NCBI GenBank assembly: GCA_902728285.1
Contig: CACVBU010000004.1
Coordinates: 299,130-363,129 of the forward strand
Source of the DNA: Clytia hemisphaerica
Lineage: Eukaryota; Cnidaria; Hydrozoa; Leptothecata; Clytiidae
Direction of reading: 5' to 3'
Length of the DNA: 64,000 nucleotides
Shown one piece after another: positions 1 to 64,000 of the stretch; within the stretch, counting starts at the first letter, position 1; each line of letters opens with the position of its first letter. The notes under the pieces are model-generated. The model ran no database searches. It saw nothing but the letters and a program-made list of their open reading frames with translations, and was not told where the DNA came from. The position numbers and the translations under genes were made by a program.

Positions 1-837
1 TTAGAGGAGAGAAGTTTTCTTAGATCTTTCTGATATGGGATTGATATTTTAAGAAAGACGAGCCTATTAATAGAGTTGGTTCAAACAGGGCTCCCTGTTG
101 AACATTTTATCGTGGTTTTGAAAGATAAGCAAGTTTAGTGGTTTTGAAAAACAAATTTTCGAATTTGTGTTTTGGGCCAGTCGTACTGAGAACGAAAGAA
201 AGTGAATCCAATTATATTTCTCCATATTTCTCCCCGTGTTTACAAAGAGAAGGAGGAGTGAAAACTGTCTTACTGGCTCAGTAAAGAAATCTATCTTCAT
301 CAGTTGGGAAAATTGGAATTGTAGTAAGATGGGTGGATACCGTTAAACAGACAGGCAGACAAACAGATAAAAAGCAGTTGAGGCAATTTCTACTACAACA
401 AAGTTCTGCAAAGCAATACCATTTCAAGATACATTACCCTCTTGTGCTGCGAAAGGACTCACTTTACATATCTTTTGAAAATTTTGAAAGATTTTAAAGT
501 CTATTTCAAACTAGCTGGCAGTGTTCAAACCTCAATAACTTTTGATAGATTAGAATTTGAATTAAGTAGCGATTTTGTCTTTGAAAAGACAAACGGGAGT
601 GGGATATTGTCGAATAGACCTTAGTATACTTTAGTTTCTGAAAGGGTTACAAAAGAATAGTATGGCAGAATGTTTTACGAAACCTCTCAGGAAATGAAAT
701 GTACCCCTTTGGACAACTGGGCTGTATTTTGGACTTACAGAAAGCGTTGGATAAAAAGGGGAAGATCAAAACATGACTGATGCTGGGTTGTGAAAATTCC
801 AAGTATGAATCGCACAATTTATGCTACTAAGAGTACT
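1..837. other. No gene recognised
   Basis: Short open frames occur on both strands, but none has a domain, a signal peptide or convincing splice context. I see no repeat shared with the rest of the window until about 838. Confidence 0.5.
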
Positions 838-999
838 TTGCGGACTCCAAAACACCCGATTTTTAAGAAAAATGGGCAAAAATAATCACAAATGGTGAAA
901 ATAAAAAACATATTTAGAACATTTCAAGGCTTAAAACTCCAAAAGTTAAGAGCACCCAAAGGCTTCAAAAAATTTGGATATTCTTATAAAAAACGTGTA
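838..999 (+). repeat. CACGT-end MITE family, 5'-truncated copy
   Basis: The right end reads TTCTTATAAAAAACGTG followed by TA. The body carries the family phrases 'gcttaaaactc', 'aaaagttaaga' and 'aaggcttcaaaaa'. The same body and end recur at 49034-49282 and 58844-59042, where both ends are present. The left end is missing here. Family placement is seen directly; a mariner-type origin is inferred from the TA flank. Confidence 0.7.
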
Positions 1000-1179
1000 C
1001 TTTATGAATAGATATAATATTCAAGCTGGCACAGGCGTCAAAAAGACTTCCATTGTTGAAAGAACCTTGTGTTCGACTATAACCTAAGCGTTCCTGGTTT
1101 GCAATTATAAAGACCAAGTTATAAAGAATCAAAAATATGGCTTAGATATCACAGAATTTGATAGTTCCTGATGTAGTTA

Positions 1180-1392
1180 TTAAAGGTTGTGGGTTCAACC
1201 CCAAGCCGGGGGTTCTCAAAATGGTACTTGATGCCTCTCTTCTTGATGCTCAGCAGTTAAGAGAAGGATCAAGGGTAAGTGGAGAAATTCAGGGAGAAAG
1301 AGTGACGCCCTCCCCTAACTTCGGGTAGATAGCAATCGAAAGAGGAGCCTTCGGGTCGCCTCCGACTGCGGTCGCAGACTTACTTACTTACA
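1180..1392 (+). repeat. tRNA-derived SINE, family A, copy 1
   Basis: The head has a Pol III B-box-like GGGTTCAACCC at about 1190-1201. The body (aagtggagaaattcaggga, then agaaagagtg) and the tail, with a 'ttcgggtagatagc' phrase and repeated CTTA, match copies at 47272-47570 (-) and 52617-52850 (+), plus a head fragment at 42488-42612 (-). The A-box half of the head is eroded. The element ends about 290 bases upstream of the GPCR start codon. Confidence 0.75.
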
Positions 1393-1679
1393 ACAAATTG
1401 ACTTTCTCTGATTCTTTGCACCGATTAACATATTATTTCTATTCCGTATTTTGGCTCTTTATTTCTTTTGATAAAACTAAGTTTACACAGAAAGTATGAA
1501 AATGATAAACGAGACAGATAAAATACCGTAAAGGGGAAAAATTCGTTCAGGAGGTAAATTAAACCCCTTAATAGTAAAACTGTGCAAAATCTAATATAAA
1601 ATCTGTATTTTCTCTTAGATTTGTTAACAAGTGAATAAATAGACGAAGACAACCAAAGAAAAAGGACTGCAGCACCAAT

Positions 1680-2921
1680 ATGGAGAACCTTACCATTACC
1701 ATCACACCATCCAACATCAATTCCTCAACCTTCTGCGTACCTGAAGCAGAGCCTTCCTCATTCTTCAACATCGTTCGCATCACTTTGTTCTCACTTATTA
1801 TTTTATTATCATTGCTAGGCAACACGGCTGTCATATTGTGTGTATACAAAGTTCCGAGCATGCGTAGTTTCACCAATATTCTTGTTTGTAACGCTGCTTT
1901 TGCTGATTTGCTAATCACTTTAGTGCCCAATGTTCACGAGGTGATTGATATCGTGTATTATCAAGGAGACTGGGTCCTAGGTGGTTTCATGTGTTCGTTT
2001 TTGTACATGTGTATCTATTTATCGGTAGCAGCGACTGTTTTAACACTCGTTTTTATCACCATTGATCGTTATTTCTCGGTGACCATGCCCTATAAGAAAT
2101 TCATGAAATTGTCGGATTTACCGAAAGTTGTCGGCGTGATTTGGTCGGCCGCGTTTTGTTTCTCGTCACCGACTGTTTTTATACAAAAAGTAATCCCCTT
2201 TGATGGACGAATGATTTGTATTGAAAGATGGGATTCACCTTTTGATGTCAAGGAATCACCTAAACATTATACTATCATTCTATTTATGTTTTTGTACGCA
2301 CTACCCTTAACTTTAATGGGGTTGATGTATTGGGCCATCGCTCGTAAATTATCGAAACAATATCGGGCGTTAACCAAACGACTTAACGAACAAGGTGTGG
2401 AAACTACTTCTGTTAGGGAATCAACTCCCAGACGTGACGGGTATTCCCCGGTAACAAGTGAAAATAGAAATAAGGTACTGGCTGATAATTTAAACAGGAG
2501 CATTAGGGAAGACGAATTAAAGGACCAGAAAAATGACAACTCAAGTATTAATGGAAGTCGGAAGAGCAAACATCGATCGATCAGTATACACAAATCAACT
2601 AAGAGACTTAAAAGTCAGAAAACAAATTCAAGACAACCTTCACAGAGCCAACGAAAACTCAATACTCGAAACACTCGCATCATAAAAATGCTTTTCGCTG
2701 TCGTATTAACTTTCGCGTTATGTTTCCTACCAGTTTACGTTGTACAATTTTTCGCGTTTTTTCATCCGTATTTTATCAGGTGTCAGTACTATATGCCACG
2801 TGTTGCTTATTTTATGGGATATTTGTTTCAATATGCGAATAGCGCTATTAATCCGTTTTTATATTTCGGATTCAGTCAATCTTATCGGAAAGCATTTAAA
2901 AAGACATTTCTAAAACGTTAG
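1680..2921 (+). CDS. Intronless class A (rhodopsin-like) GPCR, neuropeptide-receptor type
   Basis: The 413-residue protein has seven hydrophobic segments at about 31-54, 65-85, 100-125, 148-168, 197-221, 336-360 and 375-396. Class A landmarks are G47-N48 in TM1, D76 in TM2, C105 at the top of TM3 in a W-x-L-G-x-x-x-C context, DRY at 129-131, C180 in loop 2 (disulphide partner), C-F-L-P ending at P351 in TM6, and N-P-F-L-Y at 391-395. The N-terminus has glycosylation sites at N3 and N14. The third cytoplasmic loop is long (about 222-335), basic and Ser/Thr-rich, so phosphorylation or arrestin control is plausible. The start is the first ATG, with A at -3 and G at +4. The gene is a single exon. 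The TM2/TM3 signature resembles peptide receptors of the NPY/NPFF/orexin type, but the ligand cannot be told from sequence. Confidence 0.93.
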   Translation: MENLTITITPSNINSSTFCVPEAEPSSFFNIVRITLFSLIILLSLLGNTAVILCVYKVPSMRSFTNILVCNAAFADLLITLVPNVHEVIDIVYYQGDWVLGGFMCSFLYMCIYLSVAATVLTLVFITIDRYFSVTMPYKKFMKLSDLPKVVGVIWSAAFCFSSPTVFIQKVIPFDGRMICIERWDSPFDVKESPKHYTIILFMFLYALPLTLMGLMYWAIARKLSKQYRALTKRLNEQGVETTSVRESTPRRDGYSPVTSENRNKVLADNLNRSIREDELKDQKNDNSSINGSRKSKHRSISIHKSTKRLKSQKTNSRQPSQSQRKLNTRNTRIIKMLFAVVLTFALCFLPVYVVQFFAFFHPYFIRCQYYMPRVAYFMGYLFQYANSAINPFLYFGFSQSYRKAFKKTFLKR

Positions 2922-3025
2922 AATTTTGAAACATTTAGAATTTATTATGAGATTATAATTTTTTGCAAGAATATTCCAAACAATCGAAAAGGTCGTAATG
3001 CCTACTTACACTTTTTTATAATACC

Positions 3026-3286
3026 CCCTTTCTCAAAGACCCGGTGGGACCCTTTCCTACTGGAAAAATTGACCAAAATATCATCCCCAATGCAAAATTA
3101 TACTCCAATTTTTACCCCTGCTAAAATAATCTAGTCAAAAATCACCTCACCTGCAAAATATTATGCTATTTTTTCCTTCCCCACTTCATTTTCTGACTTG
3201 AAAACAATGGAATTCAAAACCCTCAGTCATGAAAAACATGAGAATATCAATCCCCATTGAGTTTCAACCCCCAATGGCTGAAATTC
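3026..3286. repeat. CCCGGTGGGAC-end MITE, degraded copy
   Basis: The left end has 'ctcaaagacccggtgggacc'. The interior has several 'ccccaatg' and 'ccccattg' phrases. The same terminal phrase and an interior 'ccagtggggatg' motif recur near 6560, 28531-28806, 41380, 48525-48745 and 62400. No clean right end is seen here. Confidence 0.5.
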
Positions 3287-3451
3287 CCAGATGAAATGGA
3301 GTTTTTATAAGATACTTTTAATGGTTGGTCATTTGAAGTAATAAAAATGACGCGTTTTTTAGAAAAAGTAACAAAATTTTTTTATTACTGGTTAACGACC
3401 AACCAAATCAAATAATCAGATAAGAGCTTGTAAAAACTCAATCTCGTCTCG
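3287..3451. repeat. Short hairpin MITE (GATGGAGTTTTTATAAG family), copy 1
   Basis: Terminal inverted repeats are 'gatgaaatggagttttta' on the left and 'taaaaactcaatctcgtc' on the right. Each is followed inward by an 'acttttaatggttggtca' or 'tggttaacgaccaacc' block. Other copies lie at 8918-9071, 47783-47949 and, partial, 59098-59189. Confidence 0.8.
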
Positions 3452-3506
3452 AAATTCCTACCAGGTCTGTGAGAAGGAGATGTTTCAAATGAATCAGATG
3501 ATTCCT

Positions 3507-4007
3507 TAGCCTGGGAATCCAAGCGTTAAACTTTTTCACAGTCTAGTTTATGATATTTTTGCTGCTGGTTTAACGCTTGAGTGCAGGTAACTCGCCTGCA
3601 GGGAGATTTTTCCCTGCAATGCAGTTTCGGCCTGATTGGGTAGCTTTCGGCGTATTACTTAGCAGTACTTTCGCGCGCATTTTGATAATTTCGATGCGCG
3701 CGCATAATTTATGGAAAAAGCTGACTTGGCTGGAAGTCTAAATACATGTGGCTGATCTTTTGATGTGGTTTTTATTAGTTTTGAAAGTCTTTAGAGCTTG
3801 TGAAAGAGTTTTTATGGTAAGTTGATTATGTGTGTTTGCCTGGGTTTCCAAAGTTCAGCAAGTCTGTCAACAAGGGTTCACACACAGACTGTTTATAACA
3901 TTCTGTGTCAGACTAATCTACCTGCACCAAGCTCTATAATTTTAGAACTTTGTGAGGTGAGGTATTTTTTGTTTTTTCTAAAATTATGAGCTTGGATTCC
4001 CAGGCTA
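3507..4007. mobile_element. Mutator-like non-autonomous element with 9-bp target duplication
   Basis: The ends are TAGCCTGGGAATCCAAGC and its exact reverse complement. They are flanked by a perfect 9-bp direct repeat ATGATTCCT at 3498-3506 and 4008-4016. A 9-bp duplication is typical of the MULE (Mutator-like) superfamily. The 501-bp interior has no transposase. It carries GCGCGC blocks and internal copies of motifs such as TTAACGCTTG. A relative with its own 9-bp duplication lies at 55718-56243. Confidence 0.85.
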
Positions 4008-4250
4008 ATGATTCCTGTATGAATAGATCTTATAAAAATATCAGGGTGAAAATGAACGAAATGAAAAGATAGACATAAGAATAACTCCAGGATGATATTT
4101 TGATAACTGACCCGAAGGGCGGGAAAGGGTGTTAAAAATCAAAAGGAAAGGTGGAGAAAAAACAAAAGGCAAGTATAATTTCTATCAGAAGATTTGTTGT
4201 GTTTATAATATTATAATCTATTTTAAAAATCATCAGTTATTTTTGAAAAA

Positions 4251-5914
4251 ACAAGCGATACTTTTATGGACCTACCGGGTAATACATCTGCATCTAAGTA
4301 TGAACATTATGATGAAAGAATGAAAATTTAAGGCGGCAATAAATTCTTTAACACATGAAAGGTGTAAATCCACACAGCATAAAAGTGATTAGATCTTGAA
4401 AGAGACAAACAGTGTTTAAATTAAAAGCAAAAAAATACTGACACTGTTTAATCATTCAGAAATAAATTAAAACTGAAGTAAGAACAAAATTGATTTCATT
4501 TTTATGTTAATTAGGGTTATAATTCATAAATGAACTACATGCTTAAATCTTAAGCAAAATCCCGAAATCCTGTTAAAAATTAAGTTGAAAAAATGTGTCG
4601 GAAATATGAAAAAACGACGATTTCCGGACCATCTCCGGTTCTATAGGCCGGAAATTTTTAATTTTCGGTAAACGGTTTTTGGCACCTTTTTGGCAGTACT
4701 AATGTGCATCTGTGAACAAAAAATCACAAAAATCTAAAGTCTATTCACGATAAGTGTGCACTCTTTTTTCTTTTACCTATAACTTTTGAAGGAATTCTTC
4801 AATCTTTATAAATTTGGTATCAATGGAAAGATATTAGTGAGTGGAACAATTTAAAATAAAAAAATCTTTAAAAAAATTACAAAAATGAAGATGAAAATGA
4901 AGAAGAAAAAAATGAAGATCTTGTAGAATACTGCTATAACTTTCATTTTCGCTGGAGAGATTCTTTGATCTTAGAAGATCATCACTGTGAAAAAATTTCA
5001 TTAAGATATTTATTCAATATAAAGTTATGATACAAAGTTAATAAGTGATTGACCCCAAAAAACAGCAAAAAACTGCAGAAAACAGCGTTTTTAGACGTCA
5101 ATCAGCTTATAACTTTGTTTGATATCTTTTGACTGAATGATTATTTTTGAGAAGTTTTTTCACAATAATGACGTTCGATGATCAAGGATTCACTTCACGG
5201 AAAATGGTAGTTATAGCACTTTTCTACAAGATCTTCATTTTTTTCTTCTTCATTTTCATCTTCATTTTTAGAATTTTTTTGAAAATTTTTTCATTTCAAA
5301 TTGTTCCACTCACTAATATCTTTCCAATGATACCAAATTTATAAAGATTGAAGAATTCCTTCAAAAGTTATCGGTAAATGAAAAAAGAGTGCACACTTAT
5401 CGTGAATAGACTTTAATTATAAAATCTCGAGAAAATCTCAAAAAACCGCTTTTTGGGACATTTTCGGTTCTACCGGCCAGAAAAATTTCTTTTTCGAAAA
5501 TTGGGCCCCGTCACATTTTGGGCATTGCTATTTTACATCATTGTGCAATAAACCATGAAAATCTGTCGAGTGTAACTTGAAAAACGAGGGAAACCTCTTT
5601 TACGCCGGTTTTCAGCTGTTCAGATGATTTTCAAGCTGTTCATGCCGGTTTTCGGCGTGTTCAGTTCCGGATTCAAAGGATGATTTTTTGGATAACAAAC
5701 AATGCTAAGTTTTGGGCATCATGATAACAGACCTTTTTCTGTAAAGAACGATTGCATATGTTGAAAAAATGAGATGGAAATATGAAAAAACGACGATTTC
5801 CGGCACATTTCCGGTTCTATAGACCGGTAAAAAATTATTTTTCGGTAAACGGTTTTCGACTGCTTTTCGGCAGTACTAATGTGCATCTATGTGCAAAATA
5901 TCGCAAAAAACTAA
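4251..5914 (+). mobile_element. GGACCTACC element (family T), copy 1, interrupted
   Basis: The left end is ACTTTTATGGACCTACC. The body holds family-T modules: 'cgacgatttccgg', 'ggttctataggccgg', and 'cggcagtactaatgtgcatc' just inside each arm. It is split by the palindromic MITE at 4737-5413; joining the flanks restores the module 'atctaattataaaatctcgag', as found uninterrupted near 61676. It ends abruptly at about 5914, so the right end is lost. Confidence 0.7.
4737..5413. mobile_element. 677-bp palindromic MITE with TA target duplication
   Basis: The arms begin AAGTCTATTCACGATAAGTG and end with the exact reverse complement. They are flanked by TA at 4735-4736 and 5414-5415. Pairing extends for roughly 300 bases per arm with some mismatches, so the element is nearly all stem. 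It sits inside a family-T element, so it is the younger insertion. No transposase frame is seen; the 65-residue frame at 5147-5344 is part of the arm. Confidence 0.85.
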
Positions 5915-5958
5915 TGTAGGCAGATTAATTGGACTTACTTGTGCTTGTGGGGATCTTA

Positions 5959-7236
5959 CAGCACCTGACCCCGAGAATGTAGGTGAAATTTGAATCAGAC
6001 CTGAAAGATGTAGATTTGAATTTTTAAAAACAATGAATGTTTTCAATGAAATTTTGAACCTCCAAAATCTTTTCCCAGGGGTTAGTTTTATTACTTTTGA
6101 TAGATAGGCTATTTTTTTTGGTCCTTGAAGTTGACTCCCATTTTCGTTATAACCCCCAGAATGTAGGTTTGGTTTTATGGTTTTAAATCTAGTAATAGTA
6201 AAATGTTGATATTTTTTCAAATGGATTAATTATAACAGCAAATTTTAGAAATATTTTGTGCCAAAACAATATTCTAAAGAGTATTTTGTTATTCTGAAAA
6301 ATGGATTTTTTCGCTTTTTAACCCCCAGAATGTAGGTGAAAAGATTTGGTTGTTGAGAGCAGAATTTCAGTATTCATCTGAAATTATTAATTTCTAAGAG
6401 AAATTCATACTTTAGAAATATACTCTGACAAAAATTTAACTAAGATATTAATTTTATGTGCTACAAATGAGGAAAAGTAAAAGAAAGGAAGAAAAGAAGA
6501 GACAAGAAAGTTGTTTTTATTTTGTAGGTTGAAAATTTTTTGTTAAAATATGTGAATAATGTAACTATACCCCTGCCTCATAGCCCCGTTGGAACTTTTC
6601 TCACAACGGGGACAAAGATTCCTATTAAAGTCCCAATGTGGATAGAAATTCTATTCTTCCAAACTTAGGCAAGTTTTCTAATTGGGGTGGGGTCCCAGCG
6701 GGTCTGGGATACGTCGAAAAAGCTCAAAATGTCAACATCAATCATCTCTCAGGTAGTACTTTCATGTTATGAAATACAACAAATAAGTTTTACATAATTT
6801 GACAAACTTTTTTGTGTCGGATTATGAAGGCCCAAAATTGAAGGTCAACTAACCCCAAAAAGTAGGTCAAACATTTTCGTCAAAATATCTGACTTAGAAC
6901 AATAAATTTTGAAATGGACTATTTTTCCCATTTCCCTTGTTCATTAGGAGTAAGAAAATACCCTATCATCATAACTTAATTCCAATAGATCTCGATTTAG
7001 AGAAGATTTATTTAAAAAATGCCTCAATTCAGGTTGTATCCGATCAACTTTGATTCAGATTTCCGTTGGAAAAAACTAATTCAAGTTTAAATTTTATGTC
7101 TATAAATGATAAGTAATATATAACAGAAGGCTCTGATACAACTTTTTATGAAGTTGAACTATCGTTAGGGCTACAACGCTAAAAAATGAGAAACCTACAT
7201 TCTCGGGGTTTACTGCATTCTCGGGGTCAGGTGCTG
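5959..7236. mobile_element. 1.28-kb TA-target element with reiterated GAGAATGTAGGT motif
   Basis: The ends are CAGCACCTGACCCCGAGAAT and its reverse complement, flanked by TA at 5957-5958 and 7237-7238. The end-derived motif (ACCCC-G/C-AGAATGTAGGT) recurs inside at about 6152 and 6320, in relaxed form near 6853, and twice at the right end. No transposase frame is seen. A fragment of the CCCGGTGGAAC MITE (6555-6715) appears to be nested inside. Confidence 0.8.
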
Positions 7237-7239
7237 TAG

Positions 7240-7764
7240 TTAGGAAAAGATATTCTTAGGCTAGAACGGAAACCTCTATCTAAACTAAAATAGCAATTCT
7301 CGCCCGAACTTACAGTTCCTGAACTATTTTTCTTTAGTTTCAAAAGTGTGGAAATAGTATGCTTTGAATAACAATGTTTACACTGTTTACTGTTTACAGC
7401 AACTAGCTATATGATTTTATATACCGAATTTTAGTGTAATCATCGTCTACTGAGCAATATGCGGGCGATGATCTAACAAGAATTCCCAAAAATGGGAGAA
7501 ACTTGCTTTTTTCCTCGAATTACATAAATAATGACGATCGGAGTTAGCATAGTTTACATATACCATAGCCTAGTGTCTATCTATGTTTTCGTTAGATAAA
7601 ATGAAATTCACAGTTTAAATATACGCTTAAATATACGGACCATAGAGTCCGTGAAATCCATCTAAGGAAATGCAAAAGTCATCCCTTAGTAGGCTTTCCA
7701 CGTGAATACTGTAGGGAAGAATGCAGTTTGAATCATGTCAAATCGTTTGAGTAAAGTTGATTTA
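7240..7764. other. GPCR 3' flank with an old repeat fragment
   Basis: About 7255-7330 contains 'attctcgcccgaactta', shared with repeats at 25262-25490 and 53040-53250. The rest, up to the stop of the antisense GPCR, shows nothing recognisable. Confidence 0.45.
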
Positions 7765-8676
7765 TCAAGAAATTACTGTTATTGGATTGACCGTATCACC
7801 GTTGAAAATCCAAGCAAAGATTGTGTTCCTACGAAGAAATCTTTTATACGCTCGTTTGAATTCAAGATCTTTCCAAATGTAAATGCAAGGGTTCACACAA
7901 GAGTTAAAAAGAAAAAAGAAAATCCCAACGACGTACAAGTACGGTTGATAAGGGCGTGTAAAATGATCAAAAAACAACACAACGATTGCATAAACAACTA
8001 CTGGGAGGGCAGCACCAAAATACGCGATCATAAGTAATAAGATTTTCTTAGAGAGTCGGATATGGGTCCGTAGATGTTCTTGGTCGTTCCTACTAAGCGA
8101 TAGGATGTTTGTTTGCCGTTGCTTGACGGCTTTCCAGATCTGATAATATCCAGTGAACAAGATGGTAGATGCGATGACAGAACCAATGTTAATAAAATAC
8201 AGTAAAAATGTTTTGTTGAATGCATTTAAAAGTGCCGTTACTGAGTTACCAACCCAAATCGTCACAAGAACTAGATTGATTTTAAGATGAGTGATAATGT
8301 CATGGTATTTGAAAGGTTTTGTGATGCTTGTATACCGATCGTAGGTAATAAAAGGTATTGTAAAGCCTGATGAAGAACTAAACCAGGTAACAAAGAAAAG
8401 TGCAATAGTGTTTGTTCTACAAATTGAAGGTGTAATTTCCAGACCAGTCCACATCATCAATATGGCCATGGGATTTGATAACAAACCAACCAAACAATCA
8501 CTACTTACTAACGATGTTAGAATTTTGTTTGATTTTGATCGTTGGGACGGCTGCCAAAGAACCATCAAAGAAAAAGTGTTTCCCAAGGTTGTAATAATTG
8601 CTGACAAACCAAAAAGGATGGTAGCTGCCACATCAAAACCATAGTTTGACGTGCTTAAGATTGCGTCGCATGACAT
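7765..8676 (-). CDS. Intronless short class A GPCR with minimal second extracellular loop
   Basis: The 303-residue protein has TM segments at about 16-40, 52-74, 87-111, 133-152, 157-179, 208-233 and 245-266. Motifs are G32-N33, D60 in TM2, DRY at 113-115, W141 in TM4, P225 in TM6 and N-P-C-I-Y at 262-266. It ends in a basic amphipathic stretch (K-R-A-Y-K-R-F). TM4 and TM5 are separated by only a few residues (N-K-T). C86 lies near TM3, but I see no partner cysteine in loop 2, so the usual disulphide is probably absent. Short loop 2 without this bond is known in melanocortin-type receptors; many invertebrate orphan GPCRs look similar. The start ATG has A at -3. It is unrelated to the receptor at 1680-2921 beyond class A motifs. 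The ligand is unknown. Confidence 0.92.
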   Translation of the reverse strand: MSCDAILSTSNYGFDVAATILFGLSAIITTLGNTFSLMVLWQPSQRSKSNKILTSLVSSDCLVGLLSNPMAILMMWTGLEITPSICRTNTIALFFVTWFSSSSGFTIPFITYDRYTSITKPFKYHDIITHLKINLVLVTIWVGNSVTALLNAFNKTFLLYFINIGSVIASTILFTGYYQIWKAVKQRQTNILSLSRNDQEHLRTHIRLSKKILLLMIAYFGAALPVVVYAIVVLFFDHFTRPYQPYLYVVGIFFFLFNSCVNPCIYIWKDLEFKRAYKRFLRRNTIFAWIFNGDTVNPITVIS

Positions 8677-8917
8677 TTTTCTAGTCTATTAAGAATGATT
8701 AATAACGTATGATTTGCAAATATCTATCGTTTTATCCATTTTTCGACAGATCTAAACTATACACCAACCATAAATCACAGGACTGCCGTTTTTTTCGAAA
8801 TAAACACGCGGTAGCAGATGCTATAACAGATGAAGAAATCTTCTATTCTCATCACCTTTTCTCTTTGACATTTTACTATTAAATTTTGAATTGGAAAGGA
8901 AAAAATGGTAACAATTT

Positions 8918-9071
8918 CAGATGAGATAGAGTTTTTATAAGATACTTTGATAATTGGTCATTTGAAGTAATAAAAATGACACCTTCTATAGAAAAAGTAA
9001 CAAAATTGTTTTATTACTGGTTAACGACCAACCAAGTCAAATGAGAGCTTGCAAAAACTCCATCTCATCCC
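8918..9071. repeat. Short hairpin MITE (GATGGAGTTTTTATAAG family), copy 2
   Basis: The left end is 'gatgagatagagttttta' and the right end is 'caaaaactccatctcatc'. The inner block 'ttggtcatttgaagtaat' and the inverted 'tggttaacgaccaacc' match copy 1. Confidence 0.8.
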
Positions 9072-9179
9072 AAAAATTTAAGAAGAAGCTATTCTGAAAT
9101 TCTTAAAAGAAGATGAAAGGAAAGGGAAATTGCAATAAAAAAGAGGTGAGAGGAAAACGAGGTGAGACCAATGAAGTAT

Positions 9180-9447
9180 AAGCCCGAAGGGCTAGAAGTC
9201 AATCTCTTTGGTAGGATTTGAAGCCAACAAATCCTACCAAAGTTGCGCGGCCTTGAGCGACCCGCCTGGTTTTTACACAAATGACAGATTGAAACTAAAA
9301 TTTACCGCTTAATTTTGGAAAATATATCACTCGAAAACAAAGGAATTGCTAGATTCAATCCGTCATCAAAAATACGGCGCATATTTTAAGGCTTCAATTT
9401 TTCTTGCCTGAGAAAGGTTAGAGATTGACCTCTAGCCCTTCGGGCTT
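9180..9447. repeat. AGCCCGAAGGGCTAGA MITE, copy 1
   Basis: Inverted ends AGCCCGAAGGGCTAGA (9181) and TCTAGCCCTTCGGGCT (to 9446) each continue inward with 'gtcaatctct' or 'agagattgac'. The termini are themselves palindromic (CCCGAAGGGC-like). Other copies lie at 49445-49641 and, right half only, about 51575-51757. Confidence 0.8.
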
Positions 9448-9495
9448 GAAACTCAATGGGTGAGACTCTGGTAAAATCCTTAAATAAGACTTTAA

Positions 9496-9903
9496 GACGT
9501 TGTCGGTACGCAACAAGTCAAAACACAAATTGCATACAAAAGTACAAGGTTATCATCAATGTTTAATATTAAAGATAAAACGTCGGTTTTACACGAAAAC
9601 AATGTAGTGTATAAAGTACTATGCCCCCAAGAGGATTGTGGAGAAACCTACATTGGGGAAACTGAAAGACGAATTTATGAAAGGGTCTTAGATCATAGTG
9701 GCAGAGACACAAATTCGACCGTTTTCAGACATTCAGCACTCAGCGGACACGAACCGATCACTATGGACAACGTTGAAGTAATTGCGAAAGGTTTCAAACG
9801 TAATGACACTAGAGAATTACCAGAAGCTTTGTTAATCACTGAACAAAAACCTTCATTGAACGTTCAAAATTTATTCAAAACTTTACAACTTTTTACGACA
9901 TAG
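9496..9903 (+). pseudogene. Penelope-like element, C-terminal GIY-YIG endonuclease remnant
   Basis: The open frame runs from just after the stop at 9493 to 9903. From the internal ATG at 9559 it encodes 114 residues. GIY-YIG features in that numbering are VVYK at 16-19, YIG at 31-33, R37/R38, H46, a candidate catalytic Glu at E89 and N101 near the end. Cys22-x4-Cys27 with His58-x5-His64 matches the CCHH zinc finger that Penelope-like retroelements carry before or within this domain. The reverse transcriptase, which should lie upstream, is missing, so this is a 5'-truncated insertion (usual for the class). The reading frame itself is intact. Confidence 0.85.
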
Positions 9904-10475
9904 ACATATACCTTAAGTGGATAAATTTTGGCGTGAACTTAATTTGGCGATTGGCCAAAAAACAATTTTTGGCGGGGATTTAATTTGGCGATAGATCAAT
10001 TTCGTAAAATTTGGCGGGGATTTAATTTGGCGAATCGGAAATTTTGTCACATTGAGATGGGTGAAAATTACTCAAAAGTATACTAAAAAGTTGTGATTTT
10101 TCACATAATTCTCTTTTTGTTAAATTTGGCGAATTGCCGAATTTGGAAATTTAGGCAAGGATTTAATTTGGCGGATTTTGGCCAAATTCGCCAAATTTAA
10201 TCCCCGCCAAAATTTATCCACTTAAGGTAGTTCCTTTGTTAATTACCCTTTTTTATTGTGCTATCGATTTAGTCTCATCGTTTTCTCAGTTAAGCGTCCC
10301 ATGGGTATCATTTTAGATTTTTACACATTGTTTTTTTAAATGAATTTTTTATAACATTTTAATTAGCTTGTTTCTGTAAATTTTGATTTTAGAATCCTCA
10401 TTCTGTATTAGATTTTTACTCTGACGATGACCTCTTGTGAGTGAGGCCGAATATATAGTTTTTAATAAAAAACAA
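9904..10475 (+). mobile_element. Penelope-like 3' trailer, interrupted by a MITE
   Basis: Past the stop codon, the trailer resumes after the MITE at 9911-10227. Near 10418-10460 it has 'ctctgacgatgacctc' and 'gtgaggccgaatatat', of the kind found at Penelope-like 3' ends (a Ser-Asp-Asp-Asp-like phrase before the terminus). The exact 3' limit is inferred at about 10475, where unrelated sequence begins. Confidence 0.5.
9911..10227. mobile_element. CCTTAAG MITE (family A), copy 1
   Basis: The ends are CCTTAAGTGGATAAATTTTG and its reverse complement, flanked by TA at 9909-9910 and 10228-10229. The interior repeats AATTTGGCG and its reverse complement about eight times in both orientations. It is inserted in the Penelope-like 3' trailer. 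Confidence 0.85.
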
Positions 10476-10494
10476 AAATGCTTCTGGTTATTCT

Positions 10495-10800
10495 ATTTGT
10501 CAATAAAAAAGAAGTTTAAAGAAAAACGAATCGATATCTCAAAATGATAAAGACGTCCGCCCTGAAGGTGATCTCCTAACATATACTGATTACTCCACGC
10601 ATAGCACGTATTTACTCAAAGAGGTCATTGTCTAAATTTACAAGTTCAATAGAAAAAGAAGATGAAAGGAAAGGGAAATTGCAATAAAAAAGCAGTTTAA
10701 AGCAAAACGAATCGATATCTCAAAGTAACAAAGACGTCCGCCTGGAAGGTGATATCCGAACAGATACTGATTACCCCACGTATAGTACGTATTTACTTTA
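10495..10800 (+). repeat. Two-copy direct repeat, about 180-bp period
   Basis: The block 'acgaatcgatatctcaaa', then 'aagacgtccgcc', 'gaaggtgat' and 'acgtatttact' occurs at about 10500-10615 and again at 10680-10795. The linker at 10655-10692 repeats 35 bases found at about 9105-9140. Confidence 0.7.
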
Positions 10801-10836
10801 TTTTATGGTCTTCTTAAAAGGTCATGATCATGATAG

Positions 10837-11466
10837 AAAACAAGTAATACTTTTATGGACCGACCTATGTTATGATTTAACACATTTATAATTGATATCT
10901 ACGTGAGCGTGACATTAAACAATCATTCAGAACACAAATAGTGACGATCTATTAAAATTAGTCGTTTGTTTCTTATAAAAAAACGTTTCGAAACCAAAAT
11001 TTCATGCTCTTGAAATATTCTTTCATATTCAAGACTTCGTGAGCAAAACAACATCTTTATCATCAAAAAATTGAGCAATTTGGCTAATAACATTGATGTA
11101 TGCTTATTAATAGTGATTCTTATAGATAAACATGCGTTTTTTGAGCCAACAAATTTTTTTTGAACAAATCTGCTTGAGCCATCTTTTACCTATGATGGTA
11201 CCCTACTTTCATGCAAAAAATCAGAAAAAGTTAATGATCCAATTTTTCACAAAGTCCAAAAAACCCGTTTTTTAGCGTTTTTTGGCCCAAATTTGCCCCC
11301 AAATTTTTTTTTCTCGAAAATCGGGCTCCGTCACATTCGAGGGTTTATAGTTATGCATCTTTGTGCAAAAAATCATATAGAATGAAAGAGCCAATCACGA
11401 GGAAAGCTAATAACGAACGAACGGACGAACGAACGGACAAAGGTTAATTTATACCGGGGTAGGTCC
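10837..11466 (+). mobile_element. GGACCTACC element (family T), copy 2, both ends present
   Basis: It runs from ACTTTTATGGACCGACC to GGGGTAGGTCCA. The interior has 'ttaaacaatcattcagaac', one 'gggctccgtcacattcgagg' module and 'gtgcaaaaaatca'. Just before the right end is a run of ACGA/ACGG tetranucleotides (about 11415-11440). At 630 bp this is the shortest near-complete copy and a good reference for empty sites. Confidence 0.75.
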
Positions 11467-11621
11467 AAAAAATTGCGTAACCAAAGTGATTCCAAACGGA
11501 TTCCAAAATATATACCTTCAAGGCCCTAAAAACAATATATTTACAATTGCTCAACAATATCAAATTACTTGCCCTTAAACCAAGTACCATGTTGAGAGTT
11601 CGGGTGTCTGATATGCAAATA

Positions 11622-11874
11622 CACGCTTTCTGTATAAGAAGCAGTAAAACTTTGACTCAGGCTGGGCTGTTCTTATTTTTTGAAAATTTCAAGCTGAAAA
11701 TGTTCTTTCGATGTTCTTACGCTTAGCTTCGTAACTTAAAATGTGTTGAAAGTCTTATTAAAATCAGTACTCTCTGAAATCTGCGGCTTAGGATTATTCT
11801 TAATTTGTTCTTAGGTTTTGGTCAATTTTAAGCCTCGTGTTCTTATAAAATTTTTCTTATAAGAAAAAAGCGTG
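11622..11874. mobile_element. CACGC-end TA-target MITE, copy 1
   Basis: The left end is CACGCTTTCTGTATAAGAA and the right end TTCTTATAAGAAAAAAGCGTG, flanked by TA at 11620-11621 and 11875-11876. Related copies lie at 22609-22958 (in an intron), 41671-42050 and 59230-59489 (right part). A mariner/Tc1-type mobiliser is inferred from the TA target only. Confidence 0.8.
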
Positions 11875-11876
11875 TA

Positions 11877-12274
11877 GCTCTGCTTTTACGTTTTCAGTTC
11901 GAAAGTAGATAAGATTTTCAAGCTTTTTTGAAAGGAAAAAAACCGGTGGATGAGGCTTGGCAAAACTTTTTATGGAAACAAAAAAGAGCGTTACAGAGCT
12001 TGGTGTACTTTTTTTACTCAGAATTTCATGCTCAAATCAGACGGCATCAATCATTTCTTTCAAATTCGGTATTTTTTTACCCCTTTTTGGGGTTCGGAGT
12101 TTAGCCTGTAGCATCACTCTTTTTGTAGACCACTGTATACCATCACATAATAAGTAATGCCAAAATATTGAAACTCTTATTATCAAATAATTACAATACC
12201 AGTTTAAAAAAAAAAATAGTCACAACATAAGAACAAGTGGTATAAGCAACATTTTTAGCCATTCCATTTTATAT
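11877..12274. other. No feature recognised
   Basis: This is AT-rich sequence with short open frames but no domain or shared repeat that I can see. Confidence 0.45.
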
Positions 12275-12547
12275 CCATAGAAGGGAGGGTGGACGAACAA
12301 GGGGCAATCGGAGAAGAATTTCCAGGGGGAATGAAGGAGTATTTTTTCATTTTTCCAGGAGGTAAAAGTTTATTCTAAAATTTCTAGGGGGTAAAAGACT
12401 GATTTTAGTTCGCCCACCCTCACTTTTAAGGAATGTAAAGAATTTTTCCAAGGCTTCTTTTACAAATTTTGGCATTTTCCAGAGGGTATCCACATATTTC
12501 AAAGAATCTTTAATTGCCTTAAAAAGGTTCGTCCACCCCCTGTATGG
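12275..12547. repeat. GGGTGGACGAAC-end MITE with reiterated CCAGGGGGTAA-type motif
   Basis: The ends 'agggagggtggacgaac' and 'gttcgtccaccccct' form an inverted repeat, extended by CCATA/TATGG. The interior repeats 'ccaggggg', 'taggggg' and 'gggtaaaag' in the manner of the elements at 24482-25027 and 50608-50852. Confidence 0.65.
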
Positions 12548-12657
12548 AAATTTAATGGAACAGCCCATTGGCATTGCTCAATTCAGCTTTAACATTCACA
12601 AAGCGAGCACATAAATTTTCATTGTGTGAGTTTTGACAGATGTAATCAAGTGAACCA

Positions 12658-14078
12658 TTAAGCAATATCTTCCATGTTAATCTTGAGTTTGTAATTTAGC
12701 CATTTGCCTGTTCTCGACCTCCCAGAAACACTTGTCCATTCAGTTGATTTGAAATCACCAGACCGTACTTTAGCCTGACCATCATTGACATCCAGGCTAC
12801 ACCAATTGACATTGAGCATACAGTCTAGTGTGTAATCATGTCCCATGTTTAAATAATTTGTTGAAATGAATTCCATTGAGATATTTTTTTCGATTTTTTC
12901 AGCTCCGATGTAATCCGGTCGTATCTCATACTGGCTGGTGGTCCCTTCCGTATTATCAAGTATCCGTATTATAGTACAATGAATAGCCTTGAAGCCTACT
13001 TCCTGTTTAAAGAATAAACTTAGGCCGTAGGTGTTATCGGCATTACCTAAACATGGAGAGAGGAGAAAAGATATTTTATAATGATTAATTTTTTCAACCT
13101 AATCGTGAGGTTTTTTGGAACACAATCTTTTTCGTATTTTCTTTTATAACTTTTTAAAAGGCCGATCCAAATTTAACTAAAGAAAGGTTCAAACTTTAAA
13201 GGTCTTTTTTAATTTAATTTAGAATATAATTTAAAACCACATTCCAGCTTCCAATAGTTCGAATTACAGAAAGATTTGAATAATAGAGGTTCGAATTAGA
13301 GTGAGTTGACTGTAATATACTTTTTTTTAGAACGCCATGAAGCAACCCCAATTTTCGACTCAGGGCTGGAGTTGCTAAGGATTTTCTGGATTTCGGCCAA
13401 TAAGTTGCTTATGGATTTTGAGTCAAAAATGCCTAGCAACTTCAAAGATTTTGGCTTTTTATCTCATTTTATGTCTAGTATAGTATTCGAATACCATCGG
13501 TACACATTTTAATGCCAAATAATGCCGGAAATGTCTCTTTTTAAGGTATATTCGGTTGCTTTACCGGTTCATGCTCAGTTTCAGGGCTAGGCTGCTAAGG
13601 CGAAGTTGCTTAATTTTTTGGCCATTTTCAGGGCTGGACCCAACCTCGTCCCCGTGTATCCCAGGCTTTATTTACGTTACTGATTGACGCCAGAGAATAC
13701 CCTGGTGTTGGCTGATGCGAGAGTTCCCCCTCTGAGAGGGGGAACTTCTCAAAACAATACGTCATGAAATATTCTGACGTTACAAAGTTACACTGCAATG
13801 CAACGATCTCAAAAAAGAAGAGCGAATGAAATCTGACGTTTTGTTTTTGAATTACGTAATCTTTCGCGTTCGAAAACCAGCCAATGCCAGGGTATTATCT
13901 AGCGCTATCAGTAAGAATCAAAAAGCTGATAATACGCAGGGATCGAGGTTGGGCTGGACCCTTAGCAACTCGACTGCTTATAAATTAAAAATGTGTATCT
14001 ATTTGTATAAAAAGCGTGTTAAATGAACTTACATTGAAAACCAAAGATACCAAGCAGCATCAAAAATTGAAAATTCAT
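12658..14078 (-). CDS. Small secreted protein, two exons (14033-14078 and 12658-13046)
   Basis: Exon 1 (14078 down to 14033) encodes MNFQFLMLLGIFGFQ plus one base, with donor GTAAGT. Exon 2 begins at 13046 after a TTTAG acceptor. The phase-1 join makes a Cys codon and a 144-residue protein with no internal stop. Residues 1-15 look like a signal peptide. The mature part has Cys16 (perhaps near the cleavage site), Cys39, Cys91 and Cys98, and a possible N-glycosylation site at N70. No family is recognised; the alternating hydrophobic pattern suggests a beta-rich extracellular domain. The 986-bp intron holds a MITE at 13629-13958. The model rests on splice consensus, matching phase and the signal-peptide character of exon 1. 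An additional exon cannot be excluded. Confidence 0.65.
13629..13958. repeat. Intronic inverted-repeat element
   Basis: The arms are GGACCCAACCTCGTCCCCG on the left and, inverted, CGCAGGGATCGAGGTTGGG on the right. A second nested pair, 'gaataccctggtgttggctg' and 'cagccaatgccagggtatt', lies inside. There is also a perfect short palindrome around 13726-13748 (GTTCCCCC/GGGGGAAC). The phrases 'cagggctgga' and 'ttgctaagg' recur outside it (13365-13380, 13588-13610, 13950-13970). Confidence 0.65.
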
Positions 14079-14344
14079 GATGATCCAAACACTGACTAAA
14101 ACTCTCCGACAATAAATGGAAAAAGCTTTCGTTTACAGAAAAATCCGTACAATACCTCACGCAAGAACACTTCTGAACATGCGAAAAAAGCATACAAAAT
14201 TTTACGCAATAGAACAACAACGTCATAAGGGGTTGAAATATGATGCTACTTGGTATGGCAATTTATAAAAGGTCTACCACTTTTTAAGGGTCACTTCTTT
14301 TTGCAACAAAAACAGTCTGGTTAAGAAACTTACTTTTAATTTTT

Positions 14345-14572
14345 TTATCAATTAATTGGCTTCGTTCGTCTGTTACATACTAGCTTTTCTCGGGATTGGC
14401 TCATTAGTTTTTCTGATTTTTGGCAATACCCAAAATATGACGGAGCCCGATTTTCGAATTCCGGAAAAAACTCGTTTTTTGGAATTTTCTCGAGATTTCA
14501 TCATTAGCTTTTTCCGATTTTTTGCACAAAGATGCGTATTAACAATGCCCAAAATGTGACCGAGTCGGATTA
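14345..14572 (-). mobile_element. GGACCTACC element (family T), inverted fragment
   Basis: On the minus strand this reads 'ggtcacattttgggcattg', 'gcatctttgtgcaaaaaatc' and 'ctcgagaaaattcc', all typical family-T modules. It abuts a plus-strand copy at 14573. Confidence 0.65.
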
Positions 14573-14670
14573 AAAAAAACAAGCGATACTTTTATGGACC
14601 TACCTGATTTAAGACATATATAATTGATATCTACACTAAACAATCATTCAGAACACAAATAGTGACGATA

Positions 14671-15006
14671 CCTTAAGGGAACTTATTTTGGCGGGAACTA
14701 ATTTTGGCGAATTCAGCGAACCTAGACAAAATTCGCCAAAATTAGTTCCCGCCAAAATTAATTATTTTGCTCACTTGCCAAAATAAGTTCTCGCCAAAAT
14801 TAGCCTAAATAACTTCTTGAGTTCACAAAAAAAGCTTCAAATAAGGCAAAATAGAACATATTTAAGCTGCCATTCGCCAAAACTAGTTCCCGCCAAAATT
14901 AAAAAAAAGAATCATTTGCCAAAATAAGTTCTCGCCAAAATTAAAAATGTTCAAGATTTTTGCCACTCGTCAAAATTAGTTCCCACCAAAATAAGTTCCC
15001 TTAAGG
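14671..15006. mobile_element. CCTTAAG MITE (family A), copy 2
   Basis: The ends are CCTTAAGGGAACTTATTTTG and its reverse complement, flanked by TA at 14669-14670 and 15007-15008. The interior is built of GGCGAAAATTA-like units ('ttcgccaaaattagttccc' and inverses), about eight in both orientations. Uninterrupted relatives of the host at 18571 and 36331 read 'gtgacgatctattaaaa' and 'gtgacgatttattaaaa'. Confidence 0.9.
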
Positions 15007-15176
15007 TATATAAAGATTCGTCGTTTGTTTCTTATAAAAAACACGTTCAGAAACCAAAATTTCATGCTCAAACACAATATTCTTTCATATTCAAGACTTC
15101 GTGAGCAAAAAAAACATCTATCTCATCAAAAAATTGAGTAATTTGGCTAATAACATTGATGTATGCTTATTAATAG

Positions 15177-15959
15177 CATGGATTTATTATAGAGACTCTG
15201 GATAAACATCGAATGAAACGGTGGAGAGCGAAGTATTGTTTTTCTATTGTTTCAGAAAACAATCAATGTACAAGCTTTGTCCGCAAAGGACAACTGTCAT
15301 GGCGGCTCGAAGGACTCTGATTTTGAAAAATGATTAATACTCTTATTTCTAAAAAGTTCTCTAACTTTTTCTGATCGCACTTTTGCTGGCTAAAAGTTTG
15401 AAAATAAATACTAGAATACCAAGCGAACACATTTATGAAATCTGGTGTGAGAAAATCATCAGACGAGTAAAATCAGACAAAATGCTTATAATGACACGAA
15501 ATTTTGAATTGGGATTATCTTTCCAATATTTCTCGGAGAAGAGCTGAGACTGACATATATTAGACGTGAGTCTCATAGCTCCACTGTGGTATGAAAATCT
15601 TTTGGTGGCACGTGGTGGCACGGTGGATTTTTGGAGGTTGAAGTTTAAAAATTTCTGGTGTCAATATTCAATTTCTTATACATAGTATGTTTTTGCATCA
15701 TTCTCGAAATTTAAAACGTCATAACGACGTATAATTAGTAATTAACTAGATGAGTTTGAATCTCTGAGGAGAACTTAAAGTCTCATTTGGGAATTGGATA
15801 AGTGTATTTTGATGAGAAATGCAATTAAAAATGCTACGAAAAATCATTTAATGGTGGTAGGAGGGTGAACAATAATGTCATTACTGCGGACAAGGCTTGC
15901 ACATGAGAAATTGGCAAAAATCAGCCCGTTGTTTTTCCAGTGTCTATAATAATTCCATG
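15177..15959. mobile_element. CATGG-end insertion in a family-T element
   Basis: The ends 'catggatttattatagaga' and 'gtctataataattccatg' form an imperfect inverted repeat. The host phrase 'cttattaatag|tgattcttatag' is split at this point, which proves insertion. No clean target duplication is seen. The interior has short frames without domains. Confidence 0.7.
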
Positions 15960-16024
15960 TGATTGTGATTCCTATAGATAAAGATGCGTTTTTTGAGCCG
16001 AAATCTGCTCGAGCCATCTTTTAC

Positions 16025-16347
16025 TAACCTGATAACAGATGTTGATAATTTTCTTACGCGCACGGTAAACCTCTAAAGGCGCTTGAAAATTATACATCTG
16101 AGGAAAATAGTCCTCCCGCGGAAAATTCTACAACAAGAATCTTGTTGTGCGCCATAAAGTCAAAAACTGATACGGCACCCTATTCATAAACACAATCACG
16201 TAACTTTGTTGTCATCCCCAGTCCTTTAAGACGAACGCGGTCCTTACGATTTCGAGATTGCATATTCGTCAGATTGTATGTTTTCACCCATCCCTTTAGA
16301 GCTTCAGCGTGGTGGGCAGAAAACGACCACAATCTGATCTCAGGTTA
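16025..16347. mobile_element. hAT-like MITE with perfect 8-bp target duplication
   Basis: The ends TAACCTGATAACAGAT and ATCTGATCTCAGGTTA are inverted. The flanks TCTTTTAC at 16017-16024 and 16348-16355 are identical. An 8-bp duplication is the hAT hallmark. The host is a family-T element whose intact form ('catcttttacctatgatgg') occurs at 11180-11205. No coding capacity is seen in 323 bp. Confidence 0.88.
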
Positions 16348-16680
16348 TCTTTTACCTACTTTCATGCAAAAAATCAGAAAAAAACAATGATCCAATATTT
16401 CACAAAGTCCCTTTTTGAGCCGTTTTTCGGCTGAAATCTACGCATATTTTTTTTTCCGAAAATCGAGCTCCGTCACATTCGAGGGTTTATAGTTATGCAT
16501 CTTTGTGCAAAAAATCATAAAGAATGAAAGAGCCAATCTCGAGAAAAGCTAATAACTAAGTAATTGGTAATAAGCTTATAAAAAAAATATCGAATTTGGC
16601 CACTTTTTCTATATGAACTCGTCTAGCAACCAAAATTTCATGTCCAAACACAAATATTCAAAAAACGCCTACTTTGTGAA

Positions 16681-17060
16681 AAATTAGATCATTAGTTTTT
16701 TCTGATTTTTTGCACGAAAGTAGGGTAGGTATCATCGTAAGTAAAAGATGGCGCAAACAGATTTTTGCAAAAAAATTTTCAGCTCAACGACTAAAAACGG
16801 TTTTTTTGGACTTTGTGAAATATTGCATCATTAATGTTTTCTGATTTTTTGCATCAAAGTAGGTTACCATCATAGGTAAAAGATGGCTTAAGCAAATTTT
16901 TGCAATTTTTCGGAAAACCGTTTTTTTGGCATTTTCTCGAGATTTCATCATTAGTTTCATTAGGATGCGTATTAGCAATGTCTAAAATAGTCCGATTTTC
17001 AAGGAATTTTTTTTCCCGGTCGAAAATAACGGAAATATGCCGGAAACCGCCTTTTTGCAG
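16681..17060 (-). mobile_element. GGACCTACC element (family T), inverted fragments
   Basis: On the minus strand there are repeated modules such as 'ctactttgatgcaaaaaatc', 'cacaaagtccaaaaaa' and 'ctcgagaaaatgcc'. Two head-to-tail partial units are visible. Confidence 0.6.
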
Positions 17061-17239
17061 ATTTTCATTGAATTTTTGAATCTTTGCTTTTTCAAAACAA
17101 AAAGATTATTTATAAGAAAATGTCCACGATTAAGCATGGTTCAATTTTCAATGAAACTGATTTTGTAGAGGGAACTTTCTAAAAATCGCCGGAAGAGCCA
17201 AAGATCACAAGGAAACCGTTCGCTCACGCCGTTCTTTGT

Positions 17240-17420
17240 CGACTACAGTCGACTTTCCATAACTCGAACCTCTTCAACTCGATTATCTTCATAAACTCAA
17301 CGATTTTTCTGGTCCGTCGAGAAGATTCTTAGGCTATTCTGCCTCTCTATAACTTGAATTTCCGTAACTCGGACGATTACTGATTATCCCCTTGGCGTTC
17401 CAGCACTCGACTATATTACA
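17240..17420. repeat. AACTCGA-rich repeat fragment
   Basis: Repeated 'ataactcgaacct', 'caactcgat' and 'gtaactcgga' phrases occur here. Related 'ttcgaattaagg' and 'ttcgagttaagga' sequences occur at 13240-13305, 18055-18110, 24000-24065 and 56265-56405. The boundaries are unclear. Confidence 0.45.
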
Positions 17421-17519
17421 CTTCTCTTCTTGCTCCAAGTTTAAACATTAGTTAGGTTCAATCAGCATCCCAGCAAATTTTGGCTAAGGCTCGTGAATTT
17501 CAGGCTTAAAATGGGCATT

Positions 17520-17640
17520 TTCTCCCGTAAATCCTCGAATAAGCGCCCCGCTCGAATAAGCGCCCCCCTTTTAGTTAAATAATATTATAAGCACCCCGCT
17601 CGAATAAGCGTCCCCATTGAATAAGCACCATCTCCAGGAA
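17520..17640. repeat. CGAATAAGCGCCCC motif cluster
   Basis: Five close copies of CGAATAAGCGCCCC or slight variants occur in 120 bases. The reverse complement (GGGGCGTTTATTCG) is the building block of the tandem array at 20195-20998. These may be two ends of one element family, with 17.6-20.2 kb between them carrying other insertions. Confidence 0.6.
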
Positions 17641-18469
17641 GAATTTGAAATTTTGATGACATCAGCACTTTATTGCAAAATTTCGTATTTTGTTGATTTC
17701 TGCTGACGAAAGCAAAATTTCGAAAAGTTTTTTTTTATAAAATGATCCTTTTAATAATATTCAACGTTGGTCCAAATTTCATGTTTCTACCATTAGCCAA
17801 ACTGGAGATATTTAAAAAACAAGTTTTGCTGACGTCAGCACTTTTTGGTTTTTGCGGTTTTTCGCAAAAATAAGGGCGTAAATAATTAGGTAACACCCCT
17901 ACAGCGAAACTTCATCATGGTACCCTTCGTAGCAAATCATTGGTTTCCCCATTTTCTGCCGGCTAATGGCCTTCAAAAATTATGGTAATTTTCAGGTTTT
18001 TGAGACATGCCATAACTTACCCGAGTTAACCCTTTCCGTGTCGATGTCCAGTGTACAGTTGAACTCCTATAATTCGAAAACTCACCTAATTCGAACAGAT
18101 CCTGTGGTCCCCTCAGAATTTACCTTGAAAACTTTACAATCATACTTTCAAGTTATCAAAAAAGGTTTTTAAGTCCGGTATATTTGACACGTGTGCTGGC
18201 AGCTAACAACTGGTGATGACAAATATACATGCCATTACAGCCATAATCGCACGATGGGTTATTTTTTCTTATTCGGCACGCCCTCAAAGATAGCAATCAA
18301 TCGTTAATTGCATCCTGTAGAGAGCAATTAATCGTCAATCACACTCTCCAATGCGGCACCAATGTTTACAAAATTGATTTTAATGTTTTTTTTACATTTT
18401 TTTTGCATCGAACGTTTTAATTGCATTCGAAATTTATTTTGTGAGAAAAAAAATCAATAAACAACAATA

Positions 18470-19602
18470 AAACAAGTGATACTTTTATGGACCTACCTGG
18501 TTATGCATTTAACACATATATATAATTGATATCTACGTGAGAGTGACCATTAAACAATCATTTAGAACACTAATAGTGACGATCTATTAAAATTAGTTGT
18601 TTGTTTCTTATAAAATAACACGTTTATAAACCAAAATTTCATGCTCTTGAAATATTCTTTCATATTCGAGAGCAAAAAAACATTATCTCATCAAAAAATT
18701 CAGTAATTTTAAGAACATTGATGATGATGTATGCTTATTAATAGTGATTCTTATAGATAAACATGCGTTTTTGAGCCAACAAAATTTTTTTGCAAAATCT
18801 GTTGAACCTCTTTTACCATGATGGTACTTTACTTTCCTGCAAAAAATCAGAAAAAAAATTAATGATTCAATTTTTCACAAAGTCCTAAAAACACATTTTT
18901 TAGCCGTTTTTTGGCCCAAATTTGCCCAAAAATTATTTTCCAAAAATCGGGCTCCGTCACATTCGAGGGTTTATAGTTATGCATCTTTGTGCAAAAAATC
19001 GTAAAGAATGAAAGAGCCAATCTCGAGAAAAGCTAATACCTAAGTAATTGATAATGTGCTTATAATAAAATATCGAATTTGGCCAGTTTTTCTATGAAAA
19101 CACGCCAAGCAACCAAAATTTCATGTCGAAACACACATATTCTTTAAAAGTAAGCCCTCCTGAGAAAAAAAAACATCTATCTCATAAAAAAATTGAGTTA
19201 TTTGACTAAGAACATTGATGTATGCTTATTAATAGTGATTCTTATAGATAAACATGCGTTTTTTGAGCCAACAAAATTTTTTTGCAAAAATCTGCTTAAA
19301 CCAATTTTTACCTACGATGGTACCCTACTTTCATGCAAAAAATCAGAAAAAAATAACGACCTAATTTTTCACAAAGTCCAAAAAACCCGTTTTTTAGCCG
19401 TTTTTTGGCCCAAATTTGCCCCAAAATTTTTTTTTTTGAAAATCGGGCTCCGTCACATTCGAGGGTTTATAGTTATGCATCTTTGTGCAAAAAATCAGAA
19501 AAAACTAACGAGCCAATCATGAGGAAAGCTAATAACTAACGAACAGACGAACGGACGAACGGACACAGGTTAATTTATAGGACCTCCACCGGGGTAGGTC
19601 CA
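18470..19602 (+). mobile_element. GGACCTACC element (family T), copy 4, with internal duplication
   Basis: Both ends are present (CTTTTATGGACCTACC and GGGGTAGGTCCA). The segment from 'gattcttatagataaacatg' to 'gtgcaaaaaatc' occurs twice (about 18730-19000 and 19227-19495), so the copy has a head-to-tail duplicated core. A run of ACGA/ACGG tetranucleotides precedes the right end. Confidence 0.8.
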
Positions 19603-19988
19603 ATAAAGACGTAAAGATTAAAGAGAAGAGAATAATAAAAATATATAACTAAAATAAAAAACTAAAATAAAATATAAAACTCTCAGTGTAATTTCTGTAA
19701 TTTACTTTCCTAACTGGGAAAAAGTAGTGAAAGCCACTCGTACAATTCGAAAATTTCACTCGTGATTTTTTTTGTTTCGAATTTTCCTCGTCCTTTCGGA
19801 CTCGGAAAATTAATAACAAAAAAATCACTCTTGCAATTATATTCGAATTGCACTCGTTATCATGTGATTACATATACTTAGGCTGCTCAAGTTAGTTTTT
19901 TTCCCGCCGAGAACAATTACCAGATCTCGAAAACTTATGTCAATTTTTTTGCCATTTTTTTCTAAGGGCATGGAAAGGGTTAATGGCG

Positions 19989-20032
19989 TTTTTTTTTTTT
20001 TTTTTTTTTTTTTTTTTGGGGGGGGGGGGGTT
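19989..20032. repeat. Poly-T/poly-G homopolymer junction
   Basis: A run of about 30 T is followed directly by about 13 G. Such tracts are prone to sequencing error, so the exact length is uncertain. Confidence 0.85.
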
Positions 20033-20194
20033 TAGAAGGGGTGTTTATGTCTTCAGTACTACAAATATGTCATTTCAAAGATAAAAGTGGGTCAAAACGA
20101 GTTTGAATACTGAAAAGTGCTATTATCAACATATCACCTAGAATTTCCTCCGCATATTTCTACCTTACAGCTACTTGTTTCAAATAATTATTCG

Positions 20195-20998
20195 AAGGGG
20201 CGTTTATTGAAAATGTTTCCTTTAGGGAGGGGTGTTTATTCGAGGGGGGTGTTTAAAATAAGGGGGTTTATTCGAAGTAATACGGTAACTGTAATAAGCC
20301 AATGAGCCTGCTTAACGAGAAGTGAGATATTTTTCACCAAGAAAGAGAGAGCGTTTATTGAAAATGTTTCCTTTAGGGAGGGACGTTTATTCGAGGGGGG
20401 TGTGTAAAAGAAGGGGTTTATTCGAAGAAACACGGTAACTGCAATAAGCCAATGAGCCTGCTCAACGAGAAGTGAGAGATTTTTCACTAAGAAAGAGAGA
20501 GAGGCGGCATTGAGGAGGCGTTTATTGAAAATGTTTCCTTTAGGTAAGGGCGTTTATTTGAGGGAGGTTGTTTAAAAGAAAGGGGTTTATTCGAAGAAAT
20601 ACGGTAACTGCAATAAGCCAATGAGCCTGCTTAACGAGAAGTGAGAGATTTTTCACCAAGAAAGAGAGAGAGGGAGCGTATATAGAAAATGTTTCCTTTA
20701 GGGAGGGGCGTTTATTCGAGGGGGTGTTTAAAAGAAGGGGGTTTATTCGAAGAAATATAGTAACTGCAATAAGCCAATGAGCCTGCTTAACGAGAAGTGA
20801 GAGATTTTTCACTAAGAAAGAGAGAGAGGCGGCGTTGAGGAGGCGTTTATTGAAAATGTTTCCTTTAGGTAAGGGCGTTTATTCGAGCGGGGTTGTTTAA
20901 AAGAAAGGGGTTTATTCGAAGAAATACGGTAACTGCAATAAGCCAATGAGCCTGCTTAACGAGAAGCGAGAGATTTTTCACTAAGAAAGAGAGAGAAA
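20195..20998. repeat. Tandem array, five units of about 150-168 bp
   Basis: 'gtttattgaaaatgtttcct' (slightly changed in unit 4) starts units near 20202, 20352, 20520, 20679 and 20844. Each unit has 'cgtttattcgaggggg', a 'ggggtttattcgaag' block, 'gcaataagccaatgagcctg' and an 'aagaaagagagag' tail. Long minus-strand frames here are the repeat read through, not genes. Confidence 0.9.
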
Positions 20999-21545
20999 AG
21001 CACTATTCTCGTATTGATTAAAAGTCGATAAAAACAACAAAAGAAATGATGAATAAAATAGTGGAAAAAATTATCAAGGAAGAACTGAAGAAGCATATAA
21101 AAGAAAGAGGAGAGAAATAATGAAAAATTATAAATTATTCAAAATTAGGAAGATTAAAACGAAAAGATGAACAAAAATAAAAAATAATGAGTATGAGAAG
21201 CAGAGGAAAAATAAGACGAAATTTTCTTTTTACCTTCGGCCGTGGAATAAAGCTGAGATTTTAAACCAAGGCTGAAATTCAAGAAAAGGGTTGCGTTTTT
21301 TGGAAATTTCAAATCGCAAAAAAGGTATTATCTTGTTTTCTCAATGCTATGGTAATTTGGGATAAAGCTATAAAGATTAGGGTTATATGAATGCTCTATC
21401 CTTTAGAAATCCAGTTGACCTGATCTGAAATCATTCTAAAAAGGCATACATAGCGAATTAAATTTGAAAACAAAACCTAGAAATTTAGAGACAAAAAATT
21501 GACTTAAAAATGAAACCTATAAGAACTTTTTAATCAGTTGATTAT
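20999..21545. other. No feature recognised
   Basis: This is AT-rich sequence with no long frame, shared repeat or motif that I can support. Confidence 0.45.
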
Positions 21546-21928
21546 ACACCTTTCCCGAATTGTTATTTAGGCTTTTGGACTTTTTTGTTTTAATGTTTGA
21601 ATGTTTCTATTTAGTTTCATAAAATTGTATGTCGCAAAACTAAACAAATAAAAAAAGAATTATGAAAAAAGCACTTCCAGTTCTTGAGTTATTTTGATTT
21701 GAAATTTCTTTATAAACAATAGAATTACATGGAAACGAGGCCGGGCTGTATGTTTTAGTTTTTATAAGGGATTTCACCTTGAACAAAAACAGTCATAAAA
21801 ATTGATAGAAAAAAGCTTTTGAGGTCAAATTTTCAGCATGCACTTGTCATTATAGGAGGAATACAAATATATAGTTTTCAATATGGTTTGAAGACCTTCG
21901 AAAAAAACCTAACAATTCGGGAAAGGTG
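21546..21928. mobile_element. CACCTTTCCCG TA-target MITE
   Basis: The ends CACCTTTCCCGAATTGTT and AACAATTCGGGAAAGGTG are exact inverted repeats, flanked by TA at 21544-21545 and 21929-21930. The 383-bp interior is non-coding. The first bases resemble the element at 51253-51517 (CACCTTTTCG). Confidence 0.85.
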
Positions 21929-22054
21929 TATTGGCTGAGCCTCAACTTGAAATAGAGGCTTCGAAATTGTACTTTCTTAAGAGCAGGCTCGAATTGTAGT
22001 TGTTAGGTTTTGCCAAAGTTTTGAGTCATTTTCTTAAAAAGGTAACCGTTTTTT

Positions 22055-22250
22055 AGTAGAACAATTTATATACAAGAACAAGTTAAGAACATTTTAAGGT
22101 TTTATGGACTCGAAAGCATCAAATTTCTTAAAAGATTGCCCAAAAATACTTACAAAATGATGAAATTAGGAACATTTTCAGACTTGAAACTTAAAAAGTT
22201 AAAATCATCCGAAGGCTTCAATTGTGGACGTCCTTATATAAAAAAATTGT
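22055..22250 (+). repeat. CACGT-end MITE family, degraded copy
   Basis: It has 'aagttaagaacattttaagg', 'cttaaaaagttaaa' and 'gaaggcttcaa', followed by an eroded 'cttatataaaaaaattgta' right end. It lies just upstream of the coiled-coil gene's first visible exon. Confidence 0.6.
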
Positions 22251-22408
22251 ATCCATATGAAAAAGGATATAGAAATATCCTTCTTTTATCTTTATGTAGC
22301 AAGCTCTAAATTGCTCTACATTGTAACAAGCTCTACTCAAGTATTGAGCACTCTTAATTGTGCAGAGAAACACAAGATGAAAAAGGATATATATATTATC
22401 ATTTTCAG

Positions 22409-23840
22409 ATGTGTGCGAAACGTGAGGATATGGAGAACGTATTGAAAGTGAAAATCAACACACTACTAGATCAAATCGAGACTGCCCACAAAAAAGAAGA
22501 CGAGTTAAAAGGAAAAATACAGGTATGACGTCATCTTCTAAGAATTAATTCATGACAGACTTCTTAAACTTGCTCATAAAACTTGGTATGATAGCTGATT
22601 GTCATATACACGCTTTTTTAATAAGAATATACTTTATAAGAATATTTATGATGAAATTGGCCAACAAATTGAGAATATGGTAAGAATATCCACCGTCATG
22701 GAATTTGGTAACTGAACCTAAGAAAAGTCAGTTTTATAGAGTATTTTACCATCAAATTGCCAATTAATCCCCAGGAATGCTAAAAGGTTCCACAAAAATG
22801 TCAAATCTTCGCTTGAAGTATGTATTACATACTAGATTTTTGCTGGGTTTAGATCCAAATCTAAGAATACCTTAAGAATATTTCAGGATGATTTTTTCTC
22901 AAAAATTAAAGAACATTCATGATGAATTGGAAAAACACCATTCTTATAAAAAAAGTGTTATTGTTATTTTTTAACCATCTTCCAGAAGATACCTCTGGTT
23001 GTTCATCGGAAATGAAGACAAAATAAAGATGTAATTACACGCCTATCTGCAGGGCGTCTTAAGCTTGCTACAAATTATTGAGTATAACTCTTTCTAAAGA
23101 TTAAATCTTTTTATCTTTCCCTCCGATCCAAGGTGACAGACACGGAAACAGAGAAGGAAGAGAAGATCGTTTTAGAGTTGCACGCAAAGCTACAAGCATT
23201 GGAAGAAACATTACGTGAAAAAGAGCTCGACAACGAACGATTACGCGAGAAAGTTCGACAACAACAAATCGAAGCTGATTGTATTGATGAGTTCAAGGAG
23301 CGTACTGAGGTCAATGATATCCACGAGAATTTCAAGGCTAAACAACTGAAAGAAGAATATGGTGATTTACTGATTTCCAACAAGTCTTTGAAATCAAAGG
23401 CTAGCGAAACTGCAGCTGAAATTACGGAAGCCGAAAAAGCATTACGTCATGAGGAGCAACTGTGCGATGCGGAAGAGGAGCGGACTAAATGTTTGGAGCG
23501 CGAGCACGCGGATGTTACGAAACGTCTGCAAAATATGTTGAAGTTACAGGAAGATATAAAGGAACGAGAGCATGCGCAGAAAGAAAAAATCCGCACGCTA
23601 AGGGAAAAGCATGCCGAAACGGAAACGCGCGCAACCAAATTAGAAGCCGAAGTCCGTAAAATGGAAAGTCAATTAGATTCGATGTCTGAACGACTTGTGG
23701 ACATGAAAACTGAACAAGACAATCTGGTCTGTAAAATGTTAGAAGAGAAAATGAAGATTGATCAGACGTTGATGAGCGACCTGGAAACAAAACCCACAGA
23801 TACCCATAAAGCAATGCGGTTAAGACAACACAAAGAATAA
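22409..23840 (+). CDS. Tropomyosin-like coiled-coil protein (exons 22409-22522 and 23133-23840)
   Basis: Exon 1 follows a TTTTCAG and opens with ATG, giving 38 residues; its donor is CAG|GTATGA. Exon 2 starts after CCAAG at 23133 in phase 0 and runs to a stop at 23840. Together they give 273 residues that are almost entirely charged heptads, with no glycine- or proline-rich breaks until the last 15 or so. The segment K-E-K-I-R-T-L-R-E-K, then E-T-R-A-T-K-L-E-A-E-V, resembles the tropomyosin C-terminal half. Total length is near the family's 284. An intron after residue 38 is also where vertebrate tropomyosin exon 1a ends. The actin-binding role is therefore an inference from resemblance. Cysteines and a divergent, basic C-terminus are unusual. 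The ATG directly after a splice acceptor could instead be an internal Met, with more exons upstream. Confidence 0.7.
22609..22958. mobile_element. CACGC-end TA-target MITE, copy 2, intronic
   Basis: The left end is CACGCTTTTTTAATAAGAA, preceded by TA. The right end 'ttcttataaaaaaagtgt' is followed by TA. The body (ccaacaaattgagaatatgg, gtcatggaatttggtaac) is the inverse of 59230-59489. It lies wholly inside the coiled-coil gene's intron. Confidence 0.75.
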
Positions 23841-24481
23841 AGCGGCTTACCCGAAGCAGTTACATAACTCCAATCAACAATTTTGGTGCTATTTCCTTTT
23901 TTTCAGCCAAAAAAAAAAGGAAATTGAACTAAAATTTTGATTCCACCACCAAACAAACACAGTTGACAATCACTAACAGAAAGATTCGAACTTTAGAAAG
24001 CATTTGATATGGGTTTCTCCTTGACGGGGACTGGGAATAAGTATAGCAGTTCGAATTAAGGAAAGTCTACAAGTTTCGAAAGGGGTGAACAAATCGAAAT
24101 TTTGGAAATTTGCCTCTACGGTTTGCCTTAATTTGTGGTAAGCTGCCATCAACATCAAAAGAAAGTTCGAAGTAAAATTCTCGTTTTCGCGAATCGGTAC
24201 CTTTTTCAACTAATTTCTTTCATTTTCTTAGAGGTTTTAGCAAACAAAAACAAAAAAAGTAACGTTTTTGGCAAATATTCTGGTTTCGAAAGCCCAAAAA
24301 ACTCCTTTTTAATATTAATTTTATTTTGTAACATAATAAATGAATTTATTTGCATAATTTCGGATTTAACTTATAATGTACTATGATTTAAGAAATGTAA
24401 TATATTTTTGGTTATATTTAAAATAATTGTACTAAATGGTACACCAAATGAAATCAGAGCCAAGAAAAGCTATCAATAATT

Positions 24482-25027
24482 GGGCTTTTCCAGAAAATGT
24501 CCGTAAATGGGGGAAACAGATGGCGTTATTTTGGTGCTTTTACCGTGAATGGGGGATGGAGGATAAAGTGTCCGGAGAATAGTGAAAAATCTACAAAATT
24601 TGCTTTTTCCAGGGGGTAAACTTGCTCTATTTTTGGGTAACTTTGCTCTGTTTGAGGGTAATTTTGAATGTCCAGGGGGTAAACTGATGCTTGTCCAAGG
24701 GGGGGGGGTTACACCTGCTGTCAAAAGTCACAATGTCCGGAGGTAAATTTCCAAAAAAATATAGCCCATATTAGGCTTTTCCAGAAATAGTCCGTGCCCC
24801 TGTTGAGGATATCGGATATCCAGGGGGTTATTAATTTTTTTTCAAAAGTGGATATCCAGGGGGTAAAGTGTCTTTTCAAGTGTAAAAAATACGATATCCA
24901 GGGGAAAGCATCTTTATAAGAGAGGATATCCAGGGGGTTCGATACTTCGAAAAACCAATATCCTCAACATTGGGGGTAAATTTTATATCCTCCATCCCCC
25001 CATATTCAATTTTTTCCAGGAAGACCC
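24482..25027. repeat. GGGCTTTTCCAGAAAATGTC elements, two adjacent copies
   Basis: The first copy starts at 24482 and a second at about 24773. The interior repeats 'ccagggggtaa' and 'gtccggaggtaaa'. The second ends with 'atcctccatccccccata' and 'ttttttccaggaaga'. A further copy lies at 50608-50852. Runs of G up to about 10 occur. Confidence 0.75.
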
Positions 25028-25261
25028 TATTGTGGAGACAAACAAAGAGCCTGAAAATCTTTCCACAATTTTAAACATTCCTCATGTCTGTTGTTTTGAA
25101 AGGGACCATATCTAACTGAAATGATGGACAATATATTTGGCTCCCTCGAAATATTGATAATTTATCTACAATCATGGACAAAACATTTGAGACAAAGGGT
25201 ATTTCCCGGTGAAAATTTAAACACCACAAATGATTTTAAGCGCGTTAAACTACAGTTGGAA

Positions 25262-25490
25262 AGTAGAGTTTTAACTCTGAGTTTTTAACATGAGACTTAT
25301 GAGTTACGACCTTAGTATCTCAGGATTTCAAAGCTCAAATTTGCTCCAATAAGGCTTGGAATATAGCCTAGAAGCCACTGAACCCATCCAAAATCGAAAT
25401 ATTCAATGAAAGAAAGTGGAAGTGCTACAATATCTATTCTCGCCCGAACTTTAAATTCTGAAAAACGTTAGAATACACTAAAATCTCATT
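25262..25490. repeat. Dispersed repeat (GTTTTAACTCTGAGTTTTTAAC family)
   Basis: About 220 bases from 'agagttttaactctgag' to 'cgaactttaaattctgaaaa' match 53045-53250 in order. A short piece is at 7255-7330. No inverted ends are recognised. Confidence 0.75.
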
Positions 25491-25538
25491 ATGTTTTGGC
25501 TATGTCGATCGTTTGGTTGAGCGGCAATATTAGGCTGA

Positions 25539-25725
25539 TTTGATATAGGGGATTCCCGTTCGAGAGTTTTTTATTTTTAGAAACTTGATTAGCTTGATTA
25601 GTTAAAGTGTTTATATTAGAGATAAAATTTCATTGAATTTGAATGAAAAAATCCCATGGATTAAAACAAATTTTGGGTAACTCTCGAACGGGAATTTCAT
25701 ACACGATTAGCATTCCCTATATCAA
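25539..25725. repeat. Small inverted-repeat MITE
   Basis: The outer arms TTGATATAGGG and CCCTATATCAA and the inner arms TTCCCGTTCGAGAGTT and AACTCTCGAACGGGAA form a 187-bp foldback. It is non-coding. Confidence 0.75.
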
Positions 25726-26017
25726 AACATATCAGAGGGGATGCGTACAGCCTACGGCCGTATGAGAAGGGACAAAAAAGATTCGAAAATAGAGCAACTG
25801 AAGTCACGAAGAATATATAGATTCAAGAAAAGGTGAGTATAACAGTAGCTTACCCTTGTTGTTTTCCATCTATCGAACATGTTTTGTGCTCAGGTCTGTC
25901 CATTTCTCTTCTTTCTCGCGGATACTCTCACCAACTTGTTCGCCTATTGACATCAACGAAATAAAAATGAATGAAAAAGATAACGAAGTTTGTTTACCTT
26001 AAATTCATATTCAAATA

Positions 26018-26433
26018 CCTTATCGGCCCTCTTTACGCCAGCCCTTATTCCGCCACAGCCTAATTTAGGGATTACGCCAATAAGCCGTAAATAACGCCAA
26101 AACTTGTAAAAATCGCTACTCAGGTTTAAAAACAGGGAGTATTAACTAAAATTTACGTAAAAATATCATCTTTTATTATTAAACTGTTGAAAATTGCATA
26201 GAAAATCATTGATTTTTGAGTTTTGGATATATAGTAACAAAAATGAATAGTTTACATCCTTTAATCGTGCCTAAAATCCATTGAGAAAAAATGGTTAAAA
26301 ATTAACGCCGCTTTTAGGTAAAAATTGCAAAATTTTGGCCCTTTTTACGCCGGCCCTCTTAACACCGGTCCTTATTACGCCACGAGCCTAAAAATAACGC
26401 CAATAAGTTTTATATAAAAAAGGGCCGATAAGG
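26018..26433. mobile_element. CCTTATCGGCCC TA-target MITE with reiterated TTACGCC
   Basis: The ends CCTTATCGGCCC and GGGCCGATAAGG are inverted, flanked by TA at 26016-26017 and 26434-26435. Phrases TTACGCC, AACGCCAATAAG and ATTACGCC recur at least nine times, concentrated near both ends. The terminal CCTTA is shared with family A. Confidence 0.85.
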
Positions 26434-27015
26434 TAGTAAAAACAACGAAACTTCCAAAAAGTGGAACGCGCGCACCGCACTGGGCTCGACTATTCAAGGT
26501 CCCCTTCCCGGGTCCAATCGAGGAATAGTGGGAAAATTGTTCTAGGCCTCCAACTCCAAAAACAAAGACAAAAAAAACGCTCACAGGTATACACCCAAGG
26601 AATAAGTGTGCCAAATTTCTAAAGTGTCCAGGCTGACCCGAAATTTTTGGGACAAACAAACAGGCATGGTACAAATAATATTTTGTTAAGGCTCACCGAA
26701 ATTTGCAAATGATTACGAAAAATCCTTAGCACTATTTCACACCCTCAATCAGTACTCAAAATTGTCACGGTTACATGAGCTTTTTTTCATCGAACCCAAA
26801 CCCCCTAGAAAATCTGAACCTTGCCAGCCGTAGGATTAAAGTTTCTCAAAAAACGCTCAGATCTCTCAATCTCAAGTGCGTAATAAGCGACTCTCCCCCT
26901 TGTAAATTTTTGGATTTTTTTGCATTGGAATATCAAGAAATTTTTCCTCTTGATAGTTATCTACACACATTTGACACACAATGTTGTTCTAATGGACGTT
27001 AAGAACGTAACATGA

Positions 27016-27251
27016 GCGAGATTATGTATCGGAGATATTCTACGGCTACGGTTGCGGGGCTGCCCGTACGGGTCGTGTCGTTGTCTACTTTGCTTTGTAC
27101 GGGAAAAACACCAAAACACCGTAGAAGCAAGTCGACATAATGCCGTACGTCAAATATCGAACTTGCTTTCACCCGCCATTACTTGCCTCACTCGCCATTA
27201 CCCTCACCACTTCAACCGTAGCCGTAGAATATCTCCGATACATAATCTCGC
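27016..27251. repeat. Perfect 38-bp inverted repeat with 160-bp spacer
   Basis: The left arm is at 27016-27053 and the right arm at 27214-27251. Both read GCGAGATTATGTATCGGAGA then TATTCTACGGCTACGGTT, or its inverse, with no mismatch. The spacer has further 'gccgta' phrases. No target duplication is visible at the arm ends. Confidence 0.85.
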
Positions 27252-27269
27252 TATGGACTTTGTAAAAAG

Positions 27270-27342
27270 TTAACAAATCATCACCTTCGTTATCGACTGG
27301 TGGTAATTCCCATTCTGGTACTTGAATTTCTAATGATTGAAA
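27270..27342 (-). other. Possible isolated exon
   Basis: On the minus strand, after a CATTAG acceptor-like site, the frame reads EIQVPEWELPPVDNEGDDLL, which has coding character. It runs into the inverted repeat arm, and no good donor or partner exon is seen. No family is recognised. It could be the end of a decayed gene. Confidence 0.25.
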
Positions 27343-27599
27343 AGTAAAAAGTATAAACATTTAAAAAGCAAAATCCAGGGGAATCAACCTCAACGACCAG
27401 CGGGTAAGTGCCACATGAGAACGAAGAGTGGACCCTTCAAAATTTTGTCCTTGTTTTTTGTCTTAAAAGCCTGTTTAGCTGAAAAAGCTGAACAAAATCA
27501 GAATTCAATAGACCTTTTCGCCATTGATGTCATTTTATATGCAAGCAGCGCCATTTTTCATACAAATCATAGATTGCCGAAACAGTTTATCTTTTTCAC

Positions 27600-28520
27600 C
27601 CTATTCAGGTCTATTAAGTACCTTCATTAGGGAGAACATCCTGTTTGATTTCTTTGGTGATTAAAACATGCATTGCATTGTCAAAATGGACTGTCGAGAA
27701 ATCGCTGTCCTAGAAAGATAAAAATGGTAGATAGTACACGTTTTTATTTCATAACAGGGTATGTGAACATTTATGGTTAAGGGGCTAAAATTTAAAAATA
27801 TGCACGCAAGCGCGCATGCACGCTTGAACGTAACGTTCTTAAAAACAGTGTACACGAAGCAAAATATTGGCCTAATATTTTCTTAATTTTGACTCTACAG
27901 GGTCTATGGAAGACGAATTCCCCAGGATTCACAAAATGTCATCAAAACTATGTTCCGCGGAGCGTAAAAGATATTTTCGACCATCAAAGAGGTTAGAACA
28001 TTGCGCTTGGATATTTCTAACCATCAAAAATATTTCAATCCGTCTATAGTTAAAGGATGCTTCAACGAAGAATAAATTTACTGTCGAGGTTGAATTTTTT
28101 AAATATTTGGTGTCGAGCAGGATGATCGATGTCCTGTTAGACAAAAACCGATTTTTTTATCGCGTTTTAACAAGTAAAAATTTGGTTTGTGGGAAGGCAC
28201 TGGCTAGATGTTCGACTGATGCTTAGAAAACTTTACCTTTGTACTATTTGATGTGATTTGTGTTCGTTTTGACATTTTGTTGTTCCGCCTTCTCTTTCAA
28301 GTTGGTCCTTTGAATTTTGAGACAATTTTGAGAAATAAATTTTATTTTTTACCTGAAAAAAATAATACGTAAATTTTAATGATAGAAAACTCTTGGCATC
28401 CATATCGAACGCTACAATACTTGAGTCCTTGCCCTTTTCTCTATTCTTTTCAAACAATCAAAAGGGACAGTCAGCTTAACAACATCTAGATCGGCAATTT
28501 ACACCCTCAAAAACTACATA
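27600..28520. other. No gene recognised
   Basis: Short frames on both strands have no domains. I see no shared repeat in this stretch. Confidence 0.4.
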
Positions 28521-28530
28521 ATTGATTATG

Positions 28531-28806
28531 ACACCGTCTCACAGCCCCGGTGGAACTTTTTCCTCAGCGAGGATAAAAATTCCTATCGAAATTCCGATGG
28601 GGATAGAAATTCTATTGATCTTAAGTCAAAAATTCCAGTGGAAATGTTTTGGATTGCCATTTTTTAAACATTGAATTTCGAATGGGGATGAAATGAAAGT
28701 AAATTTCCCAGTGGGCTGAAATTCCAGGGTAATTTGCCACCGGGGACGAAATTTTTGCCAAATTTTCTAGTGGGGATGGGGGGTCCCAGCGGGACTGTGA
28801 CACGGG
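28531..28806. repeat. CCCGGTGGAAC-end MITE, near-complete copy
   Basis: The left end 'ccgtctcacagccccggtgg' and right end 'cccagcgggactgtgacacg' are imperfect inverted repeats. The interior has 'gatggggatagaaattct', 'ccagtgg' and 'agtggggatgg' repeated. Copies lie at 6555-6715, 48525-48745 and 62400-62560. Confidence 0.75.
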
Positions 28807-29050
28807 GCTGTATTATGGGTTCGAGTTTACCAGAACCGATCACAAATACGTACATTTGCCATCATCCAACCTCTGTTAACCCGAACCCGACCCTTTTGTG
28901 GAATTAAGGTTGAGTGGTGTATTCCCATTCCAAGATAAGCAATTTTCTAGCACTTAAAACACACCATGCTCGATCAATGAAGTTCTTGATAGGACTTGAT
29001 ATGTTTACATAAAAGGTGATTGTATCGTTTTCTTATATATTACAATAAAA

Positions 29051-29242
29051 TCAAAATGAGAAAGTGAAAAATATAAATAGCTTTAACGGAAAATAAAATA
29101 AAATTTCTTGAAACGTGTATAATTTTTGTCCGGTTATTTCATAGAAGCTCTCTTTCGGAGTAACCAAGGATACCATTGCCAATAATAATAACAACTGAGT
29201 ACACAGTAGCACGATAAAAACAAAAGGAAGCATAAAGTTCAT
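29051..29242 (-). other. Hydrophobic small open frame, uncertain
   Basis: The 63-residue frame starts with a strongly hydrophobic stretch (MLPFVFIVLLC, then LLLLLAMV) like a signal peptide. No acceptable donor or second exon is found and the C-terminal half looks like AT-rich noise. Probably not a gene. Confidence 0.2.
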
Positions 29243-29551
29243 AGCCTCAATTCTCTAACTAGTAACATTTGTTTAATCTTTCTGTAACAATTCCTGCCTC
29301 AATACTTGTTTTCATCAGGAATAAGTTCATTAACGAAGTTTTTAGTACCGTGTTCAAAATACCAAAAACAAAACAGAAGGAAAATTTTTTCGTTTGTTGT
29401 AATCCAAGCCTAAAACCTCTGATTCATTGCAATTTTCTCGTTTTCTTCAGCTACCAGGGACTATCAAAAGCTCATAAAAGCTCATAGAAGTTCAAGATTA
29501 TCTTCCAGGGAAATGGAAGGAATAAAAGAAAAAGTCCCAAGAGACTAGTTC

Positions 29552-31729
29552 CTATTCATCCGGTACATAGTCTTCATCTTTGTCTTTAATAGCAGCTCTT
29601 CTTTTGTTTTTCTCTTCGCCATATCCCAACATAAGTTGTTGTTCGGTGCCTTTGTAACGCGTCATCTCAAATTTCTTAATCAAATCTTTCTTCACGTCTT
29701 TACGAGGATTGAACTTGACTCCATAACTTGCACACAGATCTTGTAATTGCTCCTTATCGAGGGAGTTCAGATTCTGAGGTAGATCTTCAGCATCTGCATG
29801 CTTTAAGCTGCACGCATCATAACCTGAGGCTCCACCAGAGACATCCGTTTTCCCGTCAGTGATCATCAAGCGTGCTTGTGAGCGAATATGTTGAGACAAT
29901 CGTTGAATCAACTCATGGCGTTTACCTTTGATTGGAAGATTGAAAGTTTCGCATTGTCTTTTAAGCATTGTGTCACTGAGCATCCATAGTTGACCTAATT
30001 GGCGCCCGTTCGATTCCCATTGCTTTAATGCAAGTATTTCTTCTTCACTTGCTTTAGCATCTAACTTAGACCTAGCCTCAGCTTCTTCGTCCGCGACCTC
30101 TTGTTGGTACTCACGGATCTTCACTTTATCATTACATTCTGTCAAATGCTGTTGTGCCTCATCATGGCCTTCTCCGCGTTCTAATTCCCAGCCGCATCGA
30201 GGACACGAATCCCGTAATTGCAGAAGAAACAGTTGTTCCTGAAGACGCTGTTTACTGGCCCCATCCTCGCCAGCATCGCGGTTACCGGCCCTTTGAGCAC
30301 GACGCTTCTTCTGAGCAGCTTTCTTCAACCGTGATTCATGTAACTCCTTAGCCTCCTGTCTGACCTCCTTTTCGCGTCGCTCTGATACTTTGAACATCCA
30401 AAAACCAAATTCTTTATTACATTTAATGTTGCCACAAGTAATTTTACGGTGATAATCATCCGGATCATACGAAAATTCTTTACGACAATGCGGGCAGTAA
30501 TGCAATGCAGTCATACAACCAAATTGACAGGAGCACACGTGACAAATATACTGCTTTAATCCAGTCATAATGAAATTATAAGCACAATCCTCTAGTCCGA
30601 CAACAGGTAAACCCCATTCTGTTTTACATTGAGGACACTTGACTTTGGTTTTGAAGCAACCACCATTAGATCTGGTGAATCGTTCAGTTTTCTGTCGCTT
30701 TTTAGCTGGCTTCTCGTCCTCGTCGTCCTCGTCAGCGAACTTCTCAGGGTTCGCTAATCGTTCATAGGCAGATAGAAGTGCTTGGAAAGCTTTGACAGCT
30801 TCCTGGTTACCTGGATTCTTATCGGGATGCACTTTAGAGCTCAGTAACAGGTAAGCTTTGCGTAATTCAGCTTTTCCAGAATTGGCTTGGATCTTTTTAC
30901 CGCTAAGTGATAGAATAAAAGGATAGTTGTCCTCATTTTCCAAAATGATTTTGAATAATTCGTTCTTTGCATCCCCTTCGTTTGATTTTCCGGAAGCTGA
31001 TGTAGATCCACTTTCATTTGATGTGGAGTTTGATGCACCAGATTTTCTGATTTGGTCAGCTAAGCGTTTGTACAATTCACCTAAAAAGTCAAATATCATA
31101 GGCTTCCATTTCCATTGATAAAGAATTTGGTACGAAGCAATAAAAAAAGAGAACAAACTAATAATAGTTTTTTACCAAATGTTGAACTTGGGAACACTAT
31201 TTTCTTTACGTCAAAATATGATACAATATGAAAATCTACAGACAAATCTGTGGATAACCAAGACACATTGTGCTTTAAAGCAAGCAAAGAAAGACAAACA
31301 TTCAAACATCTCCATTATAGCAGACCTGGAATCTTATTGGCTAAATAATGTGTCCTTGAGAATGAAATAATAAGAGTCTCCTTTATTGGTTGAATGTATA
31401 TTTTTCAGTAGGCTTCTAAATAAAGGTTTTGTCTACACAACACAAACAATAAGCAAACGAAATTCTCTCAAATGAGATTGTCTCCATAGATTTGGATTTT
31501 GAAAAATTAGCAATACCTCACCTCTATCCCCGATAATTGAAAGTCCATTGGCAATCAGAGCTGTTCTGACATCTTTGATTTTCATTGTTTTTACTTTCTT
31601 GCCTGCTTCTGTATTCATACATGGCACATTATCAATACTTTGACCACCATGACATTGGGGTGTACATAATTCGTTGGCTTTAGAACAAGCACAGGATCCA
31701 CATGCATTACTGTCACATCTGCAACCCAT
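29552..31729 (-). CDS. CXC-SAP-J domain-zinc finger-SAP protein (exons 31522-31729 and 29552-31080)
   Basis: Exon 1 (208 bp) starts at an ATG with AAAATGG context and ends at GAG|GTGAGG. Exon 2 starts after a TTTTTAG acceptor. The phase-1 join gives 578 residues and completes a SAP motif at about 50-80. Domains in order: CXC/tesmin-like cysteine cluster (3-37; C3, C5, C10, C13, C15, C22, C26, C37); SAP (50-80); a Ser/Asn linker; J domain (about 108-183) with HPD at 154-156; acidic then basic stretch; zinc ribbons (C218/C221, C249/C252, C265/C268, C285/C290); basic helix; C362-x2-C365 with H381 and C385; SAP (437-470); SAP-like (508-540); acidic-basic tail. J domains recruit Hsp70 and SAP motifs bind DNA or RNA, so a nuclear Hsp70 co-chaperone is inferred. 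An in-frame ATG upstream (31807) is less favoured. Further 5' exons are possible. Confidence 0.88.
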
Positions 31730-31880
31730 TTTAATGATAAATTGAATCTTAGATTTACTCTCACTAAAGAAAAAAGGTTGTAGAATTTGCAGCACCAAAA
31801 TAAACAATAAATATTACACTAGAGAATAACTAGAGACCACTTGTTATTTCATAAAAAAAGCTGTTTTAAATACGTACTAG

Positions 31881-31997
31881 TTATCGCATGATTTCGAGTG
31901 CAATACGCGAGCCTTTAGGCGAGGAAAAATATCGGTAAAATCTCGGAACGAGTAAAATATCGAGTATTGCACGAGAAGTCATGTGATAACTAATTTA
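31881..31997. repeat. Short inverted repeat upstream of the J-domain gene
   Basis: The arms 'agttatcgcatgatttcgag' and its inverse 'cgagaagtcatgtgataact' extend to about 30 bp with mismatches. An internal 'gcgagcctttaggcgag' palindrome and several 'tcgag' phrases lie between them. Confidence 0.65.
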
Positions 31998-32068
31998 TTG
32001 TCGACTCAAAAAAATTGTCCTCTTTTTGTTTCAAAACTTACTTCCGCCTTCTTCTGCTTCTGTGTAGT

Positions 32069-32129
32069 TTCGAATGTTTTTATTCGAAAATCTAATTCGA
32101 ACGTTAGATTCGAACAAAAACATTCGATA
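32069..32129. repeat. 61-bp palindrome
   Basis: The arms 'tcgaatgtttttattcgaa' and 'ttcgaacaaaaacattcga' enclose 'taattcgaacgttaga'. TTCGAA-type units are repeated in both orientations. Confidence 0.7.
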
Positions 32130-33160
32130 ACTTCCCGCTGAAAATATTCATACAAAAACAAAACTTTTCGATCATTTTCGATCCAGAAGTTTTGTTTTGA
32201 AAAGTTGCAGATTTTTCAGAGATGTATTTGAAAGTTTCTAGATTGATAATTCAAAATGCAGATGATGTACAGTATTGTTTCGATGAAGAAGAAACCCTCC
32301 ATCATTGGATTAATCAGATTGATAACATTCAGTCTTTTTCTATTTTTTTGTTTCGATGGCCATGGAAAAGAATAGCAGAGGAAAGGAGTCCCACGATGGA
32401 AATGTATGCTTGTAAAAATGGTTAAAGAACAACATTTTTTCAACAGCAAAACAATTTGGATACTTTCTTGATTATCGTCAAGCTCTAAATGTTTCGAATT
32501 TCAGAAGGAAGATGTAATGATTGTTGAGTTGAAAAGTCAAGGACGTACGTTGTTGTCGAGAAAGAGACTTGAAGAGAATTAGGAGAGAACTTTTATAAAA
32601 ATCACTCGTCATTTTGTTTAATACAAGACATTACACTTCCCTTGTTATGTTATGAGAATTTTTATTGGCAAACATTCAAGAATCTCAAGTTATTTTGTAT
32701 GCATTGATAAAAAACTGTTTGGTTACCACACGGACAAATTTGCCAAAAGTTGAAAATATTTGGGTGGTGTCAAGTAGTTTTATAATTTCTTAGTTCATCA
32801 GATTTGATTTTAGTGTCTTTTATGGAAGAACTCCAAAGTAAAAGTTAATCTGAACATATTTTTGTTGCGTTTTTCCCTTTGATTCCCAAGTCAGTTTCTC
32901 CGAAGGTCAGTTCTTTTCGGCTGTTTTGTTTTGATTTTTCTCCCACCGCTTACCCAGTCCCCCAAAAGTCAACCCGGTCATATTTCCAGACTAAAGAAAT
33001 ATGAAATATCGCAAATATCTCGATGCTCTCGACCAATCAAAACGCTGATATTTTTTTGGGTCGGCAATAAGAGACAATTTCAAAAAACCTTTGCATGCCC
33101 GATGTCCCACTGAGGTCAATTGGTCTTAATGCCAAAGTTATAAGCATATTTGAAGTTAAA
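32130..33160. other. No feature recognised
   Basis: There are a few short frames and no repeat that I can match to other parts of the window. Confidence 0.4.
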
Positions 33161-33164
33161 ATTA

Positions 33165-33593
33165 TTAAGGGAAGAAATTTTCGCGAGAAGAAATTTTCGC
33201 GGAATTTAATTTCGCGAATCAGAGTTTCAAAATGGCAAATTTCGCGGAATTTAATTTCGCGAATGAGCCGATTTCAAAAGTTTCACGGAATTTAATTTCG
33301 CGATTGAGAAGAAGTTATCAACTTAGATTAACTGTTAAGCATCACGGAGTTGATTATATTTGATAAAAAACATACGTTATAATGCTGAAAAATCAATTGT
33401 GTCCATCTTTTTTGGTAACACCTGATCAAAAACGACAAAATAAAAGAAGAAGAAAAAAAATCGAATTTCGCGGAATTTAATTTCGCGATTTAACAATTTT
33501 GGTGTGTTTCGCGGAATTTAATTTCGCGAAATTAAATTCCGCGAAAATTTCTTCCGCGAAAATTTCTTCTCGCGAAAATTTCTTCCCTTAAGG
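33165..33593. mobile_element. CCTTAAG MITE (family A), copy 3
   Basis: The right end is CTTCCCTTAAGG then TA. The left end is TTAAGGGAAG preceded by TA but lacks the CC. The interior reiterates TCGCGGAATTTAATTTCGCG and AAATTTTCGCG in both orientations, a different sub-motif from copies 1 and 2 with the same outer end. Its left flank has lost two bases, or the end is imprecise. Confidence 0.8.
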
Positions 33594-33840
33594 TATACTT
33601 TTCTGAATTAGTACTTTCAAAATTCAATTCCACAAAATTTTACAGATAGTTCCAGTCTAAAGCTCTAAAGAGAATGGCTATAAACATGAAAACCAGAAGA
33701 AGAATGTTCAACAGGAATCAAACTAAAGCGCGATTATAGCTATTTGGCGATTATAGCTATGATAATGCCTCCAGATTATGTGTTGGGTATTAAAAATTAT
33801 CACTGATCCGTTATAGTAAATTCAACAAGCAACATGCTGA

Positions 33841-35197
33841 ATGGACCTACCTAATGATTAACATCAGATGAAAATAAGAAAAAAGTGACAATAATTGTAC
33901 AAAAATTCAGAATGGAAAAATAAAGCTTGTGTGTTGAATAATGTAAAACGGTAAAAAGGAATTTCCCCAAATACGAAAATCACTTAAACCATTCAGGCTC
34001 AAAAAACCTTTTAAGCTGTTTTTGGCCCAAATTTTCCCAAAATAATTTTCCTTAAAAATCTGGCTCCGTCACATTTTGGGCATTGCCATTTTGCATCATT
34101 GTGCAAAAAATCAGAAAAAAATTATGAGTCAACATTGAGAAAAGCTATATTTTCTTATTTGGTTAAAGGGAATTTCCCCAAAATACAAAAATCCGTCTTT
34201 TAAGGCGAATAACAATTTCCCGGGAAAAACCACTTCAGTCATTCTTTAGAGAATCTTGCACCCCATCTTCGTACAAAAAATCAGAAAAAAGTAATAACAG
34301 GATTTTTGTACAAAGTCCAAAAAACCCTATTTTAGGCAGTTTTTGGCCCTAATTTGCCCAAATATATTTTTTTTCGAAAATCTGGCTCCGTCAAATTTTA
34401 GGCATTGCCATTTTGCATCATTGTGCAAAAAATCAGAAAAAAATAATGAGTCAACTTTGAGAAAAGCTATATTTTCTTATTTGGTTAAAGGGAATTTCCC
34501 CAAAATACGAAAATCCGTTTTTTAAGACGAAAAAGAATTTTCCGGGAAAAACCACTTCAACCATTCTTTAGAGAATCTTGCCCTCCATCTTTGTACAAAA
34601 AAATCAGAAAAAAGTAATGACAGGATTTTGCACAAAGTCCAAAAAACCCTATTTTTAGGCAGTTTTTGGCCCAAATTTGCTCAAATATATTTTTTTTCGA
34701 AAATCGGGCTCCGACACATTTTAGGCATTGCCATTTTGCATCATTGTGCAAAAAATCAGAAAAAAATAACGAGTCAACATTGTTAAAAGCTATATTTTCT
34801 GATTTGGTCAAAGGGAATTTCCCCAAAAATACGAAAATCCGTTTTTTTAAGGCGAATAAGAATTTTCCGAGAAAAACCACTTCAGCCATTCTTTAGAGAA
34901 TCTTGCCCTCCATCTTTGTACAAAAAATCAGAAAAAAGTAATGACAGGATTTTGCACAAAGTCCAAAAAACCCTATTTTTAGGTAGTTTTTGGCCCAAAT
35001 TTGCCCAAATAAATTTTTTCTCAAAAATCGGGCTCCGTCACGTTCTGGGCATTGCCATTTTGCATCATTGTGCAAAAAATCAGAAAAAACTAATGAGCCA
35101 ATCCTGAGAAAAGCTGGTAACAGACAGACGGACGAACGAACGAACGGACATGGGTTAATTTATAGAACCTCCACCGGGGCACCAGGAGGTAGGTCCA
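33841..35197 (+). mobile_element. GGACCTACC element (family T), copy 5, with tandem core units
   Basis: It runs from ATGGACCTACC to GGTAGGTCCA. Four head-to-tail units of about 320 bp each contain 'gcattgccattttgcatc', 'gtgcaaaaaatcagaaaa' and 'aaagggaatttcccc' (near 34075, 34390, 34720 and 35040). Before the right end is a GAAC/GGAC tetranucleotide run (35120-35147). Frames of up to 110 residues here are repeat read-through. Confidence 0.85.
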
Positions 35198-35512
35198 AAA
35201 ATTAGTAATCCTAAAGTTTTTAAAAACTTTCATTTTGATCTGCTGTCACTGTCATTTATTCAGCATTAGGGAAAATCAAAGGTGCAGGGTTGGGTACAAA
35301 GTCAGCGTTTTCCATAAACCTTTTTCTGAAAGTGAGCCAAAGTAGAGCCAAACTGTCATTCAGAAAAAGTGGAATTATTTCTCAATAGCTGACCATTACC
35401 GCACATCATCATCTGTAAAAGTTTTTGTTTATTTCACCCAAAATGAGTCTTGTTTGAGTTTTTCACATGCCAGTATTGTGGAATTTTGGTAATGCAGAAG
35501 AGCCAGTACCGC

Positions 35513-35680
35513 GACAATTAATCCACGCAAAAATTTATCCACTTAAGGTAGCAACTTTATAGAGTAGCCAAAAAAAGCTGGATATAAAAAATCCACCCAA
35601 AATTTTTATATCCAGCTTTTTTTGGCTACTCTATAAAGTTGCTACCTTAAGCGGATAAATTTTTGCGTGGATTAATTGTC
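35513..35680. repeat. Near-perfect 78-bp-arm hairpin
   Basis: The arms at 35513-35590 and 35603-35680 pair with a single mismatch, around a 12-base loop. Each outer third is a CCTTAAG MITE end (ATCCACTTAAGG and CCTTAAGCGGAT). The middle third is an 'actttatagagtagccaaaa' unit found in inverse on the other side. Confidence 0.92.
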
Positions 35681-36074
35681 ACGGTTTTCGTGAATTTTGG
35701 CCATTTTCGCAAAAGTTAGTCCATGCAAAATTATTTGGAATTTTACAATCAGGAAAATAAAAGTTCGCAAAATCAAAGAAAGAAATCAAATTATTATATT
35801 ACATGATGAGTTCAACTCTTCATTTCAATTATAAACTCTACTCTAGTAACCTCCTAAATATACTTTTGAAAGCTTTTGAGTAACTTTGTCTGCCTTTGTT
35901 TGATTAAAAAACACACATCTCTTTTCTAGTTACGATTTATAAGGACATTTTCGCGAAATTTAATTCACACAAAAATTTTAAAGACCCTTGATTCGCAAAA
36001 TTTAATCCACTCGGAATCTTTAAATTCTCGTCTCACCAAAATTAGTACACGCAAAAATTTATCCACTTTAAAGG
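35645..36074. mobile_element. CCTTAAG MITE (family A), copy 4
   Basis: The left end is CCTTAAGCGGATAAATTTTT (TA at 35643-35644). The right end is 'aaaaatttatccactttaaagg' with an extra A, then TA at 36075-36076. The interior has AATTTTCGCG-like and 'ttaatccac' units. The left end forms part of the hairpin at 35513-35680. Confidence 0.75.
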
Positions 36075-36212
36075 TATTTGTGGGAAAAATTGGCCTATAA
36101 GGGCCATTATAAATTGTTTTTTGGCTGATTCCTAACTTATCAAATTTTGATGTGTCATATATTAAATTTGCTTAACTAGATCAAAAGGACTATAAAATTT
36201 TGCGGTCTAGAA

Positions 36213-36655
36213 AAATAACGAGCAACACTTTTATGGACCTACCTGGTTATGCATTTAACACATATTTAATTGATATTTACTACTTTACTAGTGTGACTGT
36301 TAAAACAATCATTTGGAACACAAATAGTGACGATTTATTAAAATTCGTTGTTTGTTTTCATAATTGGTTGTCCAAAATGCTCAGTCAATAGTTAAATTTC
36401 TTAAAATTTGGTGATTTTTAGTACTCATGTACTAAAATTGTTCTTAAATTTCTTACATGGTACTAAAATGCTTTAAGGCTTTTTTTGTAATATCACCACG
36501 TCACTAAAGGTCATGATGTCTGATCCCCCCTGGGTAGCCTACTTTCATGCAAAAAAATCAGGAATAATTATCAATGATCCAGTGTTCTACAAAGTCCAAA
36601 AAAAACATTTTTCAGCTGTTTTTTTTGCTGGAATTTGCCCTAAAAATCTAATTAT
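36213..36655 (+). mobile_element. GGACCTACC element (family T), copy 6, fragment
   Basis: It has the left end ACTTTTATGGACCTACC through 'agtgacgatttattaaaatt', then non-family sequence, then 'ctactttcatgcaaaaaaatc' and 'caaagtccaaaaaa'. The right end is absent. Confidence 0.65.
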
Positions 36656-37384
36656 GTATCTTGCATATGTTTTGCATATTTTCCAACTAAATCAAACCAC
36701 GGCTTTTTTTTCCTCTATTTTTGCATACAATTCAAGATGGCGGACAGTCATACTAGCGTCCCGCCAAAATGAGTATCGAAGATTAATGCTGTGAAAGCGC
36801 TATATCGTTTACTTGACTCGCAAGCAAAAAATGCGCCGCAAAACTTCTAGAGCGATTTATAAAAAAATAACCTGGCACTTTTTAATAAAATTAACATTTT
36901 CAAAAAGTATTAGAAACTGCCCAAAATTTGAGTCATAGATGAAAAAATTTGAGCCAAGCCAACCTTGAAAACTAATTTGAAGATCAACTTCCCAAGAAAA
37001 AGATCTATGGGGGAGACGGAACCCACCTAGATCCGCGCACTGAAGGATGGGCTACTTCCCGGAAATTTTACCGGACCTCAAACACTGACCCATTTACATG
37101 TGCGGAATTATTTTCACTTTAGCGTATAAACAAGGCCTTCAAAATCAAGTTTTAATTAATTGTCTTGGGAACTTAAACTTCATTCAGGTAACTCTCATCC
37201 CCTGTTGTTTCAAATACATCCTGTAGATGACTGATGCTGTTTTTTCTGAAAGCTTGATTTCCTAGTGTGACTAACTGGCGGATGGAAAGGCGAAAAGGTC
37301 TATTGTATTGATGCAAAGGCGAAGATAAAAAAGGTAAGACTAGTCTAGTTTCTAATCCTGATATAGCAGTTTTTTAAGTCTACA
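36656..37384. other. No feature recognised
   Basis: No long frame, domain or repeat match is seen. Confidence 0.4.
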
Positions 37385-37540
37385 CTGCCAGACGGTGTCA
37401 ATCGAATGAATCGAATGCGGAATGCAATTGAATATTACCCAGGAATTGCTGTTCGATTGTAACGAAATATATTCGATTGTAACGAAATATGTTCGATTAC
37501 ATTCGATTGATTCAATTGTATTCGATTTTATTCACTCTCG
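37385..37540. repeat. ATTCGAT-rich repeat
   Basis: 'attcgattgtaacgaaatat' occurs twice in tandem (about 37453-37495), surrounded by further 'ttcgatt', 'aatcgaatg' and 'attcgattga' phrases in both orientations. Confidence 0.7.
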
Positions 37541-38064
37541 TACTGTACTTACGCTCAGCCTTCTGCGCTAAAAATCGCGGGCAACGTGCATTTTTTAATT
37601 TTTTCTAGCCTTGGAAATAATTTTTCTTTTCCACTTCAGTTGGTGCAGTCGGAAATTCAGATGAAAATCCATGTAATTTCACTCTTTTTTGCCTTTTTTA
37701 ATTCAATTGCCGTGTAAATTCATACATGTGAGACAGTGGAAGCTCCAAAAGGAGCCCAATCTAAAATCTTAAATAAAATGAAGATTGTCAGTGGGTCCAA
37801 TTGACCCTAAAATGACTCTAAATGGGTCCAGGGCACTCAGTTGTGACTCTCGAGTCCAACCCTGACCCTAACTGGTAGTGACCCAATAAGTGACAAATAA
37901 GTCACTAAAGAACGTCACATTCCCGTCTAATCAAAAAATGGATTTGACCGTTCACAACCCCAACCGAAAAAGTGAGTCCACCCCTCCCGAATTATTTGAC
38001 TTGGTTCTAGCCGTTAAATATCCACTACCGGTTGAAAATTACACATGCGCAGTATTATGAAGTA

Positions 38065-38526
38065 CAGTCTGGGAAATCCTCTCAATTGCACGCTTATGTT
38101 CCGAGGGCGTAAGCGCGCAATTGCACGGTTATAATTTACGCCCGCTCACGCCCCGGTTGAGAAATTGCTTAGGGATTTCAAGGGGTTCAGAATTCTCTAA
38201 TTCGGGCGAAGGCATGGTTTAACGGGCAGTCAATTTTTACAGAATCTTCTCCTACGATAAATTTTGAGTAAAACTGCCCTAGGCTTTTGAAATTCAACAG
38301 AGCTTTCGGAAGGAATTGCGTGTCAAAAATATAAGAAATTTTAAAGCGTGCAATTGCACGCTTGCCGCAAAAGCTGTCACCTGTCAACCTTGCTTAACGC
38401 TTACCGCCCGTTTCAGAACAATTTCGATAAGCGTGTATAAAAATTCTGCCATTTTGATTAACCGTGCAATTGTGCGGCTTACGGCCTCGGAACATAAGCA
38501 TGCAATTGAGAGGATTTTCCAGACTG
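38065..38526. mobile_element. CAGTCTGG MITE with reiterated CAATTGCACG
   Basis: The inverted ends of about 65 bp begin CAGTCTGGGAAATCCTCTC on the left and CAGTCTGGAAAATCCTCTC on the right, read inward. The flanks share AAGTA (38060-38064 and 38527-38531), a likely target duplication. CAATTGCACG or its inverse occurs at least six times. Frames here are not genes. Confidence 0.85.
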
Positions 38527-38639
38527 AAGTATGTGGGCTCTAATTGGCATATACACTGTATGATGTTCTTCTCTCCCTTTGGAAATTTTGCATTTTTGCC
38601 CTCGGAAATCTAATCGGAAATCCTGTGTCGGACAAATTC

Positions 38640-40004
38640 ACGACCCTCGACATGGCCCGAGAATTCTCGGGCCTCTTCGGGCCATGTTCGGGCAAGAGAC
38701 CCTATCAATTCTTTTGGCCCGAACATGACCCGAGTCATTCGGGCCATGTTCGGGCCATGTTAAATGTTAAATTGATTCAGCATGTCCAGTCAAACAAAAT
38801 AGTACAAAATAAGATTTGTCTGTTTTGTTTATATCGCTCAAAAAAACTTTACGAGCTTCCCGTGGACACGCTTCAGTTTAAAACCAGGACCAGTTTACTA
38901 GCAAATATTTCCACCCTAAGTATATTTATAACTATGTTTGCATACCAAATAAGACATTTAATATTTATATGAATTTACAACATTCATATATTTAATATAA
39001 TTAAGAGAAACCAAGTTTTTCTCAAAGAAAATGTTAAAAGAATTCAGTCCTGAAATTACACGCCTGTTTAAATCATGTTTTCAAACAGTCAGGAGTAATA
39101 CCTTAAACAAGGCGTATACCTTGTTTAGGATGTACCTTAAACAAGGTACATGTATATACCTTGTTTAAGGTAGGGGTACCTTGTTCAAGGTATTTTTTAA
39201 GATTTCCTTAAAAAACATTGATTTTAAATGTGTTAAGGAAAAAGGGCATGTTGAATTTTAGCACAAAAGAAAGAGGACTCCTTGATTGACCAAGTAGTGA
39301 AAAAATTATCAAAATCTACAGACGGAATCTTTTTTCATCTTTGTTTTATCTTTGGAACTAGGTTTGGAACCATAAATTCAGGGGAAGAAGACAGGAAGCA
39401 AAGAAGAATAGTTAATAATACCTTAAACAAGGTGTATACCTTGTTTAGGATGTACCTTAAACAAGGTACATGCATATACCTTGTTTAAGGTAGGGGTACC
39501 TTGTTCAAGGTATTTTTAAAGATTTCTTGAAAAAACGTCGGGTACCATTTTAAATTGTTTTGTATTTTTTGTGTAAAGCTCTTTCTACACCCTTTAAAAA
39601 AGCCGATTTCGTTTCATGTAGACTAGACTTTAAGGTTGTTTTAAAATTGAAGATTGTGATCAATTCCGGCTGTGGAATTTTCTAAAAATCACCATGGGAA
39701 TTCAGTTCCTCGTGCTCTTTCCAATGGTATAGACGAGAGAGTGCCCTTTTTCCTAGTTTGGAAAATATTCCCACTACTTCCTAAATAGGAAGTATCAAAC
39801 AATAGAAATTTGGAATTCTTACTTGAACAAGGTATACGCCTTGTTTAAGGTATTACTCCTGACTGTCAAAAATTGGCCCGAGTGTGGCACAGTGTGGCCC
39901 GAACACGGCCCGAATTCTCGGGCCAGCTCGGGCCATACTCGGGCTTTACGCAAATTCCAATAAAAGTTTTGGCCCGAGAATTCTCGGGCAATGTCGAGGG
40001 TCGT
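38640..40004. mobile_element. hAT-like element with GGCCCGAGAATTCTCGGGCC palindromes
   Basis: The ends ACGACCCTCGACATGGCCCG and its near-exact inverse are flanked by an identical 8-bp duplication ACAAATTC (38632-38639 and 40005-40012). Subterminal zones repeat GGCCCGA and TCGGGCC more than ten times. The middle holds the nested element at 39085-39866. No transposase frame is seen; the 157-residue minus-strand frame at 39819-40292 is a read-through of these repeats. Confidence 0.88.
39085..39866. mobile_element. Nested element built of CCTTAAACAAGG units
   Basis: The 41-bp ends are perfect inverted repeats (ACAGTCAGGAGTAATACC, then TTAAACAAGGCG, and so on). Two ~100-bp direct copies (39099-39205 and 39417-39512) consist wholly of alternating CCTTAAACAAGG and CCTTGTTTAAGG units. 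A mismatch-free terminal repeat suggests recent activity. Confidence 0.88.
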
Positions 40005-40043
40005 ACAAATTCTGGAATGGCCCAATAATACGCATACAGCCCA

Positions 40044-40404
40044 GGACCCTGCCGACGCACCGGACTGTCCGGTGTATTTGTCCGGTGGCAAAAAGTATCC
40101 TTTCGCTACACCGGACGCAATAAGTCCGGCGTCAGTCCAGTGTTGCATACAGGGAATTTTGGACGCCGGATATTTATGAAACAAAAAATTAAGAAACACT
40201 GGGTACGCACTAGCCTGGTACGCACCGGACTGGTCATGTCCGGTGTTTTGATTGTCCGGTGGCAAAAAATATCCTTCTCTGACACCGGACATCCGACTTC
40301 CTTAAGTCCGGTGTAGAAATTGTCCGGTGGTAAAAAAGATTCTCATTTTACACCGGACTTTCGCGTGTCCGGTGTTCGTTAAGTCCGGTGCGTCGGCAGG
40401 GTCC
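40044..40404. mobile_element. MITE with reiterated CACCGGACNNTCCGGTG
   Basis: The ends GGACCCTGCCGACGCACCGG and its inverse are exact. Within 361 bp, 'caccggac' or 'gtccggtg' occurs about 13 times in both orientations. TACAGC occurs in both flanks (40036-40041 and 40405-40410) but not at equal distance from the ends. Confidence 0.88.
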
Positions 40405-40773
40405 TACAGCTACCTTTCCCCTTCTTCTCTCTGTCCCTCCTTAAAAAATAAACTGACTTGCACTTTGAAATAGCCCTTTTTGAATAAATTTAGACTTTTT
40501 TTTACCACTTCAAACCATGAATTTCCAAAAACTTACCTATACTACACCGTTTTTTTGGACTTGCTGCTGAGACTGCCACAAAGTCAGAAATGCTCTGCTC
40601 TAGACGGGTACAACGTGATAATATTCCGAAATTAATAGTCGAAATCTTAGTAGAATAGAGGCACTACACTACATAAAGGTGTTATACGTATATAATATTA
40701 TAAGATAATATAACAGTTGAACCCGACTGCATCCTGATTTTTGGCGCGTTTTTATCTCCGGTCGGGGAAAAAT

Positions 40774-41303
40774 GGGGCCTGGAATTCCCGAGTTATTTTT
40801 TTCCGAGTTATTTTTCCGAGTTATTTTACATATGACGTCAAAATTTCAGTTTTGTGACGTCATTGTGACGTCACCACAAAAATGATAACTCGAGTTTTTT
40901 TTGAGCTTTTAACTTTCCGAGTTATTTGAAAAAAATTAACTCGGTTTTTTTTCGTGCCTTTAACTTTTCGAGTTATTTGATAAATATTAACTCGGGTTTT
41001 TTTCGTTCCTCAAAGTTTTCGAGTTATTTACATTATATTTTTATAGTAGATATTCGATTTATGGAAAATTCGACTTGTTTATATGGGCTCGAGAAACTGG
41101 AAAACTTATGAACGTAAAATAAATTCCGAGTTAGCTAACTCGAAAAAGTTTTTGCGAAAAATAAAATTCGAGTTAATTCTAACTCGAAAATCCTTTTTCG
41201 AAATTAAAAAATCGAGTTAGAGTCGAGTGACGTCATAATTAGCACTTTTGCTAACTCGAAAATTGCTAACTCGAAGTTTTCGAACTCGAAGATTCCGGGC
41301 CTC
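40774..41303. mobile_element. Element with reiterated CGAGTTA / TAACTCG
   Basis: The ends GGGGCCTGGAATTCCCGAGTT and its imperfect inverse (AACTCGAAGATTCCGGGCCTC) enclose 530 bp. The left half repeats CGAGTTATTT, and the right half repeats TAACTCG and its inverse, over 15 times in all. It is non-coding. Confidence 0.82.
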
Positions 41304-41369
41304 AAAGTGTCCATCTCTTTGACTTTGGGTTTGGGAATCTCTTTGGTGGTCTTTCTCTCGGTCGCTTAT

Positions 41370-41640
41370 TACACCCCTTCTCACAGACCCGTTAGGATTT
41401 TTTCAGCCAGTGGGGACAAAAATACTCGATGGATATTGATATTCCCATATTTTTTATGTTAAGGGATTCCAAATCTTTTTCGACATATTCGATACCGTGA
41501 AAAGCACAATCCAAAATCATATATTGACCAGTACCGACCAATCGAGATTCTATTCAGCGCGCAATCAACGCAGAGAAAAGTAACCATGACGACTATCCGA
41601 GATCTTGGATTAAGTTCAAAATATATATTTTGTTTACTGT
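41370..41640. repeat. Mixed repeat fragments
   Basis: 'ttctcacagacccgttagga' is a CCCGGTGGAAC-type end. From about 41495 to 41610, 'cgtgaaaagcacaatccaaaa' to 'tccgagatcttggat' is the inverse of 50268-50402. Boundaries are uncertain. Confidence 0.6.
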
Positions 41641-41670
41641 ATTTCCATCATAAGGACCGCGAGGACCATA

Positions 41671-42050
41671 CACGCTTTTATAAGAACAGTATACTTTGGA
41701 TGAGAGTCAAGTATTCTTAAGAAAGTGCCAAAATTGAGGGTGAAATATTCTTAACGTATTCTTTTTTAGACTTGTCTTTTTTACAAGCATGAGAAATGAT
41801 CAATTTGAGAGTTTTGGACTTTTATTTGAGTGAACCTTTGGGTTAAAATTACATTTCTTCCTCTCAAAGCTTCAATTTATCTCTAACATACAAAGAAAGC
41901 AGTTTTTTCTGTTAACCAAATACAAAATGACTGTATTCTTATCAAATTCTGTGAAATTCACCCTAGAGGGTATTCTTAGGGTATTCTTACGATTTGGCCA
42001 ATTTTCACCCTGATATTCTTATAGAAGATATTCTTATAAAAAAAAGCGTG
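41671..42050. mobile_element. CACGC-end TA-target MITE, copy 3
   Basis: The left end CACGCTTTTATAAGAACAG is preceded by TA. The right end 'ttcttataaaaaaaagcgtg' is followed by TC, not TA. 'gtattcttaa' and 'gatattctta' units repeat internally. It is 380 bp with no coding potential. Confidence 0.78.
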
Positions 42051-42089
42051 TCGAGCGAATCGAGGTTTAATTTGCTTGGGTGCACCTAG

Positions 42090-42290
42090 GCAAAATTGGG
42101 TACGGGGACGTGCCGCTGGTCAGGGTCACTTTTTTAGGCTCTGAAGATATCTGACAAAATTTTAGATTTTACGTTCTGACAGGGGCCCAATTTTTCGAAA
42201 ATTTTAATCTGACAGGGTACACCTTTCAAACTCCAGCGACACGTCCCTGTCGGCCGTCAAGGTCAGTGCCCCCCCCCCCACCAGGGTTTA
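42090..42290. repeat. GGGGACGTGCCG repeat with poly-C end
   Basis: 'ggggacgtgccgctggtcag' is shared with 43958-43985. The inverse 'cagcgacacgtccctgtcgg' closes the block, followed by a run of about 11 C. This is probably another foldback element. Confidence 0.6.
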
Positions 42291-42487
42291 TAATTCAGCA
42301 GAGAGCAAAAGTATCCATGACTACTTGTACAAGATTTTGCTTCTACCAAGACTAGCGAATCCAGTAAAGAAAATATGTGAAAGTGCTTCTTTCAAAACAT
42401 TGAAATCCATTTCTTATGGAATAAAATTTTGCTATTAACATCGATAATATTATTTTTAACTGAAATTCTATAAACGAAGTAGTAACA

Positions 42488-42612
42488 GCTCTTTAGGTTG
42501 CTGAGCATCAAACAGAGTGAAAAATTACCATTTTGGAATCTTTGATATGACCCGGCTGAGGTCAGAGCCCACAGCCTTGCAAACCGTAGCCGGAAGCTCT
42601 ACCTTTATACTT
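42488..42612 (-). repeat. tRNA-derived SINE, family A, copy 2 (head only)
   Basis: On the minus strand this holds the tRNA-like head (cggctacggtttgcaaggct, then gtgggctct) and the first part of the body. The tail is missing. Confidence 0.7.
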
Positions 42613-42814
42613 CGTGCAGCCTAAATTTTGTCATAGACTACGTGGAACAGTGTAAATTTCATGAAAGTTGAAAATCCGAAAGAGAAGATAAAACCCTCCG
42701 AATCATCCGGAATGGGCCCTATCCCTGGATAGATACCTATCCTATGATAGGCAAATTACCACGCTTACCAGACACTGCTAACCTGCGCTCGCGAAACGAC
42801 AGAGTTATTTGTGT

Positions 42815-43083
42815 ATAGATGATGATACTTGAACTACACGGGAGGACATACATCTTCGCAGGTTTTGAATCTATGAGTATCGTCACCACACCACATGCAA
42901 TGCCTGGCATACTTCCAATACTCTTTTATCAGAGTGATGGTACCCAGTTCCCTTTACAAGGCATGGGTCGACCCGGGCGAAGGTACATTCACTTGCCAAG
43001 TGAATCATAGCACCTAGTGAGAATCAAACCCTGACCTCCCAGACGGAAATAAAACTTTGATAACCACTACACTACTACGCCTA
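42815..43083 (-). repeat. tRNA-derived SINE, family B, copy 1
   Basis: On the minus strand, 'gtagtgtagtggttatcaaa' is an A-box-like start and 'ggtttgattctc' a B-box remnant. Next come 'gattcacttggcaagtgaatg' and 'gggaactgggtaccatc'. It matches 45945-46192 through the body. Confidence 0.75.
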
Positions 43084-43099
43084 GAAAATCCGAAAAACG

Positions 43100-44330
43100 A
43101 CGAACAACCTGAACGAAAAAACAAAGCTGGGGAACAAAATTGTTCAACCTATTGGTAGGATTGATGTGGTTGTTAAGATCCTTGTTCGCCCTCTTCAAAA
43201 AGATGATGTTTATCCAAAGAGCTTCTTCTTATCCTACTCACAATCACCGAAAAAGAAAAGGTCCATTGTTAATGATGTCATCAGTTGTTTTGTTTTTCGA
43301 AGACTGTTTATATCCTCTTCATGTCCATTCTTGAATTTTTAAGATTACAGAAAATGTTATGAATTTTCATTGAAAAATAAATTAAGATATTAACGAATAA
43401 CATTCAACAGAAGATATTTACGTGACAAATTTGGTAAACATATGACATATTGGTAGATGACGTTTCTGAGTTGGTTATGCTTCATGGTATCATTGTAGTC
43501 TGAATCGCAGACCTCTACAAAACCCCAGGTAGTTTAGGGAGATAGTATAAGGAGCACGAATCTGTTAGTGGATGCCAGCACCCTAGGTATCATTGATGGT
43601 CTATTAAAGCCGGTTTATGATCAGATATGAATTTTGTTTTGGAGATGCTCATATCAGCCACCTGTTTTCATGATTGTCAGAAACTATCGTTTTCGATGGA
43701 TGAAATAGAAGAGATGAAACTTTTAGGGAGAAAATTTTCGTTCATCCTGTGTAAAAAATATGAGAGATGAAATATTAGCCAGAATATTTGTTCATCGTGT
43801 GTATTATAATTTTGTTATCATGGAAAAAGGAATTTCATGCTATAGTTACCAGAGGTACTATCTGACTGGAGGACGTCATAGAGGAACGATTTTGTATATG
43901 TTTCTCTGGTTTACTCTGGGTTACACTCCCAGTGGGTCACTCAGGATAAATAGAGGATGGGGACGTGCCGATTGTCACGGTCACTTTTACAAGCTCTGAA
44001 AATATCTGACAGGGTTGTAAATTCACTTAGCTTTGGAGAATGCATTTGACAAGATCGTCCCCACCACTTATCATGATGGGTTTCAGAAAAAAAAATTTGT
44101 CAGGTGACAGTGACGAGCACTAATTTTTGTTAAAAGTTGGTTACCGATAAGGTACATTTTTCAATGGCCGGCCAGGTCACCATCCTACCACCCCAGGTGT
44201 GCACTATTGACATGAGTGTAATTTGGCTATATAGGTAGCAAAGTTTACGCATTTAGTGTCTAAAAATAAAATTCTGATGTTTCTTTTGCTCAGTAAAAAC
44301 ATTTCAAGCATCGGTTTTAAGGTAAATAGA
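43100..44330. other. No gene recognised; one repeat block
   Basis: The GGGGACGTGCCG block at 43958-44185 is a foldback-like repeat. The rest has small frames (64 and 79 residues) without domains. Confidence 0.4.
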
Positions 44331-44392
44331 CTTTATTAGCGGTTTTTGTGATGACGGGATAGGGGTATTTTTCTTGCGATTTTCTGAAAACG

Positions 44393-44755
44393 ACCATAGG
44401 TTCGGCCCAAAATTCGGCTTCTAAAATCGGACCCTTACAGTGCAGTGAATTTCCATGAAAAATCATACCCGTACAGTGCACTTTTTCAAAATTTCTCGCC
44501 CGTACGGCCGAAAATTTTTGCAATTTTCCAAGAAATATCGGAATTTTTCCTCCAAAATTGACCAATTTCGTGCCAATTTTACCAAAAAATTGGCCTTTTA
44601 TCACAATTTCCTACCCTTACAGTGCAGTTCAGTGCAGTTTTGTAATTTCCTACCCTTACAGTGCACTAGCTGAACTATGAAAAACCTATACCCTTAAGGG
44701 CCGAACGTTTGGTAGGTCATTTACCTTGAGTGCCCCCCCCCCCGGGCGTGATCGA
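44393..44755. repeat. CCCTTACAGTGCA repeat element
   Basis: CCCTTACAGTGCA or a close variant occurs five times (44430-44670), then 'cccttaagggccgaacg' and 'ggtaggtcatttaccttg' and a run of C. The right-end block recurs, split by a hAT-like insertion, around 59942 and 60911-60945. A partial copy lies at 63128-63310. Confidence 0.7.
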
Positions 44756-44769
44756 CATATTGATGTGAA

Positions 44770-45940
44770 GCGTTGTCTGGATGAAAAATTGCTGAAGTGA
44801 TGCGCGATTTGGGCCATTTTTCACTCTGTCAACGATTACAACTGTACACGGTTTCTCAAAAATCCATTTCGACGACTGTTTACCGGTCTATATTTTTACA
44901 TGATGAACCAGTTTTGACGATTTTTGTGATCGTGATGAGAGCAAAATATTGTTTTTGGCGTTTTTTTGTGCTACTGGGAGCATGGTATAGGTATGTTTAT
45001 TTTTTCACTTTTTGTAACTCGAGTTTCTCCCTATTTCGAAAACTATTTTATTTAAAATCGAATTATAGAGAATCTACTGTGTTTTATTGTCTAACGAGGC
45101 ATACACTCCACAATATACGAAATCAAGAACGTGTACGTAAAATTATGAATAATTTACCACCATTGATGTCGTAAGAAATCAACATCTGAGTTTGAAATAT
45201 TGATCCTGACTCTGAAGAAAGAGTGAAAAAGTAATACGAAAGACATACAAAAGAAATTGAAAAATTCTTAAATCTTTGACAAATACAATGAAGTTTGAAC
45301 TAAATTTTAGGTACAACTTTCTTAGTACCTTTTCTTCATTAAAATTTATAGAATATAAAGATTTGAAGAAATATTTTGAGCTTGCTTTTTTTACGTAAGA
45401 GAAACCATACTCACAAGAAAAGTGAGGTTGTGTGAGGTTTTATATGGTTTGTTGTTTATTATGAAATGGAATCTTTGGTGATGTTTTTCTAGATTTTTAC
45501 GCAAAAATTATTTTATATTGACCCTTTACCAGAAGTTAGCTGCTTAAAATAGTAAAGCTCGAACTACGTTGGTTCAAATCGTTCGACTAATGGATTTCAC
45601 TACACTGACGAGCTCTCAAAACGTTCATTCTCACAGAAAGAGGCCTTAGTTTTTTGGGACAACATCGACCCAGTTGGACCCATAACCCACTGGAAAGTTA
45701 ATTGTTGAAAAGTTCTCCCTGTTAATAAAAATACATTGAAATCAAGTTCCTGCTGCAAAACCCACTGTTTCTTAATCCTTGCCAATTTCTTTGTTTTTTA
45801 ATTATAAACCTTGAAATTTCCATGCATTAAGAGATAAGGTTGTTTTATAGTTTCTAAAAGAAATAAGCTCAAGAAGAATAAACGCGACAGCGGGCTAGTT
45901 CTTGTCGTTTTATTTATCACTTGTGTCATATTTTTATCTA
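44770..45940. other. No gene supported
   Basis: A 125-residue plus-strand frame (44797-45174) has no recognisable domain, no splice support and AT-rich codon use like its surroundings. Nothing else stands out. Confidence 0.4.
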
Positions 45941-45944
45941 CAGC

Positions 45945-46192
45945 CAGTGATGACTGGCTTCTCTTTACAAAGGATACACAGTACACAGTTCTGTATTGAG
46001 CTGTCTAGGAGTCGTCTCGTTAGAACAGTCACCGACATTGTATTTCTTTCTACCCAATTCTCCTCAAATGGTATGGTTTGGCCCGGGCCAAGAAACATTC
46101 GCTTACCAAGTGAACCACAGCACCGAGTGGGAATCGAACCCCGACCTCCTGGACAGCAGTCAAGATTGATAACCACTACACTCACGGTTTCC
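45945..46192 (-). repeat. tRNA-derived SINE, family B, copy 2
   Basis: On the minus strand, the head 'gtgagtgtagtggttatcaa' (A box) is followed by GGTCGGGGTTCGATTCCC (intact B box), resembling tRNA-Asp/Glu-type genes. The body 'gttcacttggtaagcgaatg' and 'ggcccgggcc' matches copy 1. There is no tRNA cloverleaf beyond the head. Confidence 0.85.
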
Positions 46193-46199
46193 CTTTTTC

Positions 46200-47270
46200 C
46201 CGCCCACTGATCCCCCATCCCCATTGACATTCAGTAAAGAGATGAGACAGGGGTGTTGCATAGAGGTATAGAGAAACAGAAGTATGCTATTGTAACCAAA
46301 CTCGCCCTACAATTAAAAAAGTTACGATGTATGCATGCTCATAATCTCATATATCGTGCATTTTTAATGAGCTCTTTTATCCATAGGTGAAATCTTATTG
46401 GCTCATTTAAACTTTAGAAATTAGATGAGACGAAATTCATTGTTTCTGACATCAGCGTAAGAAAATATTTGGTTTAAAAAAAGGCCTGTAAACTTGGCAA
46501 TCCTTCATCAAATGATAAGATTTTTTGATCAATGTTTTCTTTAAGGTGAACTCTATTGCTTGATACTTTCCTCCAAAATTCTCCAGCGACTTTATGTCTA
46601 CAAATATTGAGTCTGAAATCGTGTGAGCAAACTTGAGTTCTACTAAAAATAGTTATTTAATCGGGCGAGCTTAGAATTTCTTTTGGTATATTTCATAAAA
46701 GAAATCAATAGACTTTAATGACCAATTACCGACACATTCAACTCCTGTTTTTCTTTATACCTCCATGGGTGTTGTCACGGTAAAAAGCTTAATTTTGGTA
46801 CGGATGATTATAGCCCTGAATTTTCTATTTTCTGTAAAGTGCTAACATTGTTCTGGCTAATATAAATAGCTAGTTGCATCATTCACCATCCCACACAATA
46901 AAATGTAGCTTTATGTTAAAAAAAATGATTGATGTTTTTTACTCTTTCCAAAACATTAACTCTGCATGAACGAGAGAACTCTTATCACTCTACTATTTTA
47001 AAAGTAACAATTTTTACGGAAATTTCCAGGTTTTTTGATAAACATAGGATAAAAGTGTTGCTTTATAGCGCTGTTACTATGACAGTTATGTTAAAACTTT
47101 TCTTTGCTACAAATAAATGTGTTATTAAAAGTGAGAGATTTCTTTTAACTTAAAAATACAAATTTGTTCTGTGTTTGTACCAATGTTTCAGAGTATAATT
47201 CATTGTTGATGGAATGGGAGTTTTTATTTGGTTTGTCTAGGTATCCACGCTGCAAACTATTTTCTTGATG
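46200..47270. other. No feature recognised
   Basis: AT-rich, with only short frames and no repeat match. Confidence 0.4.
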
Positions 47271-47271
47271 T

Positions 47272-47570
47272 TCTAGTAGTAAGTAAGTCTGCGACCGCAG
47301 TCGGAGGCGACCCGAAGGCTCCTCTTTCGATAGCTATCTACCCGAAGGTAGGGGAGGGCGCCACTCTTAATCTACCCGAAGGTAGGGGAGGGCGCCACTC
47401 TTTCTCCCTGGATTGCTCCACTTACCCTTGATCCTTTTCTTAATTGTTGAGCATCAAGCAGAGATGCATCAAGTACCATTCTGGGAATCTTTAGTATGAC
47501 CTGGCTGGGTTTAACCCACAACCTTGCGAACCGTAGCCGGATGCTTTACCATTGCACTACGAGCGCTGAT
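47272..47570 (-). repeat. tRNA-derived SINE, family A, copy 3 (full length, internal duplication)
   Basis: On the minus strand the head 'gctcgtagtgcaatggtaaa' (A box) is followed by 'ggttgtgggttaaaccc' (B box), then the family body. The piece 'gagtggcgccctcccctacc' plus 'ttcgggtagat' is present twice in tandem (about 47338-47402). It ends in repeated CTTA. Confidence 0.88.
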
Positions 47571-47782
47571 GTATCTAATGTTTACCACATGAGTATCAAA
47601 ATGTTTAAAAACCAAAGTTCTGTAAAGTATCTTAGCTGCGCGTAATTAGTAAACTGATAAAAGTACGCATGCGCCAACTGGTATTGACCTTTTGAATGGT
47701 TGTTTATGGATACAAAAAATGGCTAGCCTATCAAAAAGTCACATACTCTAGTAGCTCATTTTGGAGGCAAAATCCTACCTGA

Positions 47783-47949
47783 AATTTCAGTTGAGATGGA
47801 GTTTTTATAAGATATTTTAATAATTGGTCAATTGCTGTAATAAAAATGACGCGCGTTCTTTAGAAAAAGTACTAATTGATTTATTACTTGTTAACGACCA
47901 ACCAAATCAAATAAGATCTTGTAAAAACTCCATCTCGTCCCTGAAGTTT
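47783..47949. repeat. Short hairpin MITE (GATGGAGTTTTTATAAG family), copy 3
   Basis: The ends 'gagatggagtttttataag' and 'cttgtaaaaactccatctc' flank the same inner inverted blocks as the copies at 3287 and 8918. Confidence 0.82.
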
Positions 47950-48524
47950 TGATTATTTTTTGGATAACCGTGTTTTTTGGCTGACATGGATGAAACTTTT
48001 TCCGGTTTGCTTTAATGTCAGAAATTTTACTCCAAGGTAAAAAAAGTTCTTTAAATTGATTCATGGTAATTTATTCCAAAGAGAGACGTTTTTCCAATTT
48101 TCTTGTTTCTTTTTGACCCAAGAGGGATTTGCGAAAAATTATTTTACGCAAAACTTACTTCAAGGATATTGAGTTTAAATAAAGTCCAAAGGGCTGAAAT
48201 GAATTCAGAAAAGTAAAGCATTAAGGATTTGCACCGCTTTTCGAAGTGAAAGATTGAATCCAGTGCTTCCTTTGTTTTCACTCGGCACATTTTTTGAAAT
48301 CTAAGCGATCAATAGATTCACTTTCAATTTGGTGTTTGTGTGAAAACCAAAACACGCAGGTCAGGCATTTTGGATTGGTGACAAGTGGCTTCATTTCTCA
48401 TACAAAAGCTTCATCTATGTTTCATTCAATGTTTACTTTTTTCTGTCAAGAAAGATCCGTTTTGTCAAAAACGAATTTCCGAAAAATTAATCAAATTTTC
48501 TGATTTGCTGAATTAAATTCCACT

Positions 48525-48745
48525 GATACACTCCTGTTTCACAACTCCGGTGAAACTTTTGCTCACAATTGGGATAAGATTTTCTATTGAAATCCCGATG
48601 GGGATAGAAATTCTATTGTTCCCCAAGCTTAAAATACCCAGTGGGGATGGCTTTGGAAGTCAATTTCTGAGTGGGGCTGAAATTTTATCTTTTACAACGG
48701 GGAAGAGATTTCGGCTTAATTTTCCAGAAATTTTCTGACATCAAA
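48525..48745. repeat. CCCGGTGGAAC-type MITE, left part
   Basis: 'ctgtttcacaactccggtga', then 'atcccgatggggatagaaat' and 'cccagtggggatgg' in the family order. The right end is not clear. Confidence 0.6.
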
Positions 48746-49033
48746 GTATGAGAACGCCTGGATTTCATGTCTTCAACCTCTTTCTCGATTATTCAAATCT
48801 CTTGAATTAATCTTTCTCAAAAAGGCCCCATCCTGTGATATCCGCAGGCGCTAGAAATCGTGCGAAATACTTGGAACTTTTAATTTTAACAAAAAACTTC
48901 TGTTAAAGAAGGGGAAAGGGTTGAGGACTTAAAGATCTTAAGGAGAGATTAACGATTTCTATTTTAAACTTTATGTGGAGGATAAACCGCAACAAAAAAA
49001 ATAATTTCTTGAATAAGAAATTTATTCTTAATA

Positions 49034-49282
49034 CATTTTTTATAAGAACAAACTATATAAGAACATATGGCTTTGATGGTCAAAATGTTAAGAACAAGTT
49101 AAGAACATTTTATTAAGGCTCTGTGGTCTCAAAAACACCCTTTTTCTTAGAAAAATAGCCAAGATTACTCAAAAAATGGTCAAAATAAGAACATGTTAAG
49201 AATATTTTTAGGCTTAAAACTCAAAAAGTTAAGAACATCGAAAGGCTTTAAAAATTTTGAATGTTCTTATAAAAAAAACGTG
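49034..49282. mobile_element. CACGT-end TA-target MITE, near-complete copy
   Basis: The left end 'cattttttataagaacaaac' is preceded by TA at 49032-49033. The right end 'tgttcttataaaaaaaacgtg' is followed by TA. 'gttaagaaca' recurs four times inside, in one orientation. This is the best reference copy, with 58844-59042. Confidence 0.82.
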
Positions 49283-49444
49283 TATAAAACTGAACCATGA
49301 AGAACTTTATAAATTTTGTCCCTCCTGGAAATGAAAAGGGACAGTAACTTTAGAAAAAGGTTTGTTATATAATTGACAGCACAAATATGGCTTTACACCG
49401 TAGAATATTCACAATACAATAAAGGTATATGTGTCACAGATTTA

Positions 49445-49641
49445 TAAAGCCCGAAGGGCTAGAAATCTGTGTCAAGGTTAGGATTTACTACCTAGGTCAC
49501 GTGACATTACAATAGAATTTCAGCGCTTGACCAATAAGAAGCTTCGCGGGTTTTCAAAAACAATAGCAGCAATATTTTTTGCAATATTCATTTTTTTGCT
49601 TGGAAGAGCTTAAAGCACAACATCTAGCCCTTCGGGCTTTA
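49445..49641. repeat. AGCCCGAAGGGCTAGA MITE, copy 2
   Basis: The ends TAAAGCCCGAAGGGCTAGA and TCTAGCCCTTCGGGCTTTA are exact inverses. The interior is 'aatctgtgtcaaggttagg' and other sequence unlike copy 1. Confidence 0.85.
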
Positions 49642-49649
49642 CAGAAATC

Positions 49650-50260
49650 TGTGGAATGCGCTTGTTTTCAAGGGAACAACTTAGAATTCTCGGGGTTTAG
49701 TTTTTTTTGAAAAGAAGCGAATACTTATTGCTATTGTGTAAATAAATGGTGCTGGTAAGTTACGGTCGTTTTGTATAAAGGTTCCACTTCCCACACTTAG
49801 AATTCACTGACTTTTCGGGGGATCTTTCCTCTTTCCGGGATTTTTCTGGGATGACCTACCCTGAGTATCAGAGGTTAAGTTTTCAAAGAAAATAGTAACC
49901 TCTGAAGACAAATAATAGAAATTTTATCGCGCATGTGTCAATCTAATCACTGTAGAAAGAATCAAAGATGAAGAGCAAATATTACTATATTAATGTCTAG
50001 CAGACTCTATCAGTATGCAGTTTACTATTTACGAATTCCCCAGAAACCTCCAAGTGTAATTGAAATTAGTTTATTTCGAAAGAAATCTTTTACATGATCC
50101 CCAAGTGTATAACAGTAATTACTAAACTTTTAATTATGGAAATGTCACTTTAATTGAATCGAAATAATAGACAGACTTTATGTTATGATTCTCTATCACT
50201 GACTCTTTTTAAAAAGCATTGATGACTTTTTGTAAGTTGTGTTTTCAACGACGGGAATAA
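49650..50260. other. No feature recognised
   Basis: No frame above 60 residues with a domain and no repeat match. Confidence 0.4.
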
Positions 50261-50267
50261 AAATATC

Positions 50268-50402
50268 GACTATGACGCTCATCCAAGATCTTGGATGGTC
50301 GTCATGGTTACTTTTGTCTTCGCTGATTGCGCGATGAATAGAATCTCGATTCGTCGGCACAGCGTAAATATATGATTTTGAGCTGTGCTTTTCACGGTAG
50401 GG
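50268..50402. repeat. Dispersed repeat, inverse of 41495-41610
   Basis: 'catccaagatcttggatggt' through 'tgtgcttttcacggtaggga', with an internal ATCCAAGATCTTGGAT palindrome. Confidence 0.7.
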
Positions 50403-50607
50403 ATGACCGGCATGAGATTAGAAATGGTTTTTTTTTCTAAAGGTACGGAAAATATTGTGTCTACTTAAGAAACTGCCTTTTTGAACTTCCCAAAACTAAT
50501 TTTTCAACTAAAGGGAGTCCTGGTCCTTTTCCGTTAGAAAAAGTGGAATCTTAGTGCAGGAACGAGAATCTTATGCCAAACGACGGTAAATGATGTCCCT
50601 TGGGCTC

Positions 50608-50852
50608 TTCCAGAAAATGTTCGTACATGAGGGTTGGAGGATATAGCGTCCGGGGGGTGGTGAAAAAAATTGCTCTGTTTGGGGGTAATTTTGCTTTGTT
50701 TGAGGATATTTCTTAATGGTCAGGGGTCAACTGATGCTTGTCCAGGGGCCTGCTGTCTGGGGGTCAAAAGTCACAATGTCCGGGGGGTAAATTTCCAAAA
50801 AATGTTATATCCTCCACCCCCAATATTCAATTATTAATTGGAAAAGCCCTTA
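50608..50852. repeat. GGGCTCTTCCAGAAAATGTTC element, copy 3
   Basis: The outer phrases 'ggctcttccagaaaatgt' and 'taattggaaaagccctta' are inverted, and 'gggttggaggatatagc' pairs with 'atatcctccaccccc'. Internal 'ggggggtaa' and 'gtccgggggg' units repeat. Same family as 24482-25027. Confidence 0.75.
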
Positions 50853-51252
50853 AGTCAAATGAGTGGCTGGTACAAAAATGGACACAAGATGGATATTGTT
50901 TTGAGATCAAGGTAAAATTCCATACAATTTAATCATCATGATCTAACCTGTTGATTTCCAGCGTGAGCTTTGTAACATAACGTAAACAAAGCTAATGGTT
51001 CACTGTGAAGCAGAAAATTTTCGTTAATAAAGACACTAGATATTACTAAAATCATTTAAAGCGAGAGGCATCCCCTCTGATCTTCAAGTCACGGTACACA
51101 CTTTTTATAAGGACAATTATATACTTTCTTTTTTAAGATAAGAAGCGTTCACACACTACGGTTTCGTTTCATTCCGAAAAATTAGTTTTAGGCAAGTTTT
51201 GATTAAGCCTTTAAGTTCTCCTGATTAAACACATAACTTTATCAATACAATA

Positions 51253-51517
51253 CACCTTTTCGACCGTAGCCGAAAGTAATTGATCTAAATAAGGCATTTA
51301 ATGGAGTTTTAATTAAGAATACACCTTTTCGACTTTAGTCGCGCGGTCAGGCACGTGCCACTTAATCATTTAATTATCCCCCTAAACTCGATCCAATCCT
51401 TTTTTGACACATTTTTCTATTGTCTATAGCTGCTAAAAAGGACTGGGACGGTTTTAGTGGGACAAAGCAGACAAAAAAATGCCCACACGGCAATTAGCGG
51501 CTATGGTCGAAAAGGTG
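51253..51517. mobile_element. CACCTTTTCGACC TA-target MITE with reiterated end
   Basis: The ends CACCTTTTCGACCGTAGCCG and its near-exact inverse are flanked by TA at 51251-51252 and 51518-51519. A third copy of the end ('aatacaccttttcgacttta') lies inside at about 51329. 265 bp, non-coding. Confidence 0.85.
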
Positions 51518-51574
51518 TATTAGTATAGTTAAGAATATCTCAATAACAATTAGGCCTAAACAAACGCCAGGTTG

Positions 51575-51757
51575 AAAGTTAAATCTACCGCTAGATTTCA
51601 AAAAGTGCAGTCCTCAAAAACAAAGGAATCGCTATTTACAATCTGTCGTCATGATTGCCGTGCGTTCTAGGGGCGTTCTGGATGGGAAATAAGTGGCTTC
51701 ACTTTTTCTCCCATGTGAAAGGTTAGAGAATCTACTCTAGCCCTTTGGGCTTTAAAC
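51575..51757. repeat. AGCCCGAAGGGCTAGA MITE, right part
   Basis: Shares 'aaaacaaaggaat', 'aaaggttagaga' and 'ctagccctttgggcttt' with copy 1 (9180-9447). The left end is missing. Confidence 0.65.
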
Positions 51758-51884
51758 TCAATGTGCCAAACTTCGTCATTGTGAGAATAGTGATTCTTTG
51801 TCCTCCTGTGAAATGCGAGTGAAATGTATGAGAGCATTGTGTCAGGCTTTTATGTGTATTACATGTTTATTTTAAAGGAACAAA

Positions 51885-52080
51885 GTTCATCAGAACATAA
51901 GGCTTTGAGACCAGATACTTAATAAACATTCCAAGAACATTGTAAAGTTTTGCAGACCTTGAACATGCAATCAAAATGAAAATAAGAGCATTTTAAGAAC
52001 ACATCAAGGCTTAAAACTAAAAAAGTTAAGAACAGCAGCAGGCTTGAGAAATTTTTGATGTTCTTATAAAAAAGATGTAT
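51885..52080. repeat. CACGT-end MITE, diverged copy
   Basis: 'aacataaggctttgagacc', 'taagaacacatcaaggctt' and 'aaagttaagaacagcagc' followed by 'gttcttataaaaaagatgta', an eroded right end. Confidence 0.7.
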
Positions 52081-52616
52081 CAACTCAGGCTGCAGGATGT
52101 TTTAAAAGTCCAACTGTGTTGGTCATGTAAGCTCTGGTGAGACACAACAATACATCCATTCTGTACAGTTGATTTAACAGTCATCGCGGAAAACGCTATT
52201 CTTGCATATAAAAATTGTTAACGGTACAAGTTCAGGTTTTTTCGATGGTAACGTTCTTAATGTTAAATTTTATGTAATTTGTTGATTTCAAGAAAAAGCG
52301 TCGAATTTTGGACATTATTTTTAAGAGGACAAAAGAAAGCTATGTTTTACGTTTTGAAAAGGGACGGATATACTAGATAAAATCGGGATAGACTGATCAA
52401 TTTTGATCAATTTTTCAAAAAGAGCTTTTTGAAATTAAAGAAGCTAGTTGGAATTTAATATGACGCACCTGACAGATGACGTAGATTATTGATATGAAGG
52501 TATGAGGTAAATCCTTTCTGATCCATCTCAGAACTTTGTTCAATCGTATTCACTCACAGTCCAGGAATTAAGGGTGGAAATTCGCTTTATATGACATAAC
52601 TTTATGTGATAAGCCG

Positions 52617-52850
52617 CAGCGGACCGCAGTACAATAGTAAAACAGCTGGCTTCAGAACGCAAGGTCTGGCAGGGTCATAACAAGGCTCCAAAATGGTACT
52701 CGTAGCCATTCTTCGAAATGCTTAGCAATGTAAGACAAGTAGCCATAAAGTAAGTGGAGAAATCCAGGGAGAAAGAGTGGCAGCCTCCCCTATTTTAGGG
52801 TAGATAACTATCAAAAGACTGCAATGACAAGATTTACTTGCTTATGACGT
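52617..52850 (+). repeat. tRNA-derived SINE, family A, copy 4
   Basis: Head 'cgcagtacaatagtaaaaca' then 'ccaaaatggtactcgta', body 'aagtggagaaatccaggga' and 'agaaagagtgg', tail 'gggtagataactatcaaaag' and 'cttgctta'. The B box is eroded (GGGTCATAACA). Confidence 0.75.
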
Positions 52851-53044
52851 AACAGTTGCCTCTCTCAAATGGATGACACGTGAGGAAACATTTATTTTTC
52901 AAACGGAAAAAGAATCCAAAGTTGCGTCAACGCAGGAAGACATATCAAATGTACAATCAAGGTCATTATATTTGAGAAAAAAGGGAGATCCACCGGGAAG
53001 TTTTTGAACCACAATCGATTTGTAAGTGCTCTAAAGTAGGTTGG

Positions 53045-53250
53045 AAGGGTAGAGTTTTAACTCTGAGTTTTAACATGAGACTTAAGACTTTGGACCTTAG
53101 GATGTGAGGATCCAAAAGTTCAAAAATAGTCCAACAAGACTCAGAATATAGCCTGGAAGTCTGCCAACCCCTCCCAAATTGAAATATACGATTAAATTAA
53201 AAAGATAGCCAAAAATCGACTTTCTCGCCAGAACTTTAAATTTTGAAAAT
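53045..53250. repeat. Dispersed repeat (GTTTTAACTCTGAGTTTTAAC family), copy 2
   Basis: Matches 25262-25490 in the same order, from 'agagttttaactctgag' to 'gaactttaaattttgaaaa'. Confidence 0.75.
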
Positions 53251-53865
53251 CGTTAAAATAACCAAAATTCTCAATATATTATGACCTTAATTGTAGTAAT
53301 TTGATAAAACAATAGGGTTTGAATTGTTATAATAATGTTTAAGATGATGTCCCTAATTAAGGGCACTGACCATAGTGAAGTTTCATAATTGTCGTGTATA
53401 AAATGTGCTTTTCTGACTACCAGCAAAACTATGAAATGTTAAATACTTTTTGTTAGGCCAACTATTCCTGAATCTGAAAATTTAAAAATCGCAATGAAAA
53501 AATTTGATGAAGAAGAAAATGAGGACTTATGCGAAGACAAAAGTATTTCAACTTTGAGGACCTTATTTTCGGCGAAGAAAAAAAATTGAGGCTACTAGTC
53601 AAAAAAAAAAAAATTCGCACAAGATGCGAATGTGTATCTTTAGCCGAACAACAAGTAGATTTTCGGAAAAATTTTTGTACAAGCTTCTTCGTCTCAAAAT
53701 CTTGAAAATAGTGGTTTTTGACCAATTTTTCACATCCCAATTTTTCGTACAAAAAGAGTCATAACTTTTAATACATCCATTTAGAAAGTTTTTTCCGAAA
53801 ATTTTTAAGAAGTTCAACCTTTTGCAGACAATTAATAAAAAAAAACTGAAACAAAGAGGTTAATT

Positions 53866-55499
53866 GGGGGGGGGGGGGGTTTTCAGGGGTCTTAAATACC
53901 GTCATACCGACAAAATTTTGGGTCAAATACCGTAATACCGTCGGTTAAGGAAGCCTTATACCGATACCGATATTATATTTATGTTTTTTTTCGAAAATAA
54001 TGAATTTTCAGTTATCAAATCTATTGTGTAGTAACAAATTAGAAACTGTACAAACAAGTCTTGTACTTTATGAGCCCCCCCCCCCCAGTCAACCGTCAAT
54101 TCAGGTATTCACGCACAAATTTTTGCCAATTCACGTATTCAAGCGCGAAAAAAACCATTTTCACGTTCACACACCAATTTTGCTTTTACATCTTTGGTTA
54201 AACGATTGTGACCTTATTGGGCTAAATTTAACCTTTTTATGGTATCTTTTAAACAGATTGACCTATTCTTATACCAAACATTTTCGCCAATATATAAAGT
54301 TTTTTGCTAGTTTTGTGACTTTTACAGCTATTTGAGCTTTCATAAAGCAATATTTTAGGTCTGCCGCGCCAAAATTACTTGCTTGTTACGGGAAGCAAAT
54401 GCAAAATTAAGCCTTTCCCCAAATAATTTCTTCCTCGCAGACCCGTAAGATGTCTTTTATATTGAGAATTAATTTAAAATCGAGGTTTGGGCCAACCATG
54501 GTCTGAGAAGCCGAAAGACTTCAACACAGGCTTCATAGAGGTGGTGCTGTGGTGCAACTAGAGGACGCGAAGTTTAACTCCCCTAACAGAGGAAAGAAAA
54601 TAAATAGAGAATAAGAACCGAGCGAAGCGAGCGCGAAAATTTTTCGACAATTTTCGCTCTCCTTTGTTATTGAAAAACGGCCTTAATACGCTATTGTTAG
54701 CCAAGTATGCCTTGTTTGGTCACACAATTTTTGATTTTATTTAACACTGACCATTTGTTGGCAAAAAGAAAAATATGGTACGGTGAGCGACGTACCTGCC
54801 GTACCCGGTGCGGCGTTCCAAGAGTTTCGCCCAAGAAAAAATTTAAAATTTAGAATGCCTAGATTGCCAGAAAACGCATCATGTGCATCATGATGTGAAT
54901 TATTTTTTAAATCGTTCGATGCTGCGCAAGATGTTTTACTAATTATTGAAGGAGTAAATATCGCCTTTACTTTTACTGTCTCTAAGTTACTGCAGTATCA
55001 GTATCAGTGAATACGGAGAGACGACCATATCATTTAGTGCTGACGGAGAAAATTTTATCTAGACTCATTCGTTGGATGCAGTATTTGCATCACAAAAAAT
55101 GTCATTAAAAAATGCGCCCGCAGAAAAATAACGAAAATATTTGTTTAGATATCGTAAAGTTTTGCTTATTTTGAATAACCTCACCATGACAATAACTCAA
55201 TAGGACATCCAAGATTGTGCGAGCGAAGCGAGCAAAAAAATTTTACTGGTTAAAATAGCGGAATAGACTTAAAAAATTTTCTGCATGAAACTCATGAAGA
55301 AACTAAAAGGTAAATAGTTTTATACCGAAATACCGTTTTTTATTGATAAAAATATCGAAATACCGACAAAAAAACAGGCAATTTACCGATACCGGTAGAA
55401 AATGAAATACCGTAATCCCGTCGTTTTTTTCTCGTAATACCGATTTACCGGGGGTAAAAAGGCCCAATACCGTCATACCGTAAAAGTGAAAACCCCCCC
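53866..55499. mobile_element. 1.6-kb element with poly-G ends and reiterated ATACCG
   Basis: The ends are about 14 G then TTTTCA on the left, and TGAAAA then seven C on the right. The flank TTAATT is duplicated (53860-53865 and 55500-55505). AATACCG, CGTAATACCG and CGATACCG recur about 20 times in the terminal 100-180 bp at each side. The central part has a second 'gcgagcgaagcgagcaaaa' repeat and no transposase frame. A related end occurs at 63312-63565. Confidence 0.8.
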
Positions 55500-55717
55500 T
55501 TAATTACCCATTAAAACTAAGCACTTTTTGTAAAAGAGGGTAATATAACATTTTATTAACGTCTTTAAGGTTCATAATGTCATTTTTGTAATCTAATTGC
55601 TAATTACTCTTGATAGAATAAATTCAGAAACAACTTAAAGACAATTTTTTGTTAAAAGTGTCAGAACTCAAAACAAAAGTTTTATCTTCAAATTTCGTAA
55701 CCGATCTTCTGATTATG

Positions 55718-56243
55718 TAGCCTGGATATCCAAGCTCAAAATTTTAGAAAAAACAAAATAAATTTACCTCAACATACAAAGTTCTAAAATTATAGAGCTT
55801 GGTCTCCCTAGAGAATGAAAGTGAAAACCCATGTTTCCTAGCCAACCCAGGGCAGCAAAACAGAAATTAATAAAAAGCAGTCTTACAAGATTTAAAACAT
55901 CCAAAGATTAAACCAAAGTCCATAAAAAAATTTGCATGCATTATCATGACCAACCATGTTTTCTTGGAAAATGAACTTGCCTCTGTTTTCTTCTTTTTCA
56001 TGTTTTCATGTAACAGAAAGCCTTATCTTCACTAGCAACTGGAGGACTATCCTATTTTTGCTTTAGAATTGCTCAACGCCGTGTAGATTGGCCCTTACGG
56101 TTTTAGCGAAGTGAGCGCAAGCAAGCGGACTGCATTCTCTTGAAGAGAATGCAAATCGCTCTAGGGAGACCAGGCTGTAAACCAGAACATAAAATATCAA
56201 AAACTAGACTGTGAAATAGTTTACAGCCTGGATATCCAGGCTA
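55718..56243. mobile_element. Mutator-like non-autonomous element, copy 2, 9-bp target duplication
   Basis: The ends TAGCCTGGATATCCAAGC and CCTGGATATCCAGGCTA are flanked by a perfect 9-bp repeat CTGATTATG (55709-55717 and 56244-56252). Inverted inner blocks 'agcttggtctccctagag' and 'ctctagggagaccaggct' form a second stem. The terminal 8 bases match 3507-4007. Confidence 0.88.
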
Positions 56244-56264
56244 CTGATTATGGTCACAAATTTG

Positions 56265-56405
56265 TTCGAGTCAAGATAATTTCAAGTTGTACAGAGTAAA
56301 GATTATAAGGCATTGTTAACTGAAGGGACTGGTATAAACTTGTTCGAGTTAAAGAGACCTTCTAGCTATAGAGGTTCGAGTTAAGGAGACTCCATTGTAT
56401 ACACC
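56265..56405. repeat. TTCGAGTTAAGGAGACT repeat
   Basis: 'ttcgagttaaagagacctt' and 'ttcgagttaaggagactcc' occur in tandem; related phrases are at 13240, 18055 and 24040. Confidence 0.6.
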
Positions 56406-56939
56406 AGTAAATCTTTGTGTCGCAGGACGAGTTGGCCGAGTCAGGTAAGTGCAGTGGTTTCTCTGAATCCTGTCCTGGGCATGATCTTTTCTTTTTCTCT
56501 CTACCCGAAACAACAATCCTTTAGAATGGAACCATAATTTTGCATGATTTGTATTCTTCAGCTGGGCTGGTCGAGTTGAGTATGAAATTTGGAATCATCT
56601 CTGTTGTTGTTTGTTGAATTTATGGTAGCATTGTTTTGTGGAAGATGGTGACGAGTAGCCTCTTTGCCATGGTAACGGAAAATTTGCCAATAAACTGGTA
56701 TGTGTTTGTCAAATGATTAGCCTTATTTTTAATTTCGCCTTAGCGAAAGTATTACGATAGGCATGGTGCGATATCGGACGAAAATTTAGAAAACGAAAGT
56801 ACTTGATACGGTGGACAAACTCACTAAAATCAATTTACAAATTACACGCTCGTATAACCACGGAAGATCTTCGCAGGTTTTCTTTGGATTACGTCATTAT
56901 ATCTTTGTGTCTTTAGCTTCACAGTTTTGATTTTTCTTT

Positions 56940-57590
56940 ATTTTCTTATAAGCATATACTTTATAAGAATCAAATCAATAACTCTTGATAGACGGTGATA
57001 TACCTTTCGGTAATTAGTTCTTACAAAGTAAACAAGGGATGGGGCACAATATGAGCATATTTATTTTCTTATAAGCATATACTTTATAAGAATCAAATCA
57101 ATAACTCTTGATAGACGGTGATATACCTTTCGGTAATTAGTTCTTAGAAAGTAAACAAGGGATGAGGCACAATATCAGCATATTTATTTTTCTTATAAGC
57201 ATATACTTTATAAGAATCAAATCAATAACTCTTGATAGACGGTGATATACCTTTCGGTAATTAGTTCTTAGAAAGTAAACAAGGGATGAGGCACAATATC
57301 AGCATATTTATTTTTCTTATAAGCATTTACTTTATAAGAATCAAATCAATAACTCTTGATAGACGGTTATATACCTTCCGGTAATTAGTTCTTACAAAGT
57401 AAAGAAAGGTTGGTGTACAATATGAGCATACTTGTTTTTCTTATAAGCATATACTTTATAAGAATCAAATCAATAACTCTTGATATACGGTGATAAACCT
57501 TTCGGTAATTAGTTCTTTTTACAAAGTAAACAAGAGATGGCGTGTAATAAGAGCATTTCTTTTTTTTATAAGCATATACTTTATGACAGT
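56940..57590 (+). repeat. Tandem array, five full units of about 121 bp
   Basis: Each unit has 'ttcttataagcatatacttt', 'ataagaatcaaatcaataac', 'tcttgatagacggtgatata', 'cctttcggtaattagttctt' and 'agtaaacaagggatg'. Starts near 56942, 57063, 57184, 57306 and 57430, then a partial copy at 57553. Units 1-3 are almost identical; units 4-6 are diverged. Each unit contains an inverted pair TTCTTATAA/TTATAAGAA. Confidence 0.93.
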
Positions 57591-58031
57591 TTTTAAAAAT
57601 TAAACAACAATTGTTATTAAATTGGTCTCATTTTTTAAGCGATTTTAAGCCTCGTTGTTCTTGTTGTAAAATTGTTTCACCAAGGCTCGATGTAAAGTAG
57701 ATTTCAGATTAGCTTCATCTACTTCTTGTTTTTCCCATGTAGTTCAAATTCTAGGCGAAATTTTCGACTTCAAGTCGTCTTGTTTAGCATTTCTGAGTCT
57801 CATTGTTCTTATAAAATTTATTCCATAAAGAGAAAGTGCTCTGACCAAAATAGACTTGAAACTGTCTACCTAAATCAACGGAATTTAACAAAAAATCAGT
57901 CACAATTTTGGGACTTGGCAAGAAATAGTCGAAATTTATTTAGGACAAAAACTTTAAATTCTAAAGAAATGCTAGGTGACCAAAGTTTTGTTCCCATTTA
58001 GACGATGTGACGTGAATCGGGGAAAAATTTG

Positions 58032-58230
58032 ACGGAAATGACGAAAATGACGGAAATGACAGATTCTTTTAACAAAACAAAGAGTCTAATGATTTCAATC
58101 AATGTGTTCAAGTTTTCATATCTTTCTCAGATCTCAGACGGCACACAACGTCAAAACAACGTCCATCTAACGTTCCTAACGTCCAAATAACGTTATTTGA
58201 ACGTTAAAACAACGTGGCGTGCAAGCTGGG
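58032..58230. repeat. GACGGAAAT and AACGTC/AACGTT microrepeats
   Basis: 'gacggaaatgacgaaaatga' at 58032-58060. At 58145-58220 AACGT recurs nine times within 75 bases in both orientations. Confidence 0.65.
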
Positions 58231-58449
58231 ATCAAAACTTTCAGCTCTCCGATGCAGATAAGTAGGGATTTTTTGTTTTTTAAACACTTTTAACCTCTTA
58301 GAGACGGTAAGGTATAAATAAAGCACTCATTTCCTACCCAATTAAGCATCTCTTTACTATTTAAAAGTTAAATCAAATCATTATAATGGTCTGTAATAGC
58401 CTTAAACATAATCAAAAACAGACTTTTTCTTCAAAATGATTTCAGTGCC

Positions 58450-58665
58450 GTAGCAACTGGGGGGGGGTTTGGGTAAGGGGTGGCTATGCCAAAAATGGTT
58501 ATTTTGCAAAATGCAAAGTTTTTCTTGTTTTTTCTTGAAAGCATTTTGTTTTGAGTGCATTTTTAAGCAATCTAGAGCTTAAATTTTCAAAATCCCCCCC
58601 CCCTCGGGCCAAACCATGGTTGGCCCTCGCGGTGTCACTAAACTTTAGCCCCCCCCCCCCAATAA
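58450..58665. repeat. Foldback with poly-G and poly-C ends
   Basis: The left end is 'aactgggggggggtttgggt'. The right has two runs of about 12 C around 'tcgggccaaaccatggttgg'. Probably a small element related to other poly-G-ended repeats here. Confidence 0.5.
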
Positions 58666-58843
58666 GAAAATGCTTCCTACTGCACTGAATGCATCTTGTA
58701 TGCAAACGATAATTCGATAATCTTCTTTTTAGATGAATCCTTAGATTACGCGAGTTGGTGTAAAAGAAAAACTTGGAAACAGAGTTTTTCGAAATCTGGC
58801 GATAGATTTTTATACATCCAATCAAGTGGCTTCATTTTCAATA

Positions 58844-59042
58844 CACATTTTTTTAAGAACAAGTTAAGAACATTTCAAGGCTTTGTGAACTCTAAAACAC
58901 CCAATTTCTTAGGAAAATTGACACTCACAAAATGGTGAAATTAAGAACATGTTAAGTAACAAAAAGTGAAAGAGAGTGAAACTCAAAAAGTTAAGAACAT
59001 CTGAAGGCTTCAAAAATTTTGGATGTTCTTATAAAAAACGTG
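58844..59042. mobile_element. CACGT-end TA-target MITE, complete copy
   Basis: The left end CACATTTTTTTAAGAACAAG has TA at 58842-58843. The right end 'tgttcttataaaaaacgtg' is followed by TA at 59043-59044. 199 bp. Confidence 0.82.
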
Positions 59043-59097
59043 TATAAGAGAATTAGTCCCTTTTAGGCTTAAGCCGCTGTGGTTTTTGAGGCTGATT

Positions 59098-59189
59098 CGC
59101 ATAATTGATCCATTTGAAGTAACATAGATGACAAGTGTTTTATTACTGGTTAACGACCAACTAAATCAAATAAGAGCTTGTAAAAACTT
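59098..59189. repeat. Short hairpin MITE (GATGGAGTTTTTATAAG family), partial
   Basis: 'catttgaagtaacatagatg' and 'tggttaacgaccaactaaat' with the right end 'agcttgtaaaaactt'; the left end is lost. Confidence 0.7.
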
Positions 59190-59229
59190 CAAAACTTCCA
59201 GCTTTTCCAAACCGCTCCATAGTCACTCA

Positions 59230-59489
59230 ACCGTCCTAAAAAGAGCCCAAATTTAGCATGTAATACATACCTCAAGCAAAAATTTGGCATTTTTGTGGAA
59301 ATTTTAAGCATTCCTGGGGTGTCTGGGGAATAATTGGCAATTTAATGATAAAATGTTCTACAAATTGGCATTATTCTTAGGTTTAGTTACCGAATTCCAT
59401 GATGGTGGTAATCTTACCATATTCTTAATTTTTTGGCCAATTTCATCATAAATATTCTTATAAAGTATATTTTTATTAAAAAAAGCGTG
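59230..59489. mobile_element. CACGC-end TA-target MITE, right part
   Basis: Inverse of the intronic copy at 22609-22958: 'gttaccgaattccatgatgg', 'ccatattcttaattttttgg' and right end 'ttaaaaaaagcgtg' before TA. The left end is missing. Confidence 0.75.
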
Positions 59490-59965
59490 TATCCTAAGTC
59501 CCTTCGGGTTATCTAATCCAATGGACGAAAATGCAGTAAACAAAAAGAGATCTTTATTATACAGCACATTAGGATTAATAATCGATTGTAATTAAACGAG
59601 AATTACCGATTTCACCTATCACGTGATATGTAAAGACATAAAAAAGATGAAGTCATTATAAAGTGATTAGTTTTTACATCCCATTAAAAAAAAAGGTTTC
59701 CATGAAAAAAGATATATAGACAAGAAAATCAAAAAGTTGAACAGGTTGTGGTGTGCTGTGGTTCCTTGTGAGGGACTTTTCTGATGAACACCAGACCTGC
59801 GTTAGAACGTTTTAAAGAGGAAAACTTGAAAGGATTTTGAATTTCTTTGGGTTGGCATTTTATTCAAATCACTATGATATTTCTTTCTCTTTTTTGCTTA
59901 TTTCGACCCTTGATGTGCACTTTGAGAAGCTTGGAAAAAGGACCCTTAAGGGCCGCTGGTACGGT

Positions 59966-60910
59966 CAGTCAGGACCTCTTTGGTCTTTTTTAACATTAGT
60001 TCGGATAGAATAAAAACATACCTGATCAACACAACCAAACCTTCTGTCTTGCGTTTATTCTTTCCTTCCCAACAACTTTCGCTTTTGCTTATGTAGGTTT
60101 TAAGATCCACAAGTAATGAACCTCTTATAGCTTTATCTGAATAAATCTGGTTGAAAACCTTTTGTCAGGTTTCATTCCGTACGTTTTTTATCCACGTGGT
60201 GAACCGGTTTCCCCGATTTCCCGATAATTAAAAATTGGAAGTTTCCCGTGGGCGTGATTGGGCGTACCGCCATCGCGAAATATTTTTCGTGAAAATTTAC
60301 CGTATTCTAACGCTAATATAATCTAGATAGGAAACAAATATTAAATTTGATCTTTTTTTTCTCGTATTTCTAAATTTCAAGATAAAAAGAACTATCTACG
60401 AATTATTATTATTAACGGGCGTTGAATCGACATTGACATATTTAATGATGTCCTAATCAATGCCGTGCATATTTTGTCAGAGCCGTGCATATTTTGTCAA
60501 CATCCTTTTCATTGGATAAATATCACTAAAATATACAAGATAAGTAAAAATAAATTTATCGCCCGCGAGCACGGCTTAGCTAAGCACACCTCTCTTATTT
60601 ATTATCTAAGAATTGAAGCGGGCAAAGATTACCGCGCGGCTGATAGCGGACGAAGGTTTTTTTGAAGATATTTTCAGTTATAATCCAAGGTAGAACAAAC
60701 TAAACATAGAAAGGGAGTATTTTTTAGTGCTCTATACGATGATCGGTATTTTTTTTGAATTCTATGTTTAGATTTTTCTACCCAGCCCCGTTGCTATGTA
60801 CGCGCGCCCTGTTGCTAAGACCTTTGCTTGAAATCGAAAGCGAAACCAAGATTATTTAGCGCACACTGCCGTTTGCGTAATATCGATAAAGTGAAATGAG
60901 GTCCTGACTG
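59966..60910. mobile_element. hAT-like element with perfect 8-bp target duplication
   Basis: The ends CAGTCAGGACCTC and GAGGTCCTGACTG are exact inverses. GGTACGGT is duplicated at 59958-59965 and 60911-60918. The host is a CCCTTACAGTGCA element end ('cccttaagggccgc', then 'aggtcgtttaacttgagtg'), uninterrupted at 44694-44735. The 945-bp interior has only a 66-residue frame without domains. Confidence 0.88.
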
Positions 60911-61029
60911 GGTACGGTAGGTCGTTTAACTTGAGTGCCACCTCTCCTCAGAAATAAGTTAAGAACATTTTAAAACATCTTGAGATCATTCTTAAAACTC
61001 AAAAAAGTTAATGAAGGTTTCAAAATTTT

Positions 61030-61240
61030 GGATGATACACGTTTTTTTATATTGAACAAACTATATAAGAACATAAGGCCTCGATGGCCAAAATGTTAAG
61101 AACAAGTTAAGAACATGCTGAGGCTTTGTAGAATCGAAGACACCTGATGTCTTAAGAAAATGGATAAGAATGGTTACAAAATGGACCAAAAGTTTAAAAA
61201 CATTCAAAGGCTTCAAAAAATTTGGATGTTCTAATAAAAA
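61030..61240. repeat. CACGT-end MITE, joined to a family-T element
   Basis: Left end TACACGTTTTTTTATA; body 'aacaagttaagaacatgctg' and 'aaaggcttcaaaaaatttgg'; right end 'gttctaataaaaaaaac' runs straight into the family-T left end. Confidence 0.65.
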
Positions 61241-61243
61241 AAA

Positions 61244-62395
61244 CAAGTAATACTTTAATGGACCTACCTATTTATAAAACGAATAATTAGAATTTAATGG
61301 AAGTAATGTATAATTTTGGGCATTGCCATTTTACATCATTGTGCGAAAAATCATGAAAATCTGTCGAGTATAAGTTGAAAAAATGAAGGAAACCGTTTTA
61401 CGCCGGTTTTCGCCTGTTCCGGCGATTTCTAAGGAGTTCCGGATTCAAAGGATGATTTTTTTGGAAATCAAACAATGCTAAGTTTTGGGCATCATCATAA
61501 AGAACATTTTTCTGTAAAGAAACAATTAAATAAGTTGAAAAAATGTGACGGAAATGTGAAAAAACGACGATTTCCGGCACATTTCCGGTTCTACAGACCG
61601 GAAAAAATTTTTTTTCGGCAAATGGTTTTCGACACCTTTTCGGCAGTATTAATGTGCATCTATGTGCAAAAAATCGCAAAAAACTAATGATAAAATCTCG
61701 AGAAAATCTCAAAAAACCACTTTTTCGGGACATTTCCGGTTCTACCGGCCGGAAAATTTCTTTTTTGAAAATTGGGCTCTGTCACATTTGGGCATTGCCA
61801 TTTTACATCATTGTGCAAAAAATCATGAAAATCTGTGGAGTATAAGTTGAAAAAATGAAGGAAAACCGTTTTACGCCGGTTTTCGCTGTTCCGGCGATTT
61901 TTAAGGAGTTCCGGATTCAAAGGATGATATTTTTGGAAAATCAACGATGCTAAGTTTTGGGCATAATCATAAAGAACATTTTTTGTAAAGAAACAATTAA
62001 GAAGTTTGAAAAATGTGACGGAAATGTGAAAAACGACGATTTTCCGGCACATTTCCGGTTCTACAGACCGGAAAAATTTTTTTCGGCAAACGGTTTTTCG
62101 ACACCTTTTCGGCAGTACTAATGTGCATCTATGTGCAAAAACGCAAAAACTAATGTAAAATCTCGAGAATCTCAAAAACCGCTTTTTCGGGATATTTCCG
62201 GTTCTACCGGCCGGAAAAAATTTTTTTTCGAAAATCGGGCTCCGTCACATTCGAGGGTTTATAGTAATGCACCTTTGTGCAAAAAATCAGAAAAATTGAA
62301 TGAGCCAATCTCGAGAAAAGTTGGTAACTAACTAACTAACTAACTAACGAACACGGGTTAATTTATAGGACCTCCACCCCACCGGGGTAGGTCCA
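61244..62395 (+). mobile_element. GGACCTACC element (family T), copy 7, with tandem core units
   Basis: From ACTTTAATGGACCTACC to GGGGTAGGTCCA. The core has three 'cattttacatcattgtgc'-type modules and two units of about 480 bp starting 'gaaaatctgtcgagtataag' and 'gaaaatctgtggagtataag'. The right side has a CTAA tetranucleotide run (62325-62348). The 163-residue minus frame (61684-62175) is repeat read-through. Confidence 0.82.
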
Positions 62396-62399
62396 AAAA

Positions 62400-62560
62400 T
62401 GTATTGAAGTTTCTATCGATCCCAAAGTTTCTATTCCAATATGGGTAGAAATTCTATTGTTCTCAAGTCAAATATGTCCAAATCAATTTTAAAATTTAGC
62501 TCGAATTATAAGGTATTTTTGGGGACAAATTTTTGACCTATGACACAGGGGTGTTTTTTT
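62400..62560. repeat. CCCGGTGGAAC-type MITE, degraded
   Basis: 'tttctatcgatcccaaagtt', 'atgggtagaaattctattgt' and a terminal 'ctatgacacaggggtg' phrase. Confidence 0.5.
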
Positions 62561-63127
62561 CAAAGTGTCTTTCTCCTCAAGATTTTTGGAGACATTTAAA
62601 TTGTAGATTTTTATAGAACGTTTATTTCACTGAAGATTGCCACATGAAACTTTGAGTATGAAATTAACTTAAATCTTTTTCTTTACGTCTATATTAAAAC
62701 CACGCAGGCCACGCTTTTTGGATGGGAAATATAGAAAGTGGTTTCATATCCCATCCAGGAGTTTCCAGGAGTTTCGACTCTAGCTTTGATGAAATCAATG
62801 TACAGGGTAAGTCAAAACTGCAGTCAATCAAATTTAACTTAAATTTGATTGAATGGAAAATCATGGTAAGAAACTTGCGTTTACAAGTGGCATTTAGCTT
62901 TTGCTGACTGATAGAATGGCAGGATCATGGATGGTTTCCCAAACTGACTACAGTTTTTACGAATACATAACTATGGGATAACATTGGCACGGGACAAGAG
63001 TATATCACGCAATAATTCCCCCTTATCAAGTAAATAAAACATTTCTCATCAAAAGTAAAGTGTTTTCTTATGATTTCCACTTTTTTTTATATAAGAACAA
63101 ACTATATAAGAAAATAAGGCTTCGATG

Positions 63128-63310
63128 CCCCGGTGGGGGGGGCACTCGATTCAAAAACGACCGTACGTGCGGCCCAAAACTAGTTATAAGAAATTGGACC
63201 CTTACAGTTCAGAGAAAATTAAGCCAAAATTGACTCTTACGGTGAATTTTCTTAAAAAGATTTGACCATTTTAATCAGAATTTCCCAATTTTACACCCTT
63301 TAGAGTATAC
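63128..63310. repeat. CCCTTACAGTGCA element, left part
   Basis: Begins 'ccccggtggggggggcactc', the inverse of the poly-C end at 44735, then 'ggcccaaaact' and 'cccttacagttcag'. It truncates a CACGT-end MITE that ends at 63127. Confidence 0.65.
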
Positions 63311-63311
63311 T

Positions 63312-63565
63312 GGGGAGAGGGGGTTTCAAGGGGTACTGAATACCGAAATACCGGCAATGTTTTCCCGGAATACCGGAATAACGGACACAATCATAGGCTT
63401 AGCGAGATAACCTGCAAAATTTATGGATGAGAGCGGTTTTTACGACACTGTAATTATTGTCTTTGTTTTATCAAAAGATAATGAATGTGTCATAAATGTC
63501 TGCACTCCCTCACAAATTTTGCAGGGTATCTCGCTTCGCCTATGAACTCCAAATACCGTCACCGA
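63312..63565. repeat. ATACCG repeat fragment with an inner foldback
   Basis: 'gaataccgaaataccggcaa' and 'ggaataccggaataacgg' match the family of 53866-55499. An inner pair 'aggcttagcgagataacctg' and 'gggtatctcgcttcgccta' (63395-63543) forms a hairpin. Confidence 0.65.
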
Positions 63566-64000
63566 AAACTTTTGCATTTTATTTTGGGCCTATTTCGTGA
63601 GGGAAGGTATTTCAAATGCAAGAATTGTTGATGAAATAAGGAGTAAGAAATACCCTGTTGAAAACTTCATTTTGGCCAGCCAAGCCTTAAGTTCTTACAT
63701 AGTTTTTTCTAATAAAAAAACATCGCAAATGATAATGATGACAGTTAACTTAACAGGCACTTCTTAAGAAATGAGTTTGAGTGGATACAAGGGAAACAAG
63801 TTTCAATTATTTGTTTTGTTAATCCTTTCTTACAAGATTATCATCAAGCGAAGTTCTTTTTCTTTCGATTTAATCTACTTCTTGGATAAACTATCACTTT
63901 TTTCACAAGGGTACTTTGTCAAAATGAGATTTCAATCTGAATGACAGTTATAGAGGATTTTCTCTTGAGTTGAATTGATTTGTGAGAAGCATTTTATTGA
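63566..64000. other. No feature recognised
   Basis: No long frame, domain or repeat match in the last 430 bases. Confidence 0.4.

What the first reader, a model, noticed from the sequence alone, without database searches (positions are those of the whole stretch)
9911..41303. Many unrelated MITEs built by reiterating their own terminal motif
Elements at 5959-7236 (GAGAATGTAGGT), 9911-10227 and 14671-15006 (GGCGAAAATTA), 33165-33593 (TCGCGGAATTTAATTTCGCG), 26018-26433 (TTACGCC), 38065-38526 (CAATTGCACG), 38640-40004 (GGCCCGA), 39085-39866 (CCTTAAACAAGG), 40044-40404 (CACCGGAC), 40774-41303 (CGAGTTA), 53866-55499 (ATACCG) and 51253-51517 each repeat a family-specific 7-20 bp motif in both orientations. 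Subterminal repeats as transposase sites are known for hAT, CACTA and P elements. This degree of filling, in so many families in 64 kb, is unusual. It suggests that motif number drives transposition or that the motifs spread by local gene conversion or replication slippage.
Basis: partly seen in the sequence, partly recalled or inferred. Interest (0 to 1): 0.75.

Follow-up and report, generated by a model that had tools for sequence, protein, structure and literature searches.

The report
MITEs filled with their end motif
An animal genome carries several kinds of short, non-coding jumping DNA whose interior repeats the same short motif that lies at their ends, and in the best-studied group the copies within one element share the same spelling, which suggests arrays of docking sites for the enzyme that moves them.

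Summary
Of 12 named elements, 9 repeat a terminal 7-mer inside more than shuffles allow (p<=0.01), one is borderline (B), two fail (A, K). Fetched genomic copies show that the arrays are a family property, with clean target-site duplications: 8 bp (I 19 of 20; G 6 of 10), 5 bp (F 20 of 27; H 3 of 4), TA. The families are not all unrelated: B, C, E and an element at 35.6 kb share one end (CCTTAAG; 2328 genome matches, reversed control 0); G/I and F/H probably pair up. J is a chimera.

New here: the TA group has TTTGGCG and TTTCGCG classes, and inner sites bearing C or G match the element's terminal base at 109 of 109 (25 clusters; 11 inner A/T sites left out). In one colinear pair the motif core is kept (29/30), spacers diverge (45/72), and all five class bases differ. 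This fits arrays of transposase-binding sites evolving in concert. No transposase was found, so the binding protein is inferred. Motif density shows no clear relation to copy number. Known kind (subterminal transposase sites); the extent and concerted change are a new variant.

The parts
9911..10227 (.). Element B, superfamily S1 (TSD TA; CCTTAAGTGGATAAATTTTGGCG), G-class motif TTTGGCG x10
   Evidence: interior test p 0.053
14671..15006 (.). Element C, superfamily S1 (CCTTAAGGGAACTTATTTTGGCG), G-class motif x8 exact
33165..33593 (.). Element E, superfamily S1 (CCTTAAGGGAAGAAATTTTCGCG; left-most CC lost in this copy), C-class motif TTTCGCG x14; scored genome relatives at 90-96%
35645..36068 (.).
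26018..26433 (.). Element D (CCTTATCGGCCC ends, TA flanks), ACGCC x7 all on one strand; possible S1 relative, copies not sought
38065..38526 (.). Element F, S3 (5-bp TSD AAGTA; CAGTCTGGGAAATCC), CAATTG core x5
38640..40004 (.). Element G, S2 (8-bp TSD ACAAATTC; ACGACCCTCGACATGGCCCGAG), GGCCCGA motif, interrupted by H
39085..39866 (.). Element H nested in G, S3-like (5-bp TSD TCAAA; CAGTCAGGAGTAATACC), ACCTTGTT/AACAAGGT x10; best relatives at 97-99%
40043..40405 (.). Element I, S2 (8-bp TSD in 19 of 20 copies; AGGACCCTGCCGACGCACCGGAC), CACCGGAC/GTCCGGTG x13
40774..41303 (.). Element J, S4 (9-bp TSD in some relatives), chimera of J1 (left, about 1-316) and J2 (right, about 322-530); CGAGTTA array and TGACGTCA x4; no TSD here
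53866..55499 (+). Element L, ATACCG x14, all on one strand; ends G-rich; copies not sought
5957..7238 (.). Element A, TIR pair flanked by TA; motif not reiterated beyond chance
51249..51521 (.). Element K, TIR pair flanked by TA (CACCTTTTCG); terminal motif not reiterated in the interior beyond chance

Best explanation
These are MITEs of about four end types (S1: TA duplication, CCTTAAG; S2: 8 bp, ASGACCCT, elements G and I; S3: 5 bp, CAGTCWGG, elements F and H; S4: 9 bp, J). Each end is bipartite: a short outer end, shared within a type, where the transposase cuts, and a family-specific motif that its separate DNA-binding domain recognises. The motif is repeated through the element at recurring spacings as an array of binding sites that loads several transposase molecules. 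The array evolves in concert: copies within one element are copied from one another (or are selected together), so when recognition changes, all sites change while the spacers drift. Shown: ends, TSDs, arrays in fetched copies, C/G concordance inside S1, and, in one colinear pair, conservation of motif core over spacer. Inferred: that the bound protein is the transposase, the bipartite recognition, and the way the sites are homogenised.
For: TSDs of one length per family: I 8 bp perfect in 19 of 20, F 5 bp 20 of 27 (30 given), G 8 bp 6 of 10 (11 given), H 5 bp 3 of 4; S1 TA. S1: 25 clusters with terminal C or G and inner C/G sites (11 C, 14 G): inner base equals terminal base at 109 of 109 C/G sites (permutation p at its floor, 5e-5); fresh clusters alone 19 of 19 C/G sites. 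A second variable base of the unit (A/G) matches at 71 of 80 sites in 29 clusters, p 1.5e-4. Colinear pair B (G-class) and L004b (C-class), beyond the first 23 bp: motif core 29/30 identical, spacers 45/72 (Fisher p 2e-4), class base 0/5. Unit word and class occur in several combinations (GGAA-C 8, GGAA-G 6, TGGA-G 5, GGGA-C 2, AGAA-G 2, GGGA-G 1, TGAA-C 1), so a switch or exchange happened more than once. Same-strand spacings 15-16 (49), 26 (10), 41-42 (25) in S1 clusters; 10-11 in G, 16 in I, 42-44 in J2, 51-53 in J1. Precedents seen in passages: Ac transposase binds AAACGG subterminal repeats cooperatively, and a cited title names a bipartite domain (PMC3260210); Galileo TIR repeats hold extra transposase sites (PMC4079207, PMC3573991).
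Against: No transposase or autonomous partner was found. Eleven long or enlarged end-pairs were fetched (G: L130-L132; H: L133, L134, L137, L138; F: L159-L162); 30 of their ORFs scanned with Pfam (none from L159) gave one confident domain, a reverse transcriptase in L137. Counting all bases, inner equals terminal in 123 of 153 sites, and the fresh clusters with T included give 21 of 30, p 0.097. The 109 of 109 leaves out 11 inner A/T sites of those clusters, two clusters with only inner T, and the clusters with terminal T or A. Helical phasing over all families is not established (5.25 bp p 0.004, but the best period stays below the scan null). The 5-of-5 switch rests on one pair; a second (L107 against L004b) has only 2 sites. 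Motif exceeds spacer identity in 17 of 21 pairwise comparisons, which overlap, six of them with only 6 motif positions.
Confidence: 0.55

Rival explanations
1. The arrays are a passive by-product: units multiplied by slippage, unequal exchange, foldback duplication and nested insertion in a founder, then spread by transposition. Concordance of inner and terminal bases is shared descent from one founder per class, with no function of the inner copies.
For: Tandem 15-16 bp units at several ends; several J1 copies are foldback-like with long inverted arms; chimera J shows recombination between families; motif number varies between G copies.
Against: In the colinear pair B/L004b the motif core is kept (29/30) where spacers are not (45/72), with positions kept, and spacings recur over clusters. 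C- and G-class occur with several unit words, so one founder per class does not suffice without exchange.
Confidence: 0.22
2. The motifs are host transcription-factor sites captured by the elements: TTTSGCGGGAA in S1 resembles an E2F site and TGACGTCA in J is a CRE/ATF palindrome (both resemblances recalled). The elements would use host factors for timing or chromatin access; E2F sites multiplied by MITEs are reported for Brassicaceae.
For: TTT[CG]GCGGGAA occurs 3 times in the window, all in S1; TTT[CG]GCG[CG] 13 of 19; TGACGTCA occurs in 12 of 12 fetched J copies and 4 of its 6 window sites are in J. Review passages on Brassicaceae (PMC12595863).
Against: Other families (GGCCCGA, CACCGGAC, CGAGTTA, CAATTGCACG) show the same architecture with motifs for which I know no such factor; the repeated motif is also in the terminal repeat; TTTSSCGC, a looser E2F form, has 0 of its 8 window sites in S1.
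Confidence: 0.13
3. The inner motifs matter as DNA structure (hairpins, fold-back) or as nucleosome or methylation signals, not as protein-specific sites.
For: Some motifs are palindromic or in inverted pairs (GCGTGCAATTGCACGC in F, CGAGTTAGCTAACTCG in J2); many contain CpG.
Against: In S1 a specific base (C or G) is uniform within elements while either would serve a structure.
Confidence: 0.07

Closest known systems
Maize Ac/Ds (hAT) with AAACGG subterminal repeats
   Same: Short family motif repeated near the ends, beside a separate terminal repeat; passages of PMC3260210 say the transposase binds the hexamers cooperatively.
   Different: There the repeats are described in the terminal 200 bp; here they run through whole elements of about 240-800 bp. 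No hAT transposase was linked to any family here.
Galileo and other foldback elements of Drosophila (Tetris, FB)
   Same: Internally repetitive inverted repeats with extra transposase sites, and chimeric copies without matching TSD; passages of PMC3573991 and PMC4079207. J matches this closely in anatomy.
   Different: Galileo has 7-bp TSDs and tandem repeats of about 200 bp in its TIRs; here 5, 8, 9 bp or TA, and units of 7-16 bp.
CMITE, coral MITEs (Acropora)
   Same: MITEs whose interior is conserved between families; PMC2872659, abstract, Results part 1 of 2 and Discussion read.
   Different: CMITEs are about 100 bp with TTAA TSD and CCCTTT-type ends; five of six family ends tried had no match in the window or fetched loci and the sixth one match without TTAA flank; the parts read do not describe a motif array.
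E2F-site-rich MITEs of Brassicaceae
   Same: MITEs that multiply E2F sites (review PMC12595863, passages).
   Different: Here the unit is also the terminal unit and comes in C- and G-classes that are uniform within elements.

Membership tests
MITE | Short, TIR-bounded, TSD-flanked, many similar copies, no coding capacity | tested here: met
   I, F, G, H, S1:
Tc1/mariner-type (for S1) | TA target-site duplication | tested here: met
   flanks; some copies have one degenerate side
Tc1/mariner-type (for S1) | DDE/D transposase of that superfamily with the same ends | not tested
   No S1 element with a coding interior was fetched and no transposase family was searched in the genome
piggyBac/CMITE (for S1) | TTAA target-site duplication | tested here: not met
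   TTAA lies inside the conserved end CCTTAAG; the duplicated flank is TA
hAT (for S2: G, I) | 8-bp target-site duplication | tested here: met
   I 19 of 20, G 6 of 10
hAT (for S2: G, I) | hAT transposase with the same ends | tested here: inconclusive
   G: 100 of 274 end places listed, the one long pair (L130) carries inserts and no transposase domain in ten ORFs; I: no pair above 643 bp in 100 of 719 places
Mutator-like/foldback (for J) | 9-bp target-site duplication | tested here: inconclusive
   J1: 1 perfect (L120) of 5 with both ends by script, J2 L114 8 of 9, L119 read by eye; 9 bp has the highest mean identity in J1 (0.67) but other copies are imperfect
Mutator-like/foldback (for J) | MULE transposase | not tested
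   no search run
Galileo/P superfamily | 7-bp target-site duplication (Galileo) | tested here: not met
   no family tested shows a 7-bp peak

The most novel reading that the evidence does not exclude
In the TA (S1) group, a transposon's dispersed recognition sites (up to 14 or more per element) change specificity as one block, more than once, in place and without loss of array geometry: a copy-correction process inside a few-hundred-bp element that lets a MITE lineage shift from one transposase (or DNA-binding domain) to another. Several transposon types in the same genome have converged on whole-element site arrays.
Probability: 0.3. Interest if true: 0.75.

Novelty: new variant of a known kind. 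Interest (0 to 1): 0.5.

Why it matters
How transposase recognition and its scattered binding sites change together is an open question, because one changed site is of little use without the others. A genome with over two thousand S1 ends, two clean site classes and several unit words gives a natural data set to ask whether sites are copied from each other or selected one by one. The elements also spread E2F-like or CRE-like words, which matters for gene regulation if those factors bind them.

Tried and rejected
Autonomous partners: end-pattern lists were read for long pairs (G 100 of 274 places, F 100 of 305, I 100 of 719, J1 39 of 39, H 30 of 30). The G pair of 4.96 kb is one G with a 4.4-kb insert; H pairs hold G, S1, I and F copies and, in L137, a reverse transcriptase gene; the longest F pair holds what I read by eye as a non-LTR retroelement, the others unidentified inserts. 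One H pair of 1.9 kb and several G and F pairs of 0.9-1.4 kb were not fetched. Pfam on 30 ORFs of ten of the eleven fetched loci gave only sub-threshold hits besides that reverse transcriptase. No transposase family was searched genome-wide; the 12 searches went to the element families.

Helical phasing over all families: tested, not established. Core inversion in F: an apparent second motif position came from loci kept in genome orientation, so it was dropped; the F majority string mixes orientations and is not used as evidence. A real T-class in S1: many T cases look like decay of C at CpG (terminal T with inner C); one family (L094) is T at all five inner sites. CMITE ends were sought as a clue to a coral origin without success, so the host is left as an unnamed animal (two 7tm_1 receptor genes).

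Motif number against copy number: no clear order with five families.

Literature: nine searches in an open-licence library; by title and start of abstract none listed is about array-wide site switching in MITEs, but I opened only the papers named.
Full report
What was checked. The window is C3:299130-363129 of a 417-Mb, 951-contig assembly of an unnamed animal (two rhodopsin-type receptor genes and a DnaJ/SAP protein). I read every named element, scanned for inverted repeats without using the finding, and ran two shuffle tests. Nine of twelve elements repeat a terminal 7-mer in the interior at p<=0.01; B is borderline (0.053, although its best 8-mer over the whole element beats all 200 shuffles), and A and K fail. 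Of the other TIR pairs put in, 1 of 9 tested reaches that level. D and L have their exact copies on one strand only.

Families, not singletons. Own-genome searches and end patterns gave: E (739 first-look candidates, 40 scored), F (317, 40 scored; 305 exact 23-bp ends), I (983, 40 scored; 719 ends), J (728, 40 scored; 39 exact J1 ends), G (488, 40 scored; 274 exact 31-bp ends), H (85, 40 scored; 30 ends). The reversed-pattern controls of the six pattern searches were all 0. TSD length by script: I 8 bp perfect in 19 of 20 (two of these share flanks, a duplicated locus); F 5 bp in 20 of 27 (30 given, 3 without both ends); G 8 bp in 6 of 10 (11 given); H 5 bp in 3 of 4; the window's G and H are perfect too. 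J1 has one perfect 9-bp TSD of five (7 given) and another read by eye; J2 L114 8 of 9 (4 given, 1 with both ends).

Four end types. S1: TA duplication and CCTTAAGNGRANNNATTTTNGCG, 1135+1193 matches, control 0: B, C, E and 35.6 kb. S2: 8 bp, G (ACGACCCTCGACATGG) and I (AGGACCCTGCCGACG). S3: 5 bp, F (CAGTCTGGGAAATCC) and H (CAGTCAGGAGTAATACC). S4: about 9 bp, J1 and J2. The S2 and S3 pairings rest on 7-8 shared outer bases and equal TSD length, so they are probable, not proven. D, A and K have TA flanks; L's ends are unclear; copies of these four were not sought.

The array. In I the sites sit at the same alignment columns in nearly all of 20 copies. In S1 a unit of about 16 bp (GGRAWTWAATTTNGCG) often occurs in pairs 15-16 bp apart, pairs repeating at 41-42 bp; pooled over one element per cluster the same-strand distances are 15-16 (49), 26 (10), 41-42 (25). 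G sites are 10-11 bp apart within groups, J2 sites 42-44, J1 sites 51-53. A common helical period across families was tested and is not established.

Concerted change. S1 has G-class (TTTGGCG) and C-class (TTTCGCG) elements. In a first set (53 unique elements, 32 clusters) the inner base equals the terminal base in 88 of 116 sites, 26 clusters, permutation p 5e-5. A fresh set of 19 stretches gave 20 elements, 9 of them new clusters: 21 of 30 (p 0.097), all 9 misses involving T. Pooled, all bases counted, 123 of 153 in 35 clusters with inner sites. Restricted to C and G, 25 clusters (11 C, 14 G) give 109 of 109. That restriction was made after seeing the T cases; it leaves out 11 inner A/T sites of those clusters, two clusters with only inner T, and clusters with terminal T or A; T fits decay of CpG. 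A second unit base (A/G) matches in 71 of 80. In the colinear pair B and L004b the motif core is kept, the spacers are not, and the class base differs at all five sites; L107 against L004b agrees with few sites (17/18, 54/83, 0/2). Of all 21 pairs in that call, 17 show motif above spacer; the four that do not involve L103 or L100. Because positions are kept in B/L004b, rebuilding the array from the end is less likely there than copying or selection in place.

Mechanism. Best reading: a conserved outer end for cutting plus an array of family-specific sites for a separate DNA-binding domain of the transposase, as described for Ac (PMC3260210 passages) and Galileo; subterminal repeats in hAT ends are also discussed in PMC4763223 (passages), while an extra internal site can restrict activity, as for piggyBat (PMC11707139 passages). 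The binding protein has not been seen here. The fetched long end pairs turned out to be copies with other MITEs, a reverse transcriptase gene or unidentified DNA inside.

J. The window copy joins a J1 left part and a J2 right part and lacks a TSD, like the chimeric Galileo copies in PMC3573991. Both J types keep TGACGTCA.

Verdict. Real, family-wide and unusual in extent; of a known kind. The array-wide C/G uniformity in S1 is the part most worth following.

Noticed in passing
L133, L137, L138, L061; window 38640-40004: The MITEs nest in one another: H holds G (L133 and L137, different sites), S1 with I inside it, and F; F sits in an I-like sequence (L061); H sits in G in the window. Two G-in-H events against about 0.08 expected from first-look counts (Poisson p 0.003; the pair was chosen after seeing it, counts are rough).
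   Followed up: partly
window 40833-41235; L110-L121: TGACGTCA (CRE-like palindrome, resemblance recalled) in 12 of 12 fetched J stretches, one to five each; 4 of 6 window sites lie in J.
   Followed up: partly
window S1 elements 9911-10227, 14671-15006, 33165-33593: S1 units contain E2F-like words (resemblance recalled): TTT[CG]GCGGGAA 3 of 3 window sites lie in S1.
   Followed up: partly
window 35508-35685: Near-perfect 178-bp palindrome (83-bp arms, 98%) carrying the S1 end, beside another S1-ended element.
   Followed up: no
window 20196-20996, 34009-35115, 56937-57584: Satellite-like tandem arrays with periods 169/325, 322 and 124 bp.
   Followed up: no
window 21544-21931 and 51249-51521: Two TIR elements share the end ATACACCTTT, perhaps one more family without inner motif filling.
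   Followed up: no
L130 about 230-560: Dense TATCGAT words inside an insert within G, possibly another motif-filled element.
   Followed up: no
L160:3-638 (+): A 212-aa open frame from the left flank into an F element's insert, with no Pfam family at E 0.1.
   Followed up: no
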